A stretch of DNA of 64,000 bases, taken from the NCBI GenBank assembly GCA_036141575.1, contig JAYZXF010000011.1:109021-173020 (forward strand), read 5' to 3'. Of this stretch, positions 1-64,000 are shown one piece after another; position 1 is the first letter of the stretch; each line of letters opens with the position of its first letter. The position numbers and the translations under genes are program-made. The notes under the pieces are model-generated. The model made no database searches. It was given only the letters and a program-made list of their open reading frames with translations, and was not told the DNA's origin. The DNA comes from Pseudomonadota bacterium. GTDB taxonomy: Bacteria; Pseudomonadota; Alphaproteobacteria; UBA2136; JAPKEQ01.

Positions 1-2
1 TT

Positions 3-287
3 TTTACAGCTAAGTTTAACGGAGAAGTTGACGTTGAAATTGAAGATAGTTTGTTTAATGGCTTACAAAAGCCTGTCGCTATCTCAGCTGTACAGGATTT
101 TAAGTTTAGCGAGGTGTATCCTAAGTGGTTAAACGAGGATAAATCGCAAAAGAAACGTACTGTGGAGTCTAAGAATCAGGCGAAAAACCTCTTTATCTTG
201 CTTGAGGCCTCTTTTTTGTTTTTCTATTGTTATAACCTGTTTGTTTCCTTACCGTATTTATATGACAAAAGTTTCACTTATTCATGA
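3..287 (+). CDS. 3' end of an unidentified protein (5' truncated by window)
   Basis: An open frame runs from the window edge (first full codon at 3) to a TGA/TAA-type stop ending at 287. The first ~60 residues are mixed polar (FTAKFNGEVDVEIEDS at the start) and look coding; the last ~30 residues are hydrophobic and overlap the start of the next gene by 26 bp, which is unusual. A GC-containing, weak hairpin followed by a T-run (about 178-225) sits inside the frame, so the true end may be earlier if the frame is disrupted. I do not recognise the family. Confidence 0.4.
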   Translation, partial: FTAKFNGEVDVEIEDSLFNGLQKPVAISAVQDFKFSEVYPKWLNEDKSQKKRTVESKNQAKNLFILLEASFLFFYCYNLFVSLPYLYDKSFTYS

Positions 288-840
288 TGTACAAAGCTGT
301 ACAATTTGCGAGATTGATTTGCCGTATGGCGCACGGCCAGTATTTCAGGTTCATCCTAAAGCCAAGATTTTAATTGCAGGACAAGCGCCTGGGCGTCGTG
401 TGCATGAAACAGGTATTCCATTTCATGATCCTAGCGGGGACCGTTTACGTGAGTGGATGGGGATAGACAAAGAAACCTTTTATAACGCAGAGAAGGTGGC
501 AATTCTTCCTATGGGATTTTGTTATCCTGGTACGGGCAAGTCGGGAGATCTCCCACCAAGAAAAGAATGTGCAGCAGCATGGAGGGAGAGGCTCCTTGCG
601 TATATACCAGATATTCAGCTGACGCTCCTTATTGGTGAGTATGCACAAAAGTGGCACTTAGGTGAGGCTTATAAAGGTCAAGTGACGGCAACTGTTCAGG
701 CTTGTCAGGAATATGCTCCGCAGTATATTCCTCTTCCACACCCTTCACCACGCAACAATATATGGCTCAAAAAGAATCTTTGGTTTGAGCGGGAAACCCT
801 ACCTGTTTTGAAAAAACGGGTACATCAGTCACTTGTTTAA
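262..840 (+). CDS. Uracil-DNA glycosylase superfamily protein
   Basis: Predicted base-excision repair glycosylase removing uracil (or related lesions) from DNA. Seen: active-site motif GQAPGR near residue 40, followed by a G-x-PF-x-D-x-SGDRLR-x-W stretch, and the C-terminal HPSPRN motif near residue 167; both are hallmark loops of the UDG fold. Length is 192 residues from the ATG at 262 (MTKVSLIHDV), chosen because the upstream in-frame extension from 202 is hydrophobic and lies in the previous frame. Only one short Cys pair (CTIC) is visible, so the four-Cys iron-sulfur cluster of family 4 enzymes is not supported. The exact UDG family is uncertain. The next gene starts about 90 bp downstream. 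Confidence 0.8.
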   Translation: MTKVSLIHDVQSCTICEIDLPYGARPVFQVHPKAKILIAGQAPGRRVHETGIPFHDPSGDRLREWMGIDKETFYNAEKVAILPMGFCYPGTGKSGDLPPRKECAAAWRERLLAYIPDIQLTLLIGEYAQKWHLGEAYKGQVTATVQACQEYAPQYIPLPHPSPRNNIWLKKNLWFERETLPVLKKRVHQSLV

Positions 841-901
841 GTGAACAAATAAAGGTCGCACACTGTCAGAAGTTGTGTTTATATGTTCTAATGTGGGACG
901 C

Positions 902-907
902 TATAAT
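902..907 (+). promoter_or_regulatory. -10-like box TATAAT before the first receiver gene
   Basis: A perfect TATAAT lies 25 bp upstream of the ATG at 932. No convincing -35 is present at 16-18 bp spacing (TTATAT/TTTATA only), so this could be activator dependent. Confidence 0.35.
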
Positions 908-931
908 AAATGTGTAGCAAGGAGAAATACA

Positions 932-1810
932 ATGATTGTGAATTCGTCAGCAGCAGCAAAATCATTATTAGAAGCCCTAGAAATGGTGAAATCAAATGCA
1001 GCCGTTTGGCGTGCTGTACATGTTTATATTCCTTCTATGAAAAACTCATGGGATATGATGAACCTTCAAACAGCAATTCAAAATATAAGGAAGTGCATCC
1101 CTGATCATTATATGGCTCAGGCATTCTTTTGTGAAACAGGCGATGTTTTTGTTCTGCTACGTGGCGCAAGCGCTGAGCTTATGGCTAAGGTTCAAGAGAT
1201 TACAGTTTTATCTTTGAGTAAAGGACAAGAAAGCCGTGAGGTCACGAAGACACTTTACGAGCTTGGCACTCAGTGGAGCCAGCTAAAAGAAATGGCTGCA
1301 AAAATTTCAATAGAGTCTCAAAAGTATCTTGTGGTTAAAGAAATGCCAGTAGATGAGCGCGTGAATCATGTTTTAAGCCGCACTAATATGAACTTTGTAC
1401 AATCTCTTATTAAACTGAGGGAGAAGAGAAAGCATCTCCATATTTTGATTGCAGAGGATGATGATCTTTTGCAGCAATATGTGTCTAGCATGCTGACAGA
1501 TTATACACTCATTAAAGCCAGAAAAGGTGAAGACGTACTTGTAAGCTACCTGTTGAATGCTCCGGATATGGTTTTCCTTGATATTGAACTTCCAGAAATT
1601 AATGGTCACCGCCTTCTTGAAGAAATGAAAAAAGTAGATCGTGATGTTTTTGCTGTGATGATGAGTGGCCATACGCAAATGAAGCATGTAAAGAGAAGTA
1701 TTCAATCAGGTGCCAAGGGTTTTGTTGCAAAGCCTTTCCAAAAAGAAAAGATTAAAAGTTGTGTAGAAGCTTGTGCAAACCTAAAGGGTTTATATGCTAT
1801 GTCTGGTTAA
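932..1810 (+). CDS. Response regulator with C-terminal receiver domain (paralogue 1)
   Basis: 292-residue protein starting MIVNSSAAAK. The ATG at 932 is chosen over an upstream in-frame start because AAGGAG lies 8 bp before it and because the start then matches the paralogue downstream. Residues ~1-165 form an unrecognised domain (contains AQAFFCETGDVFVLLRG). Residues ~168-285 are a canonical CheY-like receiver: EDDD acidic pocket, phospho-acceptor Asp in VFLDIELP, Ser in MMSGH, Lys in AKPF. There is no DNA-binding or enzymatic output domain C-terminal to the receiver, so output must be through the N-terminal domain or by protein contact. It heads a cluster with a second paralogue, a hybrid kinase and a sigma54 activator. 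Confidence 0.85.
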   Translation: MIVNSSAAAKSLLEALEMVKSNAAVWRAVHVYIPSMKNSWDMMNLQTAIQNIRKCIPDHYMAQAFFCETGDVFVLLRGASAELMAKVQEITVLSLSKGQESREVTKTLYELGTQWSQLKEMAAKISIESQKYLVVKEMPVDERVNHVLSRTNMNFVQSLIKLREKRKHLHILIAEDDDLLQQYVSSMLTDYTLIKARKGEDVLVSYLLNAPDMVFLDIELPEINGHRLLEEMKKVDRDVFAVMMSGHTQMKHVKRSIQSGAKGFVAKPFQKEKIKSCVEACANLKGLYAMSG

Positions 1811-1828
1811 AACGACTTCATGAGGACA

Positions 1829-1857
1829 GAACCGCAGCAGCGCTGCGGTTCTTTTTT
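1829..1857 (+). terminator. Rho-independent terminator
   Basis: Perfect 10-bp stem GAACCGCAGC / GCTGCGGTTC with a 3-nt loop followed by six T, 19 bp after the stop of the first receiver gene. It separates the two receiver paralogues transcriptionally, or at least attenuates read-through. Confidence 0.9.
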
Positions 1858-2021
1858 ATACAGACTTTCTAAAGGTGTGTTGGTTATGTGTCATGCTGTG
1901 ATAACATGTTGAAAACTTTGTCTGTTTAAGGGCTGTTTGGAGACTGTCAGGTTTTTAGTTTTTAGTGTAAATGGATTACAATAGGACACCATAAGGTGGT
2001 ACCGAGTAAGGAGAATACGTG

Positions 2022-2900
2022 ATGATTATTAACTCTTTTAGAGCTGCGGATATGCTGCTCCAAACCCTAGATAATATTAAGCCACGCGCAACAGCGTGGC
2101 GCGCCTTACATGTGCACGTTCCATCCGCAGGTGGAAACATGATTGGTTTACAAGAACCTCTTTACCAGATTCAAGAAAACATTTCTCAAAACCGAAAAGC
2201 TCAAGCCTTTTTCTGTGATACAGGAGATATCTTTATTCTTCTAAGAGGAGCCCGTATGGATGAGCTTGAAGATTTGAAAGACGTTATCCTTGATGCCTTT
2301 GCTGGTGAGATTGAAGCCAGAGATGCTTATGTGCATATTCTTGATTTGAGTGTGAAGTGGTCTTTCCTAAAAGGTCTTGCTGAGAAAGTTTCAGAAGAAG
2401 AGCGTAAAGCTTTCGAAAAAGAAAACATGACAGCAGAAAAATGCATTGCGCGTGTGATTGACCAAGTCGATATGGATTATGCAAAAGGCCTTCTGGCGCA
2501 AAGGGAACACCGTAAAGGCGTGCATATTCTTGTCGCTGAAGATGATGAGTTTACACAGCAAATTGTTGGTAATATTTTACGAGATTTTACCGTCATTAAG
2601 GCAACTAATGGGCCAGAGGTACTTTCAAGCTATCTGCTAAATGCACCAGATATGGTTTTCTTAGATATTAATTTGCCAATGATTGATGGCCATAAACTTC
2701 TTGATGAGATTATGACATTTGACCCAGAAGCCTTTGTTGTAATGCTCAGCGGGAATAGCCAGATTAAAAATGTGATGAAAAGCATGGACGCTGGTGCCAA
2801 AGGTTTTGTCACAAAACCTTTCCCAAGAGAGAAGCTCGAAAATTACGCCAAAATGTGTGCCACATTTAAAGAGTCACACATGCGCGTCGTCGGTGGATGA
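2022..2900 (+). CDS. Response regulator with C-terminal receiver domain (paralogue 2)
   Basis: 292 residues (MIINSFRAAD), a clear paralogue of the preceding gene over its full length, including the unknown N-terminal domain (AQAFFCDTGDIFILLRG) and the receiver (AEDDE, VFLDINLP, MLSGN, TKPF). AAGGAG at 2008 precedes both a GTG at 2019 and the ATG at 2022; the ATG is preferred because it matches the first paralogue. The 3' end lies 6 bp before the GTG of the hybrid kinase, so these two are very likely co-transcribed. Inference: the kinase signals to one or both paralogues. Confidence 0.85.
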   Translation: MIINSFRAADMLLQTLDNIKPRATAWRALHVHVPSAGGNMIGLQEPLYQIQENISQNRKAQAFFCDTGDIFILLRGARMDELEDLKDVILDAFAGEIEARDAYVHILDLSVKWSFLKGLAEKVSEEERKAFEKENMTAEKCIARVIDQVDMDYAKGLLAQREHRKGVHILVAEDDEFTQQIVGNILRDFTVIKATNGPEVLSSYLLNAPDMVFLDINLPMIDGHKLLDEIMTFDPEAFVVMLSGNSQIKNVMKSMDAGAKGFVTKPFPREKLENYAKMCATFKESHMRVVGG

Positions 2901-2906
2901 TGTATT

Positions 2907-5132
2907 GTGGCGGGCAATAAAGCCGCAATAAACCAAGCAGAAATGCTTCGGTTTATGAGCCACATGGCTCTGGTTACCAACAAAGCGCAAAGTTTTGAGA
3001 GTGCGGTTGAAAAAGTCCTAGAACTAACCTGTTCTTTGCCTTACTGGGATATAGGTCATGTCTATAAGCGCCATACCGTGAATGAATCTATGACCTGTAT
3101 GGGTATTTGGTATGGTGCTGATGAGGATCTTTATGCATCTTTTAAAGATGCGACAAGGCATTTTGATACACCTGTAACGCAGGGGTGGATTGGTGTAATT
3201 GCACAAGCCAAGATTCCGCTTTGGATTGAAAATATTCGTAAAGAGTCCACTTATATGAGAGCCGAGGCCGCTGCGAGCGCACAGCTTATGAGTGCTATGG
3301 CCTGTCCTGTTGTTGTAGCAGATAAAACAGTAGCCATTCTTGAATTTTATAGCAAAAAACGTCATGCACCTGATGATGAGCTTCTAGAAGTTTTTGCCAA
3401 TATTGGAACCCAGCTTGCTTACGCCTATGAGCGTCAACAGCATGGTTTGCATATGAAACATGTGCAGGAAAAGCAAGAGGATATGCTAAAGAAATTGAAG
3501 CTTGCGCACTTGCGTGCTGAATCTGTGACAAGAGAGCTTGAAATTAATTTAGCAGAATCGAATCGCTTAAGGGAAGTTGCTGAACAAGCCAATCTTTCAA
3601 AGAGCGAATTTCTCGCAAACATGAGCCATGAACTCCGTACACCTATGAACGGGGTACTTGGTATGGCCGAGCTTTTAAGTGGGACAGATTTATCCCCTGA
3701 ACAGCAATCTTATGCGACAAAAATTGTTTCATCAGGGTCTGCATTTCTCAATATTTTGAATGATATTTTAGATTTTTCTAAAATTGAAGCTGGTGCACTG
3801 GAGCTTGAGTTTGCGCCGTTTGAAATTCATAGCATTTGTGATCAGGCGATGGGTTTTATCAAAATGGCTGCTGAACAAAAAGGTTTAGACGTTTCACTTC
3901 AGGTTGATGAAATGGTTCCAGCATATGTCATGGGAGATTCTGGCAGATTGCGTCAAGTGTTGACAAACCTACTTGGGAACTCCGTTAAGTTTACAGAGGA
4001 GGGGCATATCTCTGTACGTGTTTCTGCATTGCAAGCTAAAGGGCCTATCTGTTTTGTTGTCTTTGATGTGATTGATACAGGAGTTGGGATTGAGCAGGAT
4101 AAGCTCTCAACAATTTTTGATAAATTTACGCAGGTGGATAACTCTAATACGCGTAAATTTGGTGGGGCGGGCCTTGGTCTTGCTATTACAAAAGAGCTGG
4201 TTGCCATGATGGGTGGTGAGATCAAAGTAGATAGCTCTATTGGTTTTGGGTCTACGTTCTCAGTCCGTATTCCATTTACAGAAGCCTCTGCTGAAGACTT
4301 ACAGTTAAGCACAGAAGTTGAAGAACACTTCTCTAAAGGTAAATCAAATTTGCCATGTGAAGATGCGCGTATCCTTCTTGCTGAAGATGATGAAGTAAAT
4401 AGAGAGGTTGCGATTAAGTTTTTAAAGAAACTTGGTATCCACCGTATTACCTGTGCTGAAAACGGTAAAGTTGCGTTAGAAATGTTTGAAAATGACCGTT
4501 TTGATCTTATTTTAATGGATTGTCAAATGCCTGAAATGGACGGTTTTGATGTCACGAAAATTATCCGTAACGTGGAAGAGGCTACGCTGGAACATATTCC
4601 CATTATAGCTATTACAGCCAATGCCATGGTTGGCGATAAAGAGAAATGTTTGCAAGCAGGAATGGATAGCTATCTGTCAAAGCCTTTACAGGTGTGTGAG
4701 CTAAAAGAAGAGCTTTCTCCTTACATTGTATTTGATGGAGATCAGCAAGAGCTAAACGGTAGCGGTGTATTTGATAATCAACTTCCTGTGAATATGGGAC
4801 ATTTGGATGTGGTTTGTAGCGGGCATTGGTCTGCGAAGAGAGAGCTTTTTAACCTGTTTATTGAAAATGGCAAAAAGGATATTGAGTCTTTAAAAGAGTC
4901 TGCATCCTGCGGAGATCTGAAATCTTGGATGAAATGTACCCATCGCCTGAAAGGCGCATCTGGCAACTTAGGTGCTGAAACATTTAGTAAAATCTGTGAG
5001 GTGTCAGAAAAAAACGCAAATGAAACCTCTAGAGAAGAGAAAGAGAAGCAAATTGAATCGATTCAAGAGGCTATGACAACAATTGAGGAATTTTACGCAA
5101 AAATAAGCGAAGAAGCCACACTACATCCCTAA
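2907..5132 (+). CDS. Hybrid histidine kinase: GAF-HisKA-HATPase-REC-HPt
   Basis: 741-residue soluble sensor kinase; no transmembrane segment is evident, so it probably senses an intracellular signal. Order: GAF-like domain ~20-175, coiled coil ~180-230, HisKA with H241 in [10 protein letters not shown], ATPase with N-box NLLGNSVKF and G-boxes DTGVGI and GGAGLGLAI, receiver ~485-605 with D538 in [13 protein letters not shown] and SKPL, then an HPt domain with H679 in [10 protein letters not shown]. All phosphotransfer residues are present, giving a full His-Asp-His relay that could feed the neighbouring receiver proteins. The start is GTG at 2907, 6 bp after the previous gene, with only a weak GGTGG ribosome site. 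Confidence 0.92.
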
Positions 5133-5186
5133 ATTTGTAATGTGAGCGGGCAAAATAACAAAGAATACTTTTAAAGGGGATAAATT

Positions 5187-6608
5187 TTGGATCATGCTAG
5201 AGTAATGACTCAGACGATTGCTATTGTAAACCCGAGTGAAGCGGAAACCAAGTCTATTGGTGCGCTACTCAACCGTATAGGATACAGCTACCGTGCTTAT
5301 GAAAGCGCGGAGCAGTTTATTAATGTCCTTGCCAATAAAAGCAAAGAAGCTCCAGGGATTCTTATGGTGGATGCCGAGTTGAGTGGTTTAAATGGTTTTG
5401 AGCTTCTACAGCTTATTCGTATGGGTGAACACAATATTTCTTCTATTGTTATGGCACCTGAAGGTGACATTGATGCAGCCATGAAAGCCATCCAGGCTGG
5501 TGCAGATGACTATGTTGTTAAGCCTATTAACAACCAGCGTTTACGTGTTGCGCTCGATCATGTGTCTGAAAAACGTAGTATGCGTGTAGAGCTTTCTGCG
5601 CTCCGCCAAAGTTTACAAAAGAAAATTAAATTTAGTGACATTGTAGGCGATAGTCCTGCGATGAAAACGCTGTACAGGCTTATGCATAAGGCTGCTGAGA
5701 GTGAAGTTTCTGTTCTTGTTCTTGGTGAATCAGGTGTAGGTAAAGAAATGGTGGCGCGTGCGATTCATTCTACAAGCCCAAGAAGCAAAAGCCCATTTGT
5801 TGCCGTAAACTGCGGAGCCATTCCAGAGCAGCTTGTTGAAAGTGTGCTTTTTGGTCATAAAAAAGGTGCTTTTACTGGCGCAGATAGTGATGCGATTGGT
5901 AAATTTGAAGCCGCAACGGGTGGTACGCTCTTCCTTGATGAAGTGGGAGAATTGTCTCTTAATATGCAAGTAAAGCTCCTTCGTGCTCTACAAGAACGTG
6001 AGGTTGATCCTGTAGGTTCAAGCATGCCTGTTCCGGTTAATGTACGTATTGTGGCTGCAACCAATCGTGACTTGAAAGAGATGGTTCAGCAAGGTCGTTT
6101 TAGAGAAGACCTGTTTTACCGCCTAAACATTTTCCCAGTTCACATTCCTGCTCTGCGTGAGAGGGAAGGGGATGTGGTCTTGCTTGCTAAGCACTTTCTC
6201 GATGTTTACAACGCGACACATAACAAGAAGAAGTCACTCACCCCTCCTGCAGAGAAATTTATCTCAAGCCTGCCTTGGCCCGGTAATGTACGCCAGCTTG
6301 AAAACGCAATCACCAGAACAGCGCTTTTAACGGATGCAAACAAGCTAGAAAAGAACGATTTTTACTGGCTTAGTACAGATATGGAAAGCCTTACACCAGC
6401 TTCTCACGCTGACGCGTCTAGCTCAGACAGTGAGGGGATCGCACCGCTGAGTGAAGTGGAGCGTGCTCATATTCAGAAGGCTGTCTTTGCCCTACAAGGA
6501 AACTTGGCAGAAGTTGCGCGTCGTTTGGAAGTGTCTCGTTCAACACTTTACAGGAAGTTGGAACAATACGGTTTAGACCATGTCTTCACGAGTAAGGACG
6601 CGTCTTAA
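5187..6608 (+). CDS. Sigma54-dependent response regulator (REC-AAA+-Fis HTH)
   Basis: 473 residues. Receiver-like domain 8-128, AAA+ domain ~145-390 with Walker A GESGVGKE (180-187), GAFTGA sigma54-contact loop (227-232), Walker B FLDEVGEL, and a Fis-type helix-turn-helix ~433-463 ([18 protein letters not shown]). Predicted to remodel RNA polymerase-sigma54. The receiver is atypical: D62 and K112 are kept but the usual acidic pair is N15-P16 and the switch Thr/Ser is A90. The start is taken as TTG at 5187 because AAAGGGG lies 6 bp upstream; the ATG at 5205 is too far from that site. Convergent with, and overlapping by 4 bp, the next gene. Confidence 0.93.
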
Positions 6609-7396
6609 ACAGTCTTTAAAAAATCAGTAAAGCTTGGGTATTTCAGCTCAGTCTGAAGTGCCTCTTTGATTTTTTGGTTTTCTACCTTTCTAAAGCCTTC
6701 CCCACCAAACCCTTTGCTCATGTTATTGGACTGAGGAAGTGTCATTGGATCGATGTTGAGTTTTTTACAAGCCTCTAAAACAGTACTCCTCGTGCTGGCA
6801 GGTGCGTCATCACTGATATTAAATATGCCTGTTAAGCGCTGCTCCATAAGCCCAAGCGTGAGCGTCACAATATCATCTACATGAATGCGACAGATCGGGC
6901 CAGCCTCTTCAGGGAGGTTTTGCTTACCGTCTTTAAGGCGTTGAAGCGTATTTTTATCATCCCCATAAATGCCACTCAGTCGCATGATGGCAAGGGGCGC
7001 GGTTGTGGTTTTATATTTAGTCTCGCAGGCGATGCGTGCCAAAGCGCGCTCATTTTGGGCGCCAAGAGAACTCTCTTCATTGACCCAATTTCCTTGGGCG
7101 TTGCCATAAACACCTGTCGTAGAGTAATAGCCAAGCCATTCTAAAGTTTTGGGGAGTTTACCTGTATAAGATTTAAGGAAAGGATCTTTCCCGTCTTGTG
7201 GAGGTGTTGTGACCAGAATATGTGTCAGGTCTTCTGGTAGCGGATCTCCAAATAAGAGTGGTGTTGCACCAGCCTTTGTAATTTCAAGGAAATTTTCTGT
7301 GTTACGGCTGGTTGCCCATACCTTATAACCACGCGAAACCGCCTCTTTTACAAGGTGTTTGCCGACATATCCAAAACCTATGATCAAAACCTGCAT
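6605..7396 (-). CDS. NAD(P)-dependent epimerase/dehydratase family protein (short, YeeZ-like)
   Basis: 263 residues with an N-terminal Rossmann motif (IIGFGYVGKHL) and a YSTTGVYG segment carrying the extended-SDR Tyr region; the C-terminal half has IYG, RIHVDDI and FNISDD, all typical of extended SDR nucleotide-sugar epimerase relatives. The normal YxxxK pair is not obvious, so the catalytic activity is uncertain. The closest named family I recognise is the YeeZ type. It is convergent with the sigma54 activator (4 bp overlap) and divergent from the GGDEF gene across about 200 bp. Confidence 0.75.
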   Translation of the reverse strand: MQVLIIGFGYVGKHLVKEAVSRGYKVWATSRNTENFLEITKAGATPLLFGDPLPEDLTHILVTTPPQDGKDPFLKSYTGKLPKTLEWLGYYSTTGVYGNAQGNWVNEESSLGAQNERALARIACETKYKTTTAPLAIMRLSGIYGDDKNTLQRLKDGKQNLPEEAGPICRIHVDDIVTLTLGLMEQRLTGIFNISDDAPASTRSTVLEACKKLNIDPMTLPQSNNMSKGFGGEGFRKVENQKIKEALQTELKYPSFTDFLKTV

Positions 7397-7532
7397 AAAA
7401 TTGCATCACTTTTTATAATGGGGTATACTTCGTATCTACCCCTTATCCTATAGATAAGAGCAGATGAATCAATGGGTGAAGATAAAATAATTCAGTTTGT
7501 TAAACTTTTTTCTGTATTTCCATGTCAGGGGG

Positions 7533-7561
7533 TTGACGTGTATCTATTTGCGCCCCATACC
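7533..7561 (+). promoter_or_regulatory. Promoter TTGACG-N17-CATACC of the diguanylate cyclase
   Basis: TTGACG at 7533-7538 and CATACC at 7556-7561 are separated by exactly 17 bp. The start codon of the GGDEF gene is 40 bp downstream. The same form with a CATA-type -10 recurs upstream of both candidate small RNAs at 31.7 and 48.3 kb, supporting it as a real promoter form in this genome. Confidence 0.55.
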
Positions 7562-7600
7562 ACAAAAACACTCGCGGTAAATTGAGTTTAGGGTGAAGAT

Positions 7601-8884
7601 GTGAAACAGGCCTTTAACAATGTTAATATGATAGACCTCCTTAAGGGGGTTCTTGCCACTGTTCAAGATGGCATTTTCATTGTTAAACCAATAGAAACAG
7701 GTGAGTTTCTTGTTACCGATGTGAACCGCGCGATGACCAAATTCCTTGGTCGTGATATGTCAGGTATGTTTGTAAGTGACGCGCTAGAAGAGCGCAGTGC
7801 CCGCTGGTTCAAAAAACAGTTTCTACACGTTATTCGTACTGGTAACGATGTCATGCTGCGCACAGATGCAGGTGTGATGGGGAATGCCGGTCAATTTATT
7901 CAAGTTAAACTTATGCCAATTATGGGCGACGATCGGGTTCAACTGATTGTAGGGAGCGTTCATGTGATGACGGAAACAAACCGTCTCAAAGATAACGCGC
8001 GCCGTCACCGCGATCGTTACGCGACGGCACTAGAGTACGCGCCATATGGTGTATGTTTTGTGACAGAAGATGGCTCACCAACAATGGTAAACCGTGCACT
8101 TACACGCTGGCTTAACCAGCCAATGAATAGCTTGATGCGTTCTAAGGTGGCTGATTTTGTGCACCCAGATGAGCGTGAAGTCTTTAACCAAGCGCTTCGC
8201 CAAGTGTTTAAAACAGGCCGTGTGTATCGTGGTATGGACATTCGCTTAATGAATGATCAAGCCGATGATATCTGGACATCTCTGAATATCTCTCGCATGC
8301 AAGATGCAATGGGAGGGTCTGACAGTGTCATTCTTCAGTTTGTAGATATTACGCGTCGTAAAGAAAATGAAGAACGTCTTTCTCGTCTTGCGCGCCGTGA
8401 CCACCTGACTGGCCTAGCCAACCGTATGGTGTTTGAAGAAGAGTTAGATATGACATTGAAGAACGCAAAGCGTTACAAGCGTAGCGGTGCGATTCTGTAC
8501 ATTGACCTTGATGACTTTAAGCAAATTAATGATGTGTTTGGTCACAATGCTGGTGATGCGGTTCTGAAAGAAGTTGCCAGAACACTTGGTGTTCAAACGC
8601 GTGAAACAGATATTATTGCGCGCCTTGGCGGCGATGAATTTGCTGTGATTCTACAAGAAGTCAGTGAAAGTGTTGCGCGCGACAAAGCAGATGCTGTGCG
8701 TAAAGCCATTAACAGTGCGTGTATTAGCCATGAAGGCAAACAAATTGCCATTCGTGGAAGTGTTGGTCTGCAAACATTTAGTGGTGTAGAAGACCTGAAC
8801 CGCCAAAGTCTGCTTGATGCGGCTGACCGCCAAATGTACCGCGTGAAGAACGCATCCAAAGCTGACCTCCCAGTCAACCTTTAG
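7601..8884 (+). CDS. PAS-GGDEF diguanylate cyclase
   Basis: 427 residues; predicted to make cyclic di-GMP from two GTP in the cytoplasm. Two PAS-like domains (~10-125 and ~130-255) precede the GGDEF domain (~262-420) with DHLTGLANR, IDLDDFKQIND and the intact signature GGDEF at 343-347. An RxxD inhibitory site (R334-D337) lies five residues upstream, so product inhibition is expected. There is no EAL domain or membrane segment. GTG start at 7601, with AGGGTGAAG just upstream; an ATG at 7628 is an alternative. A palindromic repeat follows the stop immediately. Confidence 0.92.
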   Translation: MKQAFNNVNMIDLLKGVLATVQDGIFIVKPIETGEFLVTDVNRAMTKFLGRDMSGMFVSDALEERSARWFKKQFLHVIRTGNDVMLRTDAGVMGNAGQFIQVKLMPIMGDDRVQLIVGSVHVMTETNRLKDNARRHRDRYATALEYAPYGVCFVTEDGSPTMVNRALTRWLNQPMNSLMRSKVADFVHPDEREVFNQALRQVFKTGRVYRGMDIRLMNDQADDIWTSLNISRMQDAMGGSDSVILQFVDITRRKENEERLSRLARRDHLTGLANRMVFEEELDMTLKNAKRYKRSGAILYIDLDDFKQINDVFGHNAGDAVLKEVARTLGVQTRETDIIARLGGDEFAVILQEVSESVARDKADAVRKAINSACISHEGKQIAIRGSVGLQTFSGVEDLNRQSLLDAADRQMYRVKNASKADLPVNL

Positions 8885-8890
8885 ATTCTA

Positions 8891-8997
8891 CTCTACAGTT
8901 CTGCAAATACGTTTTTAGTCCAGTACTCAGGCTCATGTATTGTTTATACATATCGCCTTTCATGCTTCCTAAAAACGCATTTTCGATGGCTGTAGAG
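8891..8997. repeat. Palindromic intergenic repeat, copy A
   Basis: 107-bp imperfect palindrome. Outer arms CTCTACAG / CTGTAGAG, continued by TTCTGCAAATACGTTTTT on the left pairing with AAAAACGCATTTTCGATGG on the right. The centre holds a hairpin ATGTAT-tgttt-ATACAT (8935-8951). It begins 7 bp after the diguanylate cyclase stop and may act as its terminator or an RNA-stabilising hairpin. Confidence 0.8.
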
Positions 8998-9122
8998 CGA
9001 GTCTCTCATGTTCTGAATAAACCAACATAAATCCGTAAGATTTTTGCGGGAATATATAGCCTAAATGCTGAAATAGCGTTACACTCCAGCTGTTAACACA
9101 TTTCAAATAAAGAGTACAAAGC

Positions 9123-10124
9123 ATGGCAGATAAAAAGCGTGCCTTTAGTGGCATTCAGTCTACAGGTCGCCTCACACTTGGTAACTACCTTGGGGCCCTT
9201 AAACAACACGTCTCTTTTCAGGATGCTTATGATGCAATCTTTTGCGTGGTAAACCTTCACGCAATCACAGTGCGTCAAGATCCGAAAGAGCTGATTGATA
9301 ATACGTATGACTGTGTCGCTTGGTACCTTGCATGTGGCCTTGATCCTAAAAAGGCGATTCTATTTGCACAAAGCCATGTGAAAGCGCATGCAGAACTTAA
9401 CTGGGTGCTAAGCACATTCACGCAAGTGGGTGAGCTTGAGCGTATGACGCAGTACAAAGATAAGTCTCAACAGCATAAACAAAACGTCAATGCTGGGCTT
9501 CTCACGTACCCAACGCTTATGGCAGCAGATATTCTGCTGTACAACACAGATATCGTACCTGTGGGTGAAGATCAAAAGCAGCATATTGAGCTGGCGCGTA
9601 ATATTGCTATTCGTTTTAACGGCATTTACGGTGAAGATAAGTTTGTGGTGCCAGAGCATTACCATCCACCAGTCGCAGCTCGCGTGAAAGATCTTTCTCA
9701 GCCTGAGCGTAAGATGAGTAAATCCCTACCGGGTAAAGGTTGTGTCCTGATTGAAGATGATCCTGCAACGATTCTTAAAAAATTCAAAAAAGCGACAACA
9801 GATAATGATGCTCAAGTGCGCCTAGACGCTGAAAATCAGCCAGGTATCACAAACCTTCTAGAAATTTACGCGGCAACAAAAGGCATTTCATCTGAAGATG
9901 CACTCAGCGAATTTAAAGACAGCCGTTACGGGGACTTTAAAGTGGCTGTGGGTGAAGCTGTTGCGGCTTCACTAGAGCCTGTGCAGCAGGAGTACAAACG
10001 TATTCTTGCAGATCGCGCCTTTATGGATAGTGTTCTCAAAGATGGTGCAGAGCGTGCAGCTGTGATTGCAGATGCTAAAGTTGCTGAAATTTATAAAGCT
10101 GTTGGCTTTATTCAGAAAGGTTAA
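9123..10124 (+). CDS. trpS: Tryptophan--tRNA ligase
   Basis: 333 residues, the normal length for bacterial TrpRS, a class I aminoacyl-tRNA synthetase charging tRNA-Trp. Seen: the HIGH-equivalent region in STGRLTLGNYLGAL (residues ~13-26), the family motif GEDQKQHIELARNIA, and KMSKS at 197-201. ATG at 9123. The 3' end is 5 bp before the next gene, implying co-transcription. In many alphaproteobacteria trpS follows murJ; here it does not. Confidence 0.97.
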   Translation: MADKKRAFSGIQSTGRLTLGNYLGALKQHVSFQDAYDAIFCVVNLHAITVRQDPKELIDNTYDCVAWYLACGLDPKKAILFAQSHVKAHAELNWVLSTFTQVGELERMTQYKDKSQQHKQNVNAGLLTYPTLMAADILLYNTDIVPVGEDQKQHIELARNIAIRFNGIYGEDKFVVPEHYHPPVAARVKDLSQPERKMSKSLPGKGCVLIEDDPATILKKFKKATTDNDAQVRLDAENQPGITNLLEIYAATKGISSEDALSEFKDSRYGDFKVAVGEAVAASLEPVQQEYKRILADRAFMDSVLKDGAERAAVIADAKVAEIYKAVGFIQKG

Positions 10125-10129
10125 TTTTC

Positions 10130-11104
10130 GTGGCGAGAGCAAAAAAACGTTTTTCTAAAAGCAAACTTGTAAAAGCTGAAAAGCTTGCGGTTTATTCTGC
10201 GATTCTGTTCGCAATTGGTGTTGCAATCTCTATGCTTTACGTAGGTGTTGGTGATGTGTGGGGCCATATTAAGGCACTTCCTGCATGGCTATGGGGCGCG
10301 CTTGTTTTAAGTTCTGCTGCAAACATGGGACTTCGTGGTTACCGCTGGCCGCTGTTTGTAAATAAGCTGGGGCTTAAAGTACCTCTTAAACGTATTTGGC
10401 TCTACTACCTTTCAGGTAATGCGATGGTGGTAACACCGGGTAAATTTGGTGCGGTACTCCGCCTGTGGTTCTTGCAAAAAGGGCATGGTATTCCTTACCG
10501 TAAAACACTCCCACTGATGATGATGGACCCAATTACCGACCTTGCTGCACTGCTTTTGATTGTGCTGTTTGGTAAACTTGCTGTGCCGCATATGCAGGAA
10601 ACAGCAATCTTCGTATTTGGGGCTGTCTTTATTGGTGCTGTCGCACTTATGGCGCAGCCAAAGCTTCTTTTGATGCAAATTAAACTAATGTATCGCTTGT
10701 TTGGTAAGCGTGGTAAACGTTTCTTTGCCGTGCTTCAAAAGATTGCTCGTAACCTTACTCAACTGGTTTCACCAATTGTGTTCTTGCAGGCTGTGATCCT
10801 TTCCTTCCTTGGTTGGATGGCTGTTGTTTGGGCGTTCCAGCATGTGCTTATGGCGATGGGACATGACGTGAGTTTGTCTATGGCAGCCTTTATTTATGCT
10901 CTACCAATTATCATTGGTGGTGCCTCAATGATGCCGGGCGGCCTTGGTGCTGCTGAGGCGTCTATGCTGGCGCTGCTGGCTCTTGCTGATGTACCGCTTG
11001 ATGCTGCTGTTGCAGCTGTGGCTGTTATCCGCTTTATTACGCTGTGGGGTGGTGTTGGTGTTGGATTTTCTTTGCTTCCACTGGCGGTGAAGAAGGTCAG
11101 TTGA
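10130..11104 (+). CDS. Flippase-like integral membrane protein (LPG synthase TM / UPF0104 family)
   Basis: 324 residues with about eight hydrophobic segments and a basic N-terminus (KKRFSKSKLVKAEK). The motif AGGVTPGKFGAVLR-like stretch (VVTPGKFGAVLRLWFL) and MMPGGLGAAEASM are typical of the UPF0104/LPG_synthase_TM family, whose members include lipid flippase-like domains and hopanoid or lipid transport partners. The substrate cannot be named. GTG start at 10130 with GGTTAATTTTC upstream; it lies directly behind trpS. A palindromic repeat follows. Confidence 0.8.
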   Translation: MARAKKRFSKSKLVKAEKLAVYSAILFAIGVAISMLYVGVGDVWGHIKALPAWLWGALVLSSAANMGLRGYRWPLFVNKLGLKVPLKRIWLYYLSGNAMVVTPGKFGAVLRLWFLQKGHGIPYRKTLPLMMMDPITDLAALLLIVLFGKLAVPHMQETAIFVFGAVFIGAVALMAQPKLLLMQIKLMYRLFGKRGKRFFAVLQKIARNLTQLVSPIVFLQAVILSFLGWMAVVWAFQHVLMAMGHDVSLSMAAFIYALPIIIGGASMMPGGLGAAEASMLALLALADVPLDAAVAAVAVIRFITLWGGVGVGFSLLPLAVKKVS

Positions 11105-11116
11105 TATACTCACATG

Positions 11117-11264
11117 TATAGTTATTTAAATCATTAAATAGCCACTGCTGCAAATGTTAGCTTATTGCGCTTCCAGTGCTCATGTACTTTAAGTACACTG
11201 CGCTCTGGTTCTCATAACCTATTCATTTTCGCTAGCGTCTATTGATGATTAAAAATACTATATA
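11117..11264. repeat. Palindromic intergenic repeat, copy B
   Basis: The longest copy, 148 bp. The left arm (11117-11155) and right arm (11224-11264) are complementary over about 39 bp with few mismatches. Inner boxes are CTGCAAATG and CATTTTCGC. The centre is a perfect palindrome TGTACTT-T-AAGTACA (11183-11197) flanked by CCAGTGCTCA and CTGCGCTCTGG. It lies between the flippase-like gene and dsbB. Confidence 0.85.
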
Positions 11265-11281
11265 AGAAGAAAGCTTTATAA

Positions 11282-11785
11282 ATGAAAAAGTTACTGAACT
11301 ATTTCTGGACAGAAGAACGCCTTTGGATGTTGTTTTTACTCGGGAGCCTTGGGCTTGTGATTGCAGCCTTTATTTTTGAATATGGCTTTGATGCCAAGCC
11401 TTGCAAAATGTGCTGGGAACAACGTTATGGGCATTGGGGTATGGTAGTGGTCGGTCTTATTGGCCTTAAACTTCCTATCAGTTTTTTATGGAAGCGTCTC
11501 CTGCTTCTTGTACCTGTGCTTTATAGTGGTTATGTGGGGATGTATCAATCACTGGGGCAGCTTGGTCTGGTAGAACTTCCAGCTTCATGCCGTGGTAACG
11601 CAGGCGGCCTTGCAAGTGCAGATGATTTGCTGTCTAGCTTTGAAAACTTTAAAGCTGCGCCAGATTGTGCAGCGATTGACTTTACAATTTTTGGGCTGTC
11701 ATTTGCCCAGTGGAATGTTGCCATTATGCTTGGATTTGTTCTGGTCATTGCTGCAACATTTATCATTAAACCAAGAGCGAAATAG
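11282..11785 (+). CDS. dsbB: Disulfide bond formation protein B
   Basis: 167 residues with four hydrophobic segments. Inner-membrane oxidase that reoxidises DsbA and passes electrons to quinone. The two redox pairs are present: C41-K-M-C44 after the first membrane segment and C103/C129 in the second periplasmic loop, nearly the same numbering as in E. coli DsbB. ATG at 11282 with AGAAGAAAG upstream. Many Cys-rich secreted proteins are encoded in this window and could be indirect clients. Confidence 0.93.
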   Translation: MKKLLNYFWTEERLWMLFLLGSLGLVIAAFIFEYGFDAKPCKMCWEQRYGHWGMVVVGLIGLKLPISFLWKRLLLLVPVLYSGYVGMYQSLGQLGLVELPASCRGNAGGLASADDLLSSFENFKAAPDCAAIDFTIFGLSFAQWNVAIMLGFVLVIAATFIIKPRAK

Positions 11786-11802
11786 AAAAGGGGAATAAGG
11801 GG

Positions 11803-12144
11803 ATGACTGTAATTACACTTAAAGATTACCAAAAATGGACAAATGAAACAGCAATCTACCCAGATGCTGGTACAGGTAACATTCATGAAATTATGTACTG
11901 TGCTCTTGGTCTATCAAGTGAAGCCGGTGAAATGGCAAACTACGTGAAGAAGCTGTACCGTGATGGCGACACTGCTGAAATGCGCCAGAACGTAGCGGAT
12001 GAACTTGGTGATGTGCTTTGGTACGCTGCGCGTACAGCAGAAAGCCTTGGTGTAGACCTGCAAGAGCTGATGGAAAAGAACCAAGCAAAGCTAAAATCTC
12101 GTAAAACACGTGGTAAGCTTTCAGGATCAGGAGATCATAGATAA
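11803..12144 (+). CDS. MazG-like nucleotide pyrophosphohydrolase
   Basis: 113 residues of the all-alpha NTP pyrophosphohydrolase fold. The metal-binding signature is visible as SSEAGEMANYVKK followed by DELGDVLWY, i.e. the ExxE and ExxD pattern. Likely hydrolyses non-canonical or excess (d)NTPs to monophosphates. The stop codon overlaps the ATG of mpl (TAATG), so the two are translationally coupled. The basic tail (KLKSRKTRGK) is common in this subfamily. Confidence 0.85.
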   Translation: MTVITLKDYQKWTNETAIYPDAGTGNIHEIMYCALGLSSEAGEMANYVKKLYRDGDTAEMRQNVADELGDVLWYAARTAESLGVDLQELMEKNQAKLKSRKTRGKLSGSGDHR

Positions 12145-13565
12145 TGCACATTCATGTTATCGGTCTTTGTGGTGTAGGGATGAGTGCTGTGGCCATGCTA
12201 CAGCGTGATGCTGGCCATACGATTTCTGGCAGTGATGAAGGGTTTTACCCGCCTGTGAGCGATTACCTTGCCCTTCATAAGTTTGACTTTAAGCAAGGCT
12301 ATAAAGCAAGCAACATTCCTGCACAGACCGATGCATTTATGATTGGTAAAAATGCCAAGCTGACGCCTGAACAAAACGAAGAAGTAAAAGCAGCCGTTGA
12401 AAGCGGAAAGCCAATTTACTCTTACCCAGAGCTTCTCTCTCAAGTTTCGGCAGATAAAGAACGTATTTGCGTTGTTGGGAGCTACGGTAAATCAACCTGT
12501 ACAGCGCTTCTTTCTTTCCTTCTAGAGCATGCAGGGCTGGAACCAAGCTACTTTATGGGTGCAATTGCCTCAGGTATGCCACGCACATCTAAAAAAGCTT
12601 CTGGTGAGCTGTTTGTGATTGAGGGGGATGAGTACCCATCGGCCAATGATGATGACCGTTCTAAGTTTATGCATTACGCTCCGGGTCATGTACTGATGAC
12701 AGCAGCAACGCATGATCATGTAAATGTGTTTCCAACTCCGGAAGATTATAAAGCTCCATTTATCGAGCTTGTAAAAGGTATGCCAGAAGTAGGTACGCTT
12801 GTGGTGTGTGCAGATAATGAAGAAGCTCTTGAAGTGGTGAATCGTTCTGGTAAAACAGCTGTGACATATGGTTTCTCAAAGGATGCGGATTATCATGTTC
12901 AATCTGTTGATTACGGCACAGAAAGTTTCCTACATATTTTAATGCCTGAAGGTGCAACGCTCACCTTTAAAACATCTTTGCTTGGTGCGCATAACATGCA
13001 AAACATTTGTGGTGTAGTCGCCATGATTCTTGAGAATGAATGGCTTGATTACACAGCTATTGCAGCAGGCCTTAAGGATTTTCAAGGCATTCGTCGTCGT
13101 TTGGATCGTCTAACGCCTGAGGGATCTGTGCCTGTGCATGAAGGTTTTGGCTCTTCTTATGAAAAAGCCCGTGCAGCGATTGAAGCAATGAAACTGCATT
13201 ACGCTGATAAGAAACTGATTATTGTGTTTGAGCCGCACACCTTTAGCTGGCGTAACCGTGATGCCCTTCATTGGTATGATGACGTATTTGAAGGTGCAGA
13301 GAACGTTCTAGTCTATGAACCAGCAACGCAAGGCTCAGGTAGCCATAAGCAGCTCACACAAGACGAAATTGTAGAGCGTGTAAAGGCTGCGGGCTATGAA
13401 ACTGTAGCGATTCACAATGCAGAAGATGGTTTGGCAGCGCTTTCTCCACTTGTGACAGAGGAGACGGCTATTCTTCTTCTTACATCAGGTGACCTTGGTG
13501 GCTTGATCAAAAAAATCCCAGAATGGATTAAAAATTCTACTCAAACCTTGCTGCAAACAGCTTAA
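12144..13565 (+). CDS. mpl: UDP-N-acetylmuramate:L-alanyl-gamma-D-glutamyl-meso-diaminopimelate ligase
   Basis: 473 residues of the Mur ligase family; Mpl attaches recycled tripeptide to UDP-MurNAc in peptidoglycan recycling. Seen: N-terminal Rossmann start MHIHVIGLCGVGMSAVAML, ATP loop GSYGKST at 112-118, central EGDEYPSANDDDRSKF, and the C-terminal DFQGIRRR and FEPHTFSWRNRDA regions. The ATP loop is unusual, as the family norm is G-T-x-G-K-T-T. The last ~11 codons and stop are contributed by an intergenic palindromic repeat. It could instead be a MurC-like ligase, but the start, the EGDEY motif and the C-terminus favour Mpl. Confidence 0.85.
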   Translation: MHIHVIGLCGVGMSAVAMLQRDAGHTISGSDEGFYPPVSDYLALHKFDFKQGYKASNIPAQTDAFMIGKNAKLTPEQNEEVKAAVESGKPIYSYPELLSQVSADKERICVVGSYGKSTCTALLSFLLEHAGLEPSYFMGAIASGMPRTSKKASGELFVIEGDEYPSANDDDRSKFMHYAPGHVLMTAATHDHVNVFPTPEDYKAPFIELVKGMPEVGTLVVCADNEEALEVVNRSGKTAVTYGFSKDADYHVQSVDYGTESFLHILMPEGATLTFKTSLLGAHNMQNICGVVAMILENEWLDYTAIAAGLKDFQGIRRRLDRLTPEGSVPVHEGFGSSYEKARAAIEAMKLHYADKKLIIVFEPHTFSWRNRDALHWYDDVFEGAENVLVYEPATQGSGSHKQLTQDEIVERVKAAGYETVAIHNAEDGLAALSPLVTEETAILLLTSGDLGGLIKKIPEWIKNSTQTLLQTA

Positions 13566-13655
13566 GCCATGCAGTGCTCACCTCGTGTATAAAAAATACA
13601 CGTCGGTTTGCGCGCTGAATCGCCTAAATGTTTTCGCTAAGGTTGAGCGAATTTT
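13531..13655. repeat. Palindromic intergenic repeat, copy C (overlaps the mpl 3' end)
   Basis: 125-bp palindrome. Left end AAAATTCTACTCAAACCTT then GCTGCAAAC; right end GTTTTCGCTAAGGTTGAGCG then AATTTT. Centre GTGTAT-aaaaa-ATACAC (13585-13601). The first 35 bp are inside mpl and encode its C-terminus and stop. It aligns closely with copy F along its length. Confidence 0.85.
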
Positions 13656-13691
13656 ATAGAACTTTGCTTAGAATAAAGAAAGCTTAGCTTT

Positions 13692-14144
13692 TTACTCTGG
13701 GCCAACGTTGAGTGTTACGCGGCTACCAAGTTTCACATCAGCTTCGATAATGATTGCAACAAAGCGACCTGGCTTTGCATAGTACATAGATGATGTTGCA
13801 GACTGGAAAGCGTTGACTTTGTTCCAGCCGTTATCAGCCATTTGGCGCTCAAAGAAGCGGTACAGGCTATCTACATCACCACGGCCAACCATGCTGATTT
13901 TACCCACTGTTTGGCTTGGGCTTGTGAAGATAACACTGCGCTCAAGGTCAATTGTGTGGCTTGATGGAAGAGGAATATCAGGAAAAGCACTTACAATACC
14001 ACGCTCAAATTCGCTGGTATCTGTCACAAGAACTGTTTCACCGTTTTCGTTAACAACTTCACGGTCAGGTCTCATTTTTGTCCCGCCAAGCATACATCCT
14101 GTTAGGATCACGCTCATTAGGGTGGCACCTAGAATTTGGTACAT
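13692..14144 (-). CDS. Putative lipoprotein of unknown function
   Basis: 150 residues from the ATG at 14144 (MYQILGATLM). This start is chosen over a GTG at 14192 because it puts a signal peptide and lipobox LTGC directly at the N-terminus; the next residues are MLGG, so no inner-membrane retention signal is evident. The C-terminal ~80 residues (YRFFERQMADNGWNK, YYAKPGRFVAIIIE) resemble small periplasmic domains seen in other lipoproteins, but I cannot name the family. It follows hslO in the same direction across a 150-bp gap. Confidence 0.75.
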   Translation of the reverse strand: MYQILGATLMSVILTGCMLGGTKMRPDREVVNENGETVLVTDTSEFERGIVSAFPDIPLPSSHTIDLERSVIFTSPSQTVGKISMVGRGDVDSLYRFFERQMADNGWNKVNAFQSATSSMYYAKPGRFVAIIIEADVKLGSRVTLNVGPE

Positions 14145-14207
14145 GGGCTTTTCTCTTTTTATGTTATTTGTGTGAGATGTAGCGTTGGGCACACGACACC
14201 TATACTG

Positions 14208-14239
14208 TTTATGCTGAAACAGTGAGAGCGTTCTGTCAA
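14208..14239 (-). promoter_or_regulatory. Possible promoter of the lipoprotein gene
   Basis: Read on the minus strand: TTGACA (complement of 14234-14239), 17 bp, then CAGCAT. The -35 is perfect, the -10 is poor. It points at the lipoprotein ATG about 65 bp away. Confidence 0.35.
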
Positions 14240-14293
14240 CAGGAAGGATGTGTTCTATAAGCTAAAGCGTTGCGAAAAGTACACGCTTTTGGA

Positions 14294-15196
14294 TTAGTTC
14301 CACTTATCGCCGAAAATCTTTTTCAGCTCAGCTTCACCAAATGATTTGGTAATGCCTGTAAACTCACATGTCATTTCAATTGGACCTTCTTCAAGCAGTG
14401 TTTTGCACTGGTCTGGTCCAAGAGAAGAAAGTGCACGTTCCATGCGGCTTTGCATGTCTGCCACAACAAAGTTGAGTGGCTGCTCTGGGAAAATGCGCAC
14501 TGTATCTTCTGCAAAGAGGCGACGGAGAAGTTCACGTTCGTGAATTTTGCCTGGAAGAGCTTCTTCAGGAGTCAATGTATCTAGAATCATGGCCATGCGT
14601 GTCCAATCATCTTCGCTGGCTTCATCTTCTTGTGGTGTTGCTTGTAGGAAGACAGCACCCACTGGCATGCGCTCATCGTCGCGCTCTGTGACAACGCGAA
14701 TGCATGTTTTCAGCTGAACAGATTCTTCAAAGTATTTCTCAAGTGAGCTACTTACGGATGTACTGTTGAGTTCAACCATGCTTTGGAAAACATCGTCTTT
14801 ACCAGAAAATTTAACAGTTACCACCAGCATGCTCTTTTCTGTAGCGATATCTGCAAAGGTGAGAGGCTTATCTGTTTTCTCTTGGTTACAGTAAGCTTTC
14901 AGGCTGCCGTCATGGCTGCACTGCGCCACAAGGAGGCTCGCAGGGCCGTCGCTGTGAATTTGAATTGTGACATCTGCACCTTGCTTAAGGTCTGTCGCCA
15001 TTACCGTTGCTGCTGCAAGGAGTTCTGCAAGGCATTGGCCAACAACAGCGTCACGTTTAGTGAGAGATGGGATCTGGCTTACGATATCGTCAATACGAAG
15101 AACGCGTCCGCGGATTGGAACGTTATCAAGCATAAATGGGCATAGGCGTCCAATTGACGCATGGGCCGTGTTTCCTGGTGCAATAATATTTGTCAT
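14294..15196 (-). CDS. hslO: Hsp33-like chaperonin lacking the zinc-switch cysteines
   Basis: 300 residues. The N-terminal domain matches Hsp33, the redox-regulated cytosolic holdase (RDAVVGQCLAELLAAATVMA, LKQGADVTIQI, DGSLKAYC). The helical linker and C-terminal domain are also recognisable (ERELLRRLFAED, RMERALSSLG, EMTCEFTG). The CxC that normally precedes RMERAL is replaced by a VVAD-type stretch, and the second motif CxxC is C-E-F-T, so at most one or two of four zinc cysteines remain. It may be constitutively active or regulated by unfolding alone. ATG at 15196, with no close upstream partner. Confidence 0.88.
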   Translation of the reverse strand: MTNIIAPGNTAHASIGRLCPFMLDNVPIRGRVLRIDDIVSQIPSLTKRDAVVGQCLAELLAAATVMATDLKQGADVTIQIHSDGPASLLVAQCSHDGSLKAYCNQEKTDKPLTFADIATEKSMLVVTVKFSGKDDVFQSMVELNSTSVSSSLEKYFEESVQLKTCIRVVTERDDERMPVGAVFLQATPQEDEASEDDWTRMAMILDTLTPEEALPGKIHERELLRRLFAEDTVRIFPEQPLNFVVADMQSRMERALSSLGPDQCKTLLEEGPIEMTCEFTGITKSFGEAELKKIFGDKWN

Positions 15197-15251
15197 AGCA
15201 TCTACTTATAACCTTATGCGTATCAGGTCAAGGCCCTTGCGGCCAGAAGTG

Positions 15252-16418
15252 CTATTTTATGAGGTGCTTACCACTCTCATCTCTGTGTTTTTTCAAGTAC
15301 TTCATAAACGGTGTTCCGCCTGTTCCAATGTCAGTTGGGTTACCGTCAGCATCTCGGGCTTGTTTATGAATGTAGCTTGCAGCGTACTCAAGGTGACGTG
15401 TTCTGAAATCTTCAACAGCCGTAACAATGTCATTGTATAGGCCTGTGAGTTCAGCGTTACCAGCAGAGGTCACAAAATCACGGAGTCTACTTTCAGAGCG
15501 TACGTCTTCAATAAAGGCACGGTGTGCAGGTGGGCGGTATTCATGAAGTTCATCAAGGTACTCTTTAAGAGGATCGTTCTCATGGGCAATACCGAGGAAG
15601 CCATCCATTGTCGGAACAATAGAGCTTTGTGAGCCTGTTTGACCTCTAAATGGTTGTGGTTCACCTTTGTATTTATCAACGCCTTCATAGATCAGTCCAT
15701 CTGGTAGGGCAGGGTTACCTTTCCAACCGTGAATGTATGGGCGAACGCGGTGGTAGTAAATGTACGGGTCGCACTGTTCAGGCATGCGGTCAAACACAGG
15801 GTTAATTTCGTTCCAAGCCTCTTTAATGGTTTTAAGGCCTTCGACGATGCGAGGCAGGTCTTTCTCTTCAACGGCTTTAATGACCCATGGAATTTCTGCA
15901 AGGGCTTTGCCGGCTTTCGCTTCAATTTCAACATGCACAAGGATGAACCAGTTTTCATCAACGCCACCAAAGAAGTTTTGAATGGTTGCGATGTTATTTA
16001 GGTTCACGTCACCATCTGGGTCAATCTTAAACCAGTTGTCTAGCGTGTAAGATGTGTAAGGCAGAAGAGGGTATTGGCCAATGCGTTCTGCAAGTTTGCA
16101 GAAGGGTACAGCAATGTTTCTTGGAAGGACTTGAGCGGCTTCTTTTTCACCCCATACGTACGCTTGCACAAGAAAAGAGTAACGCACCATCAGCATACGA
16201 AGCTGCGCATCGTCTAATTCTGGAAGCCATGCATCCATATCAATTTCAGGAAGGTGATTGAGGAATGTTCTGAGCCTGCCGCTTGTCATCAGGCCGCTGA
16301 GCATATCGCCAGCACCAGCAATGGCATCAAAAACTTCAGGAAGCTCTACTTCATCCATTGGATATGGGCTTAAAAAACCAAACTCTGGGGTTACGTCATA
16401 GGCCTTAAGAGGTTTCAT
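15252..16418 (-). CDS. Indoleamine 2,3-dioxygenase family haem protein
   Basis: 388 residues; predicted haem dioxygenase opening the indole ring of tryptophan (or a related indole) to N-formylkynurenine. Diagnostic IDO blocks are seen: YYHRVRPYIHGW (~231-242), PQPFRGQTGSQSSIVP (~255-270), YRPPAHRAFI (~294-303) and GTGGTPFM (~366-373). R258 corresponds to the substrate-binding Arg, and H342 in RTRHLEYA is the probable proximal haem ligand. A strong AAGGAGA precedes the ATG at 16418. No kynurenine-pathway genes lie nearby, so the product's fate is unknown. Confidence 0.88.
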   Translation of the reverse strand: MKPLKAYDVTPEFGFLSPYPMDEVELPEVFDAIAGAGDMLSGLMTSGRLRTFLNHLPEIDMDAWLPELDDAQLRMLMVRYSFLVQAYVWGEKEAAQVLPRNIAVPFCKLAERIGQYPLLPYTSYTLDNWFKIDPDGDVNLNNIATIQNFFGGVDENWFILVHVEIEAKAGKALAEIPWVIKAVEEKDLPRIVEGLKTIKEAWNEINPVFDRMPEQCDPYIYYHRVRPYIHGWKGNPALPDGLIYEGVDKYKGEPQPFRGQTGSQSSIVPTMDGFLGIAHENDPLKEYLDELHEYRPPAHRAFIEDVRSESRLRDFVTSAGNAELTGLYNDIVTAVEDFRTRHLEYAASYIHKQARDADGNPTDIGTGGTPFMKYLKKHRDESGKHLIK

Positions 16419-16464
16419 GTAGAGGTCTCCTTATTCAATTATTCAAGAGACCATGATACGGATT

Positions 16465-17268
16465 TTAGATGTCTCTGCAAATTCTTTGAATAGAAGGGAC
16501 ACCATCTTTTTTAGTGAGTTTACGTACACAGCCAAAAACTTCTTTTGTGAGCGTGCATTTTCCGATGTCGTCGCCTGTTTCCCAAAACTCAACAAGTTCT
16601 TCTGTTGAAAGGTTTTCTTTAATTGTGCATAGGCCTTGGCATTTTTCAGATGAAGAACATTTTTGGCCGCCATCTGATGTGAGCTCGGCACATACATATC
16701 CTGTCTTAGAGAGCAGGACTGTTGTATTGCCTTTCATGAGGCAGTTCATGGCTTGTGTTCTTGTGCAGAGCAGGTGGGCGTTATCGCCTGTGCAACCAGT
16801 CAGGCCTGCTGTATTTTGAGCAAGTGTAAAGTAACCAGTGTCTAGATTGTTCAGGAAGCGTTCATACATAATTTTAAGCTGCATGTGCTTCGTTGTTTCA
16901 AGGAAATCGCCTTTTTTTCTGACCTCAGCGGCATCGTCTGTACTACACCATTTTTCACCTGTAAATAGTGTTGCACAACCAACAGGGTGACTGTACATGC
17001 TGCATCTACCAGGGTTCCTTGGATCTTCTGTTGGAGTGATCTTAATTTTTTGAGATTCATTTACTGTGCTGACAAGTAGGCAATTCCCCTGACAGTCATT
17101 ATCTGTGCCGCAAGGTTTGTCTTTATCAAGAGTTTTAAAATTACAGATCTCACGACCATAGGCCTTCATTGTGAACCCGCCTTGCTCTTCACAGGATGTG
17201 TTCTCAGCAAGGCTGACCATGCTGATGCTTGCAAAAGTGAGTGCAAGTAGGATGTATTTTTTAATCAT
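16465..17268 (-). CDS. Cys-rich secreted protein of unknown function
   Basis: 267 residues from the ATG at 17268 (MIKKYILLAL), chosen because TTGGAG lies 8 bp upstream and a clean signal peptide ending near SLA follows. The mature part holds about 20 cysteines, including CGTDNDCQGNC and KCSSSEKCQGLC, suggesting a repeated disulfide-stabilised motif, roughly two related halves. I do not recognise the family. It is divergent from the TraU-like gene cluster across 160 bp; a shared role at the cell envelope is possible but only inferred. Confidence 0.75.
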   Translation of the reverse strand: MIKKYILLALTFASISMVSLAENTSCEEQGGFTMKAYGREICNFKTLDKDKPCGTDNDCQGNCLLVSTVNESQKIKITPTEDPRNPGRCSMYSHPVGCATLFTGEKWCSTDDAAEVRKKGDFLETTKHMQLKIMYERFLNNLDTGYFTLAQNTAGLTGCTGDNAHLLCTRTQAMNCLMKGNTTVLLSKTGYVCAELTSDGGQKCSSSEKCQGLCTIKENLSTEELVEFWETGDDIGKCTLTKEVFGCVRKLTKKDGVPSIQRICRDI

Positions 17269-17365
17269 TATGAGCTCCAAATTGCCTATGTATCTGCAAT
17301 TCTATCATAACCTGATGCTTTTGCCACAGGAAGGCCTTTATATTTTTTATGATTACTCTTTAGGC

Positions 17366-17394
17366 TTGAAAACGAAGGGATTAATGCCAATACT
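17366..17394 (+). promoter_or_regulatory. Possible promoter upstream of the small secreted protein
   Basis: TTGAAA at 17366-17371, 17-bp spacer, AATACT at 17389-17394, 35 bp before the ATG at 17429. Moderate match only. Confidence 0.35.
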
Positions 17395-17428
17395 TATAAA
17401 TAGGTAGTGGAATTTTAGGAGATAGGTC

Positions 17429-17923
17429 ATGAACCTGCGTAAGCTTTTCTTTATTGTTTTCTCAATTATGTTTTTGGGTGTTTCTGGGTATGCTCTTCAG
17501 TCAAATATGCTGAAAGGTAAACCTGTTGATTTTACAGGGCCAAAGGTCCTGAAAAATGACTATCAGAGGCTGTTTCAGCAAGTGTGGAAACACTATGGAG
17601 AGGGTGATGGATTCTCGCTTTCTGAATCCAAGCTTCAATATCAAGATATTGATCTGAACTCTGACGGTGTTCCAGAAGTTGTGTTCCGTTTTGAGAGTGG
17701 ACGATACTGCAATTTCTATGGCTGCCCAACATACATTGCTAGAAAGCCATATCGCGAAGATGACGTCATCTTCTTTAGTTTTTCTGGCGGAATTGAAGTA
17801 TTAAAAGAAAAAGAAAATGGATACTCAGTTATTTTAGACCATAATATGGAAGATGTAACATTTAGCTATGACCGTGAGGTTAAAGCTTATGTAGCAGATT
17901 CTGTCCCAAGTCTTGCGAGGTAG
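17429..17923 (+). CDS. Small secreted protein with a Ca-loop-like segment
   Basis: 164 residues with an N-terminal signal peptide or membrane anchor (LRKLFFIVFSIMFLGVSGYA) and a good AGGAG site upstream. A segment near residue 72, DLNSDGVPEVVFRF, resembles the calcium-loop/FG-GAP type seen in secreted proteins, followed by a Cys pair (YCNFYGC). No family assigned. Only 6 bp separate it from the 1193-residue TraU-like gene, so it probably forms an operon with it. Confidence 0.75.
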   Translation: MNLRKLFFIVFSIMFLGVSGYALQSNMLKGKPVDFTGPKVLKNDYQRLFQQVWKHYGEGDGFSLSESKLQYQDIDLNSDGVPEVVFRFESGRYCNFYGCPTYIARKPYREDDVIFFSFSGGIEVLKEKENGYSVILDHNMEDVTFSYDREVKAYVADSVPSLAR

Positions 17924-17929
17924 AGTGCG

Positions 17930-20900
17930 ATGAAAAATCTATTCTTATATTCTTTTGTTCTTCTAGGTCTTTTAGTGAACCTGAGTACGCCTGCGAATGC
18001 AGGTCCTGTTAACTTTAATGTTTCAGAAATGACATCGGCGATTAATGATCTTCCAGCATCTGTAGATAACTCTGTTAAAGACTTCTTAAATAGCAAGACA
18101 CCTGATGAAGTTGCCGCGCTTATGAATTTGAACGATTTGAATGCACTTACTGTTTCGAACGGGATGCTTGATTCTCAAATTCGAGGTATGCTTGGAAATA
18201 TCTCACTTGCGAGTGACTTTACGAGCGCCCTTGATGATCTAAAGAGCGATCTTAGTTTTAATACAGACTTGTCAGGGCAGCTTCTTGGAGTGATGTCAAC
18301 GGATGTGACAGGCCTTATGTCTGATCTTGGGGACTTTTCTTCATTGCAGCAGGTCTTTGGTGCTGTACCAAATATTCAAGATATTGTGACATCTGTGAAT
18401 GTCTTTAACCAATTTAGCGGTGACCTTGATGCCGTTCGAGGTATTTTAGATGACGGTATTATTGATACACTTCAAAATACACCGTTTTTACAAGGTAATT
18501 TAAATGCTTTAACGGATCGTTTTGGTCTGCAAATTCCAAACTTTGGCCTGACACTTCCTGGTGATATTAACTTTAACCTGCCGGATGTTGATGCCATTCT
18601 TGCAGGGCTTCCGTTAAACTTAGATGTGAGACAGTTTTTAGATGGGTTAGATGTGGGTGACCTTGCCAACTTAATTAACCTTGATGATATGCAAATTTTA
18701 CCTCAGCTCTCGAGTATGTTTAACAGTGATCTACAGGATATTATCGGTAATGTTGGTGAACTTGCCCAGCTGACAGACGCGCTTAAAGATCTTAAAACTC
18801 AGCTTGGGTTTATTCCAAATAATTTTGCTGAAAGCTTACTCTCTAACCCAGATGTTTTGGGTGATATGACAAGCCTGATGGATATTGGCCAGCCATTTGC
18901 AGCTTTACAAGGCGCTTTTGGAGGGATTCCTCAGCCTGAGCAGCTTGTTGGTGTTATGAATATGGTACAACAAACAGGCGGTAACATGGTCAATGGTGCG
19001 AGTGGACTTCTCTCTCCACAGACCCAGTCTGCAGTGAATGCTGTGCCTAATTTTGATGGTGCAACAAGTGCATTGAAAGAAGATGCAACTGGCCAGGCTA
19101 TTCCTGAAGTAGAACCAGAAACACCAGAGCCTGAGGATACGGGTACAGGTAGCCCAAGTTCTACTCAACCAGGCCTTTGTGGTGGTTTTGAAGACTGGAA
19201 GAAGGCTCTTGGTTTTGCTGAGGGTGGTGGTAACTACTGTATTGTTGGTGGTGGTGGTGGTAACTACGTTGGTAAGTACCAATTTAACCAAGCGACTCTT
19301 GGTGATGAAAGTCGCGTTCCAAGTAGTTGTTACAGTGGCTGTCGTCAGGTTAAAAATGATTGCTTTAGATGTAATGGTCCTGCTCAAGAGCAAGCGTTTA
19401 ACTGCTATTATGAGCAAAACAAAAAGATCATTGATAATGATATTAAGAAAGAATCTGGTGGTAAATATAATAGCTTGGATGAATACCTTGCCGATCCAAA
19501 TAACCCTTACCTCACTAATGAAGGCGGTAAGAGGTGTTTAAAACAAAAAGGTGAATATTACTACGCAGGTTGTAAAAAGCGCCTTGCTAGCGGTGCTGCA
19601 AGCAAAAAGGCTGGTCCAAGTTGTCTTGAAGTCACAAAGTCTGGTGTATATGGTGCAGCTCACTTGATTGGCCCTTACCTGATTGGTGACATGCTTGTGA
19701 AAGGCCAGAATGCTTATGATGGTTTCTGTACGAGTGCTTTCCACTATGGTGAGAAATTTAAAGGGATTGATGTAGATAATACGTCTAGTGATGGTTCTGG
19801 TGAAGAATGTGCACCTGTTGCTGACATTCCAAATGAACCTCTTCTTCCTGATGATGGTGGGTATGAGCCTGGGGAGCCAACAGAACCTTACGAACCTGAT
19901 GAGGTTGTACCTGGTACGCCTGGCTATGGATCGGGTGGTGATGACAAAGGCCTGAAAACAACCTTCAATGAAGGTGGTACAAGAAACTTTGAATTCCTTA
20001 GATACGATGAACCAAGCGAAGGTGGTTCTATTGAGAAGGGAACAGACGAAGATGATGACCGTAGTGTTGAAGGGCTTGGTAAAGGTGCTGGTACATATAA
20101 GAGTGAGGATGACTTTGACTTTGCTGAAACAATGGCATGGGTTGATGATTTTGAACAGCATGGTATGGCGCCAGATTGGGGCGATGTCCTGCGATTTGAT
20201 CGTGATAAGACATGTTATTACTACTATATTAGATGGACATGGAGAGGCCCAAGACTTGTTGTAAGACTCCTTCCAGCATGTTCTCTGAAAGTGAATTACA
20301 GTGAGCCTACGGCAATGGTTGAAGTTGTTGGTGAGCCTGGATTTAGTTACCTGGGCGACCTTGATGACCTTGTGGCTGAAACAAACCATAGTGATGGTGG
20401 CGCTGGTGTAGATATGCACGGTGTATCCTTTAATGAAGCACACGTATTTGGTATTAGCCCAGAGGCACGTGCTGAGTCAAGTGGTTCCGCTGAAAGTATT
20501 CGTCGTTCATTTACATGTGACCTTGCCGTAAGTGGGCAAGAAACATGGGAAAATATGACGCTTCCTGGTACACCACTTGCGCCAACGCCAAATATTGATG
20601 CTGAGGCAGGTGTCCCTGACCTTATGCGTATCATGAATGTAAGTGGACTGGAGCTCCTCTTCCAGCCTGTATATCGCTTGAAGTGGTTCATGGGTGCAGA
20701 AGATAAAGGTAAAGATGTTGAGCTACCACTTCTATTTGCTTCTGAAGAACACCGTCCTGATTGGGTTGAGAAAGAAGCTTCATTTGGTACGGTAACTGCG
20801 GATAGTATTCCATGTGATCAAAATGGTCGTATTAACCCTGACTCTATGACAGGGCCTGGCGTACCAAATCGATACGCTGACGGAAGAAAATGTGTTGGAT

Positions 20901-21511
20901 CATGGGGTGCCATTGAACCTATGACTGGTTTTGCTATCAATGGAACAGAGCTTGCGAATAAAGCAATTGTGGCTGCTCGTGCTTACACAATTGCCAAAAC
21001 AAATAGCATTTACCCGATGATTACACCTGCGCCAACTGATGGTAGTCTCATTCCTAAGATTGAGTACGCCCATATTGGTTGGAAGTACTGGTACACAGAC
21101 TTTAACGTAGAGTGGCCTTATGAAGGTAAACAGAGATTTATGCTTGGTGAAGATACCTTTAAGTGGGATTCTGCATTACAAGCCAATAACTATAAATCTC
21201 GTGGTCTGTCTCAGTGGTTAGCTATGGACTTAAGCCAAGGTTATGGTGGCGAATCTTCAACGAAAGATGGTCTGGTTATGACGCTTTGGAAGAAGACAAC
21301 GTGCCGTATCTATGTATGCTGTGATAGATGGTCATACCATACAAGGTGGAAGCATATTCGTAACCTGAGAAATGAACCTCTGTTTGCCGCTGCTTATCTC
21401 TTCTGGGGGCCTGTATCTGGCTTTGAGAAAGATTGGGAAATTAAAGCTGTAACAGAGATTGATGAGTGGGATACGGATAAAGCAAGAGAGTTTAACCCAC
21501 CAAGACTCTAA
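17930..21511 (+). CDS. Large secreted protein: helical repeats, lysozyme-like domain, TraU-like domain
   Basis: 1193 residues. Signal peptide 1-~25 (FVLLGLLVNLSTPANA). Residues ~30-370 are Leu/Asp-rich segments with loose repetition (e.g. DLSGQLLGVM, GDFSSLQQVFG). A Pro/Glu linker leads to a lysozyme/transglycosylase-like domain, ~415-610, with GFAEGGGNYC, YVGKYQFN and GVYGAAHLIGPYL, typical of peptidoglycan hydrolases that probe for a substrate cleft. Acidic linkers follow. The C-terminal ~450 residues resemble TraU, the periplasmic F-type T4SS/ICE factor: CVGSWGAIEPMTGF near 987, an ARAYTIAKT helix, and LWKKTTCRIYVCC near 1119-1131. Inference: a conjugation-type envelope protein with its own wall-opening activity. 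The stop is 8 bp from the convergent glycosyltransferase. Confidence 0.75.
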   Translation: MKNLFLYSFVLLGLLVNLSTPANAGPVNFNVSEMTSAINDLPASVDNSVKDFLNSKTPDEVAALMNLNDLNALTVSNGMLDSQIRGMLGNISLASDFTSALDDLKSDLSFNTDLSGQLLGVMSTDVTGLMSDLGDFSSLQQVFGAVPNIQDIVTSVNVFNQFSGDLDAVRGILDDGIIDTLQNTPFLQGNLNALTDRFGLQIPNFGLTLPGDINFNLPDVDAILAGLPLNLDVRQFLDGLDVGDLANLINLDDMQILPQLSSMFNSDLQDIIGNVGELAQLTDALKDLKTQLGFIPNNFAESLLSNPDVLGDMTSLMDIGQPFAALQGAFGGIPQPEQLVGVMNMVQQTGGNMVNGASGLLSPQTQSAVNAVPNFDGATSALKEDATGQAIPEVEPETPEPEDTGTGSPSSTQPGLCGGFEDWKKALGFAEGGGNYCIVGGGGGNYVGKYQFNQATLGDESRVPSSCYSGCRQVKNDCFRCNGPAQEQAFNCYYEQNKKIIDNDIKKESGGKYNSLDEYLADPNNPYLTNEGGKRCLKQKGEYYYAGCKKRLASGAASKKAGPSCLEVTKSGVYGAAHLIGPYLIGDMLVKGQNAYDGFCTSAFHYGEKFKGIDVDNTSSDGSGEECAPVADIPNEPLLPDDGGYEPGEPTEPYEPDEVVPGTPGYGSGGDDKGLKTTFNEGGTRNFEFLRYDEPSEGGSIEKGTDEDDDRSVEGLGKGAGTYKSEDDFDFAETMAWVDDFEQHGMAPDWGDVLRFDRDKTCYYYYIRWTWRGPRLVVRLLPACSLKVNYSEPTAMVEVVGEPGFSYLGDLDDLVAETNHSDGGAGVDMHGVSFNEAHVFGISPEARAESSGSAESIRRSFTCDLAVSGQETWENMTLPGTPLAPTPNIDAEAGVPDLMRIMNVSGLELLFQPVYRLKWFMGAEDKGKDVELPLLFASEEHRPDWVEKEASFGTVTADSIPCDQNGRINPDSMTGPGVPNRYADGRKCVGSWGAIEPMTGFAINGTELANKAIVAARAYTIAKTNSIYPMITPAPTDGSLIPKIEYAHIGWKYWYTDFNVEWPYEGKQRFMLGEDTFKWDSALQANNYKSRGLSQWLAMDLSQGYGGESSTKDGLVMTLWKKTTCRIYVCCDRWSYHTRWKHIRNLRNEPLFAAAYLFWGPVSGFEKDWEIKAVTEIDEWDTDKAREFNPPRL

Positions 21512-21519
21512 ACAAAACC

Positions 21520-22605
21520 TTAAGAAAGTTTGCTTAGAATTTTCTCTGCAACTTTTGGCCAAGAGAACTCGCTGAGAAGCGGGTTCTTTTGGTCTGCAAT
21601 AGTGCCTTTTGCTGCAATAATTTTACTTGCAAAGAGCTCTGCATTGTTGAGCATGTTTGTATCTACAAGATCATCAGTTTGGCTTAGCACTTCTCTATGA
21701 ACAGGAATATTGCTTGCGACAATAGGTGTTTCTAGTAATTGCGCCTCAATAAGTGGGATGTTTAAGGCTTCCACTTGACTTGCTGTCACATACACATCTC
21801 CATGTAAGATGTAGGAGAGTGTCTCTTTATGTGGTTTACGACCATGGAAATGGACGCGGTTTTGCAGGCCGTATTCATTTACCTTTTTAAAGAAAAGGTT
21901 CTTGGCGGCTTCATCATAAACCGTACCGATAATATGAAGTTTGGCACTTGGTTCTTTTTCTGAAACAGCCTGTAAAACTTTCGCAAGAAATGTATAGTTC
22001 TTTTGAGGGTACACATCACCCACAGTCACAATATTAAAGAAATTATCATCAAATGGAGCATCCTTGCCTGTGGCTGATGCTTTAAGGCCAGCATAAATGA
22101 CTTGTACTTTGCTTCTTTCAGGAGCTGTCTTTTCAATCCATGTATCTGCTACACTTTCAGATACTGTAAAAATATGATGTGCGCGCTTAATAGAAAGCTT
22201 TGTAAGAGTATTGATGGCTTGCCAGTACAATCTTTTTTTCCAATCTGTCACAAGCTCTAAAACGCTACCATCTGTGTGGATGATAATAGATGGGTTTTTG
22301 GCGGCAAAGGCACAGAAGTTTGTATTAAAAAGCGTATGATCAGCTTTGAGTTTATAGCTGTAAAATGGAACAATAATTTGCTCCCAAAGGGTTCCAAGTA
22401 TTTTGCTTTTTGGGCTTTCTACATCAATGTAGGTAATATTGTCATGTTCATGAATTAGTTTGGCGTATCGCTTGTGTCTCAGTACGGTAATGTTTACGTC
22501 ATGTTGTTTAGAAAACTCATGGAGTAGGCCGTTGATATATGTCAGGCCGCCGCCTGTTTTGCTGTGTAGTGCTGAAATGACAATGTTTTTCTTATTCATA
22601 ACCAT
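21520..22605 (-). CDS. Glycosyltransferase family 4 (GT-B)
   Basis: 361 residues with the GT-B fold: N-terminal SALHSKTGGGLTYINGLL, central VTVGDVYPQKNYTFL, and the C-terminal nucleotide-sugar site region SQVEALNIPLIEAQLLETPIVAS. Expected to transfer a sugar from a nucleotide donor onto a polysaccharide or lipid acceptor; substrate unknown. The start ATG at 22605 has no clear ribosome site; ATG at 22599 is an alternative. It lies alone, convergent with the TraU-like gene, with no polysaccharide cluster in view. Confidence 0.85.
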   Translation of the reverse strand: MVMNKKNIVISALHSKTGGGLTYINGLLHEFSKQHDVNITVLRHKRYAKLIHEHDNITYIDVESPKSKILGTLWEQIIVPFYSYKLKADHTLFNTNFCAFAAKNPSIIIHTDGSVLELVTDWKKRLYWQAINTLTKLSIKRAHHIFTVSESVADTWIEKTAPERSKVQVIYAGLKASATGKDAPFDDNFFNIVTVGDVYPQKNYTFLAKVLQAVSEKEPSAKLHIIGTVYDEAAKNLFFKKVNEYGLQNRVHFHGRKPHKETLSYILHGDVYVTASQVEALNIPLIEAQLLETPIVASNIPVHREVLSQTDDLVDTNMLNNAELFASKIIAAKGTIADQKNPLLSEFSWPKVAEKILSKLS

Positions 22606-22638
22606 GAGTTATAAAGATAAAATGATTGTTTGTACAAC

Positions 22639-22881
22639 TTAAAAGAAATCGCTCTCAAAGCTTTCATAAACAATCAGGTCAACCATTTCTTCATCTGACT
22701 CAATGAGGCTTACATCTGCACTATAGTAAGCAGATGTTAGAGCAATGATCCCAACAATTGAAGCTGCAATTGCACCAGTAAGGATTGGTCTGTAGCTTGG
22801 TTGCTGTTTAGGAAGCTGTTCATGCTCAGTAGCAATGCTTGCCATTTCTAGTAGCTTATCTGATGAAAGTTGTTTGCTCAT
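22639..22881 (-). CDS. Small single-pass membrane protein, probable anti-sigma factor
   Basis: 80 residues with one membrane segment (ILTGAIAASIVGIIALTSAYY, ~33-53), a ~30-residue cytoplasmic part beginning MSKQLSSDKLLEMA and an acidic C-terminal tail. Its ATG overlaps the stop of the ECF sigma gene by 4 bp (ATGA), the usual arrangement for a cognate anti-sigma or partner. It has no zinc-binding HxxxCxxC motif, so if it is an anti-sigma factor it is not of the ZAS type. Function is inferred from position only. Confidence 0.65.
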   Translation of the reverse strand: MSKQLSSDKLLEMASIATEHEQLPKQQPSYRPILTGAIAASIVGIIALTSAYYSADVSLIESDEEMVDLIVYESFESDFF

Positions 22882-23426
22882 AACATTGCCTCCTTTTCGT
22901 CATGAGAGATTGACTCTTTAAGAGATTTTTTAGCACGTACAAGTAAGCTTTCAACAGCTTTCTCAGTCGTGCCGAGTGCCTTGGCCACATCCTTTTGGCT
23001 TTTATCAAAATAAAAGCTCAGTAAAATGGCATCTCTTTGGCGCTCTGGTAATTGTTTTAGCTTCTCTGTAACCGTTTGGCGCTGTTCTTTTTCCTTAAGA
23101 CGTTTTTCAGCCTTTGGAAAATCGATAACAGTATCATCTTCTAATTCACTGTGCTGTTTTAGGTTTCTAAAAGCATCCATGCAGCAGGTGTAAATAATGC
23201 TACTCGCGTATTTGGTGAATGTGCTTCGCTCTTCCCATTTAGGCGCATGCTGCCATAGTTTGATGAGTGCGTTTTGCAGGGCATCTTCCGCAATCGATTC
23301 ATCACCTCTACACAGGTATAGCGCAATTTTATACAGCTGATTACCCACTCGTTGTACAAGCTGGTGGAAGGCATTTCTATCGCCTTCCCCAGCTTTTTTA
23401 TACAACGTGTTTAGAGAATCGCTCAT
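22878..23426 (-). CDS. ECF-type RNA polymerase sigma factor
   Basis: 182 residues with region 2 (DALQNALIKLWQHAPKWEERSTFTKYASSIIYTCCMDAFR) and region 4 (LPERQRDAILLSFYFDKSQKDVAKALGTTEKAVESLLVRAKKSLK). Regions 1 and 3 are absent, as expected for ECF factors. It lies 5 bp after an EF-hand secreted protein and overlaps a small membrane protein, forming a three-gene unit that suggests envelope or calcium sensing. No promoter with an ECF-type AAC/CGT pattern was established upstream. Confidence 0.9.
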   Translation of the reverse strand: MSDSLNTLYKKAGEGDRNAFHQLVQRVGNQLYKIALYLCRGDESIAEDALQNALIKLWQHAPKWEERSTFTKYASSIIYTCCMDAFRNLKQHSELEDDTVIDFPKAEKRLKEKEQRQTVTEKLKQLPERQRDAILLSFYFDKSQKDVAKALGTTEKAVESLLVRAKKSLKESISHDEKEAML

Positions 23427-23431
23427 ATATC

Positions 23432-23740
23432 TTACTCTTCAGAGGCTTTGCGGTCGCTACGGCGCTCTTTACGTTTTTCACGATAGTTTTTCATTTTTTC
23501 GCGCATATTCTTTTTTGCAGATTTCATCTCATCACGATCAAGTTTGCCATCGCCGTTTTTGTCGCCGCGCTTAAAAATTTCATCAATGCGCTTTTTATGT
23601 GCTTCAAGCATTTCAGATTTTGTGATGTAACCATCACCGTTTAGGTCCATACGTGGGCCCTTACGTTTTTTATCTTCTTCAGCCAGCGCCAGTGTTGGTA
23701 GGGCAAGGGCGAGACTAAGTGCAATTACTGTTTTTTTCAT
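23432..23740 (-). CDS. Secreted EF-hand calcium-binding protein
   Basis: 102 residues with a signal peptide (MKKTVIALSLALALPTLALA). Two canonical EF-hand loops: D32-x-N-x-D-G-Y-I-x-x-x-E43 and D60-x-N-x-D-G-K-L-x-x-x-E71. The C-terminus is highly basic and charged (KKNMREKMKNYREKRKERR). Probably periplasmic. It is the first gene of the unit with the ECF sigma factor, so it could be the calcium-dependent input or simply a regulon member. Confidence 0.85.
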   Translation of the reverse strand: MKKTVIALSLALALPTLALAEEDKKRKGPRMDLNGDGYITKSEMLEAHKKRIDEIFKRGDKNGDGKLDRDEMKSAKKNMREKMKNYREKRKERRSDRKASEE

Positions 23741-23831
23741 CGGTCTTAAATCCTTTGTTTGCTTATGTGATTATACAGTAAACGGACAGGCGTATAAAAA
23801 TCCTGCGCACTTTTTTGAAGTTTGTTTGAAA

Positions 23832-23918
23832 TGGTGCCGAAGGAGGGACTCGAACCCTCACGCCCAAATGGGCACCGGATTTTGAGTCCGGCGCGTCTAC
23901 CAATTCCACCACTTCGGC
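23832..23918 (-). tRNA. tRNA-Leu (anticodon CAA)
   Basis: 87 nt on the minus strand. Acceptor stem GCCGAAG / CTTCGGC, discriminator A, genome-encoded CCA at 23832-23834, a long class II variable arm, TTCGA-type T-loop, and anticodon loop CTCAAAA giving CAA (reads UUG). Confidence 0.95.
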
Positions 23919-23974
23919 ATAGAAGCTATTTGCTATAGACAGCGTGAAAATGCCTGAAGAGTGGAGAAAAATCA

Positions 23975-24008
23975 AGCAAAAAGAAACCACCCTAAAGCAG
24001 GTGGTTTC
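23975..24008 (-). terminator. Rho-independent terminator of the amidase-like gene
   Basis: Stem GAAACCACC / GGTGGTTTC (23983-23991 with 24000-24008), loop of 8 nt, followed on the minus strand by TTTTT. It lies 8 bp past the amidase-like stop. Confidence 0.85.
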
Positions 24009-24015
24009 TGTTCGT

Positions 24016-24690
24016 TTAGGGGCAGCCCATGATGAAGTTTGCAGTCAAACTGTCCATTTCACCGGTGATGGTGCTAGCCATGAATCGCGTTTGGAATGCA
24101 GTCACCATGGCCCGCTTGGAGCCGCGGTAGCCAAATTCGTGCAGGGCGTGCCATGGGTCTGTTGCTTCTGCAATAGATTTCCATGCCGAGGCATTGCCTT
24201 GTTGAATCAAGCGATACCACTCAAACTGAGGGCCTACACCGCAGTGGCGCCAAGGGCGCACATCTTGGTGGCTTACAATTTGATCTGCATTATGGTTATG
24301 CAAAGTGTTTTTCATTTGATTGGCAATCAAACGATTAAGGACATCATACTGATAATCTGTATAAGGCTGACCTTCTTTTGCACAAAGGCAGATAGTCACA
24401 CCATACTTGTTCAGATTAACATGAGCTTTCCAGCGACTGTCAACGCCTGCAAACCATGATTTTTTGCGAATCTCAACCATTTTGGCGAGTTTACCTTTGT
24501 CGCGCCCAATAACAAAGTGTGGGCTGCGGCGATCATTGGTTTGGGTGTCTTGAAAGCGTTCAATGGTGGCTTCGTAATCTTCGATGCCGGATTGTCCAAG
24601 GATAAGAAACAGGCTCCCTTTGCGATCACCGTGGCTATTATTTGTGACACGGGTCTCGTATGTGAGAGCTGTGGGGATATCTTCACGCAT
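24016..24690 (-). CDS. Degenerate N-acetylmuramoyl-L-alanine amidase (Amidase_2/PGRP fold)
   Basis: 224 residues, with AAGGAG 8 bp before the ATG at 24690. The fold is recognised from SPHFVIGRDKG, the W-x-AG stretch WFAGVDSRW, LNKYGVTICL, and SHQDVRPWRHCGVGPQFEW. In active members zinc is held by a His in the first strand (VIHxT), a later His, and Asp or Cys. Here the first strand reads LFLILGQS with no His, the WHAG motif is WFAG, while H141 and C150 remain. No signal peptide is seen. It may be a non-catalytic peptidoglycan-binding relative or use altered chemistry. Confidence 0.75.
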   Translation of the reverse strand: MREDIPTALTYETRVTNNSHGDRKGSLFLILGQSGIEDYEATIERFQDTQTNDRRSPHFVIGRDKGKLAKMVEIRKKSWFAGVDSRWKAHVNLNKYGVTICLCAKEGQPYTDYQYDVLNRLIANQMKNTLHNHNADQIVSHQDVRPWRHCGVGPQFEWYRLIQQGNASAWKSIAEATDPWHALHEFGYRGSKRAMVTAFQTRFMASTITGEMDSLTANFIMGCP

Positions 24691-24835
24691 AGTGAGGACT
24701 CCTTAAGTTTTGAAACGGGAATGAAGTTAGAGATGTCCTTACTATATTCGTATGGCTTTCGCTCTGGCAAGTGAAATATGTATTCCTTATAGGAAAAGCT
24801 TGTGTTTTCTAAGGAAAAACCGTACTTTGCTCTCT

Positions 24836-25636
24836 ATGAAAAAACAGGCGAAAATTCAACGTCATTTTGCCCCTTGTGCAGAGCTGAAAGATGGCTCTGT
24901 TGTGGCGATTGGTAATTTTGATGGTGTTCATAAAGGACACCAATCCGTGTTAAAGGCTGCAAAGGCACTTGCGGAGCAGGAAAATTTGCCTGTTGTGATG
25001 ATGACATTTGAACCTCATCCGCGCCGCGTGCTCACACCAAACGCACCAGGCCGTATTACACCGTTTGCTGATAAAGTGCGCCTTGCGAGTCGAAATGATG
25101 TGGATATTGTTTCTGCGGTGCGCTTTACAAAGCCATACGCAGGCACCTCTGCTGAAACTTTCATGAAAGAACATTTGGGCAAATACCTAAATGCGAAGCA
25201 TGTGGTTGTTGGTGATGATTTCGCTTTTGGACGTGGTCGTGAAGGGTCGGCTGAGGCGATGCAGGGTGTAAGCGCATCGCATGGCTTTACCACGCACATT
25301 GTGCCAGCAGTCAAAGATATGCAGGGTGTGGAGATGGCTTCTACACTCATTCGTGAAGCACTTGAGAGTGGTGATCTGAACCATGCTAAAAGTCTGCTTG
25401 GCTACGCGCCAACGCTTAAACTACGTTTTTGTGAGGGAGTGGCTTCGCTTTCTCGCTATACAACTATAAAAAACGGTGAATATTTAACCCGTTTACTTTA
25501 TAGTGAAGGCTTCCACGATAATGTGGAACTTATGAGAGTTGTAATTAAGGATGGGGAACTAGCAGTGCTAGACTTTCCGCCTATTGACGATGCGATGCCG
25601 ATCGTCACATTAGAACTTCTCGAAAAAATGAACTAA
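24836..25636 (+). CDS. ribF: FAD synthetase domain protein (RibF-like, kinase domain missing or degenerate)
   Basis: 266 residues from the ATG at 24836 (MKKQAKIQRHF). Residues ~15-175 match the FMN adenylyltransferase half of RibF: VVAIGNFDGVHKGHQ, MTFEPHPRRVL, VVVGDDFAFGRGREG, STLIREAL. The usual riboflavin kinase half should follow with a G-x-V-x-HG and GFPTAN signature; instead there are ~75 residues (LKLRFCEGVASLSRYTTIKNGEY...) without it. Total length is ~45 residues below normal. FMN formation would then need another enzyme. An upstream extension to 24752 is rejected for lack of a ribosome site. ileS follows after 29 bp. Confidence 0.8.
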   Translation: MKKQAKIQRHFAPCAELKDGSVVAIGNFDGVHKGHQSVLKAAKALAEQENLPVVMMTFEPHPRRVLTPNAPGRITPFADKVRLASRNDVDIVSAVRFTKPYAGTSAETFMKEHLGKYLNAKHVVVGDDFAFGRGREGSAEAMQGVSASHGFTTHIVPAVKDMQGVEMASTLIREALESGDLNHAKSLLGYAPTLKLRFCEGVASLSRYTTIKNGEYLTRLLYSEGFHDNVELMRVVIKDGELAVLDFPPIDDAMPIVTLELLEKMN

Positions 25637-25665
25637 TGAAAAAAGTAACTGAAAGATAGAAAATC

Positions 25666-28506
25666 ATGGCTGATAAAGAGCTGAGACAAACCTTGAATCT
25701 TCCTGAAACTGATTTTCCCATGCGTGCAGGGCTGCCAAAGCGTGAGCCTGAGTGGGTAAAAAACTGGCTAGAGGAAGATATTTACGGGCAAATTAGAAAA
25801 GCACGTAAAGGGTCTCCAAGCTTTATTCTGCATTTGGGCCCTCCATATGCTAACGGCCGTTTCCACATGGGACACGTCCTCAGTTACGTTCTTAAAGACT
25901 TGGTTGTACGCTCTAAAACTATGCAAGGTTTTGATGCGCCTTTCGTTCCGGGTTGGGACTGTCATGGTCTACCCATTGAGTGGAAGGTTGAAACTGAGCT
26001 CCGCGAAAAAGGGAAAAGCAAAGATGATCTTTCAACAAAAGAGCTTCGTAAGCTTTGCCGTGATTATGCTCAGAAGTGGGTGAATGCTCAAAAAGAAGAC
26101 TGGCAGCGTATGGGTTGCCTTGGCGATTGGGATGAGCCTTACTTGACAATGAACCCGAGAAACGAAGCCGGCATGGTGCGTGAGCTTGGCCGCCTATTTG
26201 AAAAAGGCTATGTGTACAAAGGCGTAAAATCAGTGATGTGGTCACCTGTTGAAGAAACAGCCCTTGCTGAAGCAGAGGTAGATTACAAAGATAAAGATTC
26301 AACAGCGATCTTTGTGGCACTTCCTGTAAAAGGCTCAGATGAAAGTGAGCCAAACGAGTTTGTTGTGATTTGGACAACAACACCTTGGACTATGCCAGCT
26401 AACCGCGCCGTTGCTTACGGTGTAGATTTTGAGTACAGCCTTGTTGAAGTAAAACAAGCCCATGAAAAAGCTGTAGCAAAAGCAGGCCAGAAATACTGGT
26501 TTGCGACAGACCTTCTTGAAAGTGCGACAAAGTACTGTGGCATGGAAGAGTTTGAGGTGATCAAAACGCAAAAAGGTTCAGATTTTGAAGGTGTGGTTCT
26601 TTCACATCCATTCTATGACCGTGAATCTCCAATGATTGAAGGTTTCCACGTGACAACAGATGGCGGTACAGGTTTTGTACATATCGCCCCTGCACATGGT
26701 GCGGAAGACTTCCAGATTGGTCGTGAAGTTGGTCTTGAGCTTGAGTGTCAAGTGCTTGGCGATGGAACATACAGTGAAACTGTTGCAGACCTAGGGGCAA
26801 CAGGTGTTACGCTTTCAGGTAAAAGCATCTGGGACGCGCAGAAAGACATCATCGCAGAGATGACAGAGCGCGGCACGCTTCTACGTTGGTACAAGTACAC
26901 ACACAGCTATCCACATAGCTGGAGAAGTAAAGCCCCTGTAATTTTCCGTACAACGCCTCAATGGTTTGTTGGTCTAGATAATGATAAAAACCTACGTGGT
27001 GAAACACTTAAAGAGATCGATACGGTTGAGTGGATCCCTGCGTATGGTCGTAACCGTATTTACAGCATGATTGAGAACCGTCCGGACTGGTGTATTTCTC
27101 GCCAGCGTAAATGGGGTGTGCCAATCACTCTGTTCGTGCATAAGCATACAGGTGAAGTGGTGAATGATGCAGTTCTATTTGAGCACATTGCAAGCCTTGT
27201 TGAGAATGAAACAATTGATGCATGGGATAGCCGTATTGAAGAAGGCCGCATGGCGGAACTCTTCCCTGCAGGCTGGTTAGAGAGCAAAGGCCTCAGCCTT
27301 GATGACCTTGAGCCGCAGCGCGACATTCTAGATGTATGGTTTGATAGTGGCACAACACACGCTCACGTCATGCGTGCTGAAAACGAGCGTGATGGTGAAA
27401 ACAGCCGTTTCCACCGCACAGATGGCAAACGTCCTGCAGATGTGTACTGGGAAGGTTCTGACCAGCACCGCGGTTGGTTCCATAGCTCACTCCTTGAATC
27501 AGTTGCCAGCTACGGTGAAGCGCCGTATGAAACTGTCCTCACGCACGGTTTTGTGGTGGATGGTAAAGGTATGAAGATGAGTAAATCCATCGGTAACGGT
27601 GTAGAGCCGCAAGAGCTCCTTGCAAAGTACGGTATGGATATTGTTCGTCTTTGGGTTTCAAGCGCAGATTACACAGAAGACATTCGTTACAGTGATGAAA
27701 TCATGAGCGGTATTGCTGATGGTTACCGTCGTTTCCGTAATACATTCCGTTACCTGATTGGGAACCTATCTGACTTTAACGCAGAAACAGATACGGTAGC
27801 TTACGCAGATCTTCCAGAGCTTGAAAAGTGGGTGCTTGCCCGCCTTGCAGGTGTGCTGAAAGAAGTGAAGGAAGCGTACAACGCGTACACATTCCACAAA
27901 GCTTACCGTGCGCTGTACAACTTCTGTGCGACGGATCTATCTAACATCTACTTCGATATCCGTAAGGATGTGCTGTACTGTGATGCAAAATCTGGTCAGC
28001 GTCGTCGTAGTGTGCAAACTGTGTTGATGGCTCTGCTCACAGAAATCACAACGCACCTTGCGCCAATGATGCCGTTTACAACAGATGAAGTTTGGAAGAG
28101 CCGCTTTGGTGAATCTGAAACAGTGCATCTTGCTGAATGGAATGACATCCCAGCAGATTGGCAAAATGAAGCGGTTCTTGAGCAGTTTGAACCTTTCTGG
28201 ACACTGCGTGAGCAAGTCAACCTAAAGGTTGAAGCCCTACGTAGTGAAGGGACTGTCGGTTCTAACCTTGATGTTGCCATTACACTTCCTGCTTCAGCAG
28301 AAGAGATGAACTTGCCGCTTGCTGAGCTGCTCATTGTATCTCAAGCAAATTTCTCAGGTGATGAGATTGTTGCAAGCAAAGCTTCTGGTGAAAAATGCCC
28401 ACGTTGCTGGAGCTACCATGAAACAATGCACGCTGCACATGACCATGTTTGCCAGCGCTGTGGTGAGGCGCTCGACGGCCTTGAAGCACAAGGTGCGGCA
28501 GCTTAA
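25666..28506 (+). CDS. ileS: Isoleucine--tRNA ligase
   Basis: 946 residues, class I synthetase charging tRNA-Ile, with editing domain. HMGH at 67-70 in GPPYANGRFHMGHVL, the editing-domain threonine-rich WTTTPWTMPANRA, KMSKS at 637-641, and a C-terminal zinc-finger CPRC...CQRC near residues 907-930. Full length and intact. The stop overlaps the lspA start (TAATG), giving the classic alphaproteobacterial ribF-ileS-lspA order. Confidence 0.98.
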   Translation: MADKELRQTLNLPETDFPMRAGLPKREPEWVKNWLEEDIYGQIRKARKGSPSFILHLGPPYANGRFHMGHVLSYVLKDLVVRSKTMQGFDAPFVPGWDCHGLPIEWKVETELREKGKSKDDLSTKELRKLCRDYAQKWVNAQKEDWQRMGCLGDWDEPYLTMNPRNEAGMVRELGRLFEKGYVYKGVKSVMWSPVEETALAEAEVDYKDKDSTAIFVALPVKGSDESEPNEFVVIWTTTPWTMPANRAVAYGVDFEYSLVEVKQAHEKAVAKAGQKYWFATDLLESATKYCGMEEFEVIKTQKGSDFEGVVLSHPFYDRESPMIEGFHVTTDGGTGFVHIAPAHGAEDFQIGREVGLELECQVLGDGTYSETVADLGATGVTLSGKSIWDAQKDIIAEMTERGTLLRWYKYTHSYPHSWRSKAPVIFRTTPQWFVGLDNDKNLRGETLKEIDTVEWIPAYGRNRIYSMIENRPDWCISRQRKWGVPITLFVHKHTGEVVNDAVLFEHIASLVENETIDAWDSRIEEGRMAELFPAGWLESKGLSLDDLEPQRDILDVWFDSGTTHAHVMRAENERDGENSRFHRTDGKRPADVYWEGSDQHRGWFHSSLLESVASYGEAPYETVLTHGFVVDGKGMKMSKSIGNGVEPQELLAKYGMDIVRLWVSSADYTEDIRYSDEIMSGIADGYRRFRNTFRYLIGNLSDFNAETDTVAYADLPELEKWVLARLAGVLKEVKEAYNAYTFHKAYRALYNFCATDLSNIYFDIRKDVLYCDAKSGQRRRSVQTVLMALLTEITTHLAPMMPFTTDEVWKSRFGESETVHLAEWNDIPADWQNEAVLEQFEPFWTLREQVNLKVEALRSEGTVGSNLDVAITLPASAEEMNLPLAELLIVSQANFSGDEIVASKASGEKCPRCWSYHETMHAAHDHVCQRCGEALDGLEAQGAAA

Positions 28507-29012
28507 TGGTGAATTTTTTTACCGTACGTAAATGGGGCATAGCGCTTGCTGTGCTCGCATTTGCGATTGATATGGTGACAAAACAAATGGCGCTTAAAGC
28601 TGAACCGTTTAAAGAGGTCTTTATTCCAGGGCTTGTGGAGTGGACACTCTCTTTTAATAGAGGGGTTTCATTTAGCTTTCTTGGTGATATGGACGGGGCA
28701 ATGGGTGAACTAATGCCTTATAAGCTTTCAGCGCTTGCTATTGTAGCAAGTTTATTCTTCCTATGGTGGATGGGGCAAAAAGGTTCTATTTACTTGCAGC
28801 TTGGCCTTGGTCTTATGATGGGTGGTGCACTTGGTAACATGGCGGATAGGCTGAACTATGGCGCTGTGATTGACTTCATTAGTCTGCGCTTTGGTGAATA
28901 CCCATTCTTCATTTGTAATGGGGCAGATATTTTTATTAGTGCGGGTGTTGGTTGCATTCTGCTAGATGGTTTTATAGAATGGCGTGATAAACGGAGAGGA
29001 ATAACTTCATGA
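28506..29012 (+). CDS. lspA: Lipoprotein signal peptidase (signal peptidase II)
   Basis: 168 residues, four membrane segments. Aspartyl protease removing lipoprotein signal peptides in the inner membrane. The conserved blocks are present: FNRGVSFSFL, GGALGNMADRLNYGAVIDF and CNGADIFISAGV, containing the two catalytic Asp. Coupled to ileS (TAATG) and to the downstream lipoprotein gene (ATGA overlap), so substrate and processing enzyme are co-expressed. Confidence 0.95.
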   Translation: MVNFFTVRKWGIALAVLAFAIDMVTKQMALKAEPFKEVFIPGLVEWTLSFNRGVSFSFLGDMDGAMGELMPYKLSALAIVASLFFLWWMGQKGSIYLQLGLGLMMGGALGNMADRLNYGAVIDFISLRFGEYPFFICNGADIFISAGVGCILLDGFIEWRDKRRGITS

Positions 29013-29398
29013 AGAAATATATTGTCGCATTTTCTGCAGTGGCGCTGAGCGCTTGCGGAGGCATTACATCAAAAACAGCACCAGATGAGCTGGCGGTTAT
29101 TGAAGGGCCATCTTTGGCAATTCCTCCAAGCTACGACCTTCGTCCACCACGCAGTGGTGAAGAGCAGTCATACGAAGAGCGTCGTGCTGCACGTGATATT
29201 CTTCTTTCAAGCGAAGGCGCTAAGGTTGAGTCAACAAGCCCAGATAGCTGGCTGATTGATGCAGCGGGCGGTAGCGCACGTAACCCAAACATTCGTGAAG
29301 AACTTGAGCGTGAGCTAGAAGCTAAGGCTGAGAAAAAAGAAGAGAAGAAGAAAAAGGGCTGGTTTGGCCGTATGATCGCAGACGATGAGGATGCGTAA
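29009..29398 (+). CDS. DUF3035-type lipoprotein (BamF-like)
   Basis: 129 residues with lipobox LSAC (residues ~13-16) and the DUF3035 pattern APDELAVIEGPSLAIPP and YDLRPPRSGEEQ. In other alphaproteobacteria this family follows lspA and has been linked to the outer-membrane Bam complex as BamF. Here the tail is a long charged helix (ELEAKAEKKEEKKKKGW). ATG overlaps lspA by 4 bp. A palindromic repeat follows 17 bp after the stop and probably ends the operon. Confidence 0.8.
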   Translation: MKKYIVAFSAVALSACGGITSKTAPDELAVIEGPSLAIPPSYDLRPPRSGEEQSYEERRAARDILLSSEGAKVESTSPDSWLIDAAGGSARNPNIREELERELEAKAEKKEEKKKKGWFGRMIADDEDA

Positions 29399-29414
29399 GG
29401 TTAAGAACCATATC

Positions 29415-29540
29415 CAATAATTATTTATATGGGCGGAAATTTTCTTTTCTCGTCGCTGAAGTACTTTTTTGTACTCTGCGCTCCTTTAAAAATAAATTTT
29501 CGCGCCATAGCACCTGAATAGTGGTTTAAATAAATTATTG
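29415..29540. repeat. Palindromic intergenic repeat, copy D
   Basis: 126 bp between two convergent genes. Outer arms CAATAATTATTTA / TAAATAAATTATTG, inner arms GGCGGAAATTTT / AAATTTTCGCGCC, centre AGTAC-tttttt-GTACT (29460-29475). The left arm is about 17 bp shorter than the right. The right end includes the stop codon of the minus-strand methyltransferase. Confidence 0.8.
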
Positions 29541-30128
29541 AACAGGTTCTGTTTTCTGTAAAATAACCATTCCCATCGCATTAAACTTGTGATGGTCATG
29601 AAGCACGGCAAGGCCGTGCTTTTTGCATTCTTCAATGAGTTCGGTATGTGAAAAACGATTATCTTGAGGATGGTCTAATAGATTTTTAATCAGCGGATTA
29701 CAAATAAAGGCTTTGTAATATTCAAGAATATAAATATGGCCGCCAGTCTTTGTCACATCGACCATTGCTTCTAGGGCTTCTTGCCAATTCTCAATATGGT
29801 GCAGCACACCAAAGTCAAAAACGCCATCATATGTCCCTTGGTTGGCTGGAATTTTTGGCAGAGCACCGTGCCAGCTGTAAGCTTCAGGGCAAATTTTACG
29901 AGCACGTGCAACCTGTTTTTGGTCAAAGTCAAACCCGTGTAGTTTGGCAGGGTTTAAAATTTTATGAAGGGCTTTGAGGCCTCGGCCTCTGCCACACCCA
30001 ACTTCAAGAACGTGGGGTTCATCAGGAAGAGGGGCATGTTTTAACATTTTAGGAATTTCAATAAACTCTTGAACCCATGCACGTGGGGCTGAGTTGACAA
30101 CGAATCGTTCAAGTGTGTTGAGTTTCAT
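29535..30128 (-). CDS. Class I SAM-dependent methyltransferase
   Basis: 197 residues. SAM-binding motif I VLEVGCGRGRGLKAL near residue 39, acidic motif II GFDFDQ, and FDFGVLHHIENW with a post-I region typical of small-molecule or lipid methyltransferases. The substrate is unknown. The stop codon lies within the end of palindromic repeat copy D. It is divergent from xseA. Confidence 0.82.
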   Translation of the reverse strand: MKLNTLERFVVNSAPRAWVQEFIEIPKMLKHAPLPDEPHVLEVGCGRGRGLKALHKILNPAKLHGFDFDQKQVARARKICPEAYSWHGALPKIPANQGTYDGVFDFGVLHHIENWQEALEAMVDVTKTGGHIYILEYYKAFICNPLIKNLLDHPQDNRFSHTELIEECKKHGLAVLHDHHKFNAMGMVILQKTEPVQ

Positions 30129-30216
30129 GGCCTTTTCCTATACTGTTTGGGTATGAGTTTACAGGGTATTTTCATCTTTTCCAAACGCCTTCCAATTTTT
30201 GGAGGTTTTTAAGTCT

Positions 30217-31689
30217 ATGGATTTATTTGATTACATTGAATCTAAAGAAGATGAAAAGGCTGAGGCGGTAGCAAAAGAGAAAGCAAAGCCAGCCCCTCAA
30301 GCGGCTTCTAAACCTGCTCCTAAAGAAGAGGTTCCTGCACCTGAGCCAACACCGAATCATCTGACAGTTTCTCAACTTGCAAATCAACTGCGCATGCTGG
30401 TTGAAAAAAACTTCTTTAGTGTGGCTGTTGAGGGTGAGATTTCTTCTCTGAAACTTGCCGCATCAGGCCATGCGTACCTACGCCTTAAAGATAATGACAG
30501 TGTAATTAACGCCGTTATGTGGCGCGGTACTGTTGATAAGCTTCGTGCGATGGGTATGCGCCTTGAAGACGGCCTTCAGGTGGTTGCTCGCGGTAAGGTG
30601 AGTACGTTTGGTGCACGTAGTGAATATCAACTTGTGATTTCAAGTTTAGAGCTTGCAGGTGAGGGCGCACTCATGATGCGCTATGAAGCTTTAAAGAAGC
30701 AACTGACTGAAGAGGGGCTGTTTGCTGAAAACCTGAAAAAGCCTCTGCCATATTTACCAAAACGTATTGGTATTATTACATCCCCGCAAGGTGCGGTGAT
30801 TCACGATATGTTGCACCGTCTTACAGCGCGTTTTCCAATTCCTGTTGTGTTTGAGGCTGTGAGCGTACAGGGCGTAGGCTCTAAAGAAGCTGTTGTTGAA
30901 GCGATTGGGCGTATGAATGCACTCACAGGTACGGAGCGTCCAGATGTGCTGATTGTAGCGCGTGGTGGTGGTAGCCTCGAAGACCTTTGGACGTTTAATG
31001 AAGAAGATGTTGTGCGTGCTGTGGCGGCTTCTGATATTCCTGTGATTAGTGGTGTGGGCCATGAACCTGATGTAACGCTTTGTGATTTTGCTGCAGATAA
31101 ACGTGCGCCAACACCAACAGCTGCCGCTGAAATGGTCGTGCCTGTTAAGAGTGATATTGCTCAGGGGCTTGCGCGCGTGCTTCATCAGCTCACAAAGGAT
31201 GTGAAACAACAGCTAGATCGTAAGCGTCAGCATGTGACGCTCCTTAAGCAAAGGCTTCCAAACCCTGTAAGTAAGCTTCAACAGGATAAAATGCGCCTAG
31301 ACTATGCTTATGAAAAGCTTGTAGAGCGTGCAAAACGGCAGAGAGAAAACCGCCAAATTGTATTGGGTCGTTACGCTGGTAAGCTTGATCCAGTTCGTCT
31401 GACATCGCTTTGTAACGTCAAAAAACAGAGTTTAGAGACCGTTTCTCCAAAAGTTTTTTATAAGGCGTTGAAAGGGCAGTTAAAAACCAGAACAGATCGT
31501 CTGGAATATATGCTCAAGCATATGGAAGCCTTAAGGCCTGATGCGCCACTAAGCCGCGGATTTGCTTACATTACAGGCGAAGATGGTACCCTCATAAAGT
31601 CGTCAAGTCTTGCACCAGAAAAAATTAAAATTCACTTTTCAGACGGTGTACGCTCTGCTACGGTGGATGCCGTTGAACCCACAAAATAG
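30217..31689 (+). CDS. xseA: Exodeoxyribonuclease VII large subunit
   Basis: 490 residues from the ATG at 30217, with TTGGAGG 11 bp upstream; the TTG within that site at 30199 is rejected as a start. After a ~45-residue Ala/Pro/Lys-rich extension come the OB-fold (NFFSVAVEGEISSLKLAASGHAYLRLKD), the catalytic core (LPKRIGIITSPQGAVIHD, VARGGGSLEDLWTFNEE, ISGVGHEPDVTLCDFAADKRAPTPTAAAE) and a long coiled coil. Degrades single-stranded DNA with the small subunit XseB, which is not encoded beside it. Confidence 0.96.
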   Translation: MDLFDYIESKEDEKAEAVAKEKAKPAPQAASKPAPKEEVPAPEPTPNHLTVSQLANQLRMLVEKNFFSVAVEGEISSLKLAASGHAYLRLKDNDSVINAVMWRGTVDKLRAMGMRLEDGLQVVARGKVSTFGARSEYQLVISSLELAGEGALMMRYEALKKQLTEEGLFAENLKKPLPYLPKRIGIITSPQGAVIHDMLHRLTARFPIPVVFEAVSVQGVGSKEAVVEAIGRMNALTGTERPDVLIVARGGGSLEDLWTFNEEDVVRAVAASDIPVISGVGHEPDVTLCDFAADKRAPTPTAAAEMVVPVKSDIAQGLARVLHQLTKDVKQQLDRKRQHVTLLKQRLPNPVSKLQQDKMRLDYAYEKLVERAKRQRENRQIVLGRYAGKLDPVRLTSLCNVKKQSLETVSPKVFYKALKGQLKTRTDRLEYMLKHMEALRPDAPLSRGFAYITGEDGTLIKSSSLAPEKIKIHFSDGVRSATVDAVEPTK

Positions 31690-31699
31690 GGTCTGCCCC

Positions 31700-31728
31700 T
31701 TGACAGAGTCAACAATCATACCCATACC
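31700..31728 (+). promoter_or_regulatory. Promoter TTGACA-N17-CATACC of a candidate sRNA
   Basis: Perfect TTGACA at 31700-31705 and CATACC at 31723-31728 with 17-bp spacing, 11 bp after the xseA stop. The -10 matches that at 7556, and both closely resemble the one at 48331. Confidence 0.5.
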
Positions 31729-31734
31729 TTTATT

Positions 31735-31848
31735 AGGAAGGGTTAAGTGATTTTGGAGTGCCACTTGGGGTTTTAGGCACAGGGCAACCTTAACGGGATC
31801 ATCGCGATAAATGGGGGAGACAGAATGTATCTGTCTCCTTTTCTTTTT
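31735..31848 (+). ncRNA. Candidate small RNA downstream of xseA
   Basis: About 114 nt between the promoter and a strong terminator, with no open frame of note. Nested pairings are seen: GTTAAG (31742-31747) with CTTAAC (31789-31794), enclosing GTGCC (31758-31762) with GGCAC (31776-31780) and a G/U-rich 13-nt loop; then the terminator stem. It could instead be an xseA 3' UTR. I could not assign it to a known RNA family. Confidence 0.5.
31816..31848 (+). terminator. Rho-independent terminator
   Basis: Stem GGAGACAG / CTGTCTCC with 7-nt loop, followed by TTTTCTTTTT. Confidence 0.92.
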
Positions 31849-31971
31849 AATTCTACTCAGCATAACTGCAAATAAATGAGCCATTCAGTGCTCGCCTTTG
31901 TGTATATTTAATACACGGCAGGCTGCGCGCTTTTCACTCATTCATTTTCGTGAATGCTGAGCGAATTAAAA
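31845..31971. repeat. Palindromic intergenic repeat, copy F
   Basis: 127 bp starting within the T-run of the preceding terminator. Left end TTTTAATTCTACTCAGCAT then AACTGCAAATAAATGA; right end TCATTCATTTTCGTGAATG then CTGAGCGAATTAAAA; centre GTGTAT-attta-ATACAC (31900-31916). The left and right halves pair almost completely. Best-conserved relative of copy C. Confidence 0.85.
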
Positions 31972-32058
31972 TGAAGCTCCTGAAAAATCAAAAATCCATC
32001 TTAAATATGTATTTAAAGCCCCCTTGTGTTAGGGGATGCTTCTATGAGAGAATAGGCT

Positions 32059-32892
32059 ATGACGTTAAGAACTACGCTATTTCTACTTCTTTCAGTAATT
32101 GGAACTTCACTCCACGCCTTTGCATCTCCTCTTATCTCAACAGATGGAGTTTTCAGACAAGGTGGTTTTGTGTATGGAGAAGTGCCCAAAGGTGCAACCG
32201 TTAAGCTTGGTACAATTCAGACGACAGTTGGCGAGGATGGCACTTTCTTTGCGCCAATTCCAAGAAAATCAGACGCTGTGCTAGAGCTTTCTGTAAAGCT
32301 TGCAAGCGGTGAAGTGATGACACAGCCACTTGTGATTGAGCCTCAAGAATATAAAACTCAAAAAATTAACGGTATTCCAAAGCGTAAAGTGAATCCTAAT
32401 CCGGATGACTTAAAGCGTATTAAAAATGATAAAAGCCAGATTCTGGCAGCACGTAAAAGCTTTAGAGATGATAAAGCCTTTATGCAGAACTTTATTCAAC
32501 CTGTGGATGGATACCGCATCAGTGGTGTGTATGGTAGTCGTCGTGTATTTAACGGGGAAGAGCGCAGCTGGCATAAAGGGACAGATTTTGCTGCACCAAC
32601 AGGCACGCCTGTTAAAGCGCCGGCAGACGGTATTGTGACGCTCGCTCTTGCTGATTCTTTCTTTAACGGGAACTTGATTATTTTGGATCATGGTCATCAG
32701 GTTTACACCATTTATGCTCACCTTGATAAAATGGATGTGGTGGCAGGGGACGCGGTTAAGCAAGGCGTTAAAATTGGTGAAGTCGGTTCAACGGGGAGAT
32801 CGACAGGACCACACTTGCATTGGGGGCTTTACTGGCGCAATATGGCGCTTGATCCAAACTTACTACTTTTAAACACGGAGGATGCATCATGA
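32059..32892 (+). CDS. M23 family metallopeptidase (LytM domain)
   Basis: 277 residues with a signal peptide (LRTTLFLLLSVIGTSLHAFA). After an N-terminal beta domain, the LytM domain spans ~150-265 with the zinc motif H172-x-x-x-D176 (HKGTDF) and H252-L-H254 (GPHLHW), so it appears catalytically complete. Predicted periplasmic peptidoglycan endopeptidase. The end overlaps the next gene by 4 bp. Gap 31972-32058 upstream holds nothing I can recognise. Confidence 0.92.
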   Translation: MTLRTTLFLLLSVIGTSLHAFASPLISTDGVFRQGGFVYGEVPKGATVKLGTIQTTVGEDGTFFAPIPRKSDAVLELSVKLASGEVMTQPLVIEPQEYKTQKINGIPKRKVNPNPDDLKRIKNDKSQILAARKSFRDDKAFMQNFIQPVDGYRISGVYGSRRVFNGEERSWHKGTDFAAPTGTPVKAPADGIVTLALADSFFNGNLIILDHGHQVYTIYAHLDKMDVVAGDAVKQGVKIGEVGSTGRSTGPHLHWGLYWRNMALDPNLLLLNTEDAS

Positions 32893-33305
32893 TTACAATG
32901 ATAATGGCAATTTTACACACAGTTCTTCTGCTCTGCTCTGCATGGATTTCACTGGACTACTTTGCGCCTGAGATGGAGGTTCCTGAAGTTCCTGAAACGC
33001 TGCAGTACCTCACTTACGTTGGTGTTGTCGGCATCTCCGTTGTTTGGGCGCTTGTGAATGTGATTGGTGGTGGCCTACTTGGTGTTACAGGTGGATCTAT
33101 TGGTGAAGGTTTAAAGATGGGCCTGATTCTAGGTATGGCAATTAGTCTTGGTCGTATGTGGCCTTACGCGATGACGGTTGGTCTCGTAGCGCTCTTCTTT
33201 GCACAAGGTCTTCTACCAGGTATTACGATTTTAATTTTTGCGGCAGTCTGCCTCGCACTACAAATTATTACGGGATATATCTGGAGTAAGACAAATACTG
33301 TCTAA
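32889..33305 (+). CDS. Small integral membrane protein of unknown function
   Basis: 138 residues, about four hydrophobic segments, rich in Gly in the second loop (VIGGGLLGVTGGSIGEG). ATG overlaps the M23 peptidase stop (ATGA), so the two are coupled; a shared envelope role is an inference only. No family recognised. Confidence 0.7.
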   Translation: MITMIMAILHTVLLLCSAWISLDYFAPEMEVPEVPETLQYLTYVGVVGISVVWALVNVIGGGLLGVTGGSIGEGLKMGLILGMAISLGRMWPYAMTVGLVALFFAQGLLPGITILIFAAVCLALQIITGYIWSKTNTV

Positions 33306-33316
33306 ATGCCTTAAAG

Positions 33317-34279
33317 CTATTTTGATTTTTTCTTGTTTTTAAGCTCTTCTGAAAGGAACTCGCCAAGCTCTTGAATGCCTTTAGGGTCAAGCTCATGCCC
33401 TGCAATGGTGCAGTGCTTCATAAATGGTTTGCTGAGCTTTACAGCGTCTTTTGCTGTCGTAATCAGGTCCGCACCTTTCTTCTCAGCAAGCTCTTGTAGC
33501 ATAATTTCTTCTGCTTCTTCATATGTGGCATGGTCTGCAAAGGCTACGGTTTCAACAAGTTTGGCCCCAGATTTTCTCAAGGATCTAAAGAAATGGTCAG
33601 GCGCGCCTAGGGCGCAAAAGGCAACCCACTTATTTGTTTTGGTTTTAGGTGCTGTTGAAATACTCTTAATTTGGAACGTGCGTGGGCTCACTTTGCGTGT
33701 TTTTGTACCTGTCCATATCACAGCATCTGCACGTTTTAAGGCACTCAGAGGCTCTCTGAGTGGCCCTGCCGGTAGCATACGGTTGTTGCCAAGAGACTTA
33801 ATACACACAAGATCAATTGTACGTTTGAGCTTTTTGTGCTGGAAGCCATCATCAAGTAGAATCAATGTGGCGCCTTCTTTAATAGCATGGCTTGCAGATT
33901 TTATACGGTTTGGGCTGACCCAAACATCTACGTAAGGCATTTCTGTTGCCATCATAACAGGCTCGTCACCTGCGTCACAGGCATGTTCATAGGGAGCAAT
34001 CTTGCGGCATGTTTTGTCTTGTGCCCCGTAGCCACGGCTCAAAATAGCGACTTTTTCGCCTTTTTCATGGAAGTAGCCCGCAAGAGCCATCACAATAGGT
34101 GTTTTGCCGCTGCCGCCAGCTGTTACATTCCCAACCGAGATCACAGGTACAGAAACAGACTGTGCGAGGAGGCCTTTAAGTGTGAGGTCTGTTAGGCTGA
34201 GTGCGCGATAGACCCAAGACACAGGCAAAAGGACGTTTGAACGCCACTCTTTCTTTTGCCAGAACTTAGGTGTTTTCAT
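33317..34279 (-). CDS. lpxK: Tetraacyldisaccharide 4'-kinase
   Basis: 320 residues from the ATG at 34279, which overlaps the waaA stop by 4 bp and has GGGAG 8 bp upstream; an ATG at 34294 is the alternative. Phosphorylates the 4' position of the lipid A precursor in the inner membrane. P-loop VGNVTAGGSGKTP near residue 50, plus LSRGYGAQ, DAGDEPVMMA and LILLDDGFQHKKL, all conserved in LpxK. Last gene of the lipid A operon. Confidence 0.94.
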   Translation of the reverse strand: MKTPKFWQKKEWRSNVLLPVSWVYRALSLTDLTLKGLLAQSVSVPVISVGNVTAGGSGKTPIVMALAGYFHEKGEKVAILSRGYGAQDKTCRKIAPYEHACDAGDEPVMMATEMPYVDVWVSPNRIKSASHAIKEGATLILLDDGFQHKKLKRTIDLVCIKSLGNNRMLPAGPLREPLSALKRADAVIWTGTKTRKVSPRTFQIKSISTAPKTKTNKWVAFCALGAPDHFFRSLRKSGAKLVETVAFADHATYEEAEEIMLQELAEKKGADLITTAKDAVKLSKPFMKHCTIAGHELDPKGIQELGEFLSEELKNKKKSK

Positions 34280-35538
34280 GACGCATTCTCCCATGCCTTT
34301 AAAATGGCAAGCATGGCTGTCTCAGTCCCGCCAGATAGGCTGGCTGCTGCTTTTATATTATTCTTCTCTAGTTTTGTTTTGAGCGTCTTGTCTGTCAAAA
34401 CATGAAGGGCCCTCTTTTTGAGTTCAGTTAAATCCGCATAGCATTCCGGTGTTTTATAGGGTTTTAGCGGAGTTAAGAGGGAGTCAAAATTGAACATATA
34501 TTCACCACACAGGACCACTTTACCCATTTTTAGGGGCTCAAGCGGATTCTGCCCACCGTGCGGAAAGACACTGCCACCAACGATTACAGCGTCAGCGAGA
34601 CTGTACCAAAGTGGCATTTCGCCAAGGCTATCTGCCACGAAAATGTCAGTTTGTTTGTCAATTCCTTCAGCTAAACTACGCCTCCTTGTGATAATTCCAA
34701 GAGGTGTGAAAAACTCAGCAATGTGTTCTCCGCGCTCTGGGTGGCGTGGTACAACAATGCTAATGAGGTCTGGAATGTCTTCTCTTAGGCCTCTATGAAT
34801 CATGGCTATAATGTCATCTTCTGGCTGGTGTGTGCTGGCAAAGCAAAGGACAGGGCGGCCGTTAATCATTTTCTTAAACTTTGCAAGCTGCTCCGCATCA
34901 GGCTCTTCAAGAGGGGCATCAACTTTAATGTTTGGTGCTGTTTCTACATTGTGTACACCAAGGTTTCTGAGCCTTTCAGAGATTTCATCTGTTTGTGAAA
35001 GAGCGCCTGTGAGGCGTGCGAGTAGGGGGCCAAAGAAGAAGTTAAACTTCTTGAATTTCTTATAAGATCTCGCTGTCACACGCGCATTGATGAGCATTGG
35101 GTTTGGCGCTTGTTTGAGATATTCAGGCCAAAACTCACTTTCAACAAACACACTCATTTTCGGTTGCCAGTGCTTGAGGAAGGCGTGAACAGATAGACCA
35201 AAATCGAGGGGCGCCATTTGATGAATGACTTGTCCGTTCCATGTTGGCAGTTGTTTGGCAACAAGCTCAGCAGAAGTCACTGTGCCACTGGTAAGTAGAA
35301 CTGTTGCTTCTGGCAATTTTTCACAAAGTGCGCTGACAAGAGGGAAAAGGCTTTTCATTTCACCAACACTGGCACCATGAATCCACAGAATATCGCCACA
35401 TGGGCGCCCTGTTTTTGGGAAGCCAAGACGTTCAGGAAGTTTATTCCACTTTTCTTTACCTTTATAAAGGCGAATGCAGAATGCAATATCAATAAGAGGT
35501 CCAAAAACCACCCACAATGTGCGGTAAAGCCAGATCAT
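34276..35538 (-). CDS. waaA: 3-deoxy-D-manno-octulosonic acid (Kdo) transferase
   Basis: 420 residues, GT30 family; adds Kdo to lipid IVA at the inner membrane. N-terminal anchor (LYRTLWVVFGPLIDIAFCIRL), the catalytic Glu region WIHGASVGEMKS, FVESEFWPEYL, and C-terminal donor-site GGSVFPHGGQNPLEP with LCGEYMFNF. Overlaps both neighbours by 4 bp. I cannot tell from sequence whether it adds one or two Kdo residues. Confidence 0.95.
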   Translation of the reverse strand: MIWLYRTLWVVFGPLIDIAFCIRLYKGKEKWNKLPERLGFPKTGRPCGDILWIHGASVGEMKSLFPLVSALCEKLPEATVLLTSGTVTSAELVAKQLPTWNGQVIHQMAPLDFGLSVHAFLKHWQPKMSVFVESEFWPEYLKQAPNPMLINARVTARSYKKFKKFNFFFGPLLARLTGALSQTDEISERLRNLGVHNVETAPNIKVDAPLEEPDAEQLAKFKKMINGRPVLCFASTHQPEDDIIAMIHRGLREDIPDLISIVVPRHPERGEHIAEFFTPLGIITRRRSLAEGIDKQTDIFVADSLGEMPLWYSLADAVIVGGSVFPHGGQNPLEPLKMGKVVLCGEYMFNFDSLLTPLKPYKTPECYADLTELKKRALHVLTDKTLKTKLEKNNIKAAASLSGGTETAMLAILKAWENAS

Positions 35539-36194
35539 TTTTTGATAGGCCCGTGGTAATCATCAAGCCATTCAATTTGCGTACGCATAGCCTTTTCAAG
35601 GATATCAGCATGGGATTGTCGTTGTTCTTTATCGCTCTTGAAAGGACAGTGGTGTGGTTCACTAATATGAATGGTAATTGTTGAAAAGGGTAGGGGGATC
35701 ATAAAGTTATCCCAACTTTTCAAAATTTTTGCTTTTGTGGATGTACCGCAGAGTGGCACGATAGGTAGGCCTGAAAGGCGTCCCATTTCAAGTGTGCCTC
35801 GGCTGAGTTTATAAGCTGGGCCGCGAGGACCATCAGGTGTTGTGAGAAGCGTATGGCCATTTTTACCCGCATCAATCATGGCTTTCATGGCTTTGATTGC
35901 GCCCGTGCTGCTTGATCCATCTACAACATGTGTTTTTCTGAATTTGGCATAAGCGGCAACCATACGGCCATCTTTATGCAGAGAAATCATGGCTGTGACG
36001 GGGTGTCTAAACTGCGGCATAATCGTAAAGAAGAACAGGCGACCATGCCAAACAGGCATCATTACAGGTTTGTCATCTTTCCAAAAACGATCCAGTGCGT
36101 CGCGGTTTTGAACTTGAATTTTACAAGTTAGACGAATAATCCAGCTATAGAGCAGGATAATAATTGCGAGGCCGTAGTATTTAATGTTCTTCAT
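35535..36194 (-). CDS. DUF374 lysophospholipid acyltransferase-like protein
   Basis: 219 residues with an N-terminal membrane helix. Conserved DUF374 blocks: PVWHGRLFFF, SLHKDGRMVAAYA, STGAIKAM and TTPDGPRGPAYKLSRG, i.e. an HxxxxD-like motif in a variant form and the PDGPRGP block. In alphaproteobacteria this gene sits between msbA and waaA and is thought to act in lipid A acylation or transport; the reaction here is inferred. TAATG coupling to msbA, ATGA overlap with waaA. Confidence 0.85.
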   Translation of the reverse strand: MKNIKYYGLAIIILLYSWIIRLTCKIQVQNRDALDRFWKDDKPVMMPVWHGRLFFFTIMPQFRHPVTAMISLHKDGRMVAAYAKFRKTHVVDGSSSTGAIKAMKAMIDAGKNGHTLLTTPDGPRGPAYKLSRGTLEMGRLSGLPIVPLCGTSTKAKILKSWDNFMIPLPFSTITIHISEPHHCPFKSDKEQRQSHADILEKAMRTQIEWLDDYHGPIKK

Positions 36195-37996
36195 TATGCA
36201 GCGTGCCCTTGTAGGTTTTGCAGGTCTGTGTAGATGCCTTTGTTTTTCATCAGTTCTTCATGCGTACCTGATTCAACAATTTGACCATCCTTCATAACGT
36301 GGATTTGGTCCGCATCTTTAATGGTTGAAAGTCTATGCGCCACAACAAGTGTTGTGCGACCTTTGGACAGGCTTGATAGAGCGTCTTGAACCTTTTGTTC
36401 ACTCTCGCTATCAAGGCTAGATGTCGCTTCATCAAGTAGAAGAATAGGGGCGTTTTTAATCATGGCGCGAGCGATGGCAATACGCTGACGCTGACCACCA
36501 GAAAGTTTAAATCCTTCTTCACCAAGAACCGTGTCATAACCTTCATCTAGCGTTTCAATGAATTCATGTGCAGCGGCCATTTTAGCAGCTTTCATGACAT
36601 CTTCACGGCTGGCGTTTTCCGCGCCGTAAGCAATGTTGTTATGAACAGTATCATCAAAGATAGCAATGTCTTGTGTTACAAGCGCAATGTGCTGGCGCAG
36701 GCTCTTTAACGTAGCATCCTGCGTAGATGTACCGTCTACTGTAATGTCGCCTTTTGTTGGGTCAAAGAAACGTGGAATCATATTGAGAACAGAGCTTTTA
36801 CCTGCACCTGATGAGCCAACAAGCGCAACTGTTTTACCTGCTGGAACATGAAGGTTAAAGTCTTTCAGAGCTTCTGTACCATCTCCGTATGTCAGGCTGA
36901 CATCTTTAAAGTGGATATCTGCTTTGCTTACATTGAGAGTTTCAGCATTCTCTTTTTCTTGGACCTTGTTTGGTTCGTCCATAAGCTCAAACGTACGCTC
37001 TGCCGCAGCAAGGCCGTCTTGCAGTACATTGTTAATGTTCGCGATGCCTTTCACTGGGCGGTACAGCATCATCAGTGCTGTAAGGAAAGAGAAGAAAGCG
37101 CCAGGCGTGATTTCACCGCTCATGACACGGTGGCCACCATAAGCCACAATAAGGGCAACGCTTACACCGCCTAGAAGCTCCATAAGTGGAGAGGCGATGG
37201 CACGAACACGTGCGCTTTTTACTGTATATATAAAGACATTATCAATGGCGTTTTTGGCGCGTGCATTTTCATAATGCTCCATACCGTAAATTTTAACTTG
37301 GCGATTGTAGCCCAGAGCTTCTTTTAAAATGGCAGAAAAACGGCCAGTTTCAGATTGGCTACCAGAGCTATAACGACGCATGTTTTTACCAAAACGTAAA
37401 ATTGGAATAGCGGCAAGTGGCAGCAGTGTTAGGGAAATAAGTGCAAGAACAGGCTCTTGAACAACCATAACTGTAATAAGACCAACTACGCTGGTAAAGT
37501 CTCGAAGTGTGCCAGAAATGGTTTGGCTCACTGCATTTTTAAGGCGCTGTAGGTCAAACAAAAAGCGTGAAGACAGGCCTGATGTTGTGTGCTTCTGGAA
37601 GAATGTTAGGTCTTGGTTCATTGTATGTTTGAAAAGATCGTACTGAAGGTCTGCAACAAGACGCTGGCCAACATACTCCATGTAATAGCCCTGAATATAT
37701 GTGGCAAATGTTTTAAAGAGGAACAGCCCTAGAATAATAATAGGAACCCAAAAGAGGTACGATTTTTTACCAGCAATAAAGACCTCGTCTAGCATAGGTC
37801 TGACCATGTATGTGATGCCCGCTGTTGTTGCAGAAACGATCAGCATGCATAAAATTGCGATAAAAATACGACTTTTATGTTTGGCAATATAGCCTTTCAT
37901 GAGGCGTTTTATCAGGTACCAAGAGCCAGTATGTGTTTGTTCCAAAATATAATTTTGCCTTATGTTGGTTTTTGTGTGCAATTGTTCTTGCCACAC
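36194..37996 (-). CDS. msbA: Lipid A export ABC transporter, MsbA-like
   Basis: 600 residues; fused membrane domain (six segments) and ATPase. Walker A GSSGAGKSS, signature LSGGQRQRIAIARA, Walker B ILLLDEATSSLDSES and H-loop VAHRLST are intact. Predicted homodimeric flippase for lipid A-core, first in the operon with DUF374, waaA and lpxK. The GTG at 37996 has AAAGGGG 8 bp upstream and is kept, though it gives ~25 extra N-terminal residues relative to family members; TTG 37945 and ATG 37900 are alternatives. Confidence 0.9.
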   Translation of the reverse strand: MWQEQLHTKTNIRQNYILEQTHTGSWYLIKRLMKGYIAKHKSRIFIAILCMLIVSATTAGITYMVRPMLDEVFIAGKKSYLFWVPIIILGLFLFKTFATYIQGYYMEYVGQRLVADLQYDLFKHTMNQDLTFFQKHTTSGLSSRFLFDLQRLKNAVSQTISGTLRDFTSVVGLITVMVVQEPVLALISLTLLPLAAIPILRFGKNMRRYSSGSQSETGRFSAILKEALGYNRQVKIYGMEHYENARAKNAIDNVFIYTVKSARVRAIASPLMELLGGVSVALIVAYGGHRVMSGEITPGAFFSFLTALMMLYRPVKGIANINNVLQDGLAAAERTFELMDEPNKVQEKENAETLNVSKADIHFKDVSLTYGDGTEALKDFNLHVPAGKTVALVGSSGAGKSSVLNMIPRFFDPTKGDITVDGTSTQDATLKSLRQHIALVTQDIAIFDDTVHNNIAYGAENASREDVMKAAKMAAAHEFIETLDEGYDTVLGEEGFKLSGGQRQRIAIARAMIKNAPILLLDEATSSLDSESEQKVQDALSSLSKGRTTLVVAHRLSTIKDADQIHVMKDGQIVESGTHEELMKNKGIYTDLQNLQGHAA

Positions 37997-38023
37997 ATGT
38001 TTATCCCCTTTACAGTAGCGCGC

Positions 38024-38698
38024 ATGATGTCTTTTGTCAGTTTATTTTGCAAGCATTTTAAGGCCCATTGGCCATTGGCGCTGATTGGCGTCTTCTTTGC
38101 TGTTGGTTATATCTGTTATTTTACGGAAGTTGATCGTTCTCTCTATTGGTGGATTATGAAGTATCAATCCACAGAAGAAGCACCGTATTTACAAGACCTT
38201 TATGGTTACCTTTCATGGATGGGGCAGTTGGAGTTTAAGCTTGCTATTGGCCTGGGTATGATGACGTATTTAACGTGGTATGATTACCAGCCTAAACTAC
38301 GTATGTTTTGGTGGCGTGCGACTCTTGTTATTTCATTTACAGGTTTACTTGTGATTCCTTTGAAGCACATTTTTGGTCGACCTCGTCCAAAAATGTTGAG
38401 CGATAAAGTGAAGACTTGGTATGAAATGGAATGGTTTGAAACTGCTTCCAATATGCATAGCTTCCCTTCTGGCCACGCAACAACGACGTGGGCATTTTTC
38501 TTCTTTCTAAGCCGTTATTGGCCTAAATATACGCCTGTTTGGCTTTTCTATGCTGTTTCTGCATCATATGCCCGTATGGGAATTGGGTCTCATTACCTTG
38601 GTGATGTGATTGCAGGCAGTGCACTCGGATTTTTTGTGGCATACTGGATGTGGCCTAGAGTGGCCCCAGCAGACCTGCAAAGACAGATTCAAAAATAA
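38024..38698 (+). CDS. PAP2 family phosphatase
   Basis: 224 residues from the ATG at 38024 (or 38027), about six membrane segments. All three phosphatase motifs are present: KHIFGRPRP (K-x6-RP), PSGH in SFPSGHATTTWAF, and R-x5-H-x3-D in RMGIGSHYLGD. Likely dephosphorylates a membrane lipid (phosphatidate, lipid A or undecaprenyl diphosphate). Adjacent ArnT- and GtrB-like genes suggest lipid-linked sugar metabolism. Its start is only ~28 bp from that of msbA on the other strand, so the promoter must lie inside msbA's 5' end. Confidence 0.88.
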   Translation: MMSFVSLFCKHFKAHWPLALIGVFFAVGYICYFTEVDRSLYWWIMKYQSTEEAPYLQDLYGYLSWMGQLEFKLAIGLGMMTYLTWYDYQPKLRMFWWRATLVISFTGLLVIPLKHIFGRPRPKMLSDKVKTWYEMEWFETASNMHSFPSGHATTTWAFFFFLSRYWPKYTPVWLFYAVSASYARMGIGSHYLGDVIAGSALGFFVAYWMWPRVAPADLQRQIQK

Positions 38699-38712
38699 AG
38701 GACACAACCCCT

Positions 38713-40458
38713 ATGTCTCGTTATATGCCTGTTTCAGAGCGTAAAGAAATTAGAAATCACGTACTTGGCCTGTTTTTAATGCTGGCCATTCTTTTTGGTT
38801 TTGGTTTGGATCGTTATGGTTTGTTTGATGTCGATGAAGCCATTTTTGCACAAGCAACAATTGAAATGCGTGAACGTGGTGACTTTGTAACGCCGACATA
38901 TAACGGTGAGCCGCGCTACCATAAGCCACCAATGATTTACTGGTTGCAGCATTTTAGTATGGAGCAGTTTGGTGAAACCCCTCTAGGGGCACGTGTTCCA
39001 AGTGCAATTGCGGCGTTCTTGCTCAGCCTCGCGATGTATATTTTTGTAGAACGTATGACGCGTAATCCACGCTATGCCATGATGGCCACCGCTGTGATGG
39101 CGTTAAACTTATCCTTTATGATTCTTGCTCGCGCAGCCATTGCAGATATGGTGATGAACTTCTTTATCTTCTGTTCAACGATGACGCTCGTTGCAAATAT
39201 CTATGCCAGAGAGCGGAGTGTGGTTGCTACGTGGGTGGCAGGTATTGTGTTTGCTGCAGGTTTTATAACTAAAGGTCCTGTGGTGGCGCTTGTGCCAACG
39301 CTTGTGGTTGGAACAGCAGTTCTTATGAACCCGAGAGGTATTGGGCACGGCTTAAAGGCAGCAAACCCATTTATTATTCTTGTAGCGATTGCGCTAGGTT
39401 TGTTCCCTTGGTGCCAAATGATTATTAGTGCGCACGGCCCAGATTTCTTTGTTGAATTTATTATGAAGCACAATGTAGAGCGTTTCTTTAGTGGTCTTGG
39501 GAATACACATACAAGCTCACCTTACTACTACCTTGGTGTGGTTGCGATTGGGTTCTTCCCTTGGGTGCTTATTGCGCCTTCAGCGCTATGGTGGCAAGCC
39601 AAAGGTTTTATGAGCAACTTGCGCTCAGATAACCCATCAGAGGTGCTTCCAGCGCTTGGGCTTGTTTGGTTTGTGGGTGTAGTGGCTGTGTTTAGTTTCT
39701 CTCAAACAAAGCTTGTACATTACATTGTTCCAGCGCTTCCAGGGTTTGCACTTTGGATCGGTGGGCGCCTTGATCGTATCAACAACATGAAGGTTAAAGG
39801 CTGGCAAATGATGTGGATGCTTCCATTCATTATGATTTTGTTTGCGTTCTTCTTCCTTCTGAAATGGCTACCGAAAGCTCTGTTTGGTGAAGGTCCTGAT
39901 TGGGTACTTGGCATTTTTAGATACCTTCAAGAAAACTTTGGTATGGAATGGCCTGTTGATGACATTCTGCTGCAATCTGTATTGATGCAAGAATTTGATA
40001 TCGGAATTATTGGTGTTGCGATTGCGGCGCTGATTCTTGTGGGCTCGGTTGCAGGGTTCTCGCTCATTAAGCGTGGTTACCACCAAGGGGTTATGCTGTG
40101 GGCTGTCAGCTACGGTATGGTGCTATTCCTGTTCTTTAACGGTCTTGGCCCAACTGTTTACCAAGTTCAGCAAGGTGCGCTGAAGCAGCACGCTGAGTAT
40201 GTGGCCTCTCATTTTGAGGAGGGCGATCAATTTTACTTTGTGGGCTTGCATCAACCGAGCGTAAGGCTTATATCCAAGGTGCCTTATGTGGCGGTACACC
40301 GCCCGCATGAAATTGCAGCCGAGAAGAAAACATACCAACAGTTCTTCTTGTATGATATAGAAAGGCAAGAGGCGTTTAATGAGCATTTTGCAGACGTCCA
40401 GCCATATGAAACCTGTGAAGGCGGCTATTGCCTTGCAGTTGTAAGTAAAGGATTTTAA
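38713..40458 (+). CDS. GT39/ArnT-like membrane glycosyltransferase
   Basis: 581 residues with about 10-12 hydrophobic segments. The N-terminal catalytic loop DVDEAIFAQATIEMRERGDF is the ArnT/PMT-type DE motif, followed by RYHKPPMIYWLQ. Uses an undecaprenyl-phosphate-linked sugar to glycosylate lipid A or another periplasmic acceptor. Downstream GT2 (2 bp gap) probably makes the lipid-linked donor, and upstream PAP2 (14 bp gap) could recycle carrier lipid. Identity of the sugar cannot be read from sequence. Confidence 0.88.
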   Translation: MSRYMPVSERKEIRNHVLGLFLMLAILFGFGLDRYGLFDVDEAIFAQATIEMRERGDFVTPTYNGEPRYHKPPMIYWLQHFSMEQFGETPLGARVPSAIAAFLLSLAMYIFVERMTRNPRYAMMATAVMALNLSFMILARAAIADMVMNFFIFCSTMTLVANIYARERSVVATWVAGIVFAAGFITKGPVVALVPTLVVGTAVLMNPRGIGHGLKAANPFIILVAIALGLFPWCQMIISAHGPDFFVEFIMKHNVERFFSGLGNTHTSSPYYYLGVVAIGFFPWVLIAPSALWWQAKGFMSNLRSDNPSEVLPALGLVWFVGVVAVFSFSQTKLVHYIVPALPGFALWIGGRLDRINNMKVKGWQMMWMLPFIMILFAFFFLLKWLPKALFGEGPDWVLGIFRYLQENFGMEWPVDDILLQSVLMQEFDIGIIGVAIAALILVGSVAGFSLIKRGYHQGVMLWAVSYGMVLFLFFNGLGPTVYQVQQGALKQHAEYVASHFEEGDQFYFVGLHQPSVRLISKVPYVAVHRPHEIAAEKKTYQQFFLYDIERQEAFNEHFADVQPYETCEGGYCLAVVSKGF

Positions 40459-40460
40459 GT

Positions 40461-41504
40461 ATGACCCAAGCAGCTAAAGTTGATATTTCAGTTGTTGCCC
40501 CAGTTTATAACGAAGAAGAGTCACTTCCGCACCTTCTTGAAGCCGTAAGCAAAGTTATGGATGCAAGCCCATGGACATGGGAAATTCTCTGCATTGATGA
40601 TGGCTCTAAAGATAAAAGTGCTCAGGTTCTCGAAGAGCTTTCTGCTAAGTACAAAGCGCTTCGCCCAATCTTGCTTCGTCGCAACTCGGGTCAAACTGCT
40701 GCTATGCAGGCAGGTTTCGATCACTCAACAGGTGATGTTGTTATTACAATGGATGCTGACCTTCAGAACGATCCAACAGATATTCCAAAGCTTATTGAAC
40801 ACATGCAAAAGACAGATGCAGATATTGTATCTGGCTGGCGTAAAGACCGTAAGGACAACAAGTGGAAGAACAACATTCCATCTCAAATCGGTAACAAGCT
40901 AATTGGCCGCGTGACAGGTGTGAAGCTGCATGATTTTGGTTGTTCGCTTAAAGCTTACCGCCGTGAAGTTCTCGATGAAGTACGTATTTACGGTGAGCTA
41001 CACCGTTTTATCCCTGCTGTTGTATCTCAGTACGGTGCTAAAGTTGAAGAAGTGGTTGTGAAACACCATGCACGCCAATTTGGTCAATCTAAGTATGGCC
41101 TTGATAAAACATTCCGCGTACTGCTAGATCTTCTACTTGTAAAATTCATCCTGCGTTACATTAACCGTCCAATCCATGCTTTTGGTATGGGTGGCCTGAT
41201 TAGCCTTGGTATGGGTGGCCTTATTTGTACATACCTAACATTGCTTAAGCTTGGTGGTTCTGACATTGGTGGTCGTCCGCTTCTTATCCTTGGTGTGATG
41301 CTTATCATCCTTGGTGTTCAGATGATCGGTATGGGGGTTCTGGGTGAAGTGATGATGCGTATCTATCATGAGCCACAGGGGCGTAAGCAATACGTGCTTA
41401 AACTGCCTCCTATGACGCTTGCTAAGGCTGAGAAGGTGGTTAAGAAACCAACAGCTAAAAAGACAGCGGCTAAAAAGCCGGCAGCCAAGAAAAAGACTGC
41501 ATAA
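40461..41504 (+). CDS. GT2 polyprenyl-phosphate glycosyltransferase (GtrB/ArnC/DPM1-like)
   Basis: 347 residues. GT-A catalytic domain with VVAPVYNEEESL, IDDGSKDKS, TMDADLQNDP (DxD metal site) and FGQSKYGLDKTFRV, then two C-terminal membrane segments. Transfers a sugar from a nucleotide donor to undecaprenyl phosphate on the cytoplasmic side. The last ~25 residues are a Lys/Ala/Pro tail (KKPTAKKTAAKKPAAKKKTA) like histone H1 tails, unusual for this family. It is followed by a strong terminator. Confidence 0.9.
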   Translation: MTQAAKVDISVVAPVYNEEESLPHLLEAVSKVMDASPWTWEILCIDDGSKDKSAQVLEELSAKYKALRPILLRRNSGQTAAMQAGFDHSTGDVVITMDADLQNDPTDIPKLIEHMQKTDADIVSGWRKDRKDNKWKNNIPSQIGNKLIGRVTGVKLHDFGCSLKAYRREVLDEVRIYGELHRFIPAVVSQYGAKVEEVVVKHHARQFGQSKYGLDKTFRVLLDLLLVKFILRYINRPIHAFGMGGLISLGMGGLICTYLTLLKLGGSDIGGRPLLILGVMLIILGVQMIGMGVLGEVMMRIYHEPQGRKQYVLKLPPMTLAKAEKVVKKPTAKKTAAKKPAAKKKTA

Positions 41505-41506
41505 CT

Positions 41507-41533
41507 AAAAAGAGCGCCACGGCGCTCTTTTTT
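41507..41533. terminator. Bidirectional Rho-independent terminator
   Basis: Perfect stem AGAGCGCC / GGCGCTCT with 2-nt centre, A-run on the left and T-run on the right, placed between the convergent GT2 gene and the small minus-strand gene. Confidence 0.88.
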
Positions 41534-41540
41534 ATTCGTG

Positions 41541-41870
41541 TTAAATGACGATCCCAAAAGAAAGAACACGCCTGCGTTTGGCGATTTCTTTCACACCATG
41601 ATCATTCACGTCAGGCCTGAATAGCTTAATGTACTTGGTATCAATGATGGAATTCTCACTGTAAAAATCACCCTCGCCAGAAAGAATAATGTTCAGGCGG
41701 TAGTGCTTGCCGTGAGGTGTTGGGTCTTTATGTGTTGGGAGTGAAAACCCGACAGGGTAATCAATGATATAGCCGTCCATACGTTTAAACAGCTGAAAGA
41801 GTTTGAATTTGCGGTATCCGCCACCTTGGCGGCCTTGTTCCCACTTGAGCCATGCCATGACGGGCCTCAT
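41541..41870 (-). CDS. Small protein resembling a 2OG-Fe(II) oxygenase fragment
   Basis: 109 residues. The layout H-x-D (THKDP) in the first half, with NIILSGEGDFYSE, then RPDVNDHGV and a terminal RRRVLSFGIVI, matches a double-stranded beta-helix iron-binding pattern (H-x-D...H with a trailing Arg). It is much shorter than most oxygenases, so a structural or cupin-like role is possible. Overlaps the upstream YgjV-like gene by 4 bp. Confidence 0.55.
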   Translation of the reverse strand: MRPVMAWLKWEQGRQGGGYRKFKLFQLFKRMDGYIIDYPVGFSLPTHKDPTPHGKHYRLNIILSGEGDFYSENSIIDTKYIKLFRPDVNDHGVKEIAKRRRVLSFGIVI

Positions 41871-42424
41871 TTGTTAGAAAAAGAAAAATTGAGTTGTTTG
41901 AATGGGTTTTTAGCAAAGAACGTGTCAGGCGTGCAAGAGTTTTTCATAAGTGCGGCGATGACAATAATAAACGTGACACAGTCAGAAAGCCCTGCTGCGT
42001 ATGCCCCTATGATGAAGTTATATGTCCCCCAGCAGATAGAAGAGAGTATGAACGCAAAGCGTAGATGGTCTTGACTGAGTTTAAAGGCACCATAGGTAAT
42101 AATAGCGCAGCCAAGCATCGGTAGAACGTCCATAGGTGTTTGATATGAGAACCATCCTAGTAGAGCAAATAGAGCTATGAAAACCACCATAATGGAATCT
42201 TGTCGGTAATAGTTAGAGGCAAGAAACCTTAAGCTTGCGCATAAAACTGTAAGGAAGGCAAACCATTCACCAAGTAGTATGTATTGAACACTGCTTAGCG
42301 CTAGTACAGCACAGAGCGTGTTTTTCATATGTAAATCATTCGAAATAAGAAGTGCGCCTTTACTAGATATAAAGACAAGGATCCCTATGACCTGAGCAAG
42401 AACAAAAGGATCAGTGAGAGCCAT
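41867..42424 (-). CDS. YgjV-like inner membrane protein
   Basis: 185 residues, about six hydrophobic segments. The segment starting AQVIGILVFISSKGALLIS and the loop LLGEWFAFLTVLCASLRFLAS correspond to the Imp-YgjV family of small membrane proteins, whose function is not known. Starts by 1-bp overlap with the small gene upstream (TAATG) and ends with a 4-bp overlap with the oxygenase-like gene. Confidence 0.7.
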   Translation of the reverse strand: MALTDPFVLAQVIGILVFISSKGALLISNDLHMKNTLCAVLALSSVQYILLGEWFAFLTVLCASLRFLASNYYRQDSIMVVFIALFALLGWFSYQTPMDVLPMLGCAIITYGAFKLSQDHLRFAFILSSICWGTYNFIIGAYAAGLSDCVTFIIVIAALMKNSCTPDTFFAKNPFKQLNFSFSNK

Positions 42425-42591
42425 TAAGATTTCCTTTTCTGAGAAATGCGCTCCGTAAATGATGTGGGCGTGTCTTCCTGAGATGCTTCTACCATCTCAG
42501 CAGGTTCTTCCGTGAGAGAACCATCAGACAGATGGTCATAGCCGTAAAGGCTAAACATAATTCCAAAGCAAAGCAGTAGTAGTTTTGTCAT
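42424..42591 (-). CDS. Short membrane-anchored peptide
   Basis: 55 residues from the ATG at 42591, with GGGAGG 9 bp upstream; a longer frame to 42642 lacks a ribosome site. One hydrophobic segment (KLLLLCFGIMFSLYGY) then a Glu/Ser/Thr-rich soluble tail. No homologue recognised. First gene of a tightly coupled three-gene minus-strand unit, divergent from rplU. Confidence 0.6.
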   Translation of the reverse strand: MTKLLLLCFGIMFSLYGYDHLSDGSLTEEPAEMVEASQEDTPTSFTERISQKRKS

Positions 42592-42686
42592 GCGTAGAGC
42601 CCTCCCAAACTCTAAATGCTTATAGGGGGCACTAAAACTCATGTATAAAAATCACTGACAGATGGAGAAAAATTGTCCACAAACAC

Positions 42687-42715
42687 TTGACACGAGGGTA
42701 TAAATAACGTAATAA
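42687..42715 (+). promoter_or_regulatory. Strong promoter of the rplU operon
   Basis: Consensus TTGACA at 42687-42692, 17-bp spacer, TAATAA at 42710-42715, ending 44 bp before the rplU start. Near-ideal sigma70-type promoter, as expected for ribosomal protein genes. Confidence 0.8.
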
Positions 42716-42759
42716 CCCCAGACGAATACAAATTTATCGAATGAATAAAGCGATACAAA

Positions 42760-43089
42760 ATGAGTAACAAAGACATGTATGCAGTAGTAAAATGTGGCGG
42801 TAAGCAGCTAAAAGTTTCTAAAGGGGACACAGTTAACGTTGAGCGTCTGGAAGCAGAAGCTGGTAAAAGCGTAACTCTTGAAGATGTTCTTCTTATTGGT
42901 GACGGTGACAAGATCACTGTAGGTACACCAACAGTTAAAGGCGCAACAGTTAAGGCGAAAGTACTTGAGCAAGTACGCGATAAAAAAGTGATCGTGTTCA
43001 AGAAGAAGCGTCGTCAGAACTACCGTCGTAAAAAAGGTCACCGTCAGTACGTGACTGTACTTGAAATTCAAGAAATTTCTGTAAAGTAA
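42760..43089 (+). CDS. rplU: 50S ribosomal protein L21
   Basis: 109 residues, normal length. Conserved [12 protein letters not shown]-terminus and the basic [17 protein letters not shown] block binding 23S rRNA. The ATG at 42760 adds five residues (MSNKD) before the usual MYAV; the ATG at 42775 is possible, but neither has a clear ribosome site. rpmA follows after 11 bp. Confidence 0.95.
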
Positions 43090-43100
43090 AGGGTAAGTAA

Positions 43101-43352
43101 ATGGCTCACAAAAAAGCAGGTGGTAGCTCTAAAAACGGACGTGATACTGAAGGTAAACGTCTTGGTGTAAAGAAATTTGGTGGTGAAAGCGTTGACGCTG
43201 GTAACATCATCGTACGCCAACGTGGTAGCACATTCCACCCAGGTGCTGGTGTAGGCATGGGTAAAGACTACACTCTATTTGCACTTAACGATGGTAACGT
43301 TAAGTTTGCTAAAGGTTTCAAGAACCGCACATTTGTTTCTGTAGAAGCGTAA
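43101..43352 (+). CDS. rpmA: 50S ribosomal protein L27
   Basis: 83 residues. The N-terminus [28 protein letters not shown] is typical of L27 and reaches the peptidyl-transferase centre; [18 protein letters not shown] is conserved too. There is no Firmicutes-type cleaved leader. Followed by a terminator and a repeat, so obgE is separately expressed or depends on read-through. Confidence 0.96.
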
Positions 43353-43380
43353 ACTTCTTACATACTCAAATCTCTGCGAG

Positions 43381-43412
43381 GGTCGGCTATAAAGCCGGCC
43401 TTTGCGCGTTTT
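43381..43412 (+). terminator. Rho-independent terminator after rpmA
   Basis: Stem GGTCGGCT / AGCCGGCC (one G-U pair) with 4-nt loop, followed by TTTGCGCGTTTTT. 28 bp beyond the rpmA stop. Confidence 0.75.
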
Positions 43413-43423
43413 TATAAATAAAC

Positions 43424-43550
43424 CAAATTCGCTCTGGCGCCAGCGAAAATAATATATCTTGAGAACAGGAGTGCAGTGTACTGCATTGTACATGAGCACC
43501 TGAAGCGCAAAGATAGATTATTTGTAGAACGCCAGAGTAGAGTGTCTAAA
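43424..43550. repeat. Palindromic intergenic repeat, copy G (inverted orientation)
   Basis: Outer arms CTCTGGCGCCAGCGAAAATAA and, at the right, the matching TTATTTGTAGAACGCCAGAG; centre TGTAC-tgcatt-GTACA (43477-43492). When reverse-complemented it aligns to copy B with the boxes in the same order, so the family inserts in both orientations. Edges approximate. The right end reaches 20 bp from the Nudix start. Confidence 0.8.
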
Positions 43551-43568
43551 AAAAGGAGATCATACGCT

Positions 43569-44102
43569 ATGGCTAAACAACTTCCATTCTATACAGAACC
43601 GGGTGATATTACTGTGCAGGTTGGTGCAGGTGTGCTCATTCACCGTTGCGGCTATCTGGTCGTGCGTGATGAGAAGCTCCTTACACTCTATGTACCAGAT
43701 GAAGATATTTACTTTATCCCGGGTGGTCGTGTGAACTGCGGAACATGCACGCAAAAAACAGTGGTACGAGAGGTTGAAGAAGAGACAGGTCTTATCATTA
43801 AAGAAGATGACACAGAACTTGCAGCAATTATTGAATATTTCTTCACAAGGCCAACTTCAGGGTCTAAGTGTCATGAAATTGCAATGTACTACCGTGCGAA
43901 TCTGCCAGAGAATGCTGTCATTCCTGAGAATGAGTTAGATGGCGCCCAATTCCCATTTGTGTGGATTCCCCTTAAGGATATCAGGGATTACAACATTAAA
44001 CCTGCTTTTGTGCCCGATCATTTAGAAATTCTAGAGGGTGGCTTGAAGCATATTGTCCATTACGAAGATGGTTTTGAGATTAGTCATGTTGCAGCCTCGT
44101 GA
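43569..44102 (+). CDS. Nudix hydrolase
   Basis: 177 residues from the ATG at 43569, which has AAAGGAGA ~9 bp upstream; the longer frame from 43476 runs through the repeat and is rejected. Nudix box: GGRVNCGTCTQKTVV then REVEEETGL. The catalytic REVEEETG core is intact, but the first Glu of G-x5-E is Thr. Hydrolyses a nucleoside diphosphate linked to another moiety; substrate unknown. Followed immediately (17-bp overlap) by the P-loop kinase gene. It occupies the place of an acetyltransferase gene seen between rpmA and obgE in many relatives. Confidence 0.85.
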   Translation: MAKQLPFYTEPGDITVQVGAGVLIHRCGYLVVRDEKLLTLYVPDEDIYFIPGGRVNCGTCTQKTVVREVEEETGLIIKEDDTELAAIIEYFFTRPTSGSKCHEIAMYYRANLPENAVIPENELDGAQFPFVWIPLKDIRDYNIKPAFVPDHLEILEGGLKHIVHYEDGFEISHVAAS

Positions 44103-44625
44103 ACTTGGGCAGCGTATTTGTATTCTTGGCCCAAGCGGCGCTGGTAAAACCACATTTGCCAGCCGCTTGGCTGAGAGACTAGGTACGGAGTTTATCTCAA
44201 TGGATCGTGTGGTGCATGCACCAGGCTGGAACCCGCGTCCAGTAGAAGAGTGGATGCCAATTCATGATGCTTTGATTGGTAAGGACTCTTGGGTCATGGA
44301 AGGAGCTTATCGTAAATCACTCCCGCAGCGCTTAAAGCGTGCGGAAACAGTCTTCTTTCTAGATCTTTCCATTTTGGGGTGTCAGTACCGCGTTGCAAAG
44401 CGTTTGGTTACCAACTATGGAAAGGTGCGCCCCAATGCCCCAGAAGGCTGTGAGGAGCGTTTTTCGCTGGGCTGGCTGCATATGGTGTTTGTCCATTCTA
44501 TGAAGGGTTGGAAAAAAAGAAGGGACCGCTACCTTGACATTTTGGCGGATAATCCCCATCTTCACGTTGTTCACGTCAAAAGCTGGCGCGAATTTATGAA
44601 ATTACAGAAGCAGTTAGGGCTATAA
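44086..44625 (+). CDS. P-loop kinase-like protein (FlaR / topology-modulation family)
   Basis: 179 residues from ATG 44086. Walker A GPSGAGKTTFASRLA, then MDRVVHAPGWNPRPVEEW, SWVMEGAYRKSLPQRLKRA, FFLDLSILGC and the family tail YLDILADNPHLHVVHVKS. These match the small adenylate-kinase-like family often labelled DNA topology modulation protein FlaR; the true reaction is not known. Overlaps the Nudix gene by 17 bp and ends 3 bp before obgE, so all three are one operon. Confidence 0.78.
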   Translation: MLQPRELGQRICILGPSGAGKTTFASRLAERLGTEFISMDRVVHAPGWNPRPVEEWMPIHDALIGKDSWVMEGAYRKSLPQRLKRAETVFFLDLSILGCQYRVAKRLVTNYGKVRPNAPEGCEERFSLGWLHMVFVHSMKGWKKRRDRYLDILADNPHLHVVHVKSWREFMKLQKQLGL

Positions 44626-44628
44626 GTT

Positions 44629-45729
44629 ATGCAGTTTTTAGATGAAGCGAAGATCTATGTATTCTCAGGAAAAGGCGGTGATGGCTGTCTTTCGTTTCGT
44701 CGTGAGCGTAACATTCCGTTTGGTGGCCCAGATGGCGGTAATGGTGGTAAGGGTGGTAGCGTTATTGCTGTGGCCACAAACAACCTCAATACATTGATTG
44801 ATTACCGCTTTAACCAGCACTTTAAGGCCGGTAAAGGCCAACACGGCATGGGCAGTAACATGTACGGTAAAAATGGTGATGATGTCATCATGAAACTTCC
44901 TGTTGGTACTGAGATTTGGAACTGGGAAACAGAAGAGCTGATTGCTGATATGACAGAGGAAGGCCAAGAGGTTGTCATCTGTGAAGGTGGTAACGGTGGT
45001 CGTGGAAACCTTTCTTTTGCGTCTTCAACAAACCGTGCGCCCCGCCAATTTGGTAAAGGCCAACCTGCAACAGAGATGACACTGCAACTTCGTCTTAAGC
45101 TTCTTGCAGATGTTGGTTTGGTTGGATTCCCGAATGCTGGTAAATCTACATTTATTTCTCGCGTTTCTAACGCCAAGCCTAAAGTGGCAGACTACCCATT
45201 TACAACGCTTCACCCAGCTCTTGGTATGGTGCGTCATTACGGCACAGACATGGTGATGGCTGACCTTCCTGGTCTGATTGAAGGTGCAGCGGAAGGCCGT
45301 GGTCTTGGCCACCAGTTCCTTAAGCACGTAGCACGTTGCCGTGCGATTCTTCACCTGATTGACCCAACAGAGGGCGATCCGGTTGAAAAGTACCAAACGA
45401 TTCGTAAAGAGCTTGAGGAATATGATGATTACTTTGATGAGTCTGTTTCTCAACTTCCAGAAGTTCTTGCCTTCAGTAAGTCTGATGCTATTGGTGACGA
45501 TGAGTTTTCAGAAGAGCTTGTTGCTGACTTTACAGAGCAGACAGGTGTAAAGCCGCACGTCTTCTCTTCAGCAAGTGGTGCTGGTCTTGACGCAGTTCTA
45601 AACGAACTGAGAGATGTCTATCTTCAGTATCAGTTAGCAGAAGAAGAGTCGTCTGAGTCTACAGAGAAGTTATCAAGCTGCAATCCTTTAGAAGATGATT
45701 CAGAATCATCAGGGAACACGCTTAGCTGA
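44629..45729 (+). CDS. obgE: GTPase ObgE/CgtA
   Basis: 366 residues. Obg domain with the Gly-rich SGKGGDGCLSFRRE and GGPDGGNGGKGG, then the G domain: G1 GFPNAGKST (166-174), G3 DLPGLIEGA, G4 FSKSD. Ribosome-associated GTPase in 50S assembly. The C-terminal ~35 residues are Ser/Glu/Asp-rich and are encoded antisense to the 3' end of the next gene for 100 bp. Confidence 0.96.
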   Translation: MQFLDEAKIYVFSGKGGDGCLSFRRERNIPFGGPDGGNGGKGGSVIAVATNNLNTLIDYRFNQHFKAGKGQHGMGSNMYGKNGDDVIMKLPVGTEIWNWETEELIADMTEEGQEVVICEGGNGGRGNLSFASSTNRAPRQFGKGQPATEMTLQLRLKLLADVGLVGFPNAGKSTFISRVSNAKPKVADYPFTTLHPALGMVRHYGTDMVMADLPGLIEGAAEGRGLGHQFLKHVARCRAILHLIDPTEGDPVEKYQTIRKELEEYDDYFDESVSQLPEVLAFSKSDAIGDDEFSEELVADFTEQTGVKPHVFSSASGAGLDAVLNELRDVYLQYQLAEEESSESTEKLSSCNPLEDDSESSGNTLS

Positions 45730-46637
45730 CTTGGGTGCCTGACAAGGAAGTCAGCGAGAACCCAATCTTTTCCATCATATTGGTATTGGAAGTAATCAAA
45801 CTGGATATCATCCTGTTGATTATCTTTTGTAATAACAGAGCATGAAGCAAGGTCACCCGTCACAAACGCTGCGCCATTCATAAAACGAATACGTGCATCT
45901 GTACGGTCCCCACGTCTGCAACTGAATTGGTTGTTATTGAGCAGGGCTTTATTCTTGAAGAGATCAAACTGTAGTTTGTGAGCAGGGTTCAGTGTTTCTA
46001 AATTGGTGAAGTTTCCGTTCATGAGTTCAACAGTCAACTCTCTGTATGTGGCACGCACATTGTCTGCTGTTGTCGCAAGTTCTTCGTCCATTGGTACAAA
46101 GTTATCAATATAGAAAGGTACAAGCTCATTAAATGGGTTAATAAGGGCTGTCATCTCACCAGAGTTATCAATGGGCTCTTGTTTGTAGTCCATAAGCACC
46201 CATGAGTCCTGATCTTTTGGTGTTTCTGTTCTGTAGAGGTAGTAACCAAGGCGTGATGGGCGGTATCGAATATATTCTTTTGTGTGCTTCACATACTTAT
46301 ATTGCAGCACGTTGACACGGTCTTCAAATAGCTTATTTGCATAAAGCCTGACAAGGTTTTGCTCAGGATTAAAAGAGTGAATGCTCAATTGCTCTTTAAT
46401 AGAAGCGGGAAGGTTTTTAAGGGCTGTTTCTTCCTGTTCTGTGAGCGGGAATTTCCAAATGCTTTCATCGTTAATGGTTACAGAGCCACGCACAGCGTCA
46501 TCCCACATCACTTCTAGGATGATCTGCTCTTTTTTCTTTTCGGCAAAACCTTGTACACTCACAAGAAGAGCCATTAGAAGAGTTAGTACTTTAAGCATGG
46601 TTGTTTGCATTCTTTTTATTCGCTTACTCAAATTCAT
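45630..46637 (-). CDS. Secreted protein of unknown function, 3' end antisense to obgE
   Basis: 335 residues. Signal peptide after a basic start (MLKVLTLLMALLVSVQGFA from an internal Met). The mature protein has two Cys (SCRRGD and ASCSVI), a Tyr-rich centre and an acidic/Ser tail. I do not recognise the family; the C-terminal ~80 residues read like a small beta-rich domain (FDYFQYQYDGKDWVLADFLV). Start 46637 has no ribosome site; ATG 46610 or 46598 are alternatives. The last 100 bp overlap obgE on the other strand. Confidence 0.75.
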   Translation of the reverse strand: MNLSKRIKRMQTTMLKVLTLLMALLVSVQGFAEKKKEQIILEVMWDDAVRGSVTINDESIWKFPLTEQEETALKNLPASIKEQLSIHSFNPEQNLVRLYANKLFEDRVNVLQYKYVKHTKEYIRYRPSRLGYYLYRTETPKDQDSWVLMDYKQEPIDNSGEMTALINPFNELVPFYIDNFVPMDEELATTADNVRATYRELTVELMNGNFTNLETLNPAHKLQFDLFKNKALLNNNQFSCRRGDRTDARIRFMNGAAFVTGDLASCSVITKDNQQDDIQFDYFQYQYDGKDWVLADFLVRHPSQLSVFPDDSESSSKGLQLDNFSVDSDDSSSAN

Positions 46638-46642
46638 TATAC

Positions 46643-47563
46643 TTATTTATGGGTCTTTGTCTGAGCCATTTTTTTGACGTCTCCTACCTCTGTCTCTAAT
46701 GGGTGGGCTTTGCTGTGGAGGCTTCTAAGGTAATCTAGGTCTGCTGAAAGGTACTTTTGCGTGGTTGCCAAATGGCTATGCCCAAGCAGTTCCTGTACCT
46801 CTCTGATATTGGCGCCATTTTGTAGAAGGTGTGTCGCAAAACTGTGGCGCATGGTATGTGGCGTCAGGTGTTCATCAATACCGTGCCTCGCGCAGGTTTC
46901 TTTAAAAATATCCTGAATGCGCCTTGTGGTGAGGGCATCTAAGCGCTCTTCAGCAGCTGGAAATACTGGCGCACTTGCCCCAACGTGTGGAGACATGTCT
47001 TTCCATGTGTTGAGTCGCTCTATGATTTTAGGAATAAGAGGGACAAGGCGCTCTTTACCGCCTTTACCATCTTTAACGCGGAGGGTGTCACCTTCAATAT
47101 CTTTCCAGACCAGGCCCTGTAGCTCGCTGACACGTAGGCCCGTGGCATAAAGCAAGCTCACAATTGTAAGATTTCTGGTGTCACGCCAGCCTTGTTTATG
47201 TTCATAAGAGAGGATGCCGTTCATAAATGTCTCAAGCGTACTAAGGGAGGCGGCATGAATCATTTTATCGGGCGCTTTAATATTCTTGAATGTGCGAATT
47301 TTTGGGTTATCAAAGCCATGCTCTTTCTTCAGCCATGTATAAAAGCCTCTCAGAGCGCTGAGTTTACGATTGATGCTGCTTTCGCTTAAGTTTTCTTCTG
47401 TACGTTTGGTGGTGATCCAGCTTTCAAGGTCATGCACATTGAAGCTGTCGTAAGGTTTATCCTGTAAAAGATCTTCAAGGTCACGTGCGTACGCCTCAAG
47501 AGTGCGCACACTGAAACGTTTCACCGTTTTGAGGTGATGAATATAGTGGGCGATGGTGGGCAT
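46643..47563 (-). CDS. xerC: Tyrosine recombinase XerC
   Basis: 306 residues from the ATG at 47563, with AAAGGAA just upstream; an upstream extension into DUF484 is rejected. Resolves chromosome dimers at dif with XerD. N-terminal SAM-like domain (YARDLEDLLQ), catalytic residues in TGLRVSELQG (Arg), DGKGGKERLVP (Lys), HTMRHSFATHLL (His-x-x-Arg), LGHSHL (His) and TQKYL (Tyr). Called XerC rather than XerD because of its coupling to DUF484, as in most proteobacteria. Confidence 0.93.
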   Translation of the reverse strand: MPTIAHYIHHLKTVKRFSVRTLEAYARDLEDLLQDKPYDSFNVHDLESWITTKRTEENLSESSINRKLSALRGFYTWLKKEHGFDNPKIRTFKNIKAPDKMIHAASLSTLETFMNGILSYEHKQGWRDTRNLTIVSLLYATGLRVSELQGLVWKDIEGDTLRVKDGKGGKERLVPLIPKIIERLNTWKDMSPHVGASAPVFPAAEERLDALTTRRIQDIFKETCARHGIDEHLTPHTMRHSFATHLLQNGANIREVQELLGHSHLATTQKYLSADLDYLRSLHSKAHPLETEVGDVKKMAQTKTHK

Positions 47564-47573
47564 ATCTGTTCCT

Positions 47574-48269
47574 TTAGTGGGCAAGGACTTCGGCGAGACG
47601 ATATCCAATGAACTCCGAGAGGAACTGAAGTAATTCTGTGCCTTGTCCTTCATGGAATCGCTCTTTATCTGTGCTTCCAATTGCAATAATTGCGAGCGGT
47701 TGTTCTTCGAGGGAATGTAAAATCAATAGGGCGTCACTCTGTATGTGAGGGGCTTTGTCACCGTGAAGGATATCTTCCGCACCTTCACTCAGAGTTCTTA
47801 GTATAATACTATGATATTCTTCACCTTTCAAGTCAGTCACTTGTTCTGGTGTCATCTGGCCTTCTTCAGTTCCAACTGTAAGGAACTTCACACTGTCTAC
47901 TTCCATAGTACTAATGTGTGCTGTTACTGTGCGCTCAATGCATTCAAGGGTCGTGCAGCGCATCAAGTTTAAAATAAGGGTATGGATATCTTCAAAGCTC
48001 TTTTGGTTGTCGAGAGATGTTTGAATCAGCATCTGGTTGCGACGTTTATAAGAACCAATTTGCTCTTGAAGCTTGCGTAGTTGCGTACCTTGCATTGAAA
48101 CAACGTTAGAGCCAAAGTCCATGCTGCCATTAGGAACAATCTCATCAATGATAGATTTGTTCTCTTGGAAAAAGCTAGGGTTCTGGCGCAGATATTCAAT
48201 GATATCGTCTGCATTGGTTGGACGCATTGTCACGTTTGTTGTGGCTTGTGCTGCAGGTGTATTACGCAT
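47574..48269 (-). CDS. DUF484 family protein
   Basis: 231 residues with the DUF484 layout: IIEYLRQNPSFFQENKSIIDEIVPN at the start, a coiled coil (MQGTQLRKLQEQIGSYKRRNQML) and a GAF-like C-terminal domain ending LLQFLSEFIGYRLAEVL. It is commonly encoded just upstream of xerC; function unproven. It lies 10 bp before xerC and shares a 220-bp divergent region with a candidate sRNA and priA. Confidence 0.88.
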   Translation of the reverse strand: MRNTPAAQATTNVTMRPTNADDIIEYLRQNPSFFQENKSIIDEIVPNGSMDFGSNVVSMQGTQLRKLQEQIGSYKRRNQMLIQTSLDNQKSFEDIHTLILNLMRCTTLECIERTVTAHISTMEVDSVKFLTVGTEEGQMTPEQVTDLKGEEYHSIILRTLSEGAEDILHGDKAPHIQSDALLILHSLEEQPLAIIAIGSTDKERFHEGQGTELLQFLSEFIGYRLAEVLAH

Positions 48270-48307
48270 GAGTTTCCATTATTTTTAATTTTTTTTGAGT
48301 CAGGGGG

Positions 48308-48336
48308 TTAACAAACGGCATCATCGTACCCATAAC
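48308..48336 (+). promoter_or_regulatory. Promoter TTAACA-N17-CATAAC of a candidate sRNA
   Basis: TTAACA at 48308-48313, 17 bp, CATAAC at 48331-48336. The surrounding bases (ATC-x-TACCCATA) resemble the promoter at 31700, which helps define a shared form. Confidence 0.5.
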
Positions 48337-48342
48337 TATATA

Positions 48343-48433
48343 TAGTTACGGAATGAATTTTATTTTTGAGTTCATACCGCGAGCTTCCCTCTTATGACTT
48401 GCCCGGGGTGTTTTACATCTCGGGCCTTTTTTT
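48343..48433 (+). ncRNA. Candidate trans-acting small RNA with CU-rich loop
   Basis: About 91 nt between a promoter and a strong terminator, without an open frame. Hairpin 1 pairs AGT-t-CATA (48369-48376) with TATGACT (48393-48399) and presents a 16-nt loop carrying CTTCCCTCT, complementary to Shine-Dalgarno-type sequence. The terminator hairpin follows directly. The architecture resembles the alphaproteobacterial sRNAs with anti-SD loops. Located between DUF484 and priA. Confidence 0.6.
48401..48433 (+). terminator. Rho-independent terminator of the candidate sRNA
   Basis: Stem GCCCGGGG / CTCGGGC (one G-U) with a 10-nt loop and a C-T7 tail. Confidence 0.88.
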
Positions 48434-48492
48434 GACGTGTGGGCGCTGTCAAAAATTGTGCAAGTTTTCCCCGTATTTGTTATTCTCTCACA

Positions 48493-50694
48493 ATGGATCT
48501 GTTCTCGACAACTGCTGATGTGCAACAAATGGACGAGCGTGTTGCAAAAGTGATACGTGTTATTGTGCCTCAAAGGTTGTTTAAAACGCTGGATTATAAA
48601 GTCTATTCAGAGGATGAACCTGAGTTATATTCTTGGGCGGAAGTGCCCCTCGGCATGAAAAGCACAAAGACAGTTGCTGCTCTCGTGGTAGCAATCAACC
48701 CACCAGATGCGTTTAAAAAGCTAAAAGAAGCCAAACTTCGCACAGATGTGCCAGCACTCAACCCTAAAATGGCTGAGTTCCTTTTATGGGCAGGTTCTTA
48801 TACGCTCGCGCCAATGGGTGAAGTGCTTCGCTCCCTTCTTGTTAAAGCCTCAATTCCGGATCAACCTTCTCCTGAACTTGTACTCGCTCTTACAGGTAAA
48901 ATGCCAGATAAGATGACGCCAAAGAGGCAAGATGTATTAGGTGCCTTAGATGCAGGACCTATGAATACAACGACCCTTATGGAAGCTTCAGGCGCAGGGC
49001 GTAGTGTGATTAAAGGTCTTACCCATCAAGGCTGCCTCGAATGGATCCATGCCGAAGAGGCAGAGCTTTGTGTGAATCCATCTGTTTCAATTACATTGAA
49101 TGAGGACCAGCGCAAGGCGGCTGATGCAATTTTTGGTGCGGCTCATGAGAAATCTTTCCAGCCATTCCTTCTTGATGGTGTGACAGGGAGTGGCAAAACC
49201 GAAGTTTACTTTGATGTTTTGGAAAACATGTTGGAGTCAGGTGAGGGGCAAGTTCTTTTGCTTCTTCCTGAAATTGCACTGACACCACAATGGTTAAGCC
49301 GTTTTGAATCCCGTTTTGGGTTTGCCCCAGCCGTTTGGCATAGCTCACAAGCAGAAGGCTCTAAAAATAAAGCATGGTGGAGTGTGCTTACCGGCAAAGC
49401 ACGCGTTGTTGTTGGAGCAAGGTCAGCGCTCTTCCTCCCTTATAAAAACCTAGAATTGATTGTCGTAGATGAAGAGCATGATAGTGCGTATAAGCAGGAA
49501 GACCTATTTCGTTATCACGGTCGGGATATGGCGGTGGTTCTTGCAAAGAAGATGTCGTGCCCTGTGGTTCTGGCCAGTGCAACGCCGTCTCTTGAGAGTT
49601 GGTATAACGCAGATCAAGGCCGTTACCAAATGCTTCCGCTGAAAAGCCGCTACGGTGCAGCCACTTTGCCTGATGTGGAGCTGATTGATGTTGCAGCGAA
49701 TCCACCGAAAGGGGCAAGGCACTATATGAGTGAGCCTCTGATTCAGGCCATAGGTGAAACTCTTGAGCAGGGTAAACAGTCTATTATTTATTTAAACCGT
49801 CGTGGCCATGCGCCTATGGCACTCTGCCGAGACTGTGGTGAAAAAACAGAATGCCCAAGTTGCTCGACAACATTAACTGTTCATGGCGGGCATCTACGCT
49901 GTCATCATTGTGCTTATACGATGTCTTATCCAAATAGATGTAAGAAATGTGGATCAGAGCGTATTTTGCCGTATGGCCCAGGTACAAGGCAACTTATGGA
50001 TGAGCTTGCTGAATATTACCCTGAAGCGCGTATCGCTGTAGCAGATAGTGATGCCCTCACAACCGTGAGAAAAATGAGTCAGCTGATTGAAAAGATGAGA
50101 GCTGGTGAAATTGATATTCTGGTGGGTACGCAAATGGTCGCCAAAGGCCATGATTTCCCGGATGTAACTCTGGTGGGTGTGGTGGATACGATGCTGGGTA
50201 ACACGCAGGGAGACTTTCGTGCGACAGAAAAGGCTTTTCAGCTTCTGTACCAAGTGGCAGGCCGGGCAGGCCGCGGTAAGGATAAAGGCCGTGTTCTTAT
50301 TCAAACGCTGGATAAAAACTCCCAAGCCCTTAAAGCCATTGCGACTGGAGACAGGGATGCCTTTTACGCCAGTGAAGTGAAACACCGTAAGCAGTGGAAT
50401 GATCCGCCGTTTTCTCGTTTGACAGCTTTGTTCTTTAGTGGGGCTATTGAAAATGAAGTAGTACACCATGCCAGACTCATTGCAGAGCAGATGCAGCGCA
50501 CAGCGCCTGCAGGCTATGTGGTAATGGGGCCTTCACCTATGGGGCTTGTGCGCATTAAAAACCGCTTCCGCTATATGATTTTGATTAAATCTCCCGTGCC
50601 ATCGCATGATTTTGTGCAGAAAACGCTTCTTGCATATAAGTTGCCAAATGCTGTGCGTTTGGACATTGATGTTGATCCTTTATCCCTGCTTTAG
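48493..50694 (+). CDS. priA: Primosomal replication protein N' (PriA helicase)
   Basis: 733 residues from the ATG at 48493 (MDLFSTTADV); the longer frame from 48439 crosses the sRNA terminator. Restarts collapsed replication forks. N-terminal DNA-binding domain, Walker A GVTGSGKTEVY (~229), VVDEEHDSAYK, helicase motifs and the zinc-binding insert C-x2-C...C-x2-C (LCRDCG, CPSC, CHHC, CKKC), then VGTQMVAKGHDFPDVTLV. Apparently complete. Confidence 0.96.
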   Translation: MDLFSTTADVQQMDERVAKVIRVIVPQRLFKTLDYKVYSEDEPELYSWAEVPLGMKSTKTVAALVVAINPPDAFKKLKEAKLRTDVPALNPKMAEFLLWAGSYTLAPMGEVLRSLLVKASIPDQPSPELVLALTGKMPDKMTPKRQDVLGALDAGPMNTTTLMEASGAGRSVIKGLTHQGCLEWIHAEEAELCVNPSVSITLNEDQRKAADAIFGAAHEKSFQPFLLDGVTGSGKTEVYFDVLENMLESGEGQVLLLLPEIALTPQWLSRFESRFGFAPAVWHSSQAEGSKNKAWWSVLTGKARVVVGARSALFLPYKNLELIVVDEEHDSAYKQEDLFRYHGRDMAVVLAKKMSCPVVLASATPSLESWYNADQGRYQMLPLKSRYGAATLPDVELIDVAANPPKGARHYMSEPLIQAIGETLEQGKQSIIYLNRRGHAPMALCRDCGEKTECPSCSTTLTVHGGHLRCHHCAYTMSYPNRCKKCGSERILPYGPGTRQLMDELAEYYPEARIAVADSDALTTVRKMSQLIEKMRAGEIDILVGTQMVAKGHDFPDVTLVGVVDTMLGNTQGDFRATEKAFQLLYQVAGRAGRGKDKGRVLIQTLDKNSQALKAIATGDRDAFYASEVKHRKQWNDPPFSRLTALFFSGAIENEVVHHARLIAEQMQRTAPAGYVVMGPSPMGLVRIKNRFRYMILIKSPVPSHDFVQKTLLAYKLPNAVRLDIDVDPLSLL

Positions 50695-50696
50695 CT

Positions 50697-50835
50697 TGCT
50701 CTCTAAAGTTTATTGAAGGAACAAACTTTCCGCAAATATGATCTTGAAAATATAGTTTCTTTGAATATTTCGCGCTTTCAGCGCTTATATAAAATCTATA
50801 TTTTCGCCAAAACCCCTTAGGGTTTTGCTCGCACG
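50697..50835. repeat. Divergent palindromic element, copy E
   Basis: After the priA stop. Boxes CCGCAAATAT and ATATTTTCGCC in the family order; arms GAAAATATAG / CTATATTTTC and centre GCGCT-ttc-AGCGC (50772-50784). The outer arms are less clear, and there is an extra hairpin AAAACCCC-tta-GGGGTTTT-like at the right. Assigned to the family with less certainty; edges approximate. Confidence 0.5.
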
Positions 50836-50937
50836 CTGTGCTCATTACCATGATAAAAACATATAAGGGTTCTGGGCTTTAACCTTATGTTCTGTAAGGG
50901 GGTGTGACTTTTATGACATATACTTTTGATCATTTTG

Positions 50938-50960
50938 GCACATAATGTGCATTGTATACT
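50938..50960 (+). promoter_or_regulatory. Promoter with embedded 6-1-6 inverted repeat upstream of the pilin-like gene
   Basis: A perfect GCACAT-A-ATGTGC inverted repeat (50938-50950) lies directly upstream of TATACT (50955-50960), i.e. in the -35/-10 spacer, where a repressor could bind. No strong -35 is visible. Within 50836-51025 I see only this and a weak hairpin around 50862-50889. Confidence 0.4.
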
Positions 50961-51025
50961 GTATGGGCTTGCGAAACGGTGTTTATATGATTTAAACTAT
51001 GTATGTATATGAGGGAGATTTGAAT

Positions 51026-51613
51026 ATGCTACAACGTGTCAAAGGACTGTTTTGGTCTCAATCTGGCAAGCTAACTATGGCTAAAGAAGAACTTATTCTA
51101 GTAACAGGGATGGTATCCAGTGTCGCTGCATTTATCGGCGTGAGTGTATCTTGGGATACGCTATTTGGTTCGCCAGCGCAACTTGTTGATGATCTTATTA
51201 AAATTGAAATGGCAAACAGTGAGTTTTACGAACGTCACCGTATGTGGCCGCACCAAACAACAAATGGTGATGCTTACAAAAACGCATCAGCTCTAGTCAC
51301 TCCATTTGCAATGCGTCCTCCATACTCAAACCTACACTCTTTCAAAAATCTTCTTCCAGACTTTGAGATCCAAAGTAAAACATACCGTGTGAAGCATGAT
51401 TACGGTAACGGTGGTCTTGTAGGTATGAAGCAAGTAAGTCGCGCAGACGGTGATTTCATTCAAATTCGCTTGGACAATGTTCCAATTCGCGAAGCAGATG
51501 AAGTTGATCTTCGTATTGATGGTGAGCGTAGCGCAAGCCTTGGTCGCGTGACTCTAGAGTACAACCTAGAAGCAGGCACAGCGACAGTGCTTTACCTCGC
51601 AAACCAGATCTAA
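51026..51613 (+). CDS. Pilin/pseudopilin-like membrane-anchored protein
   Basis: 195 residues from ATG 51026, which has GAGGGA ~9 bp upstream; the frame from 50999 is rejected. One N-terminal membrane helix (ELILVTGMVSSVAAFIGVSV), then LVDDLIKIEMANSEFYERHRMWP, which resembles the N-terminal helix and AN-x-FY-x-x-x-x-x-WP pattern of pilins and pseudopilins. No typical G/FxxxxE prepilin cleavage site is present, so the assignment is tentative. The 3' half is beta-rich. Confidence 0.55.
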   Translation: MLQRVKGLFWSQSGKLTMAKEELILVTGMVSSVAAFIGVSVSWDTLFGSPAQLVDDLIKIEMANSEFYERHRMWPHQTTNGDAYKNASALVTPFAMRPPYSNLHSFKNLLPDFEIQSKTYRVKHDYGNGGLVGMKQVSRADGDFIQIRLDNVPIREADEVDLRIDGERSASLGRVTLEYNLEAGTATVLYLANQI

Positions 51614-51626
51614 TATAGATTAAAAA

Positions 51627-52325
51627 TTAAGAGCGCGCCAAACGGTGCGCTTTTATTTTACCGCCACGTCGTAAAACCTCAGTGCGAATGTCTTCGTTAG
51701 AGCAGTTGAGTGTGTAATGTTGAGGGCTTCCTGTGTAGCTTGGGGTAAGTTCTACAATGCAAGCACGAGGCATTTCTTGCTTGTTTGAGATAATATCCGT
51801 CACCTCTTTAAGCCCGAGACCTTTTAAATGCTCTGAAAGGGCGTTAAAGCTCCTTAGAGAGAGAAATAGCGATACAGATCCCGTCGGTGTGCAAGACTTA
51901 CAACAAGCTTCAATCCACAGGGCTAAGTCATCCTTATGGATGCCATGTTCTTTTTGTTTAGTTTGACTTTGGAAGCCTTCCTCAATTAGGTGGAATGGCG
52001 GATTGCTAATCACATAGTCATACAGTTTGGTGATCTGGGTTTCAGGCCAGGTACATTTTAGAATATCAGCATTCGTAATTTTGTTTGCTTCAATAGCACT
52101 TTGAAGGCTGTCAATAAGGTTGGTATTATTTTCAATGAGTGTCACAGGTATTTTATGAAGTGTACTCAGGCTAAGCCCTATAGCACCGTTTCCTGCGCCA
52201 ACATCTAAAATGCTCTCATCTTGTTTAGGGGAGATGTTGCTGGCGAGCCAAAGTGCATCTTCTGTTGATTTATAGTACTTGCCACACAGGGTAAGTCTTC
52301 CATCAAGAAGTGTATAAGAGCCCAT
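51627..52325 (-). CDS. TrmN6-like N6-adenine methyltransferase
   Basis: 232 residues. SAM motif I ILDVGAGNGAIGLSLS and catalytic motif IV VISNPPFHL, as in methyltransferases of the tRNA1(Val) A37 N6 (YfiC/TrmN6) and related RsmC/PrmC group. Hence a base N6 (or glutamine) methyltransferase; the exact target is not fixed by sequence. It begins 1 bp after the stop of the 1007-residue lipoprotein gene and is thus in its operon. Confidence 0.78.
   Translation of the reverse strand: MGSYTLLDGRLTLCGKYYKSTEDALWLASNISPKQDESILDVGAGNGAIGLSLSTLHKIPVTLIENNTNLIDSLQSAIEANKITNADILKCTWPETQITKLYDYVISNPPFHLIEEGFQSQTKQKEHGIHKDDLALWIEACCKSCTPTGSVSLFLSLRSFNALSEHLKGLGLKEVTDIISNKQEMPRACIVELTPSYTGSPQHYTLNCSNEDIRTEVLRRGGKIKAHRLARS
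51633..51660 (+). terminator. Terminator inside the 3' end of the convergent methyltransferase gene
   Basis: Stem GCGCGCC / GGTGCGC with 4-nt loop followed by TTTTATTTT, 20 bp after the pilin-like stop. The hairpin also encodes the C-terminal codons of the minus-strand gene ending at 51627. Confidence 0.75.
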
Positions 52326-52326
52326 C

Positions 52327-55300
52327 TTAATTTGTTTGTGGAGGGAGCAGGCCTCGCTCTTGAATCAGTTTTGCAGGGTTCATACTGCCTTGTCTTGCAC
52401 GACGCCCTTCAACAATATGACTATACTTGTTACGAGACATAAATTTATTGTTTACGGCACAGAATAGGGCTGTGTCTAAAATCTGGCATTTAGCAGAAGC
52501 AAACAGTTGGCCACCGTCTTGCAACTGGTAGCTATAGTTCACAAGAGATGTATGTGTGTCTGGTGAGTAGTAACCTGTAATGGTTCTTGCAACGTTATTT
52601 GCAGGATGAAGAACAAGGCCTTCAATTGGGTACAGAGTTGTTTCTTTCACGGCATCGTGAATTCTTCCACTTTCCAGCGTTTTGAAGTTAAAGATCGTGC
52701 CCTCAGGAAGAGAGTATTCAATCGCTTCGTTTGAATCGCTTGTGATCTTCGTGATTGCGTAGCGGCCGTTTGGTAAGATGCTTTTATTAACTTTATCTGT
52801 TAGGCGTTCCATCTGGTAGCTTTTACCGTTAGATGCTTTAATATAAATGCTGCCATTTTCAAATTCTACAGAGTCAATATCACCATAGAGTGTATTAAAC
52901 TTCACCGGAAGGTTTGGAGTTGTTTTCGCATCATCAGAGATAATCAAAGACTGCTTATCGACATCATATGGCACGATCATGCTGTAAGCGTACACATTAC
53001 CTGAGTTCTTCGTCAGGTCTTTATCTGACCTAATTGTGATAGAACCCATTTTATTAATGAATGTAGCTTTTACAGTTTGAATTTGTGAAAAGTCATTATG
53101 GTTAGGATTATCAATAGTTTCCATTTTCATCACAAGAAGCGGAATATCTGCATCAAGGTCCTTCATAATGTAGGTTCCTTGGTTTTTACGTACAATAATA
53201 CGGATATCATTCACAATAGGCTGTAGGTGCTTCATGTATTGATCGTCACTAATGAGTGCAATTTTCTCAGAAGCGAGAGTTCTTTCACCGTCTGAAAAGG
53301 CATCTAAGGCTTCTAGCATGTAAACAAACTGTGGACGAATCTTAATGACAATTTCCTTGAGGTGTTCTGGCAGGTTTTTCCAGAATAGAGAAGACTCTTC
53401 AGGAGTTTTTAGCCTATTAAGTGCTTGGTTTAGGAAGAATGATTGCGGAAGTTCAGGAAAAACCTTCTTTAAAACTTCACCTTTAAGGGCAATTTCTAGA
53501 GCGCCGAGCTTTGCATCTGAGCTAATGGCAGCCTTGAGGGCGTTCATGGCGTAAGTTTGTTGCTCTTTTTTGCTAAAATCACTTACATAAAAGTAATCGC
53601 TTAATTTTAGAAGGGTGTGTGCCACATTGTAGCCATCACCAGCTGAAATAATGGCATTTTTAAGGGAAGCATTAAAGAGAGAGGGAGACGCTTTTAAACG
53701 TTCCGCAGCAAAATCAGCTTTTACACCTAGGTCTGCACTCTTTAAAATATTGAGTGTTAGGAAATCTTGGAAGGAATTTCCGTTCAACTTTGCTTTAATT
53801 TCATCAGAGGCTAAGAACTCATCAAATTTTTGTAGTAAAAAGTTATCTAAGTTGAACTCAATGCCCATGTTGTTATTTAGAAAATCAGATAGCTTAATCA
53901 TTCCAGTAAAATCATTAGATACCCATTTCTTTTCTAGGCCATCAATAATGCTTGTAATAATTTTCTGCTTAGAGATTTGGGCGACTTTTGGGTTAAATAC
54001 ACCATACGTATAAATAAGCTCATAGTTTTCAGCTTCAATAGCTTTATTCATAGCGTTTTTAATAATCTCTTCGGCTTGAACCGTTAGATTTTCTTCGTTA
54101 TCACTATTAAGAATAAGTTTCGTTAAAAATGGTACAGCATTTTCGTTGGCATTCACCATGCGGCGAATTATGCCAAGAAGATAAGCATTATATGGAGCAA
54201 CAATGTTACTTGGAACACGCTCAGGTTCAATGCTATAGAGTAAAATTTCTGGCAGTTTGTAACGCTCTGAAAGAGTGATCATTTCTTCAAGGTAAGTTTG
54301 CCAGTTTTCAAGGTTGTTTAAATTGAAAGATAAGGCTGTTTGCACCATAAAGAGTTCAACAAGTTTCTTCTTATCAGATTCTGAAAAGTCCACTTGCTTC
54401 ACAGCAATAGGCTGATAAGTGAGCTGTGCATCTGCAAGCTTTACAACAATAAGCCCTCTTTTAAGGAGACTGTCCTGAATTGGGGCAATGTTAGATTTGA
54501 TGGTATTGTCTGCAAGTTGCTCTTGTATAAATGGATCTTGGACAAGTTTTTTGTAACCTATCGAAAGGTGCTCGCTCACTTCTGGGACTTTGAAAATAGG
54601 AATATCCAATAACTGGATTATGGCTTTACCATTGAGAAGAAGGTTGCTGCCTTTTACATCTTTACCAACAGTTCGTGTCAGAGTTTTAATAAATACAGGA
54701 ATGAGTGTTTCGCCATACCTTGGAATATCACGCCATTTACGAATATCTTCCATAGAAAGTTTGGTTTGTGATACGTCTTCGGACAGCATTCCAGATATTG
54801 CACTTGTCATGCTAAGCATCTGTGCAGGAATTTTTTTACTCTCTGAAAGTTGCTCAAGTATAAGCAGGGCATTGTCACTGTCTTGTTCTTCAATGAAGGT
54901 GCCTAATGTATTCAATGTGTGTGGCACAAGGATATTTCTTAACCCACCAGACTGAGTTGAATTGACCATATGAAGTAGCATATTTGTACGCTCTTTAGGG
55001 AGCTTCATATCATCAACATGGTTTAGAATAACATCTAGCGGTGTATATTGTTTCTTATCCAGAATAATTGGAGCTGTCACGTAGCGAAGGTATTGGTCAA
55101 ACATGAGGGGCTCTGTTTGGGTATCAAAACACTTATTGGCTACACATTCTTTAATGATTAGCTCTGCTTTGAGTCCGTTTAAGTGAGCATCTTGGGTGCG
55201 CTTTGAGAGAGCTTTATCAATAATTTTATGTGCTTTTTCATAGCGTTGAGAATCTATTGCATCTCTGGCTTTTTCTGTGGCATCGCCAAAACAGCCACTC

Positions 55301-55350
55301 AGCATAAGGCTGAGGGCTCCTACGACCATGAAACGTTTTAAATTCATCAT
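52327..55350 (-). CDS. Very large lipoprotein of unknown function
   Basis: 1007 residues. Lipobox LSGC (near residues 17-20), next residue F, so likely sorted to the outer membrane. N-terminal 70 residues resemble TPR-type helices (ATEKARDAIDSQRYEKAHKIIDKAL); the middle (to ~700) is almost all helical with few Cys; the last ~250 residues are beta-rich (VENGSIYIKASNGKSY, PNGRYAITKITSDS). No known family recognised. Operonic with the TrmN6-like gene; divergent from the DUF3108 gene across ~108 bp. Confidence 0.8.
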   Translation of the reverse strand: MMNLKRFMVVGALSLMLSGCFGDATEKARDAIDSQRYEKAHKIIDKALSKRTQDAHLNGLKAELIIKECVANKCFDTQTEPLMFDQYLRYVTAPIILDKKQYTPLDVILNHVDDMKLPKERTNMLLHMVNSTQSGGLRNILVPHTLNTLGTFIEEQDSDNALLILEQLSESKKIPAQMLSMTSAISGMLSEDVSQTKLSMEDIRKWRDIPRYGETLIPVFIKTLTRTVGKDVKGSNLLLNGKAIIQLLDIPIFKVPEVSEHLSIGYKKLVQDPFIQEQLADNTIKSNIAPIQDSLLKRGLIVVKLADAQLTYQPIAVKQVDFSESDKKKLVELFMVQTALSFNLNNLENWQTYLEEMITLSERYKLPEILLYSIEPERVPSNIVAPYNAYLLGIIRRMVNANENAVPFLTKLILNSDNEENLTVQAEEIIKNAMNKAIEAENYELIYTYGVFNPKVAQISKQKIITSIIDGLEKKWVSNDFTGMIKLSDFLNNNMGIEFNLDNFLLQKFDEFLASDEIKAKLNGNSFQDFLTLNILKSADLGVKADFAAERLKASPSLFNASLKNAIISAGDGYNVAHTLLKLSDYFYVSDFSKKEQQTYAMNALKAAISSDAKLGALEIALKGEVLKKVFPELPQSFFLNQALNRLKTPEESSLFWKNLPEHLKEIVIKIRPQFVYMLEALDAFSDGERTLASEKIALISDDQYMKHLQPIVNDIRIIVRKNQGTYIMKDLDADIPLLVMKMETIDNPNHNDFSQIQTVKATFINKMGSITIRSDKDLTKNSGNVYAYSMIVPYDVDKQSLIISDDAKTTPNLPVKFNTLYGDIDSVEFENGSIYIKASNGKSYQMERLTDKVNKSILPNGRYAITKITSDSNEAIEYSLPEGTIFNFKTLESGRIHDAVKETTLYPIEGLVLHPANNVARTITGYYSPDTHTSLVNYSYQLQDGGQLFASAKCQILDTALFCAVNNKFMSRNKYSHIVEGRRARQGSMNPAKLIQERGLLPPQTN

Positions 55351-55458
55351 GCAACCAGTCTAACGTGAGAACATCAACCCCTGCAACTCTATGAGAAAAA
55401 ACATCAGCAAACCTGTTGCATTTTTGATAATATGACAGAAACCACAAGGATAAGGACA

Positions 55459-56310
55459 ATGATGAAAAAGCTAATTATATGCACTCTGACCACTTTTATG
55501 TTGATACATACCTCTTATGCAAAGCCAGAGGACTGGTTTGAGAAGGGCGAACGCCTTCATTACCTTGTGGAAATGTGGGGATGGCTCAATGTAGGGGAAG
55601 CTGAGCTTCTATTTAAGCCGCAAGATGATAGGTACACCATTCTTGCTCGGGCTTGGACAGATTCAAGAGCATTTCAATTGCGAGATCGCCTCACCACAGA
55701 AGGTATTCACTCACCTGTTTTAGACGAGGGGCCTTTTTATTCAATCAGGCAAACCATTGAGCTGAATGAAAATGATTATCGAGGTCATAAAACAATCACC
55801 TTTGATCGAAACGCAAAGATGATTCGTTACCATAATATTCGCGGCAATGAAAAGCCTGTTGGTTTTGGAGCTCCAGAACATACAAGAGATATGATTTCAG
55901 CTCTGTATTACTTTAGAAAAACACTTGGCGACCGTGAGATCAAGGTTGGGGATATGTACCAACATGCTGTCGCGCAAAATGACTATATCTACGATATGAA
56001 GCTCAAGGTGGTGGGGCAGGGTAAAATTGATGGCCATCAGGCCCTTAAAGTTCAGCCAAGCATGCAAAAGCTTAATCGTGATGGGACGCCTCTTGGGGAT
56101 GTAAAAGATCGCTGGACGATTTGGGTGCGAAATGACAAAAGTTTTGTTCCTCAGCGTATTGAAGCAAAAACAAAGTTTGGGTCATTTGTTGCAAGCCTTA
56201 AGCGCTATGGGCACCTTGATTTAGAATCACGCGTGATTCCGGAGATTCCTGAAACCGGTGAAATTATTATGGATAAGAAGAAGACAGGTTTGCTTGAAAC
56301 AGCGGATTAA
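55459..56310 (+). CDS. DUF3108 family secreted protein
   Basis: 283 residues from ATG 55459 (or 55462) with AAGGA upstream. Signal peptide (KLIICTLTTFMLIHTSYA), then the DUF3108 beta-barrel-like fold: ERLHYLVEMWGWLNVGEAELLF, ...RDMISALYYFRKT, KVGDMYQHAVAQND, DRWTIWVRNDKSFVPQRIEAKTKFGSF. Probably periplasmic; function unknown. Convergent with the small membrane gene beyond. Confidence 0.83.
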   Translation: MMKKLIICTLTTFMLIHTSYAKPEDWFEKGERLHYLVEMWGWLNVGEAELLFKPQDDRYTILARAWTDSRAFQLRDRLTTEGIHSPVLDEGPFYSIRQTIELNENDYRGHKTITFDRNAKMIRYHNIRGNEKPVGFGAPEHTRDMISALYYFRKTLGDREIKVGDMYQHAVAQNDYIYDMKLKVVGQGKIDGHQALKVQPSMQKLNRDGTPLGDVKDRWTIWVRNDKSFVPQRIEAKTKFGSFVASLKRYGHLDLESRVIPEIPETGEIIMDKKKTGLLETAD

Positions 56311-56312
56311 GC

Positions 56313-56567
56313 TTATTTTTTACTGCGCCATTTTTTAAATTCTTTAGCAAGCTCTTCTATAAAGACACGTATAAAAATAAGAACAGGTGGAATTCGCCCC
56401 TCTCTTCTTGGCAGGTAAATATGGACAAGGTAGAGTGTATAGATGAGACCGACTCCAGGTAAGATAAGGTTACCAAACGCCAGAACATGTGGTTTGGCAA
56501 GGTCGTATCTTGCAGCAATAATGTATGTGATGACTGTCGTCAAAATCCATATCGACATTAAAAACAT
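56313..56567 (-). CDS. Small two-segment membrane protein
   Basis: 84 residues with two hydrophobic segments (SIWILTTVITYIIAARY and FGNLILPGVGLIYTLYLVHI) and a basic C-terminus (LAKEFKKWRSKK). No family recognised. It starts 9 bp after gloB, so it is probably in the same transcript. Confidence 0.65.
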   Translation of the reverse strand: MFLMSIWILTTVITYIIAARYDLAKPHVLAFGNLILPGVGLIYTLYLVHIYLPRREGRIPPVLIFIRVFIEELAKEFKKWRSKK

Positions 56568-56576
56568 AAGCGTCTC

Positions 56577-57278
56577 CTAAAAATTATCCTTCATTATACG
56601 AAACTCTTTAAATTCTTCTAGTGTTTCAGCTTTTAAAAATGGGTTAATTTTCTTTTCTGTGGCGAGGGTTGTGATCTTCGGGTGAATATTCTTTTCTGCA
56701 AGCGTAAGCGCTTCTAAAATGTCTTGATCATACGGGAAGAGATGCGCAGCAAAGGTAAGGCTCGCTTTTGTGTAGTCATGCCCACAGAAGATCTTTGTAT
56801 CATTAGGGAGCTCTTTAATGCGTTGTAGGGTGTTAAACATTTGTGCGTGTGAGCCTTCAAATAATCTACCGCATCCTGCAATAAAGAGCGTATCTCCACT
56901 AAAGAGCCAGTGGTTATTCTTTTCATAAAACATCACATGACCCACAGTGTGTCCTGGAGATTCAATCACTTCAAATTCATACTCTTCCCAGCCCCATACT
57001 TCTGGAAGAGGCTCTGTACCGCGTGGAAGTCTTGCTAGGTCTGCTTTAGCACCATTCATGTAGCATCTTGTTTGTTTTTGGATATCTGCCGCGCCGTGAA
57101 TATGATCGCCATGATGATGTGTGAGCAGAATATGTTTGAGTTCTCTGCCATTGAGTGCTTTTAATACAGGTGCAGCTTCACCTGCATCAATCAGTAGGCA
57201 ATCACCAGATGCCTGGCTTTCAACTAGGTAAACCCAATTATCATTCAAAACAGGGATGGTCTCGACACATGTACTCAT
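56577..57278 (-). CDS. gloB: Hydroxyacylglutathione hydrolase (glyoxalase II)
   Basis: 233 residues from ATG 57278 (57290 possible). Metallo-beta-lactamase fold with THHHGDHIHG near residue 52, GHTVGHVMFY, FSGDTLFIAGCGRLFEG and CGHDYT, i.e. all binuclear metal ligands. Hydrolyses S-lactoylglutathione to lactate and glutathione in methylglyoxal detoxification. Divergent from a methyltransferase, as in many alphaproteobacteria; starts are only ~18 bp apart. Confidence 0.92.
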   Translation of the reverse strand: MSTCVETIPVLNDNWVYLVESQASGDCLLIDAGEAAPVLKALNGRELKHILLTHHHGDHIHGAADIQKQTRCYMNGAKADLARLPRGTEPLPEVWGWEEYEFEVIESPGHTVGHVMFYEKNNHWLFSGDTLFIAGCGRLFEGSHAQMFNTLQRIKELPNDTKIFCGHDYTKASLTFAAHLFPYDQDILEALTLAEKNIHPKITTLATEKKINPFLKAETLEEFKEFRIMKDNF

Positions 57279-57296
57279 GTGGCCTATCATAGCAAA

Positions 57297-58013
57297 ATGT
57301 TAGATATTCTGAAACTCAGGAATTGGTCTCATACTTCTGTTGGAAGTATGGCAGCACGTACGGTGAATCATGCCCTTGAAAAAGCATGTGAAGATCGCCG
57401 CGGTCAGCGTATTCTCTTGCTTGGGTTTACAGCACCTTATGTTCACCTTTGGGAAAAAGAAGCGCATGTTACCATGGCGTATCCTTCTTGGATGGGAGCC
57501 GTACCATGGCCTGAATCTGGTATGAATCAAAGTGTACTTGTGCATGAGGACTCTCTACCATTCCAAGATGAAACCTTCGATGTGATTATTGTCTCTCATG
57601 TATTGGAGCATTCTTTCCATGAGGATGGAGTGATGGGCGAAATTTGGCGCACATTAAAGAGTGAGTCAGGTCGCCTCATTATTCTAACGGCAAATCGTCT
57701 GTCAAACTGGAGCCGTCGTGATGCGCTTTCGCCGCTCGCAAGTGGAAGGCCTTATACAGGGCTGCAAGTTTCTCGCCTTATTCGTGACGCTAACCTGACA
57801 GAACTTTCACAAAGGAGCATTCTTCATACGCCTTGTCTCAGTTTTGAAATGTTGCTTAAGCAATCAAGCTTCTTTGAGTCTGTCGGACAGGGGGTGCGTT
57901 CACCTTTTGGCGGTATCATGATGACAGAGGCGAAAAAGCAAATGTATAAAGGCTCTGTCGTGCGCCCGCTCGGCAAGCTGATTCCAAAAGTTGTGAAGCC
58001 TGTTTTAGACTAG
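57297..58013 (+). CDS. SAM-dependent methyltransferase (gloB-linked)
   Basis: 238 residues from ATG 57297; a GTG at 57279 is less likely. LLLGFTAPYVHLWEKE replaces the usual GxGxG motif I, but FDVIIVSHVLEHSFHEDGVMGEIWRTLKSESGRLIIL is a good motif IV-VI region. This gene beside gloB is a recurrent alphaproteobacterial pair; substrate unknown. The 3' end overlaps rmuC by 4 bp (convergent). Confidence 0.8.
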   Translation: MLDILKLRNWSHTSVGSMAARTVNHALEKACEDRRGQRILLLGFTAPYVHLWEKEAHVTMAYPSWMGAVPWPESGMNQSVLVHEDSLPFQDETFDVIIVSHVLEHSFHEDGVMGEIWRTLKSESGRLIILTANRLSNWSRRDALSPLASGRPYTGLQVSRLIRDANLTELSQRSILHTPCLSFEMLLKQSSFFESVGQGVRSPFGGIMMTEAKKQMYKGSVVRPLGKLIPKVVKPVLD

Positions 58014-59224
58014 GCGTCTTTTTCTTTTTTATCTTCATTCTCAATCAACTCAAGTGGTTGGCCTGAGCTTGTTTTGAAGATTTTATCAGACTGTCTGAGC
58101 GCTTCAATTTCACGCAAAGGTTTTTCTAGCTGGTTACGGCGTGTTGTTGTGAGTTCAAGGAAAGCCTTATTGCTGTCCTCAATCTTCTTCCCAACTTTAT
58201 CAATGGCATCTGTAAACTTGCCCCATTGCGCGCCAAATTTTTCAATCAGACGTAAGATTTCACCAGCTTTTTGCTCCATCTGGAAGTTATCTACCGCTTG
58301 GCGAATCACGGCAAGAATGGCGTACAGTGTAATTGGTGAACAAAGAATAACTTTCTTACCCAGAGCTGTATCGACAAGGGTACGGTCTTGATCGTGCAGG
58401 AAGCTGTAAACTTGCTCATTTGGAATAAATACGATCACGTAATCCAGTGTGTCTTGTGTGGTATCAACGTAGTCACGTTTTGTCACTTCATCTACACGGC
58501 GGCGGGCATCTGCAAGAAACTGTTTGAGGAACTGTTTCTTCTCCACTTCGCTTTCGCTTTCCATATAAGCAAGGTAGTTATCAAGAGGGAATTTCACATC
58601 CATATGTACAACGCGATTTTGTGGCATATAGAAGGTGTAGTCTGGGCGACTCTTCTTTTCTGTCTGCTGTTGCTTGAGGTAGTTAATACCTTCTTGGAAT
58701 CCTGCAAGGCGCAGAACATCTTCAGCCATGCGCTCACCCCATTGGCCACGAATTTGCGCGTTGCTTAGAGCTGATTTTAGAGCATGTGTTGTTTCGCGCA
58801 GTTGTTTGGTTTCTTCAGCGGCAGATGTGAGCTGACTTGAGAGGACATCAAACTTCGCTTTACGATCCTTCTCAATGGTTTGTACCATACCCTGTACTTT
58901 ATCGAGTTCTCCCTTCATAGTTTTAAGGGTTTGGTCGATCATGTCTTTTTTAGCGCCAAGCTCCTGCTTACCAGCCTGAGTTTTCTTGTCTAGATTTTCA
59001 GAGGCCAATGAAAGGAATTGTTCAGTGTTGCGTTGTAGAGCCTCCAAAGAGAGGGTGCTGAAGGCATCACGCATTTGAGAAATGGTTTTATCCATTTCTT
59101 CTTGTTTTTGCGAGAGGAGTAGCTCTGCCATTTTTCCGGCATCGTTACGTCTAAACCAAAGCAAGGCAAGTCCAATTCCTAGACCGCTTAAAAAACTGAG
59201 TGCTGAAGCAATAAAAATATTCAT
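58010..59224 (-). CDS. rmuC: DNA recombination protein RmuC
   Basis: 404 residues. N-terminal membrane anchor (IFIASALSFLSGLGIGLALLW), a long coiled coil (~25-150), and the RmuC nuclease-like core: IRGQWGERMAEDVLRLAGF, KSRPDYTFYMP, MDVKFPLDNYLAYMES, VIVFIPNEQVYSF, VILCSPITLYAIL. Limits certain recombination or inversion events. ATG at 59224. Confidence 0.93.
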   Translation of the reverse strand: MNIFIASALSFLSGLGIGLALLWFRRNDAGKMAELLLSQKQEEMDKTISQMRDAFSTLSLEALQRNTEQFLSLASENLDKKTQAGKQELGAKKDMIDQTLKTMKGELDKVQGMVQTIEKDRKAKFDVLSSQLTSAAEETKQLRETTHALKSALSNAQIRGQWGERMAEDVLRLAGFQEGINYLKQQQTEKKSRPDYTFYMPQNRVVHMDVKFPLDNYLAYMESESEVEKKQFLKQFLADARRRVDEVTKRDYVDTTQDTLDYVIVFIPNEQVYSFLHDQDRTLVDTALGKKVILCSPITLYAILAVIRQAVDNFQMEQKAGEILRLIEKFGAQWGKFTDAIDKVGKKIEDSNKAFLELTTTRRNQLEKPLREIEALRQSDKIFKTSSGQPLELIENEDKKEKDA

Positions 59225-59248
59225 AAGTCTATCTTAACATCTTGAGCA

Positions 59249-59274
59249 CAAAAAAGCACCGCAAATGCGATGCT
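59249..59274 (-). terminator. Terminator after the small acidic protein gene
   Basis: On the minus strand: AGCATCGC-attt-GCGGTGCT (one mismatch) followed by six T. Placed between the gene ending at 59285 and rmuC. Confidence 0.7.
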
Positions 59275-59284
59275 TTTCATTCGT

Positions 59285-59671
59285 TTAAAAGTTGTGATCA
59301 ATCACTTTTTCAAAGATCACTTTGTCACCACGGCGAACAAGAATATATTTATCAATGTCGTATGAGACATCGGTGAGCTCTTCTTTCTCCCAGCGTGGGG
59401 GCATGTTCATGTGTGGTGCTGAGAAATGAAGAGCTCCTTCTGCAGTGAGGTATTGTGTGACACCACCGCCCATAATACTCATAGGTAGAATATCCAAAAC
59501 TTGGATATTGCTGCCTTCATGACCAATATAGATGGTGCCCGTATCCGGTTCGTCATCAATAGAGCCTGGCAGAAAACCATTATCCTCATCTTCGGGCTCT
59601 TCAGGCAGAACGAGGCAAAGAAAACGGCCGTCATTAAATTGAAACAGTTTAGTAATTTCTAAGGTTTGCAT
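59285..59671 (-). CDS. Small acidic protein of unknown function
   Basis: 128 residues, no signal peptide, strongly acidic in the first half (LPEEPEDEDNG, SIDDEPDTG). No motif or family recognised. It lies alone between rmuC and the DUF1223 gene; the 86-bp gap to the latter has A/T-rich pyrimidine tracts but no definite signal. Confidence 0.65.
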   Translation of the reverse strand: MQTLEITKLFQFNDGRFLCLVLPEEPEDEDNGFLPGSIDDEPDTGTIYIGHEGSNIQVLDILPMSIMGGGVTQYLTAEGALHFSAPHMNMPPRWEKEELTDVSYDIDKYILVRRGDKVIFEKVIDHNF

Positions 59672-59757
59672 GTATATACTCCTGAAAAAAGAAAGAAAAA
59701 GATAAGAATCTCTATTTTTCTATCTAAAAACAGGTTTTGGAGCAAATGCTTTTTGAG

Positions 59758-60426
59758 TTATGGCAAAACTGCTGTGTAAATCGGGCCTTGATTTTGGGCT
59801 TGAATCAGAATGGCAACAGCTTCATTTTTGCCTGCTTTTTGGACAGGGACAAAGGCTTCGCCGCCTTTCCATACACCGAGCCTTTCAATAGACGTTACAG
59901 TATTAATTTTGTGAGAGCTGTTGTCTGTTCTGTATGTGACGCGCCAAAGGTCTTGAGCAAGGTTGATTTTATCGGTCTCGCCAAGAAAGAGGGTGTAGCC
60001 ATCTCTTGCTTCAGTCAGGTGAATATTTGAAATCTCTTCTTCAGATTTTTCATGGCGAAGAAGGTGCCATTTTGTTTTAAAGCTATTGCCACCATTCATG
60101 TGGTATTCACCGTTCATCACAAAGTGAGGGGTGTAGCGCACATTGGTATTTTGTAGAGCATTGTACTTTTTTTGGCGAAGGTTATTTTCAACCAAAATAA
60201 ATGGATCTTTGAGTTTACGGTTCTTGTAAATGTTGACATGGTAAGAGAGCGCAAGGCGACCATCTTTTTTTGCCATTTCTGTAAGGTTTCTATCCGCGTT
60301 CGGGCAAGACGGGCACGTCTTAGATGTAAACATCTCCAGAACATTCGGCATAAGTGTTGTGGCGTGAGAGAAAGTTGGCATAAGAAGAGGGGCACAAAGA
60401 ACAATTTTTCCAAGAGTTCGTTTCAT
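59758..60426 (-). CDS. DUF1223 secreted thioredoxin-like protein
   Basis: 222 residues with a signal peptide (TLGKIVLCAPLLMPTFSHA). Family motif VLEMFTSKTCPSCPNADRNL gives a CPSC redox pair at C38/C41 in a thioredoxin-like fold, followed by RYTPHFVMNGEYHMNG. Probable periplasmic thiol oxidoreductase; substrate unknown. It follows the coupling protein gene by 17 bp and is probably in its transcript. Confidence 0.82.
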   Translation of the reverse strand: MKRTLGKIVLCAPLLMPTFSHATTLMPNVLEMFTSKTCPSCPNADRNLTEMAKKDGRLALSYHVNIYKNRKLKDPFILVENNLRQKKYNALQNTNVRYTPHFVMNGEYHMNGGNSFKTKWHLLRHEKSEEEISNIHLTEARDGYTLFLGETDKINLAQDLWRVTYRTDNSSHKINTVTSIERLGVWKGGEAFVPVQKAGKNEAVAILIQAQNQGPIYTAVLP

Positions 60427-60443
60427 GAGTTATCTCCTTTTTA

Positions 60444-62003
60444 TTAGCCGTCCCACTTATCAAAGAGTCCCTTAAAGGCAGGGTCTTTAAAGTAAAATAT
60501 CTTCTCTGCGAGAATAGGCTTACAGCCTTGCACAAACACAAGCTGCGTGTCAAACGGCATTCGCATAACTTCATCAGGTGTCATAAGAGCGCGTGACGTA
60601 TCACTGAAGTTTTTGCTCACGTTACCACCCATCAGCTGACCTTTTTCTTTTGATGTTCCGCTGTTTTCAACTTGAATTGTTGTGGTACCCATCATGTCTG
60701 AAAGGACTTTTGCAGTTTCTACATCGTTGGTACCAAAGGCAGCACGCACGGCACAGTTAGAAAGGAATGATCCCCACTTTGGATAGTTATCCTTCAGCTG
60801 GTTCAAATCCTGGATAAACATCCACAAGGTCACACCATAACCAGCAAGGTAACCAATACCAACCTCAATGTTCTGCATGTAACCCAGTGCCGGGAACTCA
60901 TCAATCAGGAAGAGAATACGGTCTTTTGGTTGACCTTTGGCACGAATCATTGCAGCCAGCATAATACCTGTGAAGAGACGAATTACCGTACTATATACGT
61001 CCAAGTACTCAGGTGGAATAATCAGGAATAGTGAAGAGGGTTCACGTTTAATATCCAGTGGGTCAAAGTCACTACGAGATGTGATGGCATTCAGCCTTGG
61101 GCTATCCCATACCGCTGTTTGGGCTTTGGCTGTAGAAAGGACACTGGCAAGGACTTTAGGCTCTGTCGCGCTCAGCGATGCACCTGCACGCTGTACAAAG
61201 CTATTTTTAGAGCGGCACATATCCTTTACTGTGAGCTGGAAATCCTTTTGTGATTGCATGAGGAGATAGCGTACTTCACCAATATTACGTAGCGCTTTCG
61301 GGCTTTCATTGGCGACATAAAGAATAAGACCTGTGACAAGGTTTTTCGCTTCACGGTCCCAGAATGGGTCGCTTGCACCTTCAATAATAATCATGTCTGA
61401 AATCATACGCGCATCATCAAGCTCGTCTGATGTGCCTGTACGAATAAAGTCCATTGGGTTGTAACAGTTACTGTTATCGTTAAATGGAGCAAAGGTATAA
61501 ACCTTATTAAACTTTTGTCTTTGGCGACCTGCAACACCAAAGTTCTCACCCTTAATGTCATTTACAACAACGCTACCTGGGTGTGTGAGCAGGTTTGGAA
61601 TGACGTGACCTACACCTTTACCAGAACGTGTTGGTGCAAATGTCATCATGTGGCCTGGTGTGTTGTAACGAATAAACTGGCCTTTGTATCTGCCAACAAT
61701 AAAGCCTTTTTCACCAAGTAACCCTGCACGACGCAGATCCTCTGTATTAGCAAAAGAAGCCGAACCCATGGTTCCTGTTTTCTTTTTACCGGTCATACCA
61801 TCTAGGAATTTAAGGTGTTCTTCAAAACCGCGCTCACCATTAGAGCCTTTAGATTTTTGAATCACAAAAGCGGAACCGAAGATTGTTCCAATAAAGGCAA
61901 AGCCAACAAGTGTTTCAAATAGATCGAGGTGTATGGTGCTGTACACCATGAAAAGGGCGAGAACCCCGCCAATAACCGGTTTTGAAAGAATCAAACGGAT
62001 CAT
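60444..62003 (-). CDS. VirD4/TraG-type type IV secretion coupling protein
   Basis: 519 residues. Two N-terminal membrane segments (~8-48), then the RecA-like ATPase with Walker A APTRSGKG (123-130), and Walker B FLIDEFPALG (near 375), then MFIQDLNQLKDNYP. An all-alpha domain insert (~190-330) is in the usual place. A coupling ATPase would carry substrate to a type IV secretion system. No VirB or Tra channel genes are adjacent; only the TraU-like gene 39 kb away in this window. Starts ATG 62003; operon with DUF1223. Confidence 0.92.
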   Translation of the reverse strand: MIRLILSKPVIGGVLALFMVYSTIHLDLFETLVGFAFIGTIFGSAFVIQKSKGSNGERGFEEHLKFLDGMTGKKKTGTMGSASFANTEDLRRAGLLGEKGFIVGRYKGQFIRYNTPGHMMTFAPTRSGKGVGHVIPNLLTHPGSVVVNDIKGENFGVAGRQRQKFNKVYTFAPFNDNSNCYNPMDFIRTGTSDELDDARMISDMIIIEGASDPFWDREAKNLVTGLILYVANESPKALRNIGEVRYLLMQSQKDFQLTVKDMCRSKNSFVQRAGASLSATEPKVLASVLSTAKAQTAVWDSPRLNAITSRSDFDPLDIKREPSSLFLIIPPEYLDVYSTVIRLFTGIMLAAMIRAKGQPKDRILFLIDEFPALGYMQNIEVGIGYLAGYGVTLWMFIQDLNQLKDNYPKWGSFLSNCAVRAAFGTNDVETAKVLSDMMGTTTIQVENSGTSKEKGQLMGGNVSKNFSDTSRALMTPDEVMRMPFDTQLVFVQGCKPILAEKIFYFKDPAFKGLFDKWDG

Positions 62004-62072
62004 TAGATCTCTTATTTACCTAAACATATTGTTGTTATTTTCATTACAAAATCTTTTGTGCTCAGACACAAG

Positions 62073-62102
62073 AAAAAAGAGACCTGACTTCTGTCAGGCC
62101 TC
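62073..62102 (-). terminator. Terminator of the glutathione transferase gene
   Basis: On the minus strand: GAGGCCTGAC-agaa-GTCAGGTCTC (one G-T wobble) followed by six T; 46 bp past the stop. It insulates the coupling protein gene from the GST gene. Confidence 0.9.
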
Positions 62103-62147
62103 TGTGAATCAAGGGATGCGCTGTGTCTTTTAGAACGCGTTTTCTAT

Positions 62148-62804
62148 TTATTTTTTCTGACCTTGCCAGAAATTGAAGCGTTTCATTGAGTTTAGGAAGA
62201 AAGGTTGTTCTTCCATATTTTGGAGCCACTCTACGAGGTGTGGGTACGTTCCAGCTTTGAGCCAAGATACATCTTGTGCAAGGAACCAAACAAACGGGAA
62301 CATGGCAATATCAGTAAAACCTGCCTTGGCACCAGACACGTATGGCTGGTTGGCAAAAATACTGTTGAGCTTTTCACAAGTTTCTTTACATGGCTCTTCG
62401 TAAAGTTCTTCTACCGTTTTGCGCTGCTTTTTGCCGTGTACATCATCAAAGTTTACTTTATGAGGGTTGCGGAGGAAGAAGCTATTTTTAGCAAAGTCGC
62501 CATCAATAAGTTTTACAATTTCAAGCATGGCTGACTTCTCATCTTGAGATAGTTCATTCCAGCCAAATGGATCATTTTGATCCATTGCCCATGTCATGAT
62601 ATCAAGGCTTTCATCAATCACAGTTCCATCATCAAGCAGAAGAACTGGTACTGTGCCTTTTGCTGAAATTTCAAGAAAAGCAGGAGGCTTTTGAGAAAGG
62701 TTGATTTCACGGTGTCCGTACTCAATACCTGCTGCGGCAAGAGCCATACGCGCACGTGTGGCGTAAGGACAAAATCTAAAACTATGTAAAATCGGTTGGT
62801 TCAT
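62148..62804 (-). CDS. Glutathione S-transferase family protein
   Basis: 218 residues. Thioredoxin-like N-terminal domain with a CPYA motif (SFRFCPYATRARMAL), the cis-Pro GTVPVL and the DESLDI glutathione-binding segment; helical C-terminal domain. The CPYA cysteine suggests an omega- or beta-like class with thiol-transferase activity rather than a classical Ser/Tyr GST. Genes 62823-63587 upstream run the same way with an 18-bp gap, so they may be one transcript. Confidence 0.85.
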   Translation of the reverse strand: MNQPILHSFRFCPYATRARMALAAAGIEYGHREINLSQKPPAFLEISAKGTVPVLLLDDGTVIDESLDIMTWAMDQNDPFGWNELSQDEKSAMLEIVKLIDGDFAKNSFFLRNPHKVNFDDVHGKKQRKTVEELYEEPCKETCEKLNSIFANQPYVSGAKAGFTDIAMFPFVWFLAQDVSWLKAGTYPHLVEWLQNMEEQPFFLNSMKRFNFWQGQKK

Positions 62805-62822
62805 GTGTTTGATCCTTACTTA

Positions 62823-63587
62823 TTAAAATAGGTTTGTAATCTTATTGCGTAGACGCCCAAAGAACCCCGGCTTTTCTTCTTTAGGGGTTAGAACATCTTT
62901 ATCCAAAAGCCCAAGTCCAACAAGCCCTTCCTTAAGAAGGTTGAATTCACCAGTAATAGCTTCAGGGCTGCGGCTCAGTACATCCAGAATAAGGAATGAT
63001 GTGACTTGTTCTAATGTGGCGCTGCCTCCACCTAGGGGCTCACGTGTTGTTGACATGGGTACATCTGCGCTGATGCTATGCCCTCTGAGAATGTTAGGCT
63101 CAATGGCAACCCTTGTGCCTTTTTGGGTTGTCATGCCTAGCGTGTAGCGTTTGTGATAGAACGGTCTGAGCTCGTCACTTGTAGAGTTTTCAGGAACGCG
63201 CATGTTAGAGAGGTGCTGAACCATTGTGCTGACGTTGTTCTTTGTAACCGTACCTGCAAATTCAATTTTTGCATCATGCACGCCAATGCTTTCAATGTTG
63301 AGTGTGTTGCTCCAAAGTGAGAATGGATCAAATTTAACATCAATACGTGGAATATACAGAAGTATCTCTTCACTAAACTCTCCAATCCCATTGATTGTCA
63401 CACCACCAATATCCCCAGAGCCTGTAAATGGAGAGAGTCTCATACTTTCAAAGGTGACTGTTTGTTCAAGGGAGTCTTGCAAGGTATTTTGCAGGCGCCA
63501 CTCTACAAATGGATTAAATGCAAAAAAGAGCACAAGTGCGCCAAGTAGAGCAAATGTGAAAATGGTATTGAATAGGAGCTTTATCAT
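62823..63587 (-). CDS. AsmA-like periplasmic membrane-anchored protein
   Basis: 254 residues. N-terminal anchor (IKLLFNTIFTFALLGALVLFFAF), then a beta-rich domain with INGIGEFSEEILLYIPRIDVKFDPFSLWSNTLNIESIGVHDAKIEF, the typical layout of AsmA/DUF748-type proteins that bind or move lipid in the envelope. The C-terminus is short and basic (GRLRNKITNLF). Smaller than most AsmA relatives; function inferred from fold only. Confidence 0.7.
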   Translation of the reverse strand: MIKLLFNTIFTFALLGALVLFFAFNPFVEWRLQNTLQDSLEQTVTFESMRLSPFTGSGDIGGVTINGIGEFSEEILLYIPRIDVKFDPFSLWSNTLNIESIGVHDAKIEFAGTVTKNNVSTMVQHLSNMRVPENSTSDELRPFYHKRYTLGMTTQKGTRVAIEPNILRGHSISADVPMSTTREPLGGGSATLEQVTSFLILDVLSRSPEAITGEFNLLKEGLVGLGLLDKDVLTPKEEKPGFFGRLRNKITNLF

Positions 63588-63731
63588 AGGAAAACTTTAA
63601 CTCAGGGAGTGGGGATTCTCAAGCGGATAAAAACCATCATAACACAGATTTTTTAATTGCCTGAAAAATGTGCACATTTACAACAGGACATAATTGGATG
63701 TGAAAATGTACTGCCTATTTTTCGTGCAATT

Positions 63732-63737
63732 TATAAT
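63732..63737 (+). promoter_or_regulatory. -10 box TATAAT of the candidate RNA at the window end
   Basis: Perfect TATAAT; no good -35 at 17 bp. Predicted start near 63744. The rest of 63588-63731 shows nothing I can assign. Confidence 0.4.
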
Positions 63738-63743
63738 GAGAGA

Positions 63744-63905
63744 TGCGTTAATAAATTATCTTCAACTGGTAACAGGGGGTGAATATGAATCACACATCTT
63801 TGAGATAGGAGGTGATCACCAAGCGGCAAGGCTGCGGGGTCCCCCAAGTTCCTGCATTAAAAGTTTTGTCCTGTATCTCGCAAAGGCCAGCAATCGCTGG
63901 CCTTT
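63744..63905 (+). ncRNA. Candidate structured leader/small RNA with an orphan extended Shine-Dalgarno
   Basis: About 160 nt ending in a strong terminator. A mini-ORF, 7 codons (MNHTSLR, 63785-63808), has AGGGGGTGA upstream. Its stop overlaps AGGAGGTGATC (63807-63817), an 11-nt perfect match to the normal 16S 3' end, but no start codon follows. GAGATA (63802-63807) and GGA pair with TCC and TATCTC (63874-63879), which would hide that site. No known family assigned. Confidence 0.45.
63785..63808 (+). CDS. Seven-codon leader ORF (putative)
   Basis: ATG to TAG, encoding MNHTSLR, with a purine-rich site (AGGGGGTGA) 4-5 bp upstream. Its stop lies in the closing stem of the predicted RNA, so translation could alter folding. 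No codon bias typical of amino-acid attenuators is seen. Confidence 0.3.
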   Translation: MNHTSLR

Positions 63906-63907
63906 GT
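63882..63907 (+). terminator. Rho-independent terminator
   Basis: Perfect stem AAAGGCCAGC / GCTGGCCTTT with 4-nt loop and short T tail (TTTGTGTATTTT). Confidence 0.88.
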
Positions 63908-63913
63908 GTATTT

Positions 63914-64000
63914 TCACTCTACTCTCAAATGCTGCAAATATACTTTTCATTGCTGGGTTCGACTCATGTACATTTCAGTACACATCGCCTGCACGCATCA
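63914..64000. repeat. Palindromic intergenic repeat, copy H (truncated by window end)
   Basis: Left end TTCACTCTACTCTCAAATG then CTGCAAATATAC; centre TGTAC-atttca-GTACA (63967-63982). The right half is cut off by the window edge after CCTGCACGCATCA. Same orientation as copies A, B, C and F, again directly after a terminator. Confidence 0.75.

Follow-up and report, generated by a model that had tools for sequence, protein, structure and literature searches.

Palindromic repeats of Alphaproteobacteria that often start at stop codons and may have spread as folded single strands

The window, that is, the whole stretch of DNA analysed here, comprises 64,000 nucleotides of a Pseudomonadota bacterium (Alphaproteobacteria; UBA2136; JAPKEQ01), corresponding to positions 109,021-173,020 of the forward strand of contig JAYZXF010000011.1 in assembly GCA_036141575.1. 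It carries members of one repeat family, imperfect palindromes of 105-150 bp, of which an initial annotation had listed eight copies. All eight stretches were found in the sequence at the positions given for them, and the window was scanned with a refined covariance model (R2) with filters off. As shown in Table 1, six were clear members and one was divergent; the copy initially placed at 8891 begins at 8882, and the inverted orientation proposed for that at 43424 was confirmed by a minus-strand match. The remaining stretch, at 50697, scored no better than noise and is therefore at most a relic of a copy, its membership in the family not being demonstrated.

Table 1. Repeat copies in the window, with scores of the covariance model
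Feature	Position	Strand	Score	Remarks
Repeat copy	8882..9006	+	R2 93.7 bits	Initially listed as 8891-8997
Repeat copy	11129..11251	+	R2 104.4 bits	Outer arms extend to about 11117-11264
Repeat copy	13531..13656	+	R2 84.2 bits	
Divergent repeat copy	29415..29522	+	R2 31.4 bits, E 5.8e-6	End initially placed at 29540
Repeat copy	31847..31970	+	R2 99.9 bits	
Repeat copy, inverted	43423..43546	-	R2 92.0 bits	Initially listed from 43424
Repeat copy, window edge	63913..64000	+	91.7 bits in the full contig	
Possible relic	50697..50835	+	R2 12.6 bits, E 0.87	Noise level

The location downstream of genes described initially was borne out. The copy at 8882 opens with TAG, the stop codon of the ORF 7601-8884, the possible relic begins right after the end of the ORF 48439-50694, and the ORF 12144-13565 runs into the copy at 13531 and terminates within it. 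A terminator-like hairpin immediately precedes the copy at 31847, and the inverted copy sits between another such hairpin, downstream of the L27 gene, and the next gene. The copy at the window edge extends 37 bases further, to contig position 173057.

Each copy can be drawn as a single long hairpin, a form supported by covariation. Its outer stem ends at the stop codon and is followed by a small internal loop (TA versus C in the window genome), a variable stem B, a fixed block of CTGCAAAT versus ATTTTCGC whose pairing includes a fixed mismatch, a variable stem C and, innermost, an apical hairpin with CTCATGTA. The termini vary between copies and the inner motifs are constant, the fixed mismatched motifs being kept in copies across Alphaproteobacteria. 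Folding z-scores against dinucleotide shuffles ranged from -3.2 to -5.4 in seven of the eight stretches (63914 left out).

The compensatory variation that had been noticed in the stems was evident in 49 genomic copies, whose alignment was fitted to the model and so leans towards pairing: the share of paired cells was 84.1%, compared with 65.0% for shuffled copies and 36-41% when the partners were slid, and 404 cells were doubly changed, compared with 141.5 and 110-137, respectively, values reached by none of 500 shuffles. The 101 matches from other genomes gave 779 doubly changed cells against 241 in shuffles. Stems B and C of the genome's own copies showed no preference for G-U. In the alignment across Alphaproteobacteria, A-C exceeded G-U mispairs by 45 to 7 in stem B and by 99 to 15 in stem C; as two column pairs supplied 78 of the 99 A-C mispairs in stem C, selection on the other strand is not claimed.

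When the entire 1.85-Mb genome was searched with the covariance model, 50 strong copies were obtained (E <= 2.5e-10). The initial annotation had named a search returning only the listed copies, with no covariation, as the outcome that would speak against it, and this did not occur. The family occurs patchily in Alphaproteobacteria, the three genomes richest in copies being G000 (54), G027 (48) and G001 (29); many members are present in species of the genus Brucella, and genomes titled Brucella or Ochrobactrum were matched by the model and by BLAST over about 83-120 bases. The 101 matches of the cross-genome alignment came from 93 loci in other genomes; three rows of alignment A3 were left out before counting. 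Of 118 loci found by pattern, 100 were run through the model, and a model match was lacking in seven pattern loci (L098, L116, L136, L137, L147, L165 and L171), all with titles outside Alphaproteobacteria; L112, titled Coxiellaceae, had its match at a place other than its pattern. An exact-pattern search of viral contigs gave zero matches. No Rfam family reached its gathering score within the window, and at E <= 5 in four loci only three weak leader or antisense matches fell near a copy, all in L043.

Comparison with genome G001 showed some orthologous sites to be filled and others empty. A copy with different stems was present at the site orthologous to 8882, whereas no copy was found at those of 11129, 13531 (right flank read by eye) and 31847, the site of the inverted copy was cleanly empty, and the divergent copy was missing along with the adjoining ORF region. 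One copy of G001 separates two genes whose window counterparts overlap. At a single locus followed through 14 Brucella/Ochrobactrum-type genomes, five had the element, three had an element in the opposite orientation, five were empty and one was unreadable. The G000/G001 pair L041/L191 was excluded before counting because its left flanks fail to align. Because a given site can be occupied in one sister genome and vacant in another, the family moves or has moved, in agreement with the miniature mobile element considered at the outset. The target-site duplications suggested as a check were not consistently seen at the empty sites, which were read by eye in relatives too distant for base-exact junctions; this counts against the explanation preferred below. 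A palindromic target was rejected, since the arms were not supplied by the empty sites of 31845, 43424 and the G001 copy. The empty site of G047 holds a short palindrome, perhaps a remnant.

The 5' end of the palindrome often coincides with the stop codon of a gene running in the same direction. In the window genome, 20 of 32 such stop codons had their end at element positions 0-5, whereas the opposite side gave 0 of 23 (p 5e-7). In other genomes, a stop was present at the 5' end in 45 of 60 cases and on the other side in 13 of 46 (p 2e-6), based on the 95 loci that remained of the 118 after removal of 14 orthologous duplicates and 9 non-alphaproteobacterial or doubtful loci. A third genome, G027, had the stop at the 5' end in 13 of 17 cases among the 20 of its 48 copies that were examined. 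No such rule applied to the opposite end of the palindrome, and the stop was native at both loci where empty relatives could be read at this point. No sense gene ended 5' of the copy in 17 of the 49 own copies, and co-directional gaps held 22 sense and 11 antisense copies (p 0.08); the former and the antisense copies count against the explanation preferred below. Local GC skew was followed by 42 of the 49 copies, a relation that fell to 8 to 6 where the neighbours mostly run opposite. A bias towards one replication strand was set aside, as it was indistinguishable from gene direction.

In copies sharing descent, single changes that broke Watson-Crick pairs produced 18 G-U, 20 A-C and 18 other mismatches. 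As G-U was not preferred, the pairing is likely to have been selected during spread rather than in place. Of the initial reading, the compensatory variation is real, whereas selection on an RNA at every site is weakened by these counts. As a yardstick, seven tRNAs gave 10 G-U and no A-C with a finder that itself favours pairs. Two further observations count against the explanation preferred below. Pair cells changed on both sides yet still paired amounted to 30 of 768, in part register shifts but not surely all. In addition, conservation was 92% in fixed copies, 86% across the 300 bases upstream and 70% across the following 60 (16 pairs, most of them picked through the exact pattern), which suggests some function in place. 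Three G000/G001 pairs showed no such excess (0.83, 0.84 and 0.90 versus 0.83, 0.87 and 0.89).

Taking these data together, we consider it somewhat probable that palindromes often starting at stop codons have spread in the form of a folded single strand that a putative enzyme inserts beside stops. The folded DNA strand would be what this mobilising enzyme recognises, and only copies with still-matching arms would be propagated. Such a limit would explain why the stems differ between copies yet pair, and recognition of shape during spread would explain why single stem changes in fixed copies lack a G-U preference. The wider proposal of a mobile hairpin found across Alphaproteobacteria, inserted in sense exactly at stops and recognised in its folded shape by a putative enzyme of a new kind, is put forward only tentatively and seems rather doubtful. 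Mobilisation by a Y1 transposase (RAYT/IS200) was rejected: PF01797 was absent from G000, G001 and G027, the three copy-rich genomes, so this enzyme is not needed there. PF01797 was detected in 6 of 41 genomes, among them G036 and G030, which carry 14 and 5 copies.

An unlikely alternative is that the family is a miniature inverted-repeat transposon mobilised in trans by a DDE transposase cutting at TA, TAA and TAG stops being favoured because they contain this dinucleotide. TA is frequent at the ends of the copies, the abutting stops in the window genome were 17 TAA, 3 TAG and no TGA, and TAG was over-represented overall (22 of 53, compared with 133 of 658; orthologous duplicates retained). 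In the literature, several small bacterial repeats are listed as having TA at their ends (Delihas, PMC2229807), and IS711, with a YTAR target, is reported to insert into Bru-RS (PMC2266754, PMC3163539). However, TGA was used in 16 of the 53, and the best-read locus has a TGA stop and no TA at the junction. Variable ends and terminal stems with fixed inner motifs are the reverse of the conserved terminal inverted repeats of a MITE, and the absence of a consistent target duplication, within the limits of the junctions mentioned above, does not favour this reading either. Slightly less likely still is a 3'-UTR RNA hairpin that spreads incidentally and is selected for messenger stability, 3' processing or termination. 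The strong folding, the sense orientation directly behind stop codons and the conservation of fixed copies above upstream coding sequence (the 16 pairs pooled) would fit such a role, but G-U was preferred neither in single changes nor in own-copy stems B and C, several copies are located past a terminator-like hairpin or run opposite to both neighbours, and the same gene in sister genomes lacks the copy.

Covariation might also arise as a side effect when template switching copies one arm onto the other, the folded form not being recognised at all; such switching has been described for RNA hairpins (PMC8794818). At one orthologous site (L027/L182) the outer palindrome is perfect in the window genome and mismatched in the canonical manner in G001, as expected from such a rewriting. 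Free arm correction would erase the fixed mismatches that are retained class-wide, and both the spread and the stop-codon position would be left unexplained, so that this is very improbable as the whole explanation. As a contribution to spread as a folded strand, template switching between arms in replication probably adds to their matching, judging from this one site.

Among described repeats, Bru-RS1 and Bru-RS2 (Halling and Bricker 1994, via later papers) are palindromic intergenic Brucella repeats of 103-106 bp, with 222 profile matches given for B. melitensis (PMC2267715) and copies reported behind lldP and behind zntA. They share with the present family the palindromic form, intergenic location, similar size and an alphaproteobacterial host, and the known Bru-RS repeats and the Brucella members are probably one and the same, as compared by description rather than by sequence; the passages on Bru-RS in these papers mention neither a position at stop codons nor covarying stems nor a wide distribution. 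No model match was found in the 16 lactate-permease loci, of 17 obtained, that were run through the model, or in any of 30 P-type ATPase loci (zntA not singled out); these loci are from Brucella species different from those with reported copies, and the element moves. CIR repeats of Caulobacter and Brucella (Chen and Shapiro 2003, via PMC2229807) are likewise intergenic, of about 110 bp and with TA at the termini, but are described there as two arms and a linker with GANTC in the loop, unlike our single long hairpin. GANTC showed no enrichment (it occurs in 7 of the genome's 49 copies versus 17.9 shuffled; 28 of 101 other-genome matches versus 36.3), and membership in CIR was rejected on both grounds.

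REP palindromes also lie behind genes, and their structure matters for the RAYT enzyme according to PMC3733652; they differ in their 20-40 bp, their GTAG tag and the Y1 family, absent from G000, G001 and G027. ERIC, RUP and RPE are stem-loops of about 100-150 bp thought to be mobile, for which the relevant part of PMC2229807 lists terminal inverted repeats, in contrast to the variable ends and fixed inner motifs found here. By description, the closest named relatives are the alphaproteobacterial repeats rather than ERIC, to which the initial annotation had likened the family in size and form. ERIC and RUP have target duplications, and RPE often lies inside genes. Integron attC sites are recognised as a folded single strand, have varying stems and fixed unpaired bases, and lie behind stop codons. 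The present repeats may resemble them in all these respects, but no cassette arrays were seen at their loci.

Small palindromic repeats are old observations in bacteria, mostly, to our knowledge, without a known way of moving. What is new here is the stop-codon position of the palindrome's 5' end. Combined with the variable yet pairing stems and the filled and empty pairs between related species, this fixed position makes the movement of such repeats testable. Together, these features suggest mobile DNA that settles right at the end of genes, where it does little harm, and, if the model of spread is true, hairpin repeats of this kind would be mobile DNA aimed at gene ends.

The family of imperfect palindromic repeats was searched for with a covariance model, as had been proposed when eight stretches were listed in the initial annotation. 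All eight are present in the window and six are clear members, while one is divergent and another scores at noise level (see the table below); the copy at 63913 is cut by the window edge, and its score was taken from the whole contig. The window's own genome comprises 19 contigs and 1.85 Mb; at E ≤ 1, a first model built from seven copies recovered 57 matches in it. The refined model R2, built from 49 copies and 43 pairs, gave 65 at the same threshold, including 50 at E ≤ 2.5e-10, a few weak matches among the 65 being the same palindromes on the opposite strand. At one locus of this genome (L037 1499-1817, C2:94013-94331), a weak and a strong copy lie in opposite orientation with about 90 bases between them.

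Listed stretches that are not clear members of the family
Feature	Window position	R2 score
Divergent member	29415-29522	31.4 bits
Listed stretch at noise level	50697-50835	

Each copy folds into one long imperfect hairpin. It starts on the outside with an outer stem, followed inwards by a small internal loop (TA opposite C in the own genome), variable stem B, a fixed block and variable stem C, with an apical hairpin containing CTCATGTA at the tip. The fixed block, CTGCAAAT against ATTTTCGC, is paired with one fixed mismatch. The compensatory variation claimed for the repeat was borne out, as the variable stems differ among copies and still pair. In alignments that were both model-fitted and therefore biased towards pairing, 84.1% of the cells were paired in the 49 own copies versus 65.0% in shuffles, with 404 doubly changed cells (shuffles, 141.5; slid partners, 110-137); for 101 matches at 93 loci of other genomes, the values were 86.5% versus 67.6%, with 779 doubly changed cells (shuffles, 241; slid partners, 146-225). 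Four own loci (L021, L029, L039 and L053) and L186 of G001, a genome of the same genus with about 80% identity in aligned stretches, have a close inner part and different outer stems (L186 and L029 are 94% identical over 89 bases), as though exchange had affected the two parts independently. Locus L024 (356-608) matched Rfam Ysr141 with 38.6 bits (E 1.2e-7), the gathering score being far higher, at 196.

The exact motif pattern of the repeat was found in at least 118 stretches of named genomes, and those among the matches listed belong to Brucella/Ochrobactrum, Pseudochrobactrum, Mesorhizobium, Phyllobacterium, Rickettsiales and Holosporaceae MAGs, and others; the same search gave no stretch in viral contigs. 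R2 matched 93 of 100 pattern loci tested. The other seven, all titled outside Alphaproteobacteria, look like chance occurrences, and at a locus titled Coxiellaceae (L112) the match lay away from the pattern position. In the class, at least 33 of 385 sampled genomes contained a match at E ≤ 1e-5; scoring was limited to nine candidates per genome, which makes this count a minimum. Of 41 genomes, comprising the own one and relatives, 17 had a match at E ≤ 0.001; the own genome had 54 matches, G001 29 and G027 48, and counts elsewhere ranged from 0 to 14.

The position of the element relative to stop codons was then compared, with gene ends taken as those of the longest ORFs, not of curated genes. 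A gene reads towards the 5′ end of the element in 32 of the 49 own copies. For 20 of these 32, the end of the stop codon falls at element positions 0-5, versus none of 23 facing stops on the other side. In other genomes, at the loci selected by pattern, 56 of 75 sense stops were situated 15-45 nt ahead of TGCAAAT, versus 16 of 56 facing stops on the other side (45 of 60 versus 13 of 46 at the 95 loci left without orthologous duplicates and doubtful loci). In G027, where 20 of 48 copies, chosen by model independently of the pattern, were examined, 13 of 17 sense stops lay beyond the model boundary by 7-16 nt, as the longer arms of the copies in this genome extend to the stop codon. TAG stops were commoner at the element (22 of 53 versus 133 of 658). 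Empty relatives retain the same stop codon at a Brucella/Ochrobactrum locus and at a G001 site; therefore, insertion beside a native stop was seen at two loci. No account of this stop-codon rule was found in the part of the open-licence literature that was searched, a coverage outside which the RIME, CIR and 1994 Bru-RS papers fall.

Empty orthologous sites, whose comparison had also been suggested, were found in G001 for the copies at 11117, 13531 (right flank compared by eye), 31845 and 43424. The 29415 copy is missing there along with the neighbouring ORF region, and the site of 63914 holds a degraded stretch only. Conversely, a pair of genes with a one-base overlap in the window is separated by a copy in G001. 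In the window, the ORF at 12144-13565 (MurC/Mpl-like ligase) enters the repeat at 13531, from which its last residues and stop codon come; its G001 counterpart has a different end, with a terminator-like hairpin behind the gene. Two terminator-like stretches of the window (55714-55741 and 57999-58026) share 86% identity over 28 bases.

At the Brucella/Ochrobactrum locus, followed in 14 genomes of that type, five carry the element, three carry an opposite-orientation element (that of G041 judged by eye), five are empty, one of them (G047) with a short palindrome at the site, and one was unreadable across. The apical loop of the G041 element (L221) contains an additional hairpin, some 58 bases long, as though a further repeat had inserted there. 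For six own copies, G001 also has a copy at the corresponding site: three pairs are one element by descent (about 88% identity) and three share flanks and motifs but differ in their stems. Another pair, the seventh, was excluded, since its left flanks could not be aligned. The G001 counterpart of the site of own copy L010 shows just a short perfect palindrome of the element's ends (L180 1426-1455), and a full opposite-orientation copy stands behind the next terminator-like hairpin.

Regarding known repeats, Bru-RS as described in later papers agrees with the family in size, genus and form; the lactate-permease and P-type ATPase loci gave no R2 match in Brucella species other than those reported. 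Membership of CIR, judged on the features in a partial account, fails on GANTC and on the two-arm build of CIR. Y1 transposases (PF01797) were absent from the three copy-richest genomes, and present in G036 (14 copies) and G030 (5 copies).

Among copies of common descent (18 comparisons, 768 pair cells), single changes breaking Watson-Crick pairs gave 18 G-U, 20 A-C and 18 other mismatches, and in 30 cells both sides had changed with pairing kept, part of these being alignment register shifts. These counts give no sign of a G-U preference, and there is little sign that pairing is repaired in place. At one site, an arm pair was rewritten into a perfect palindrome, as template switching would give, a process described for RNA hairpins (PMC8794818). 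No excess conservation of the copy was seen in the three own/G001 pairs. Over 16 pairs, mostly picked by means of the pattern, conservation was 92% in fixed copies, compared with 86% over the 300 bases upstream and 70% over the 60 bases that follow, which weakly indicates some constraint on copies in place. Taken together, these results suggest that pairing is selected as the element spreads.
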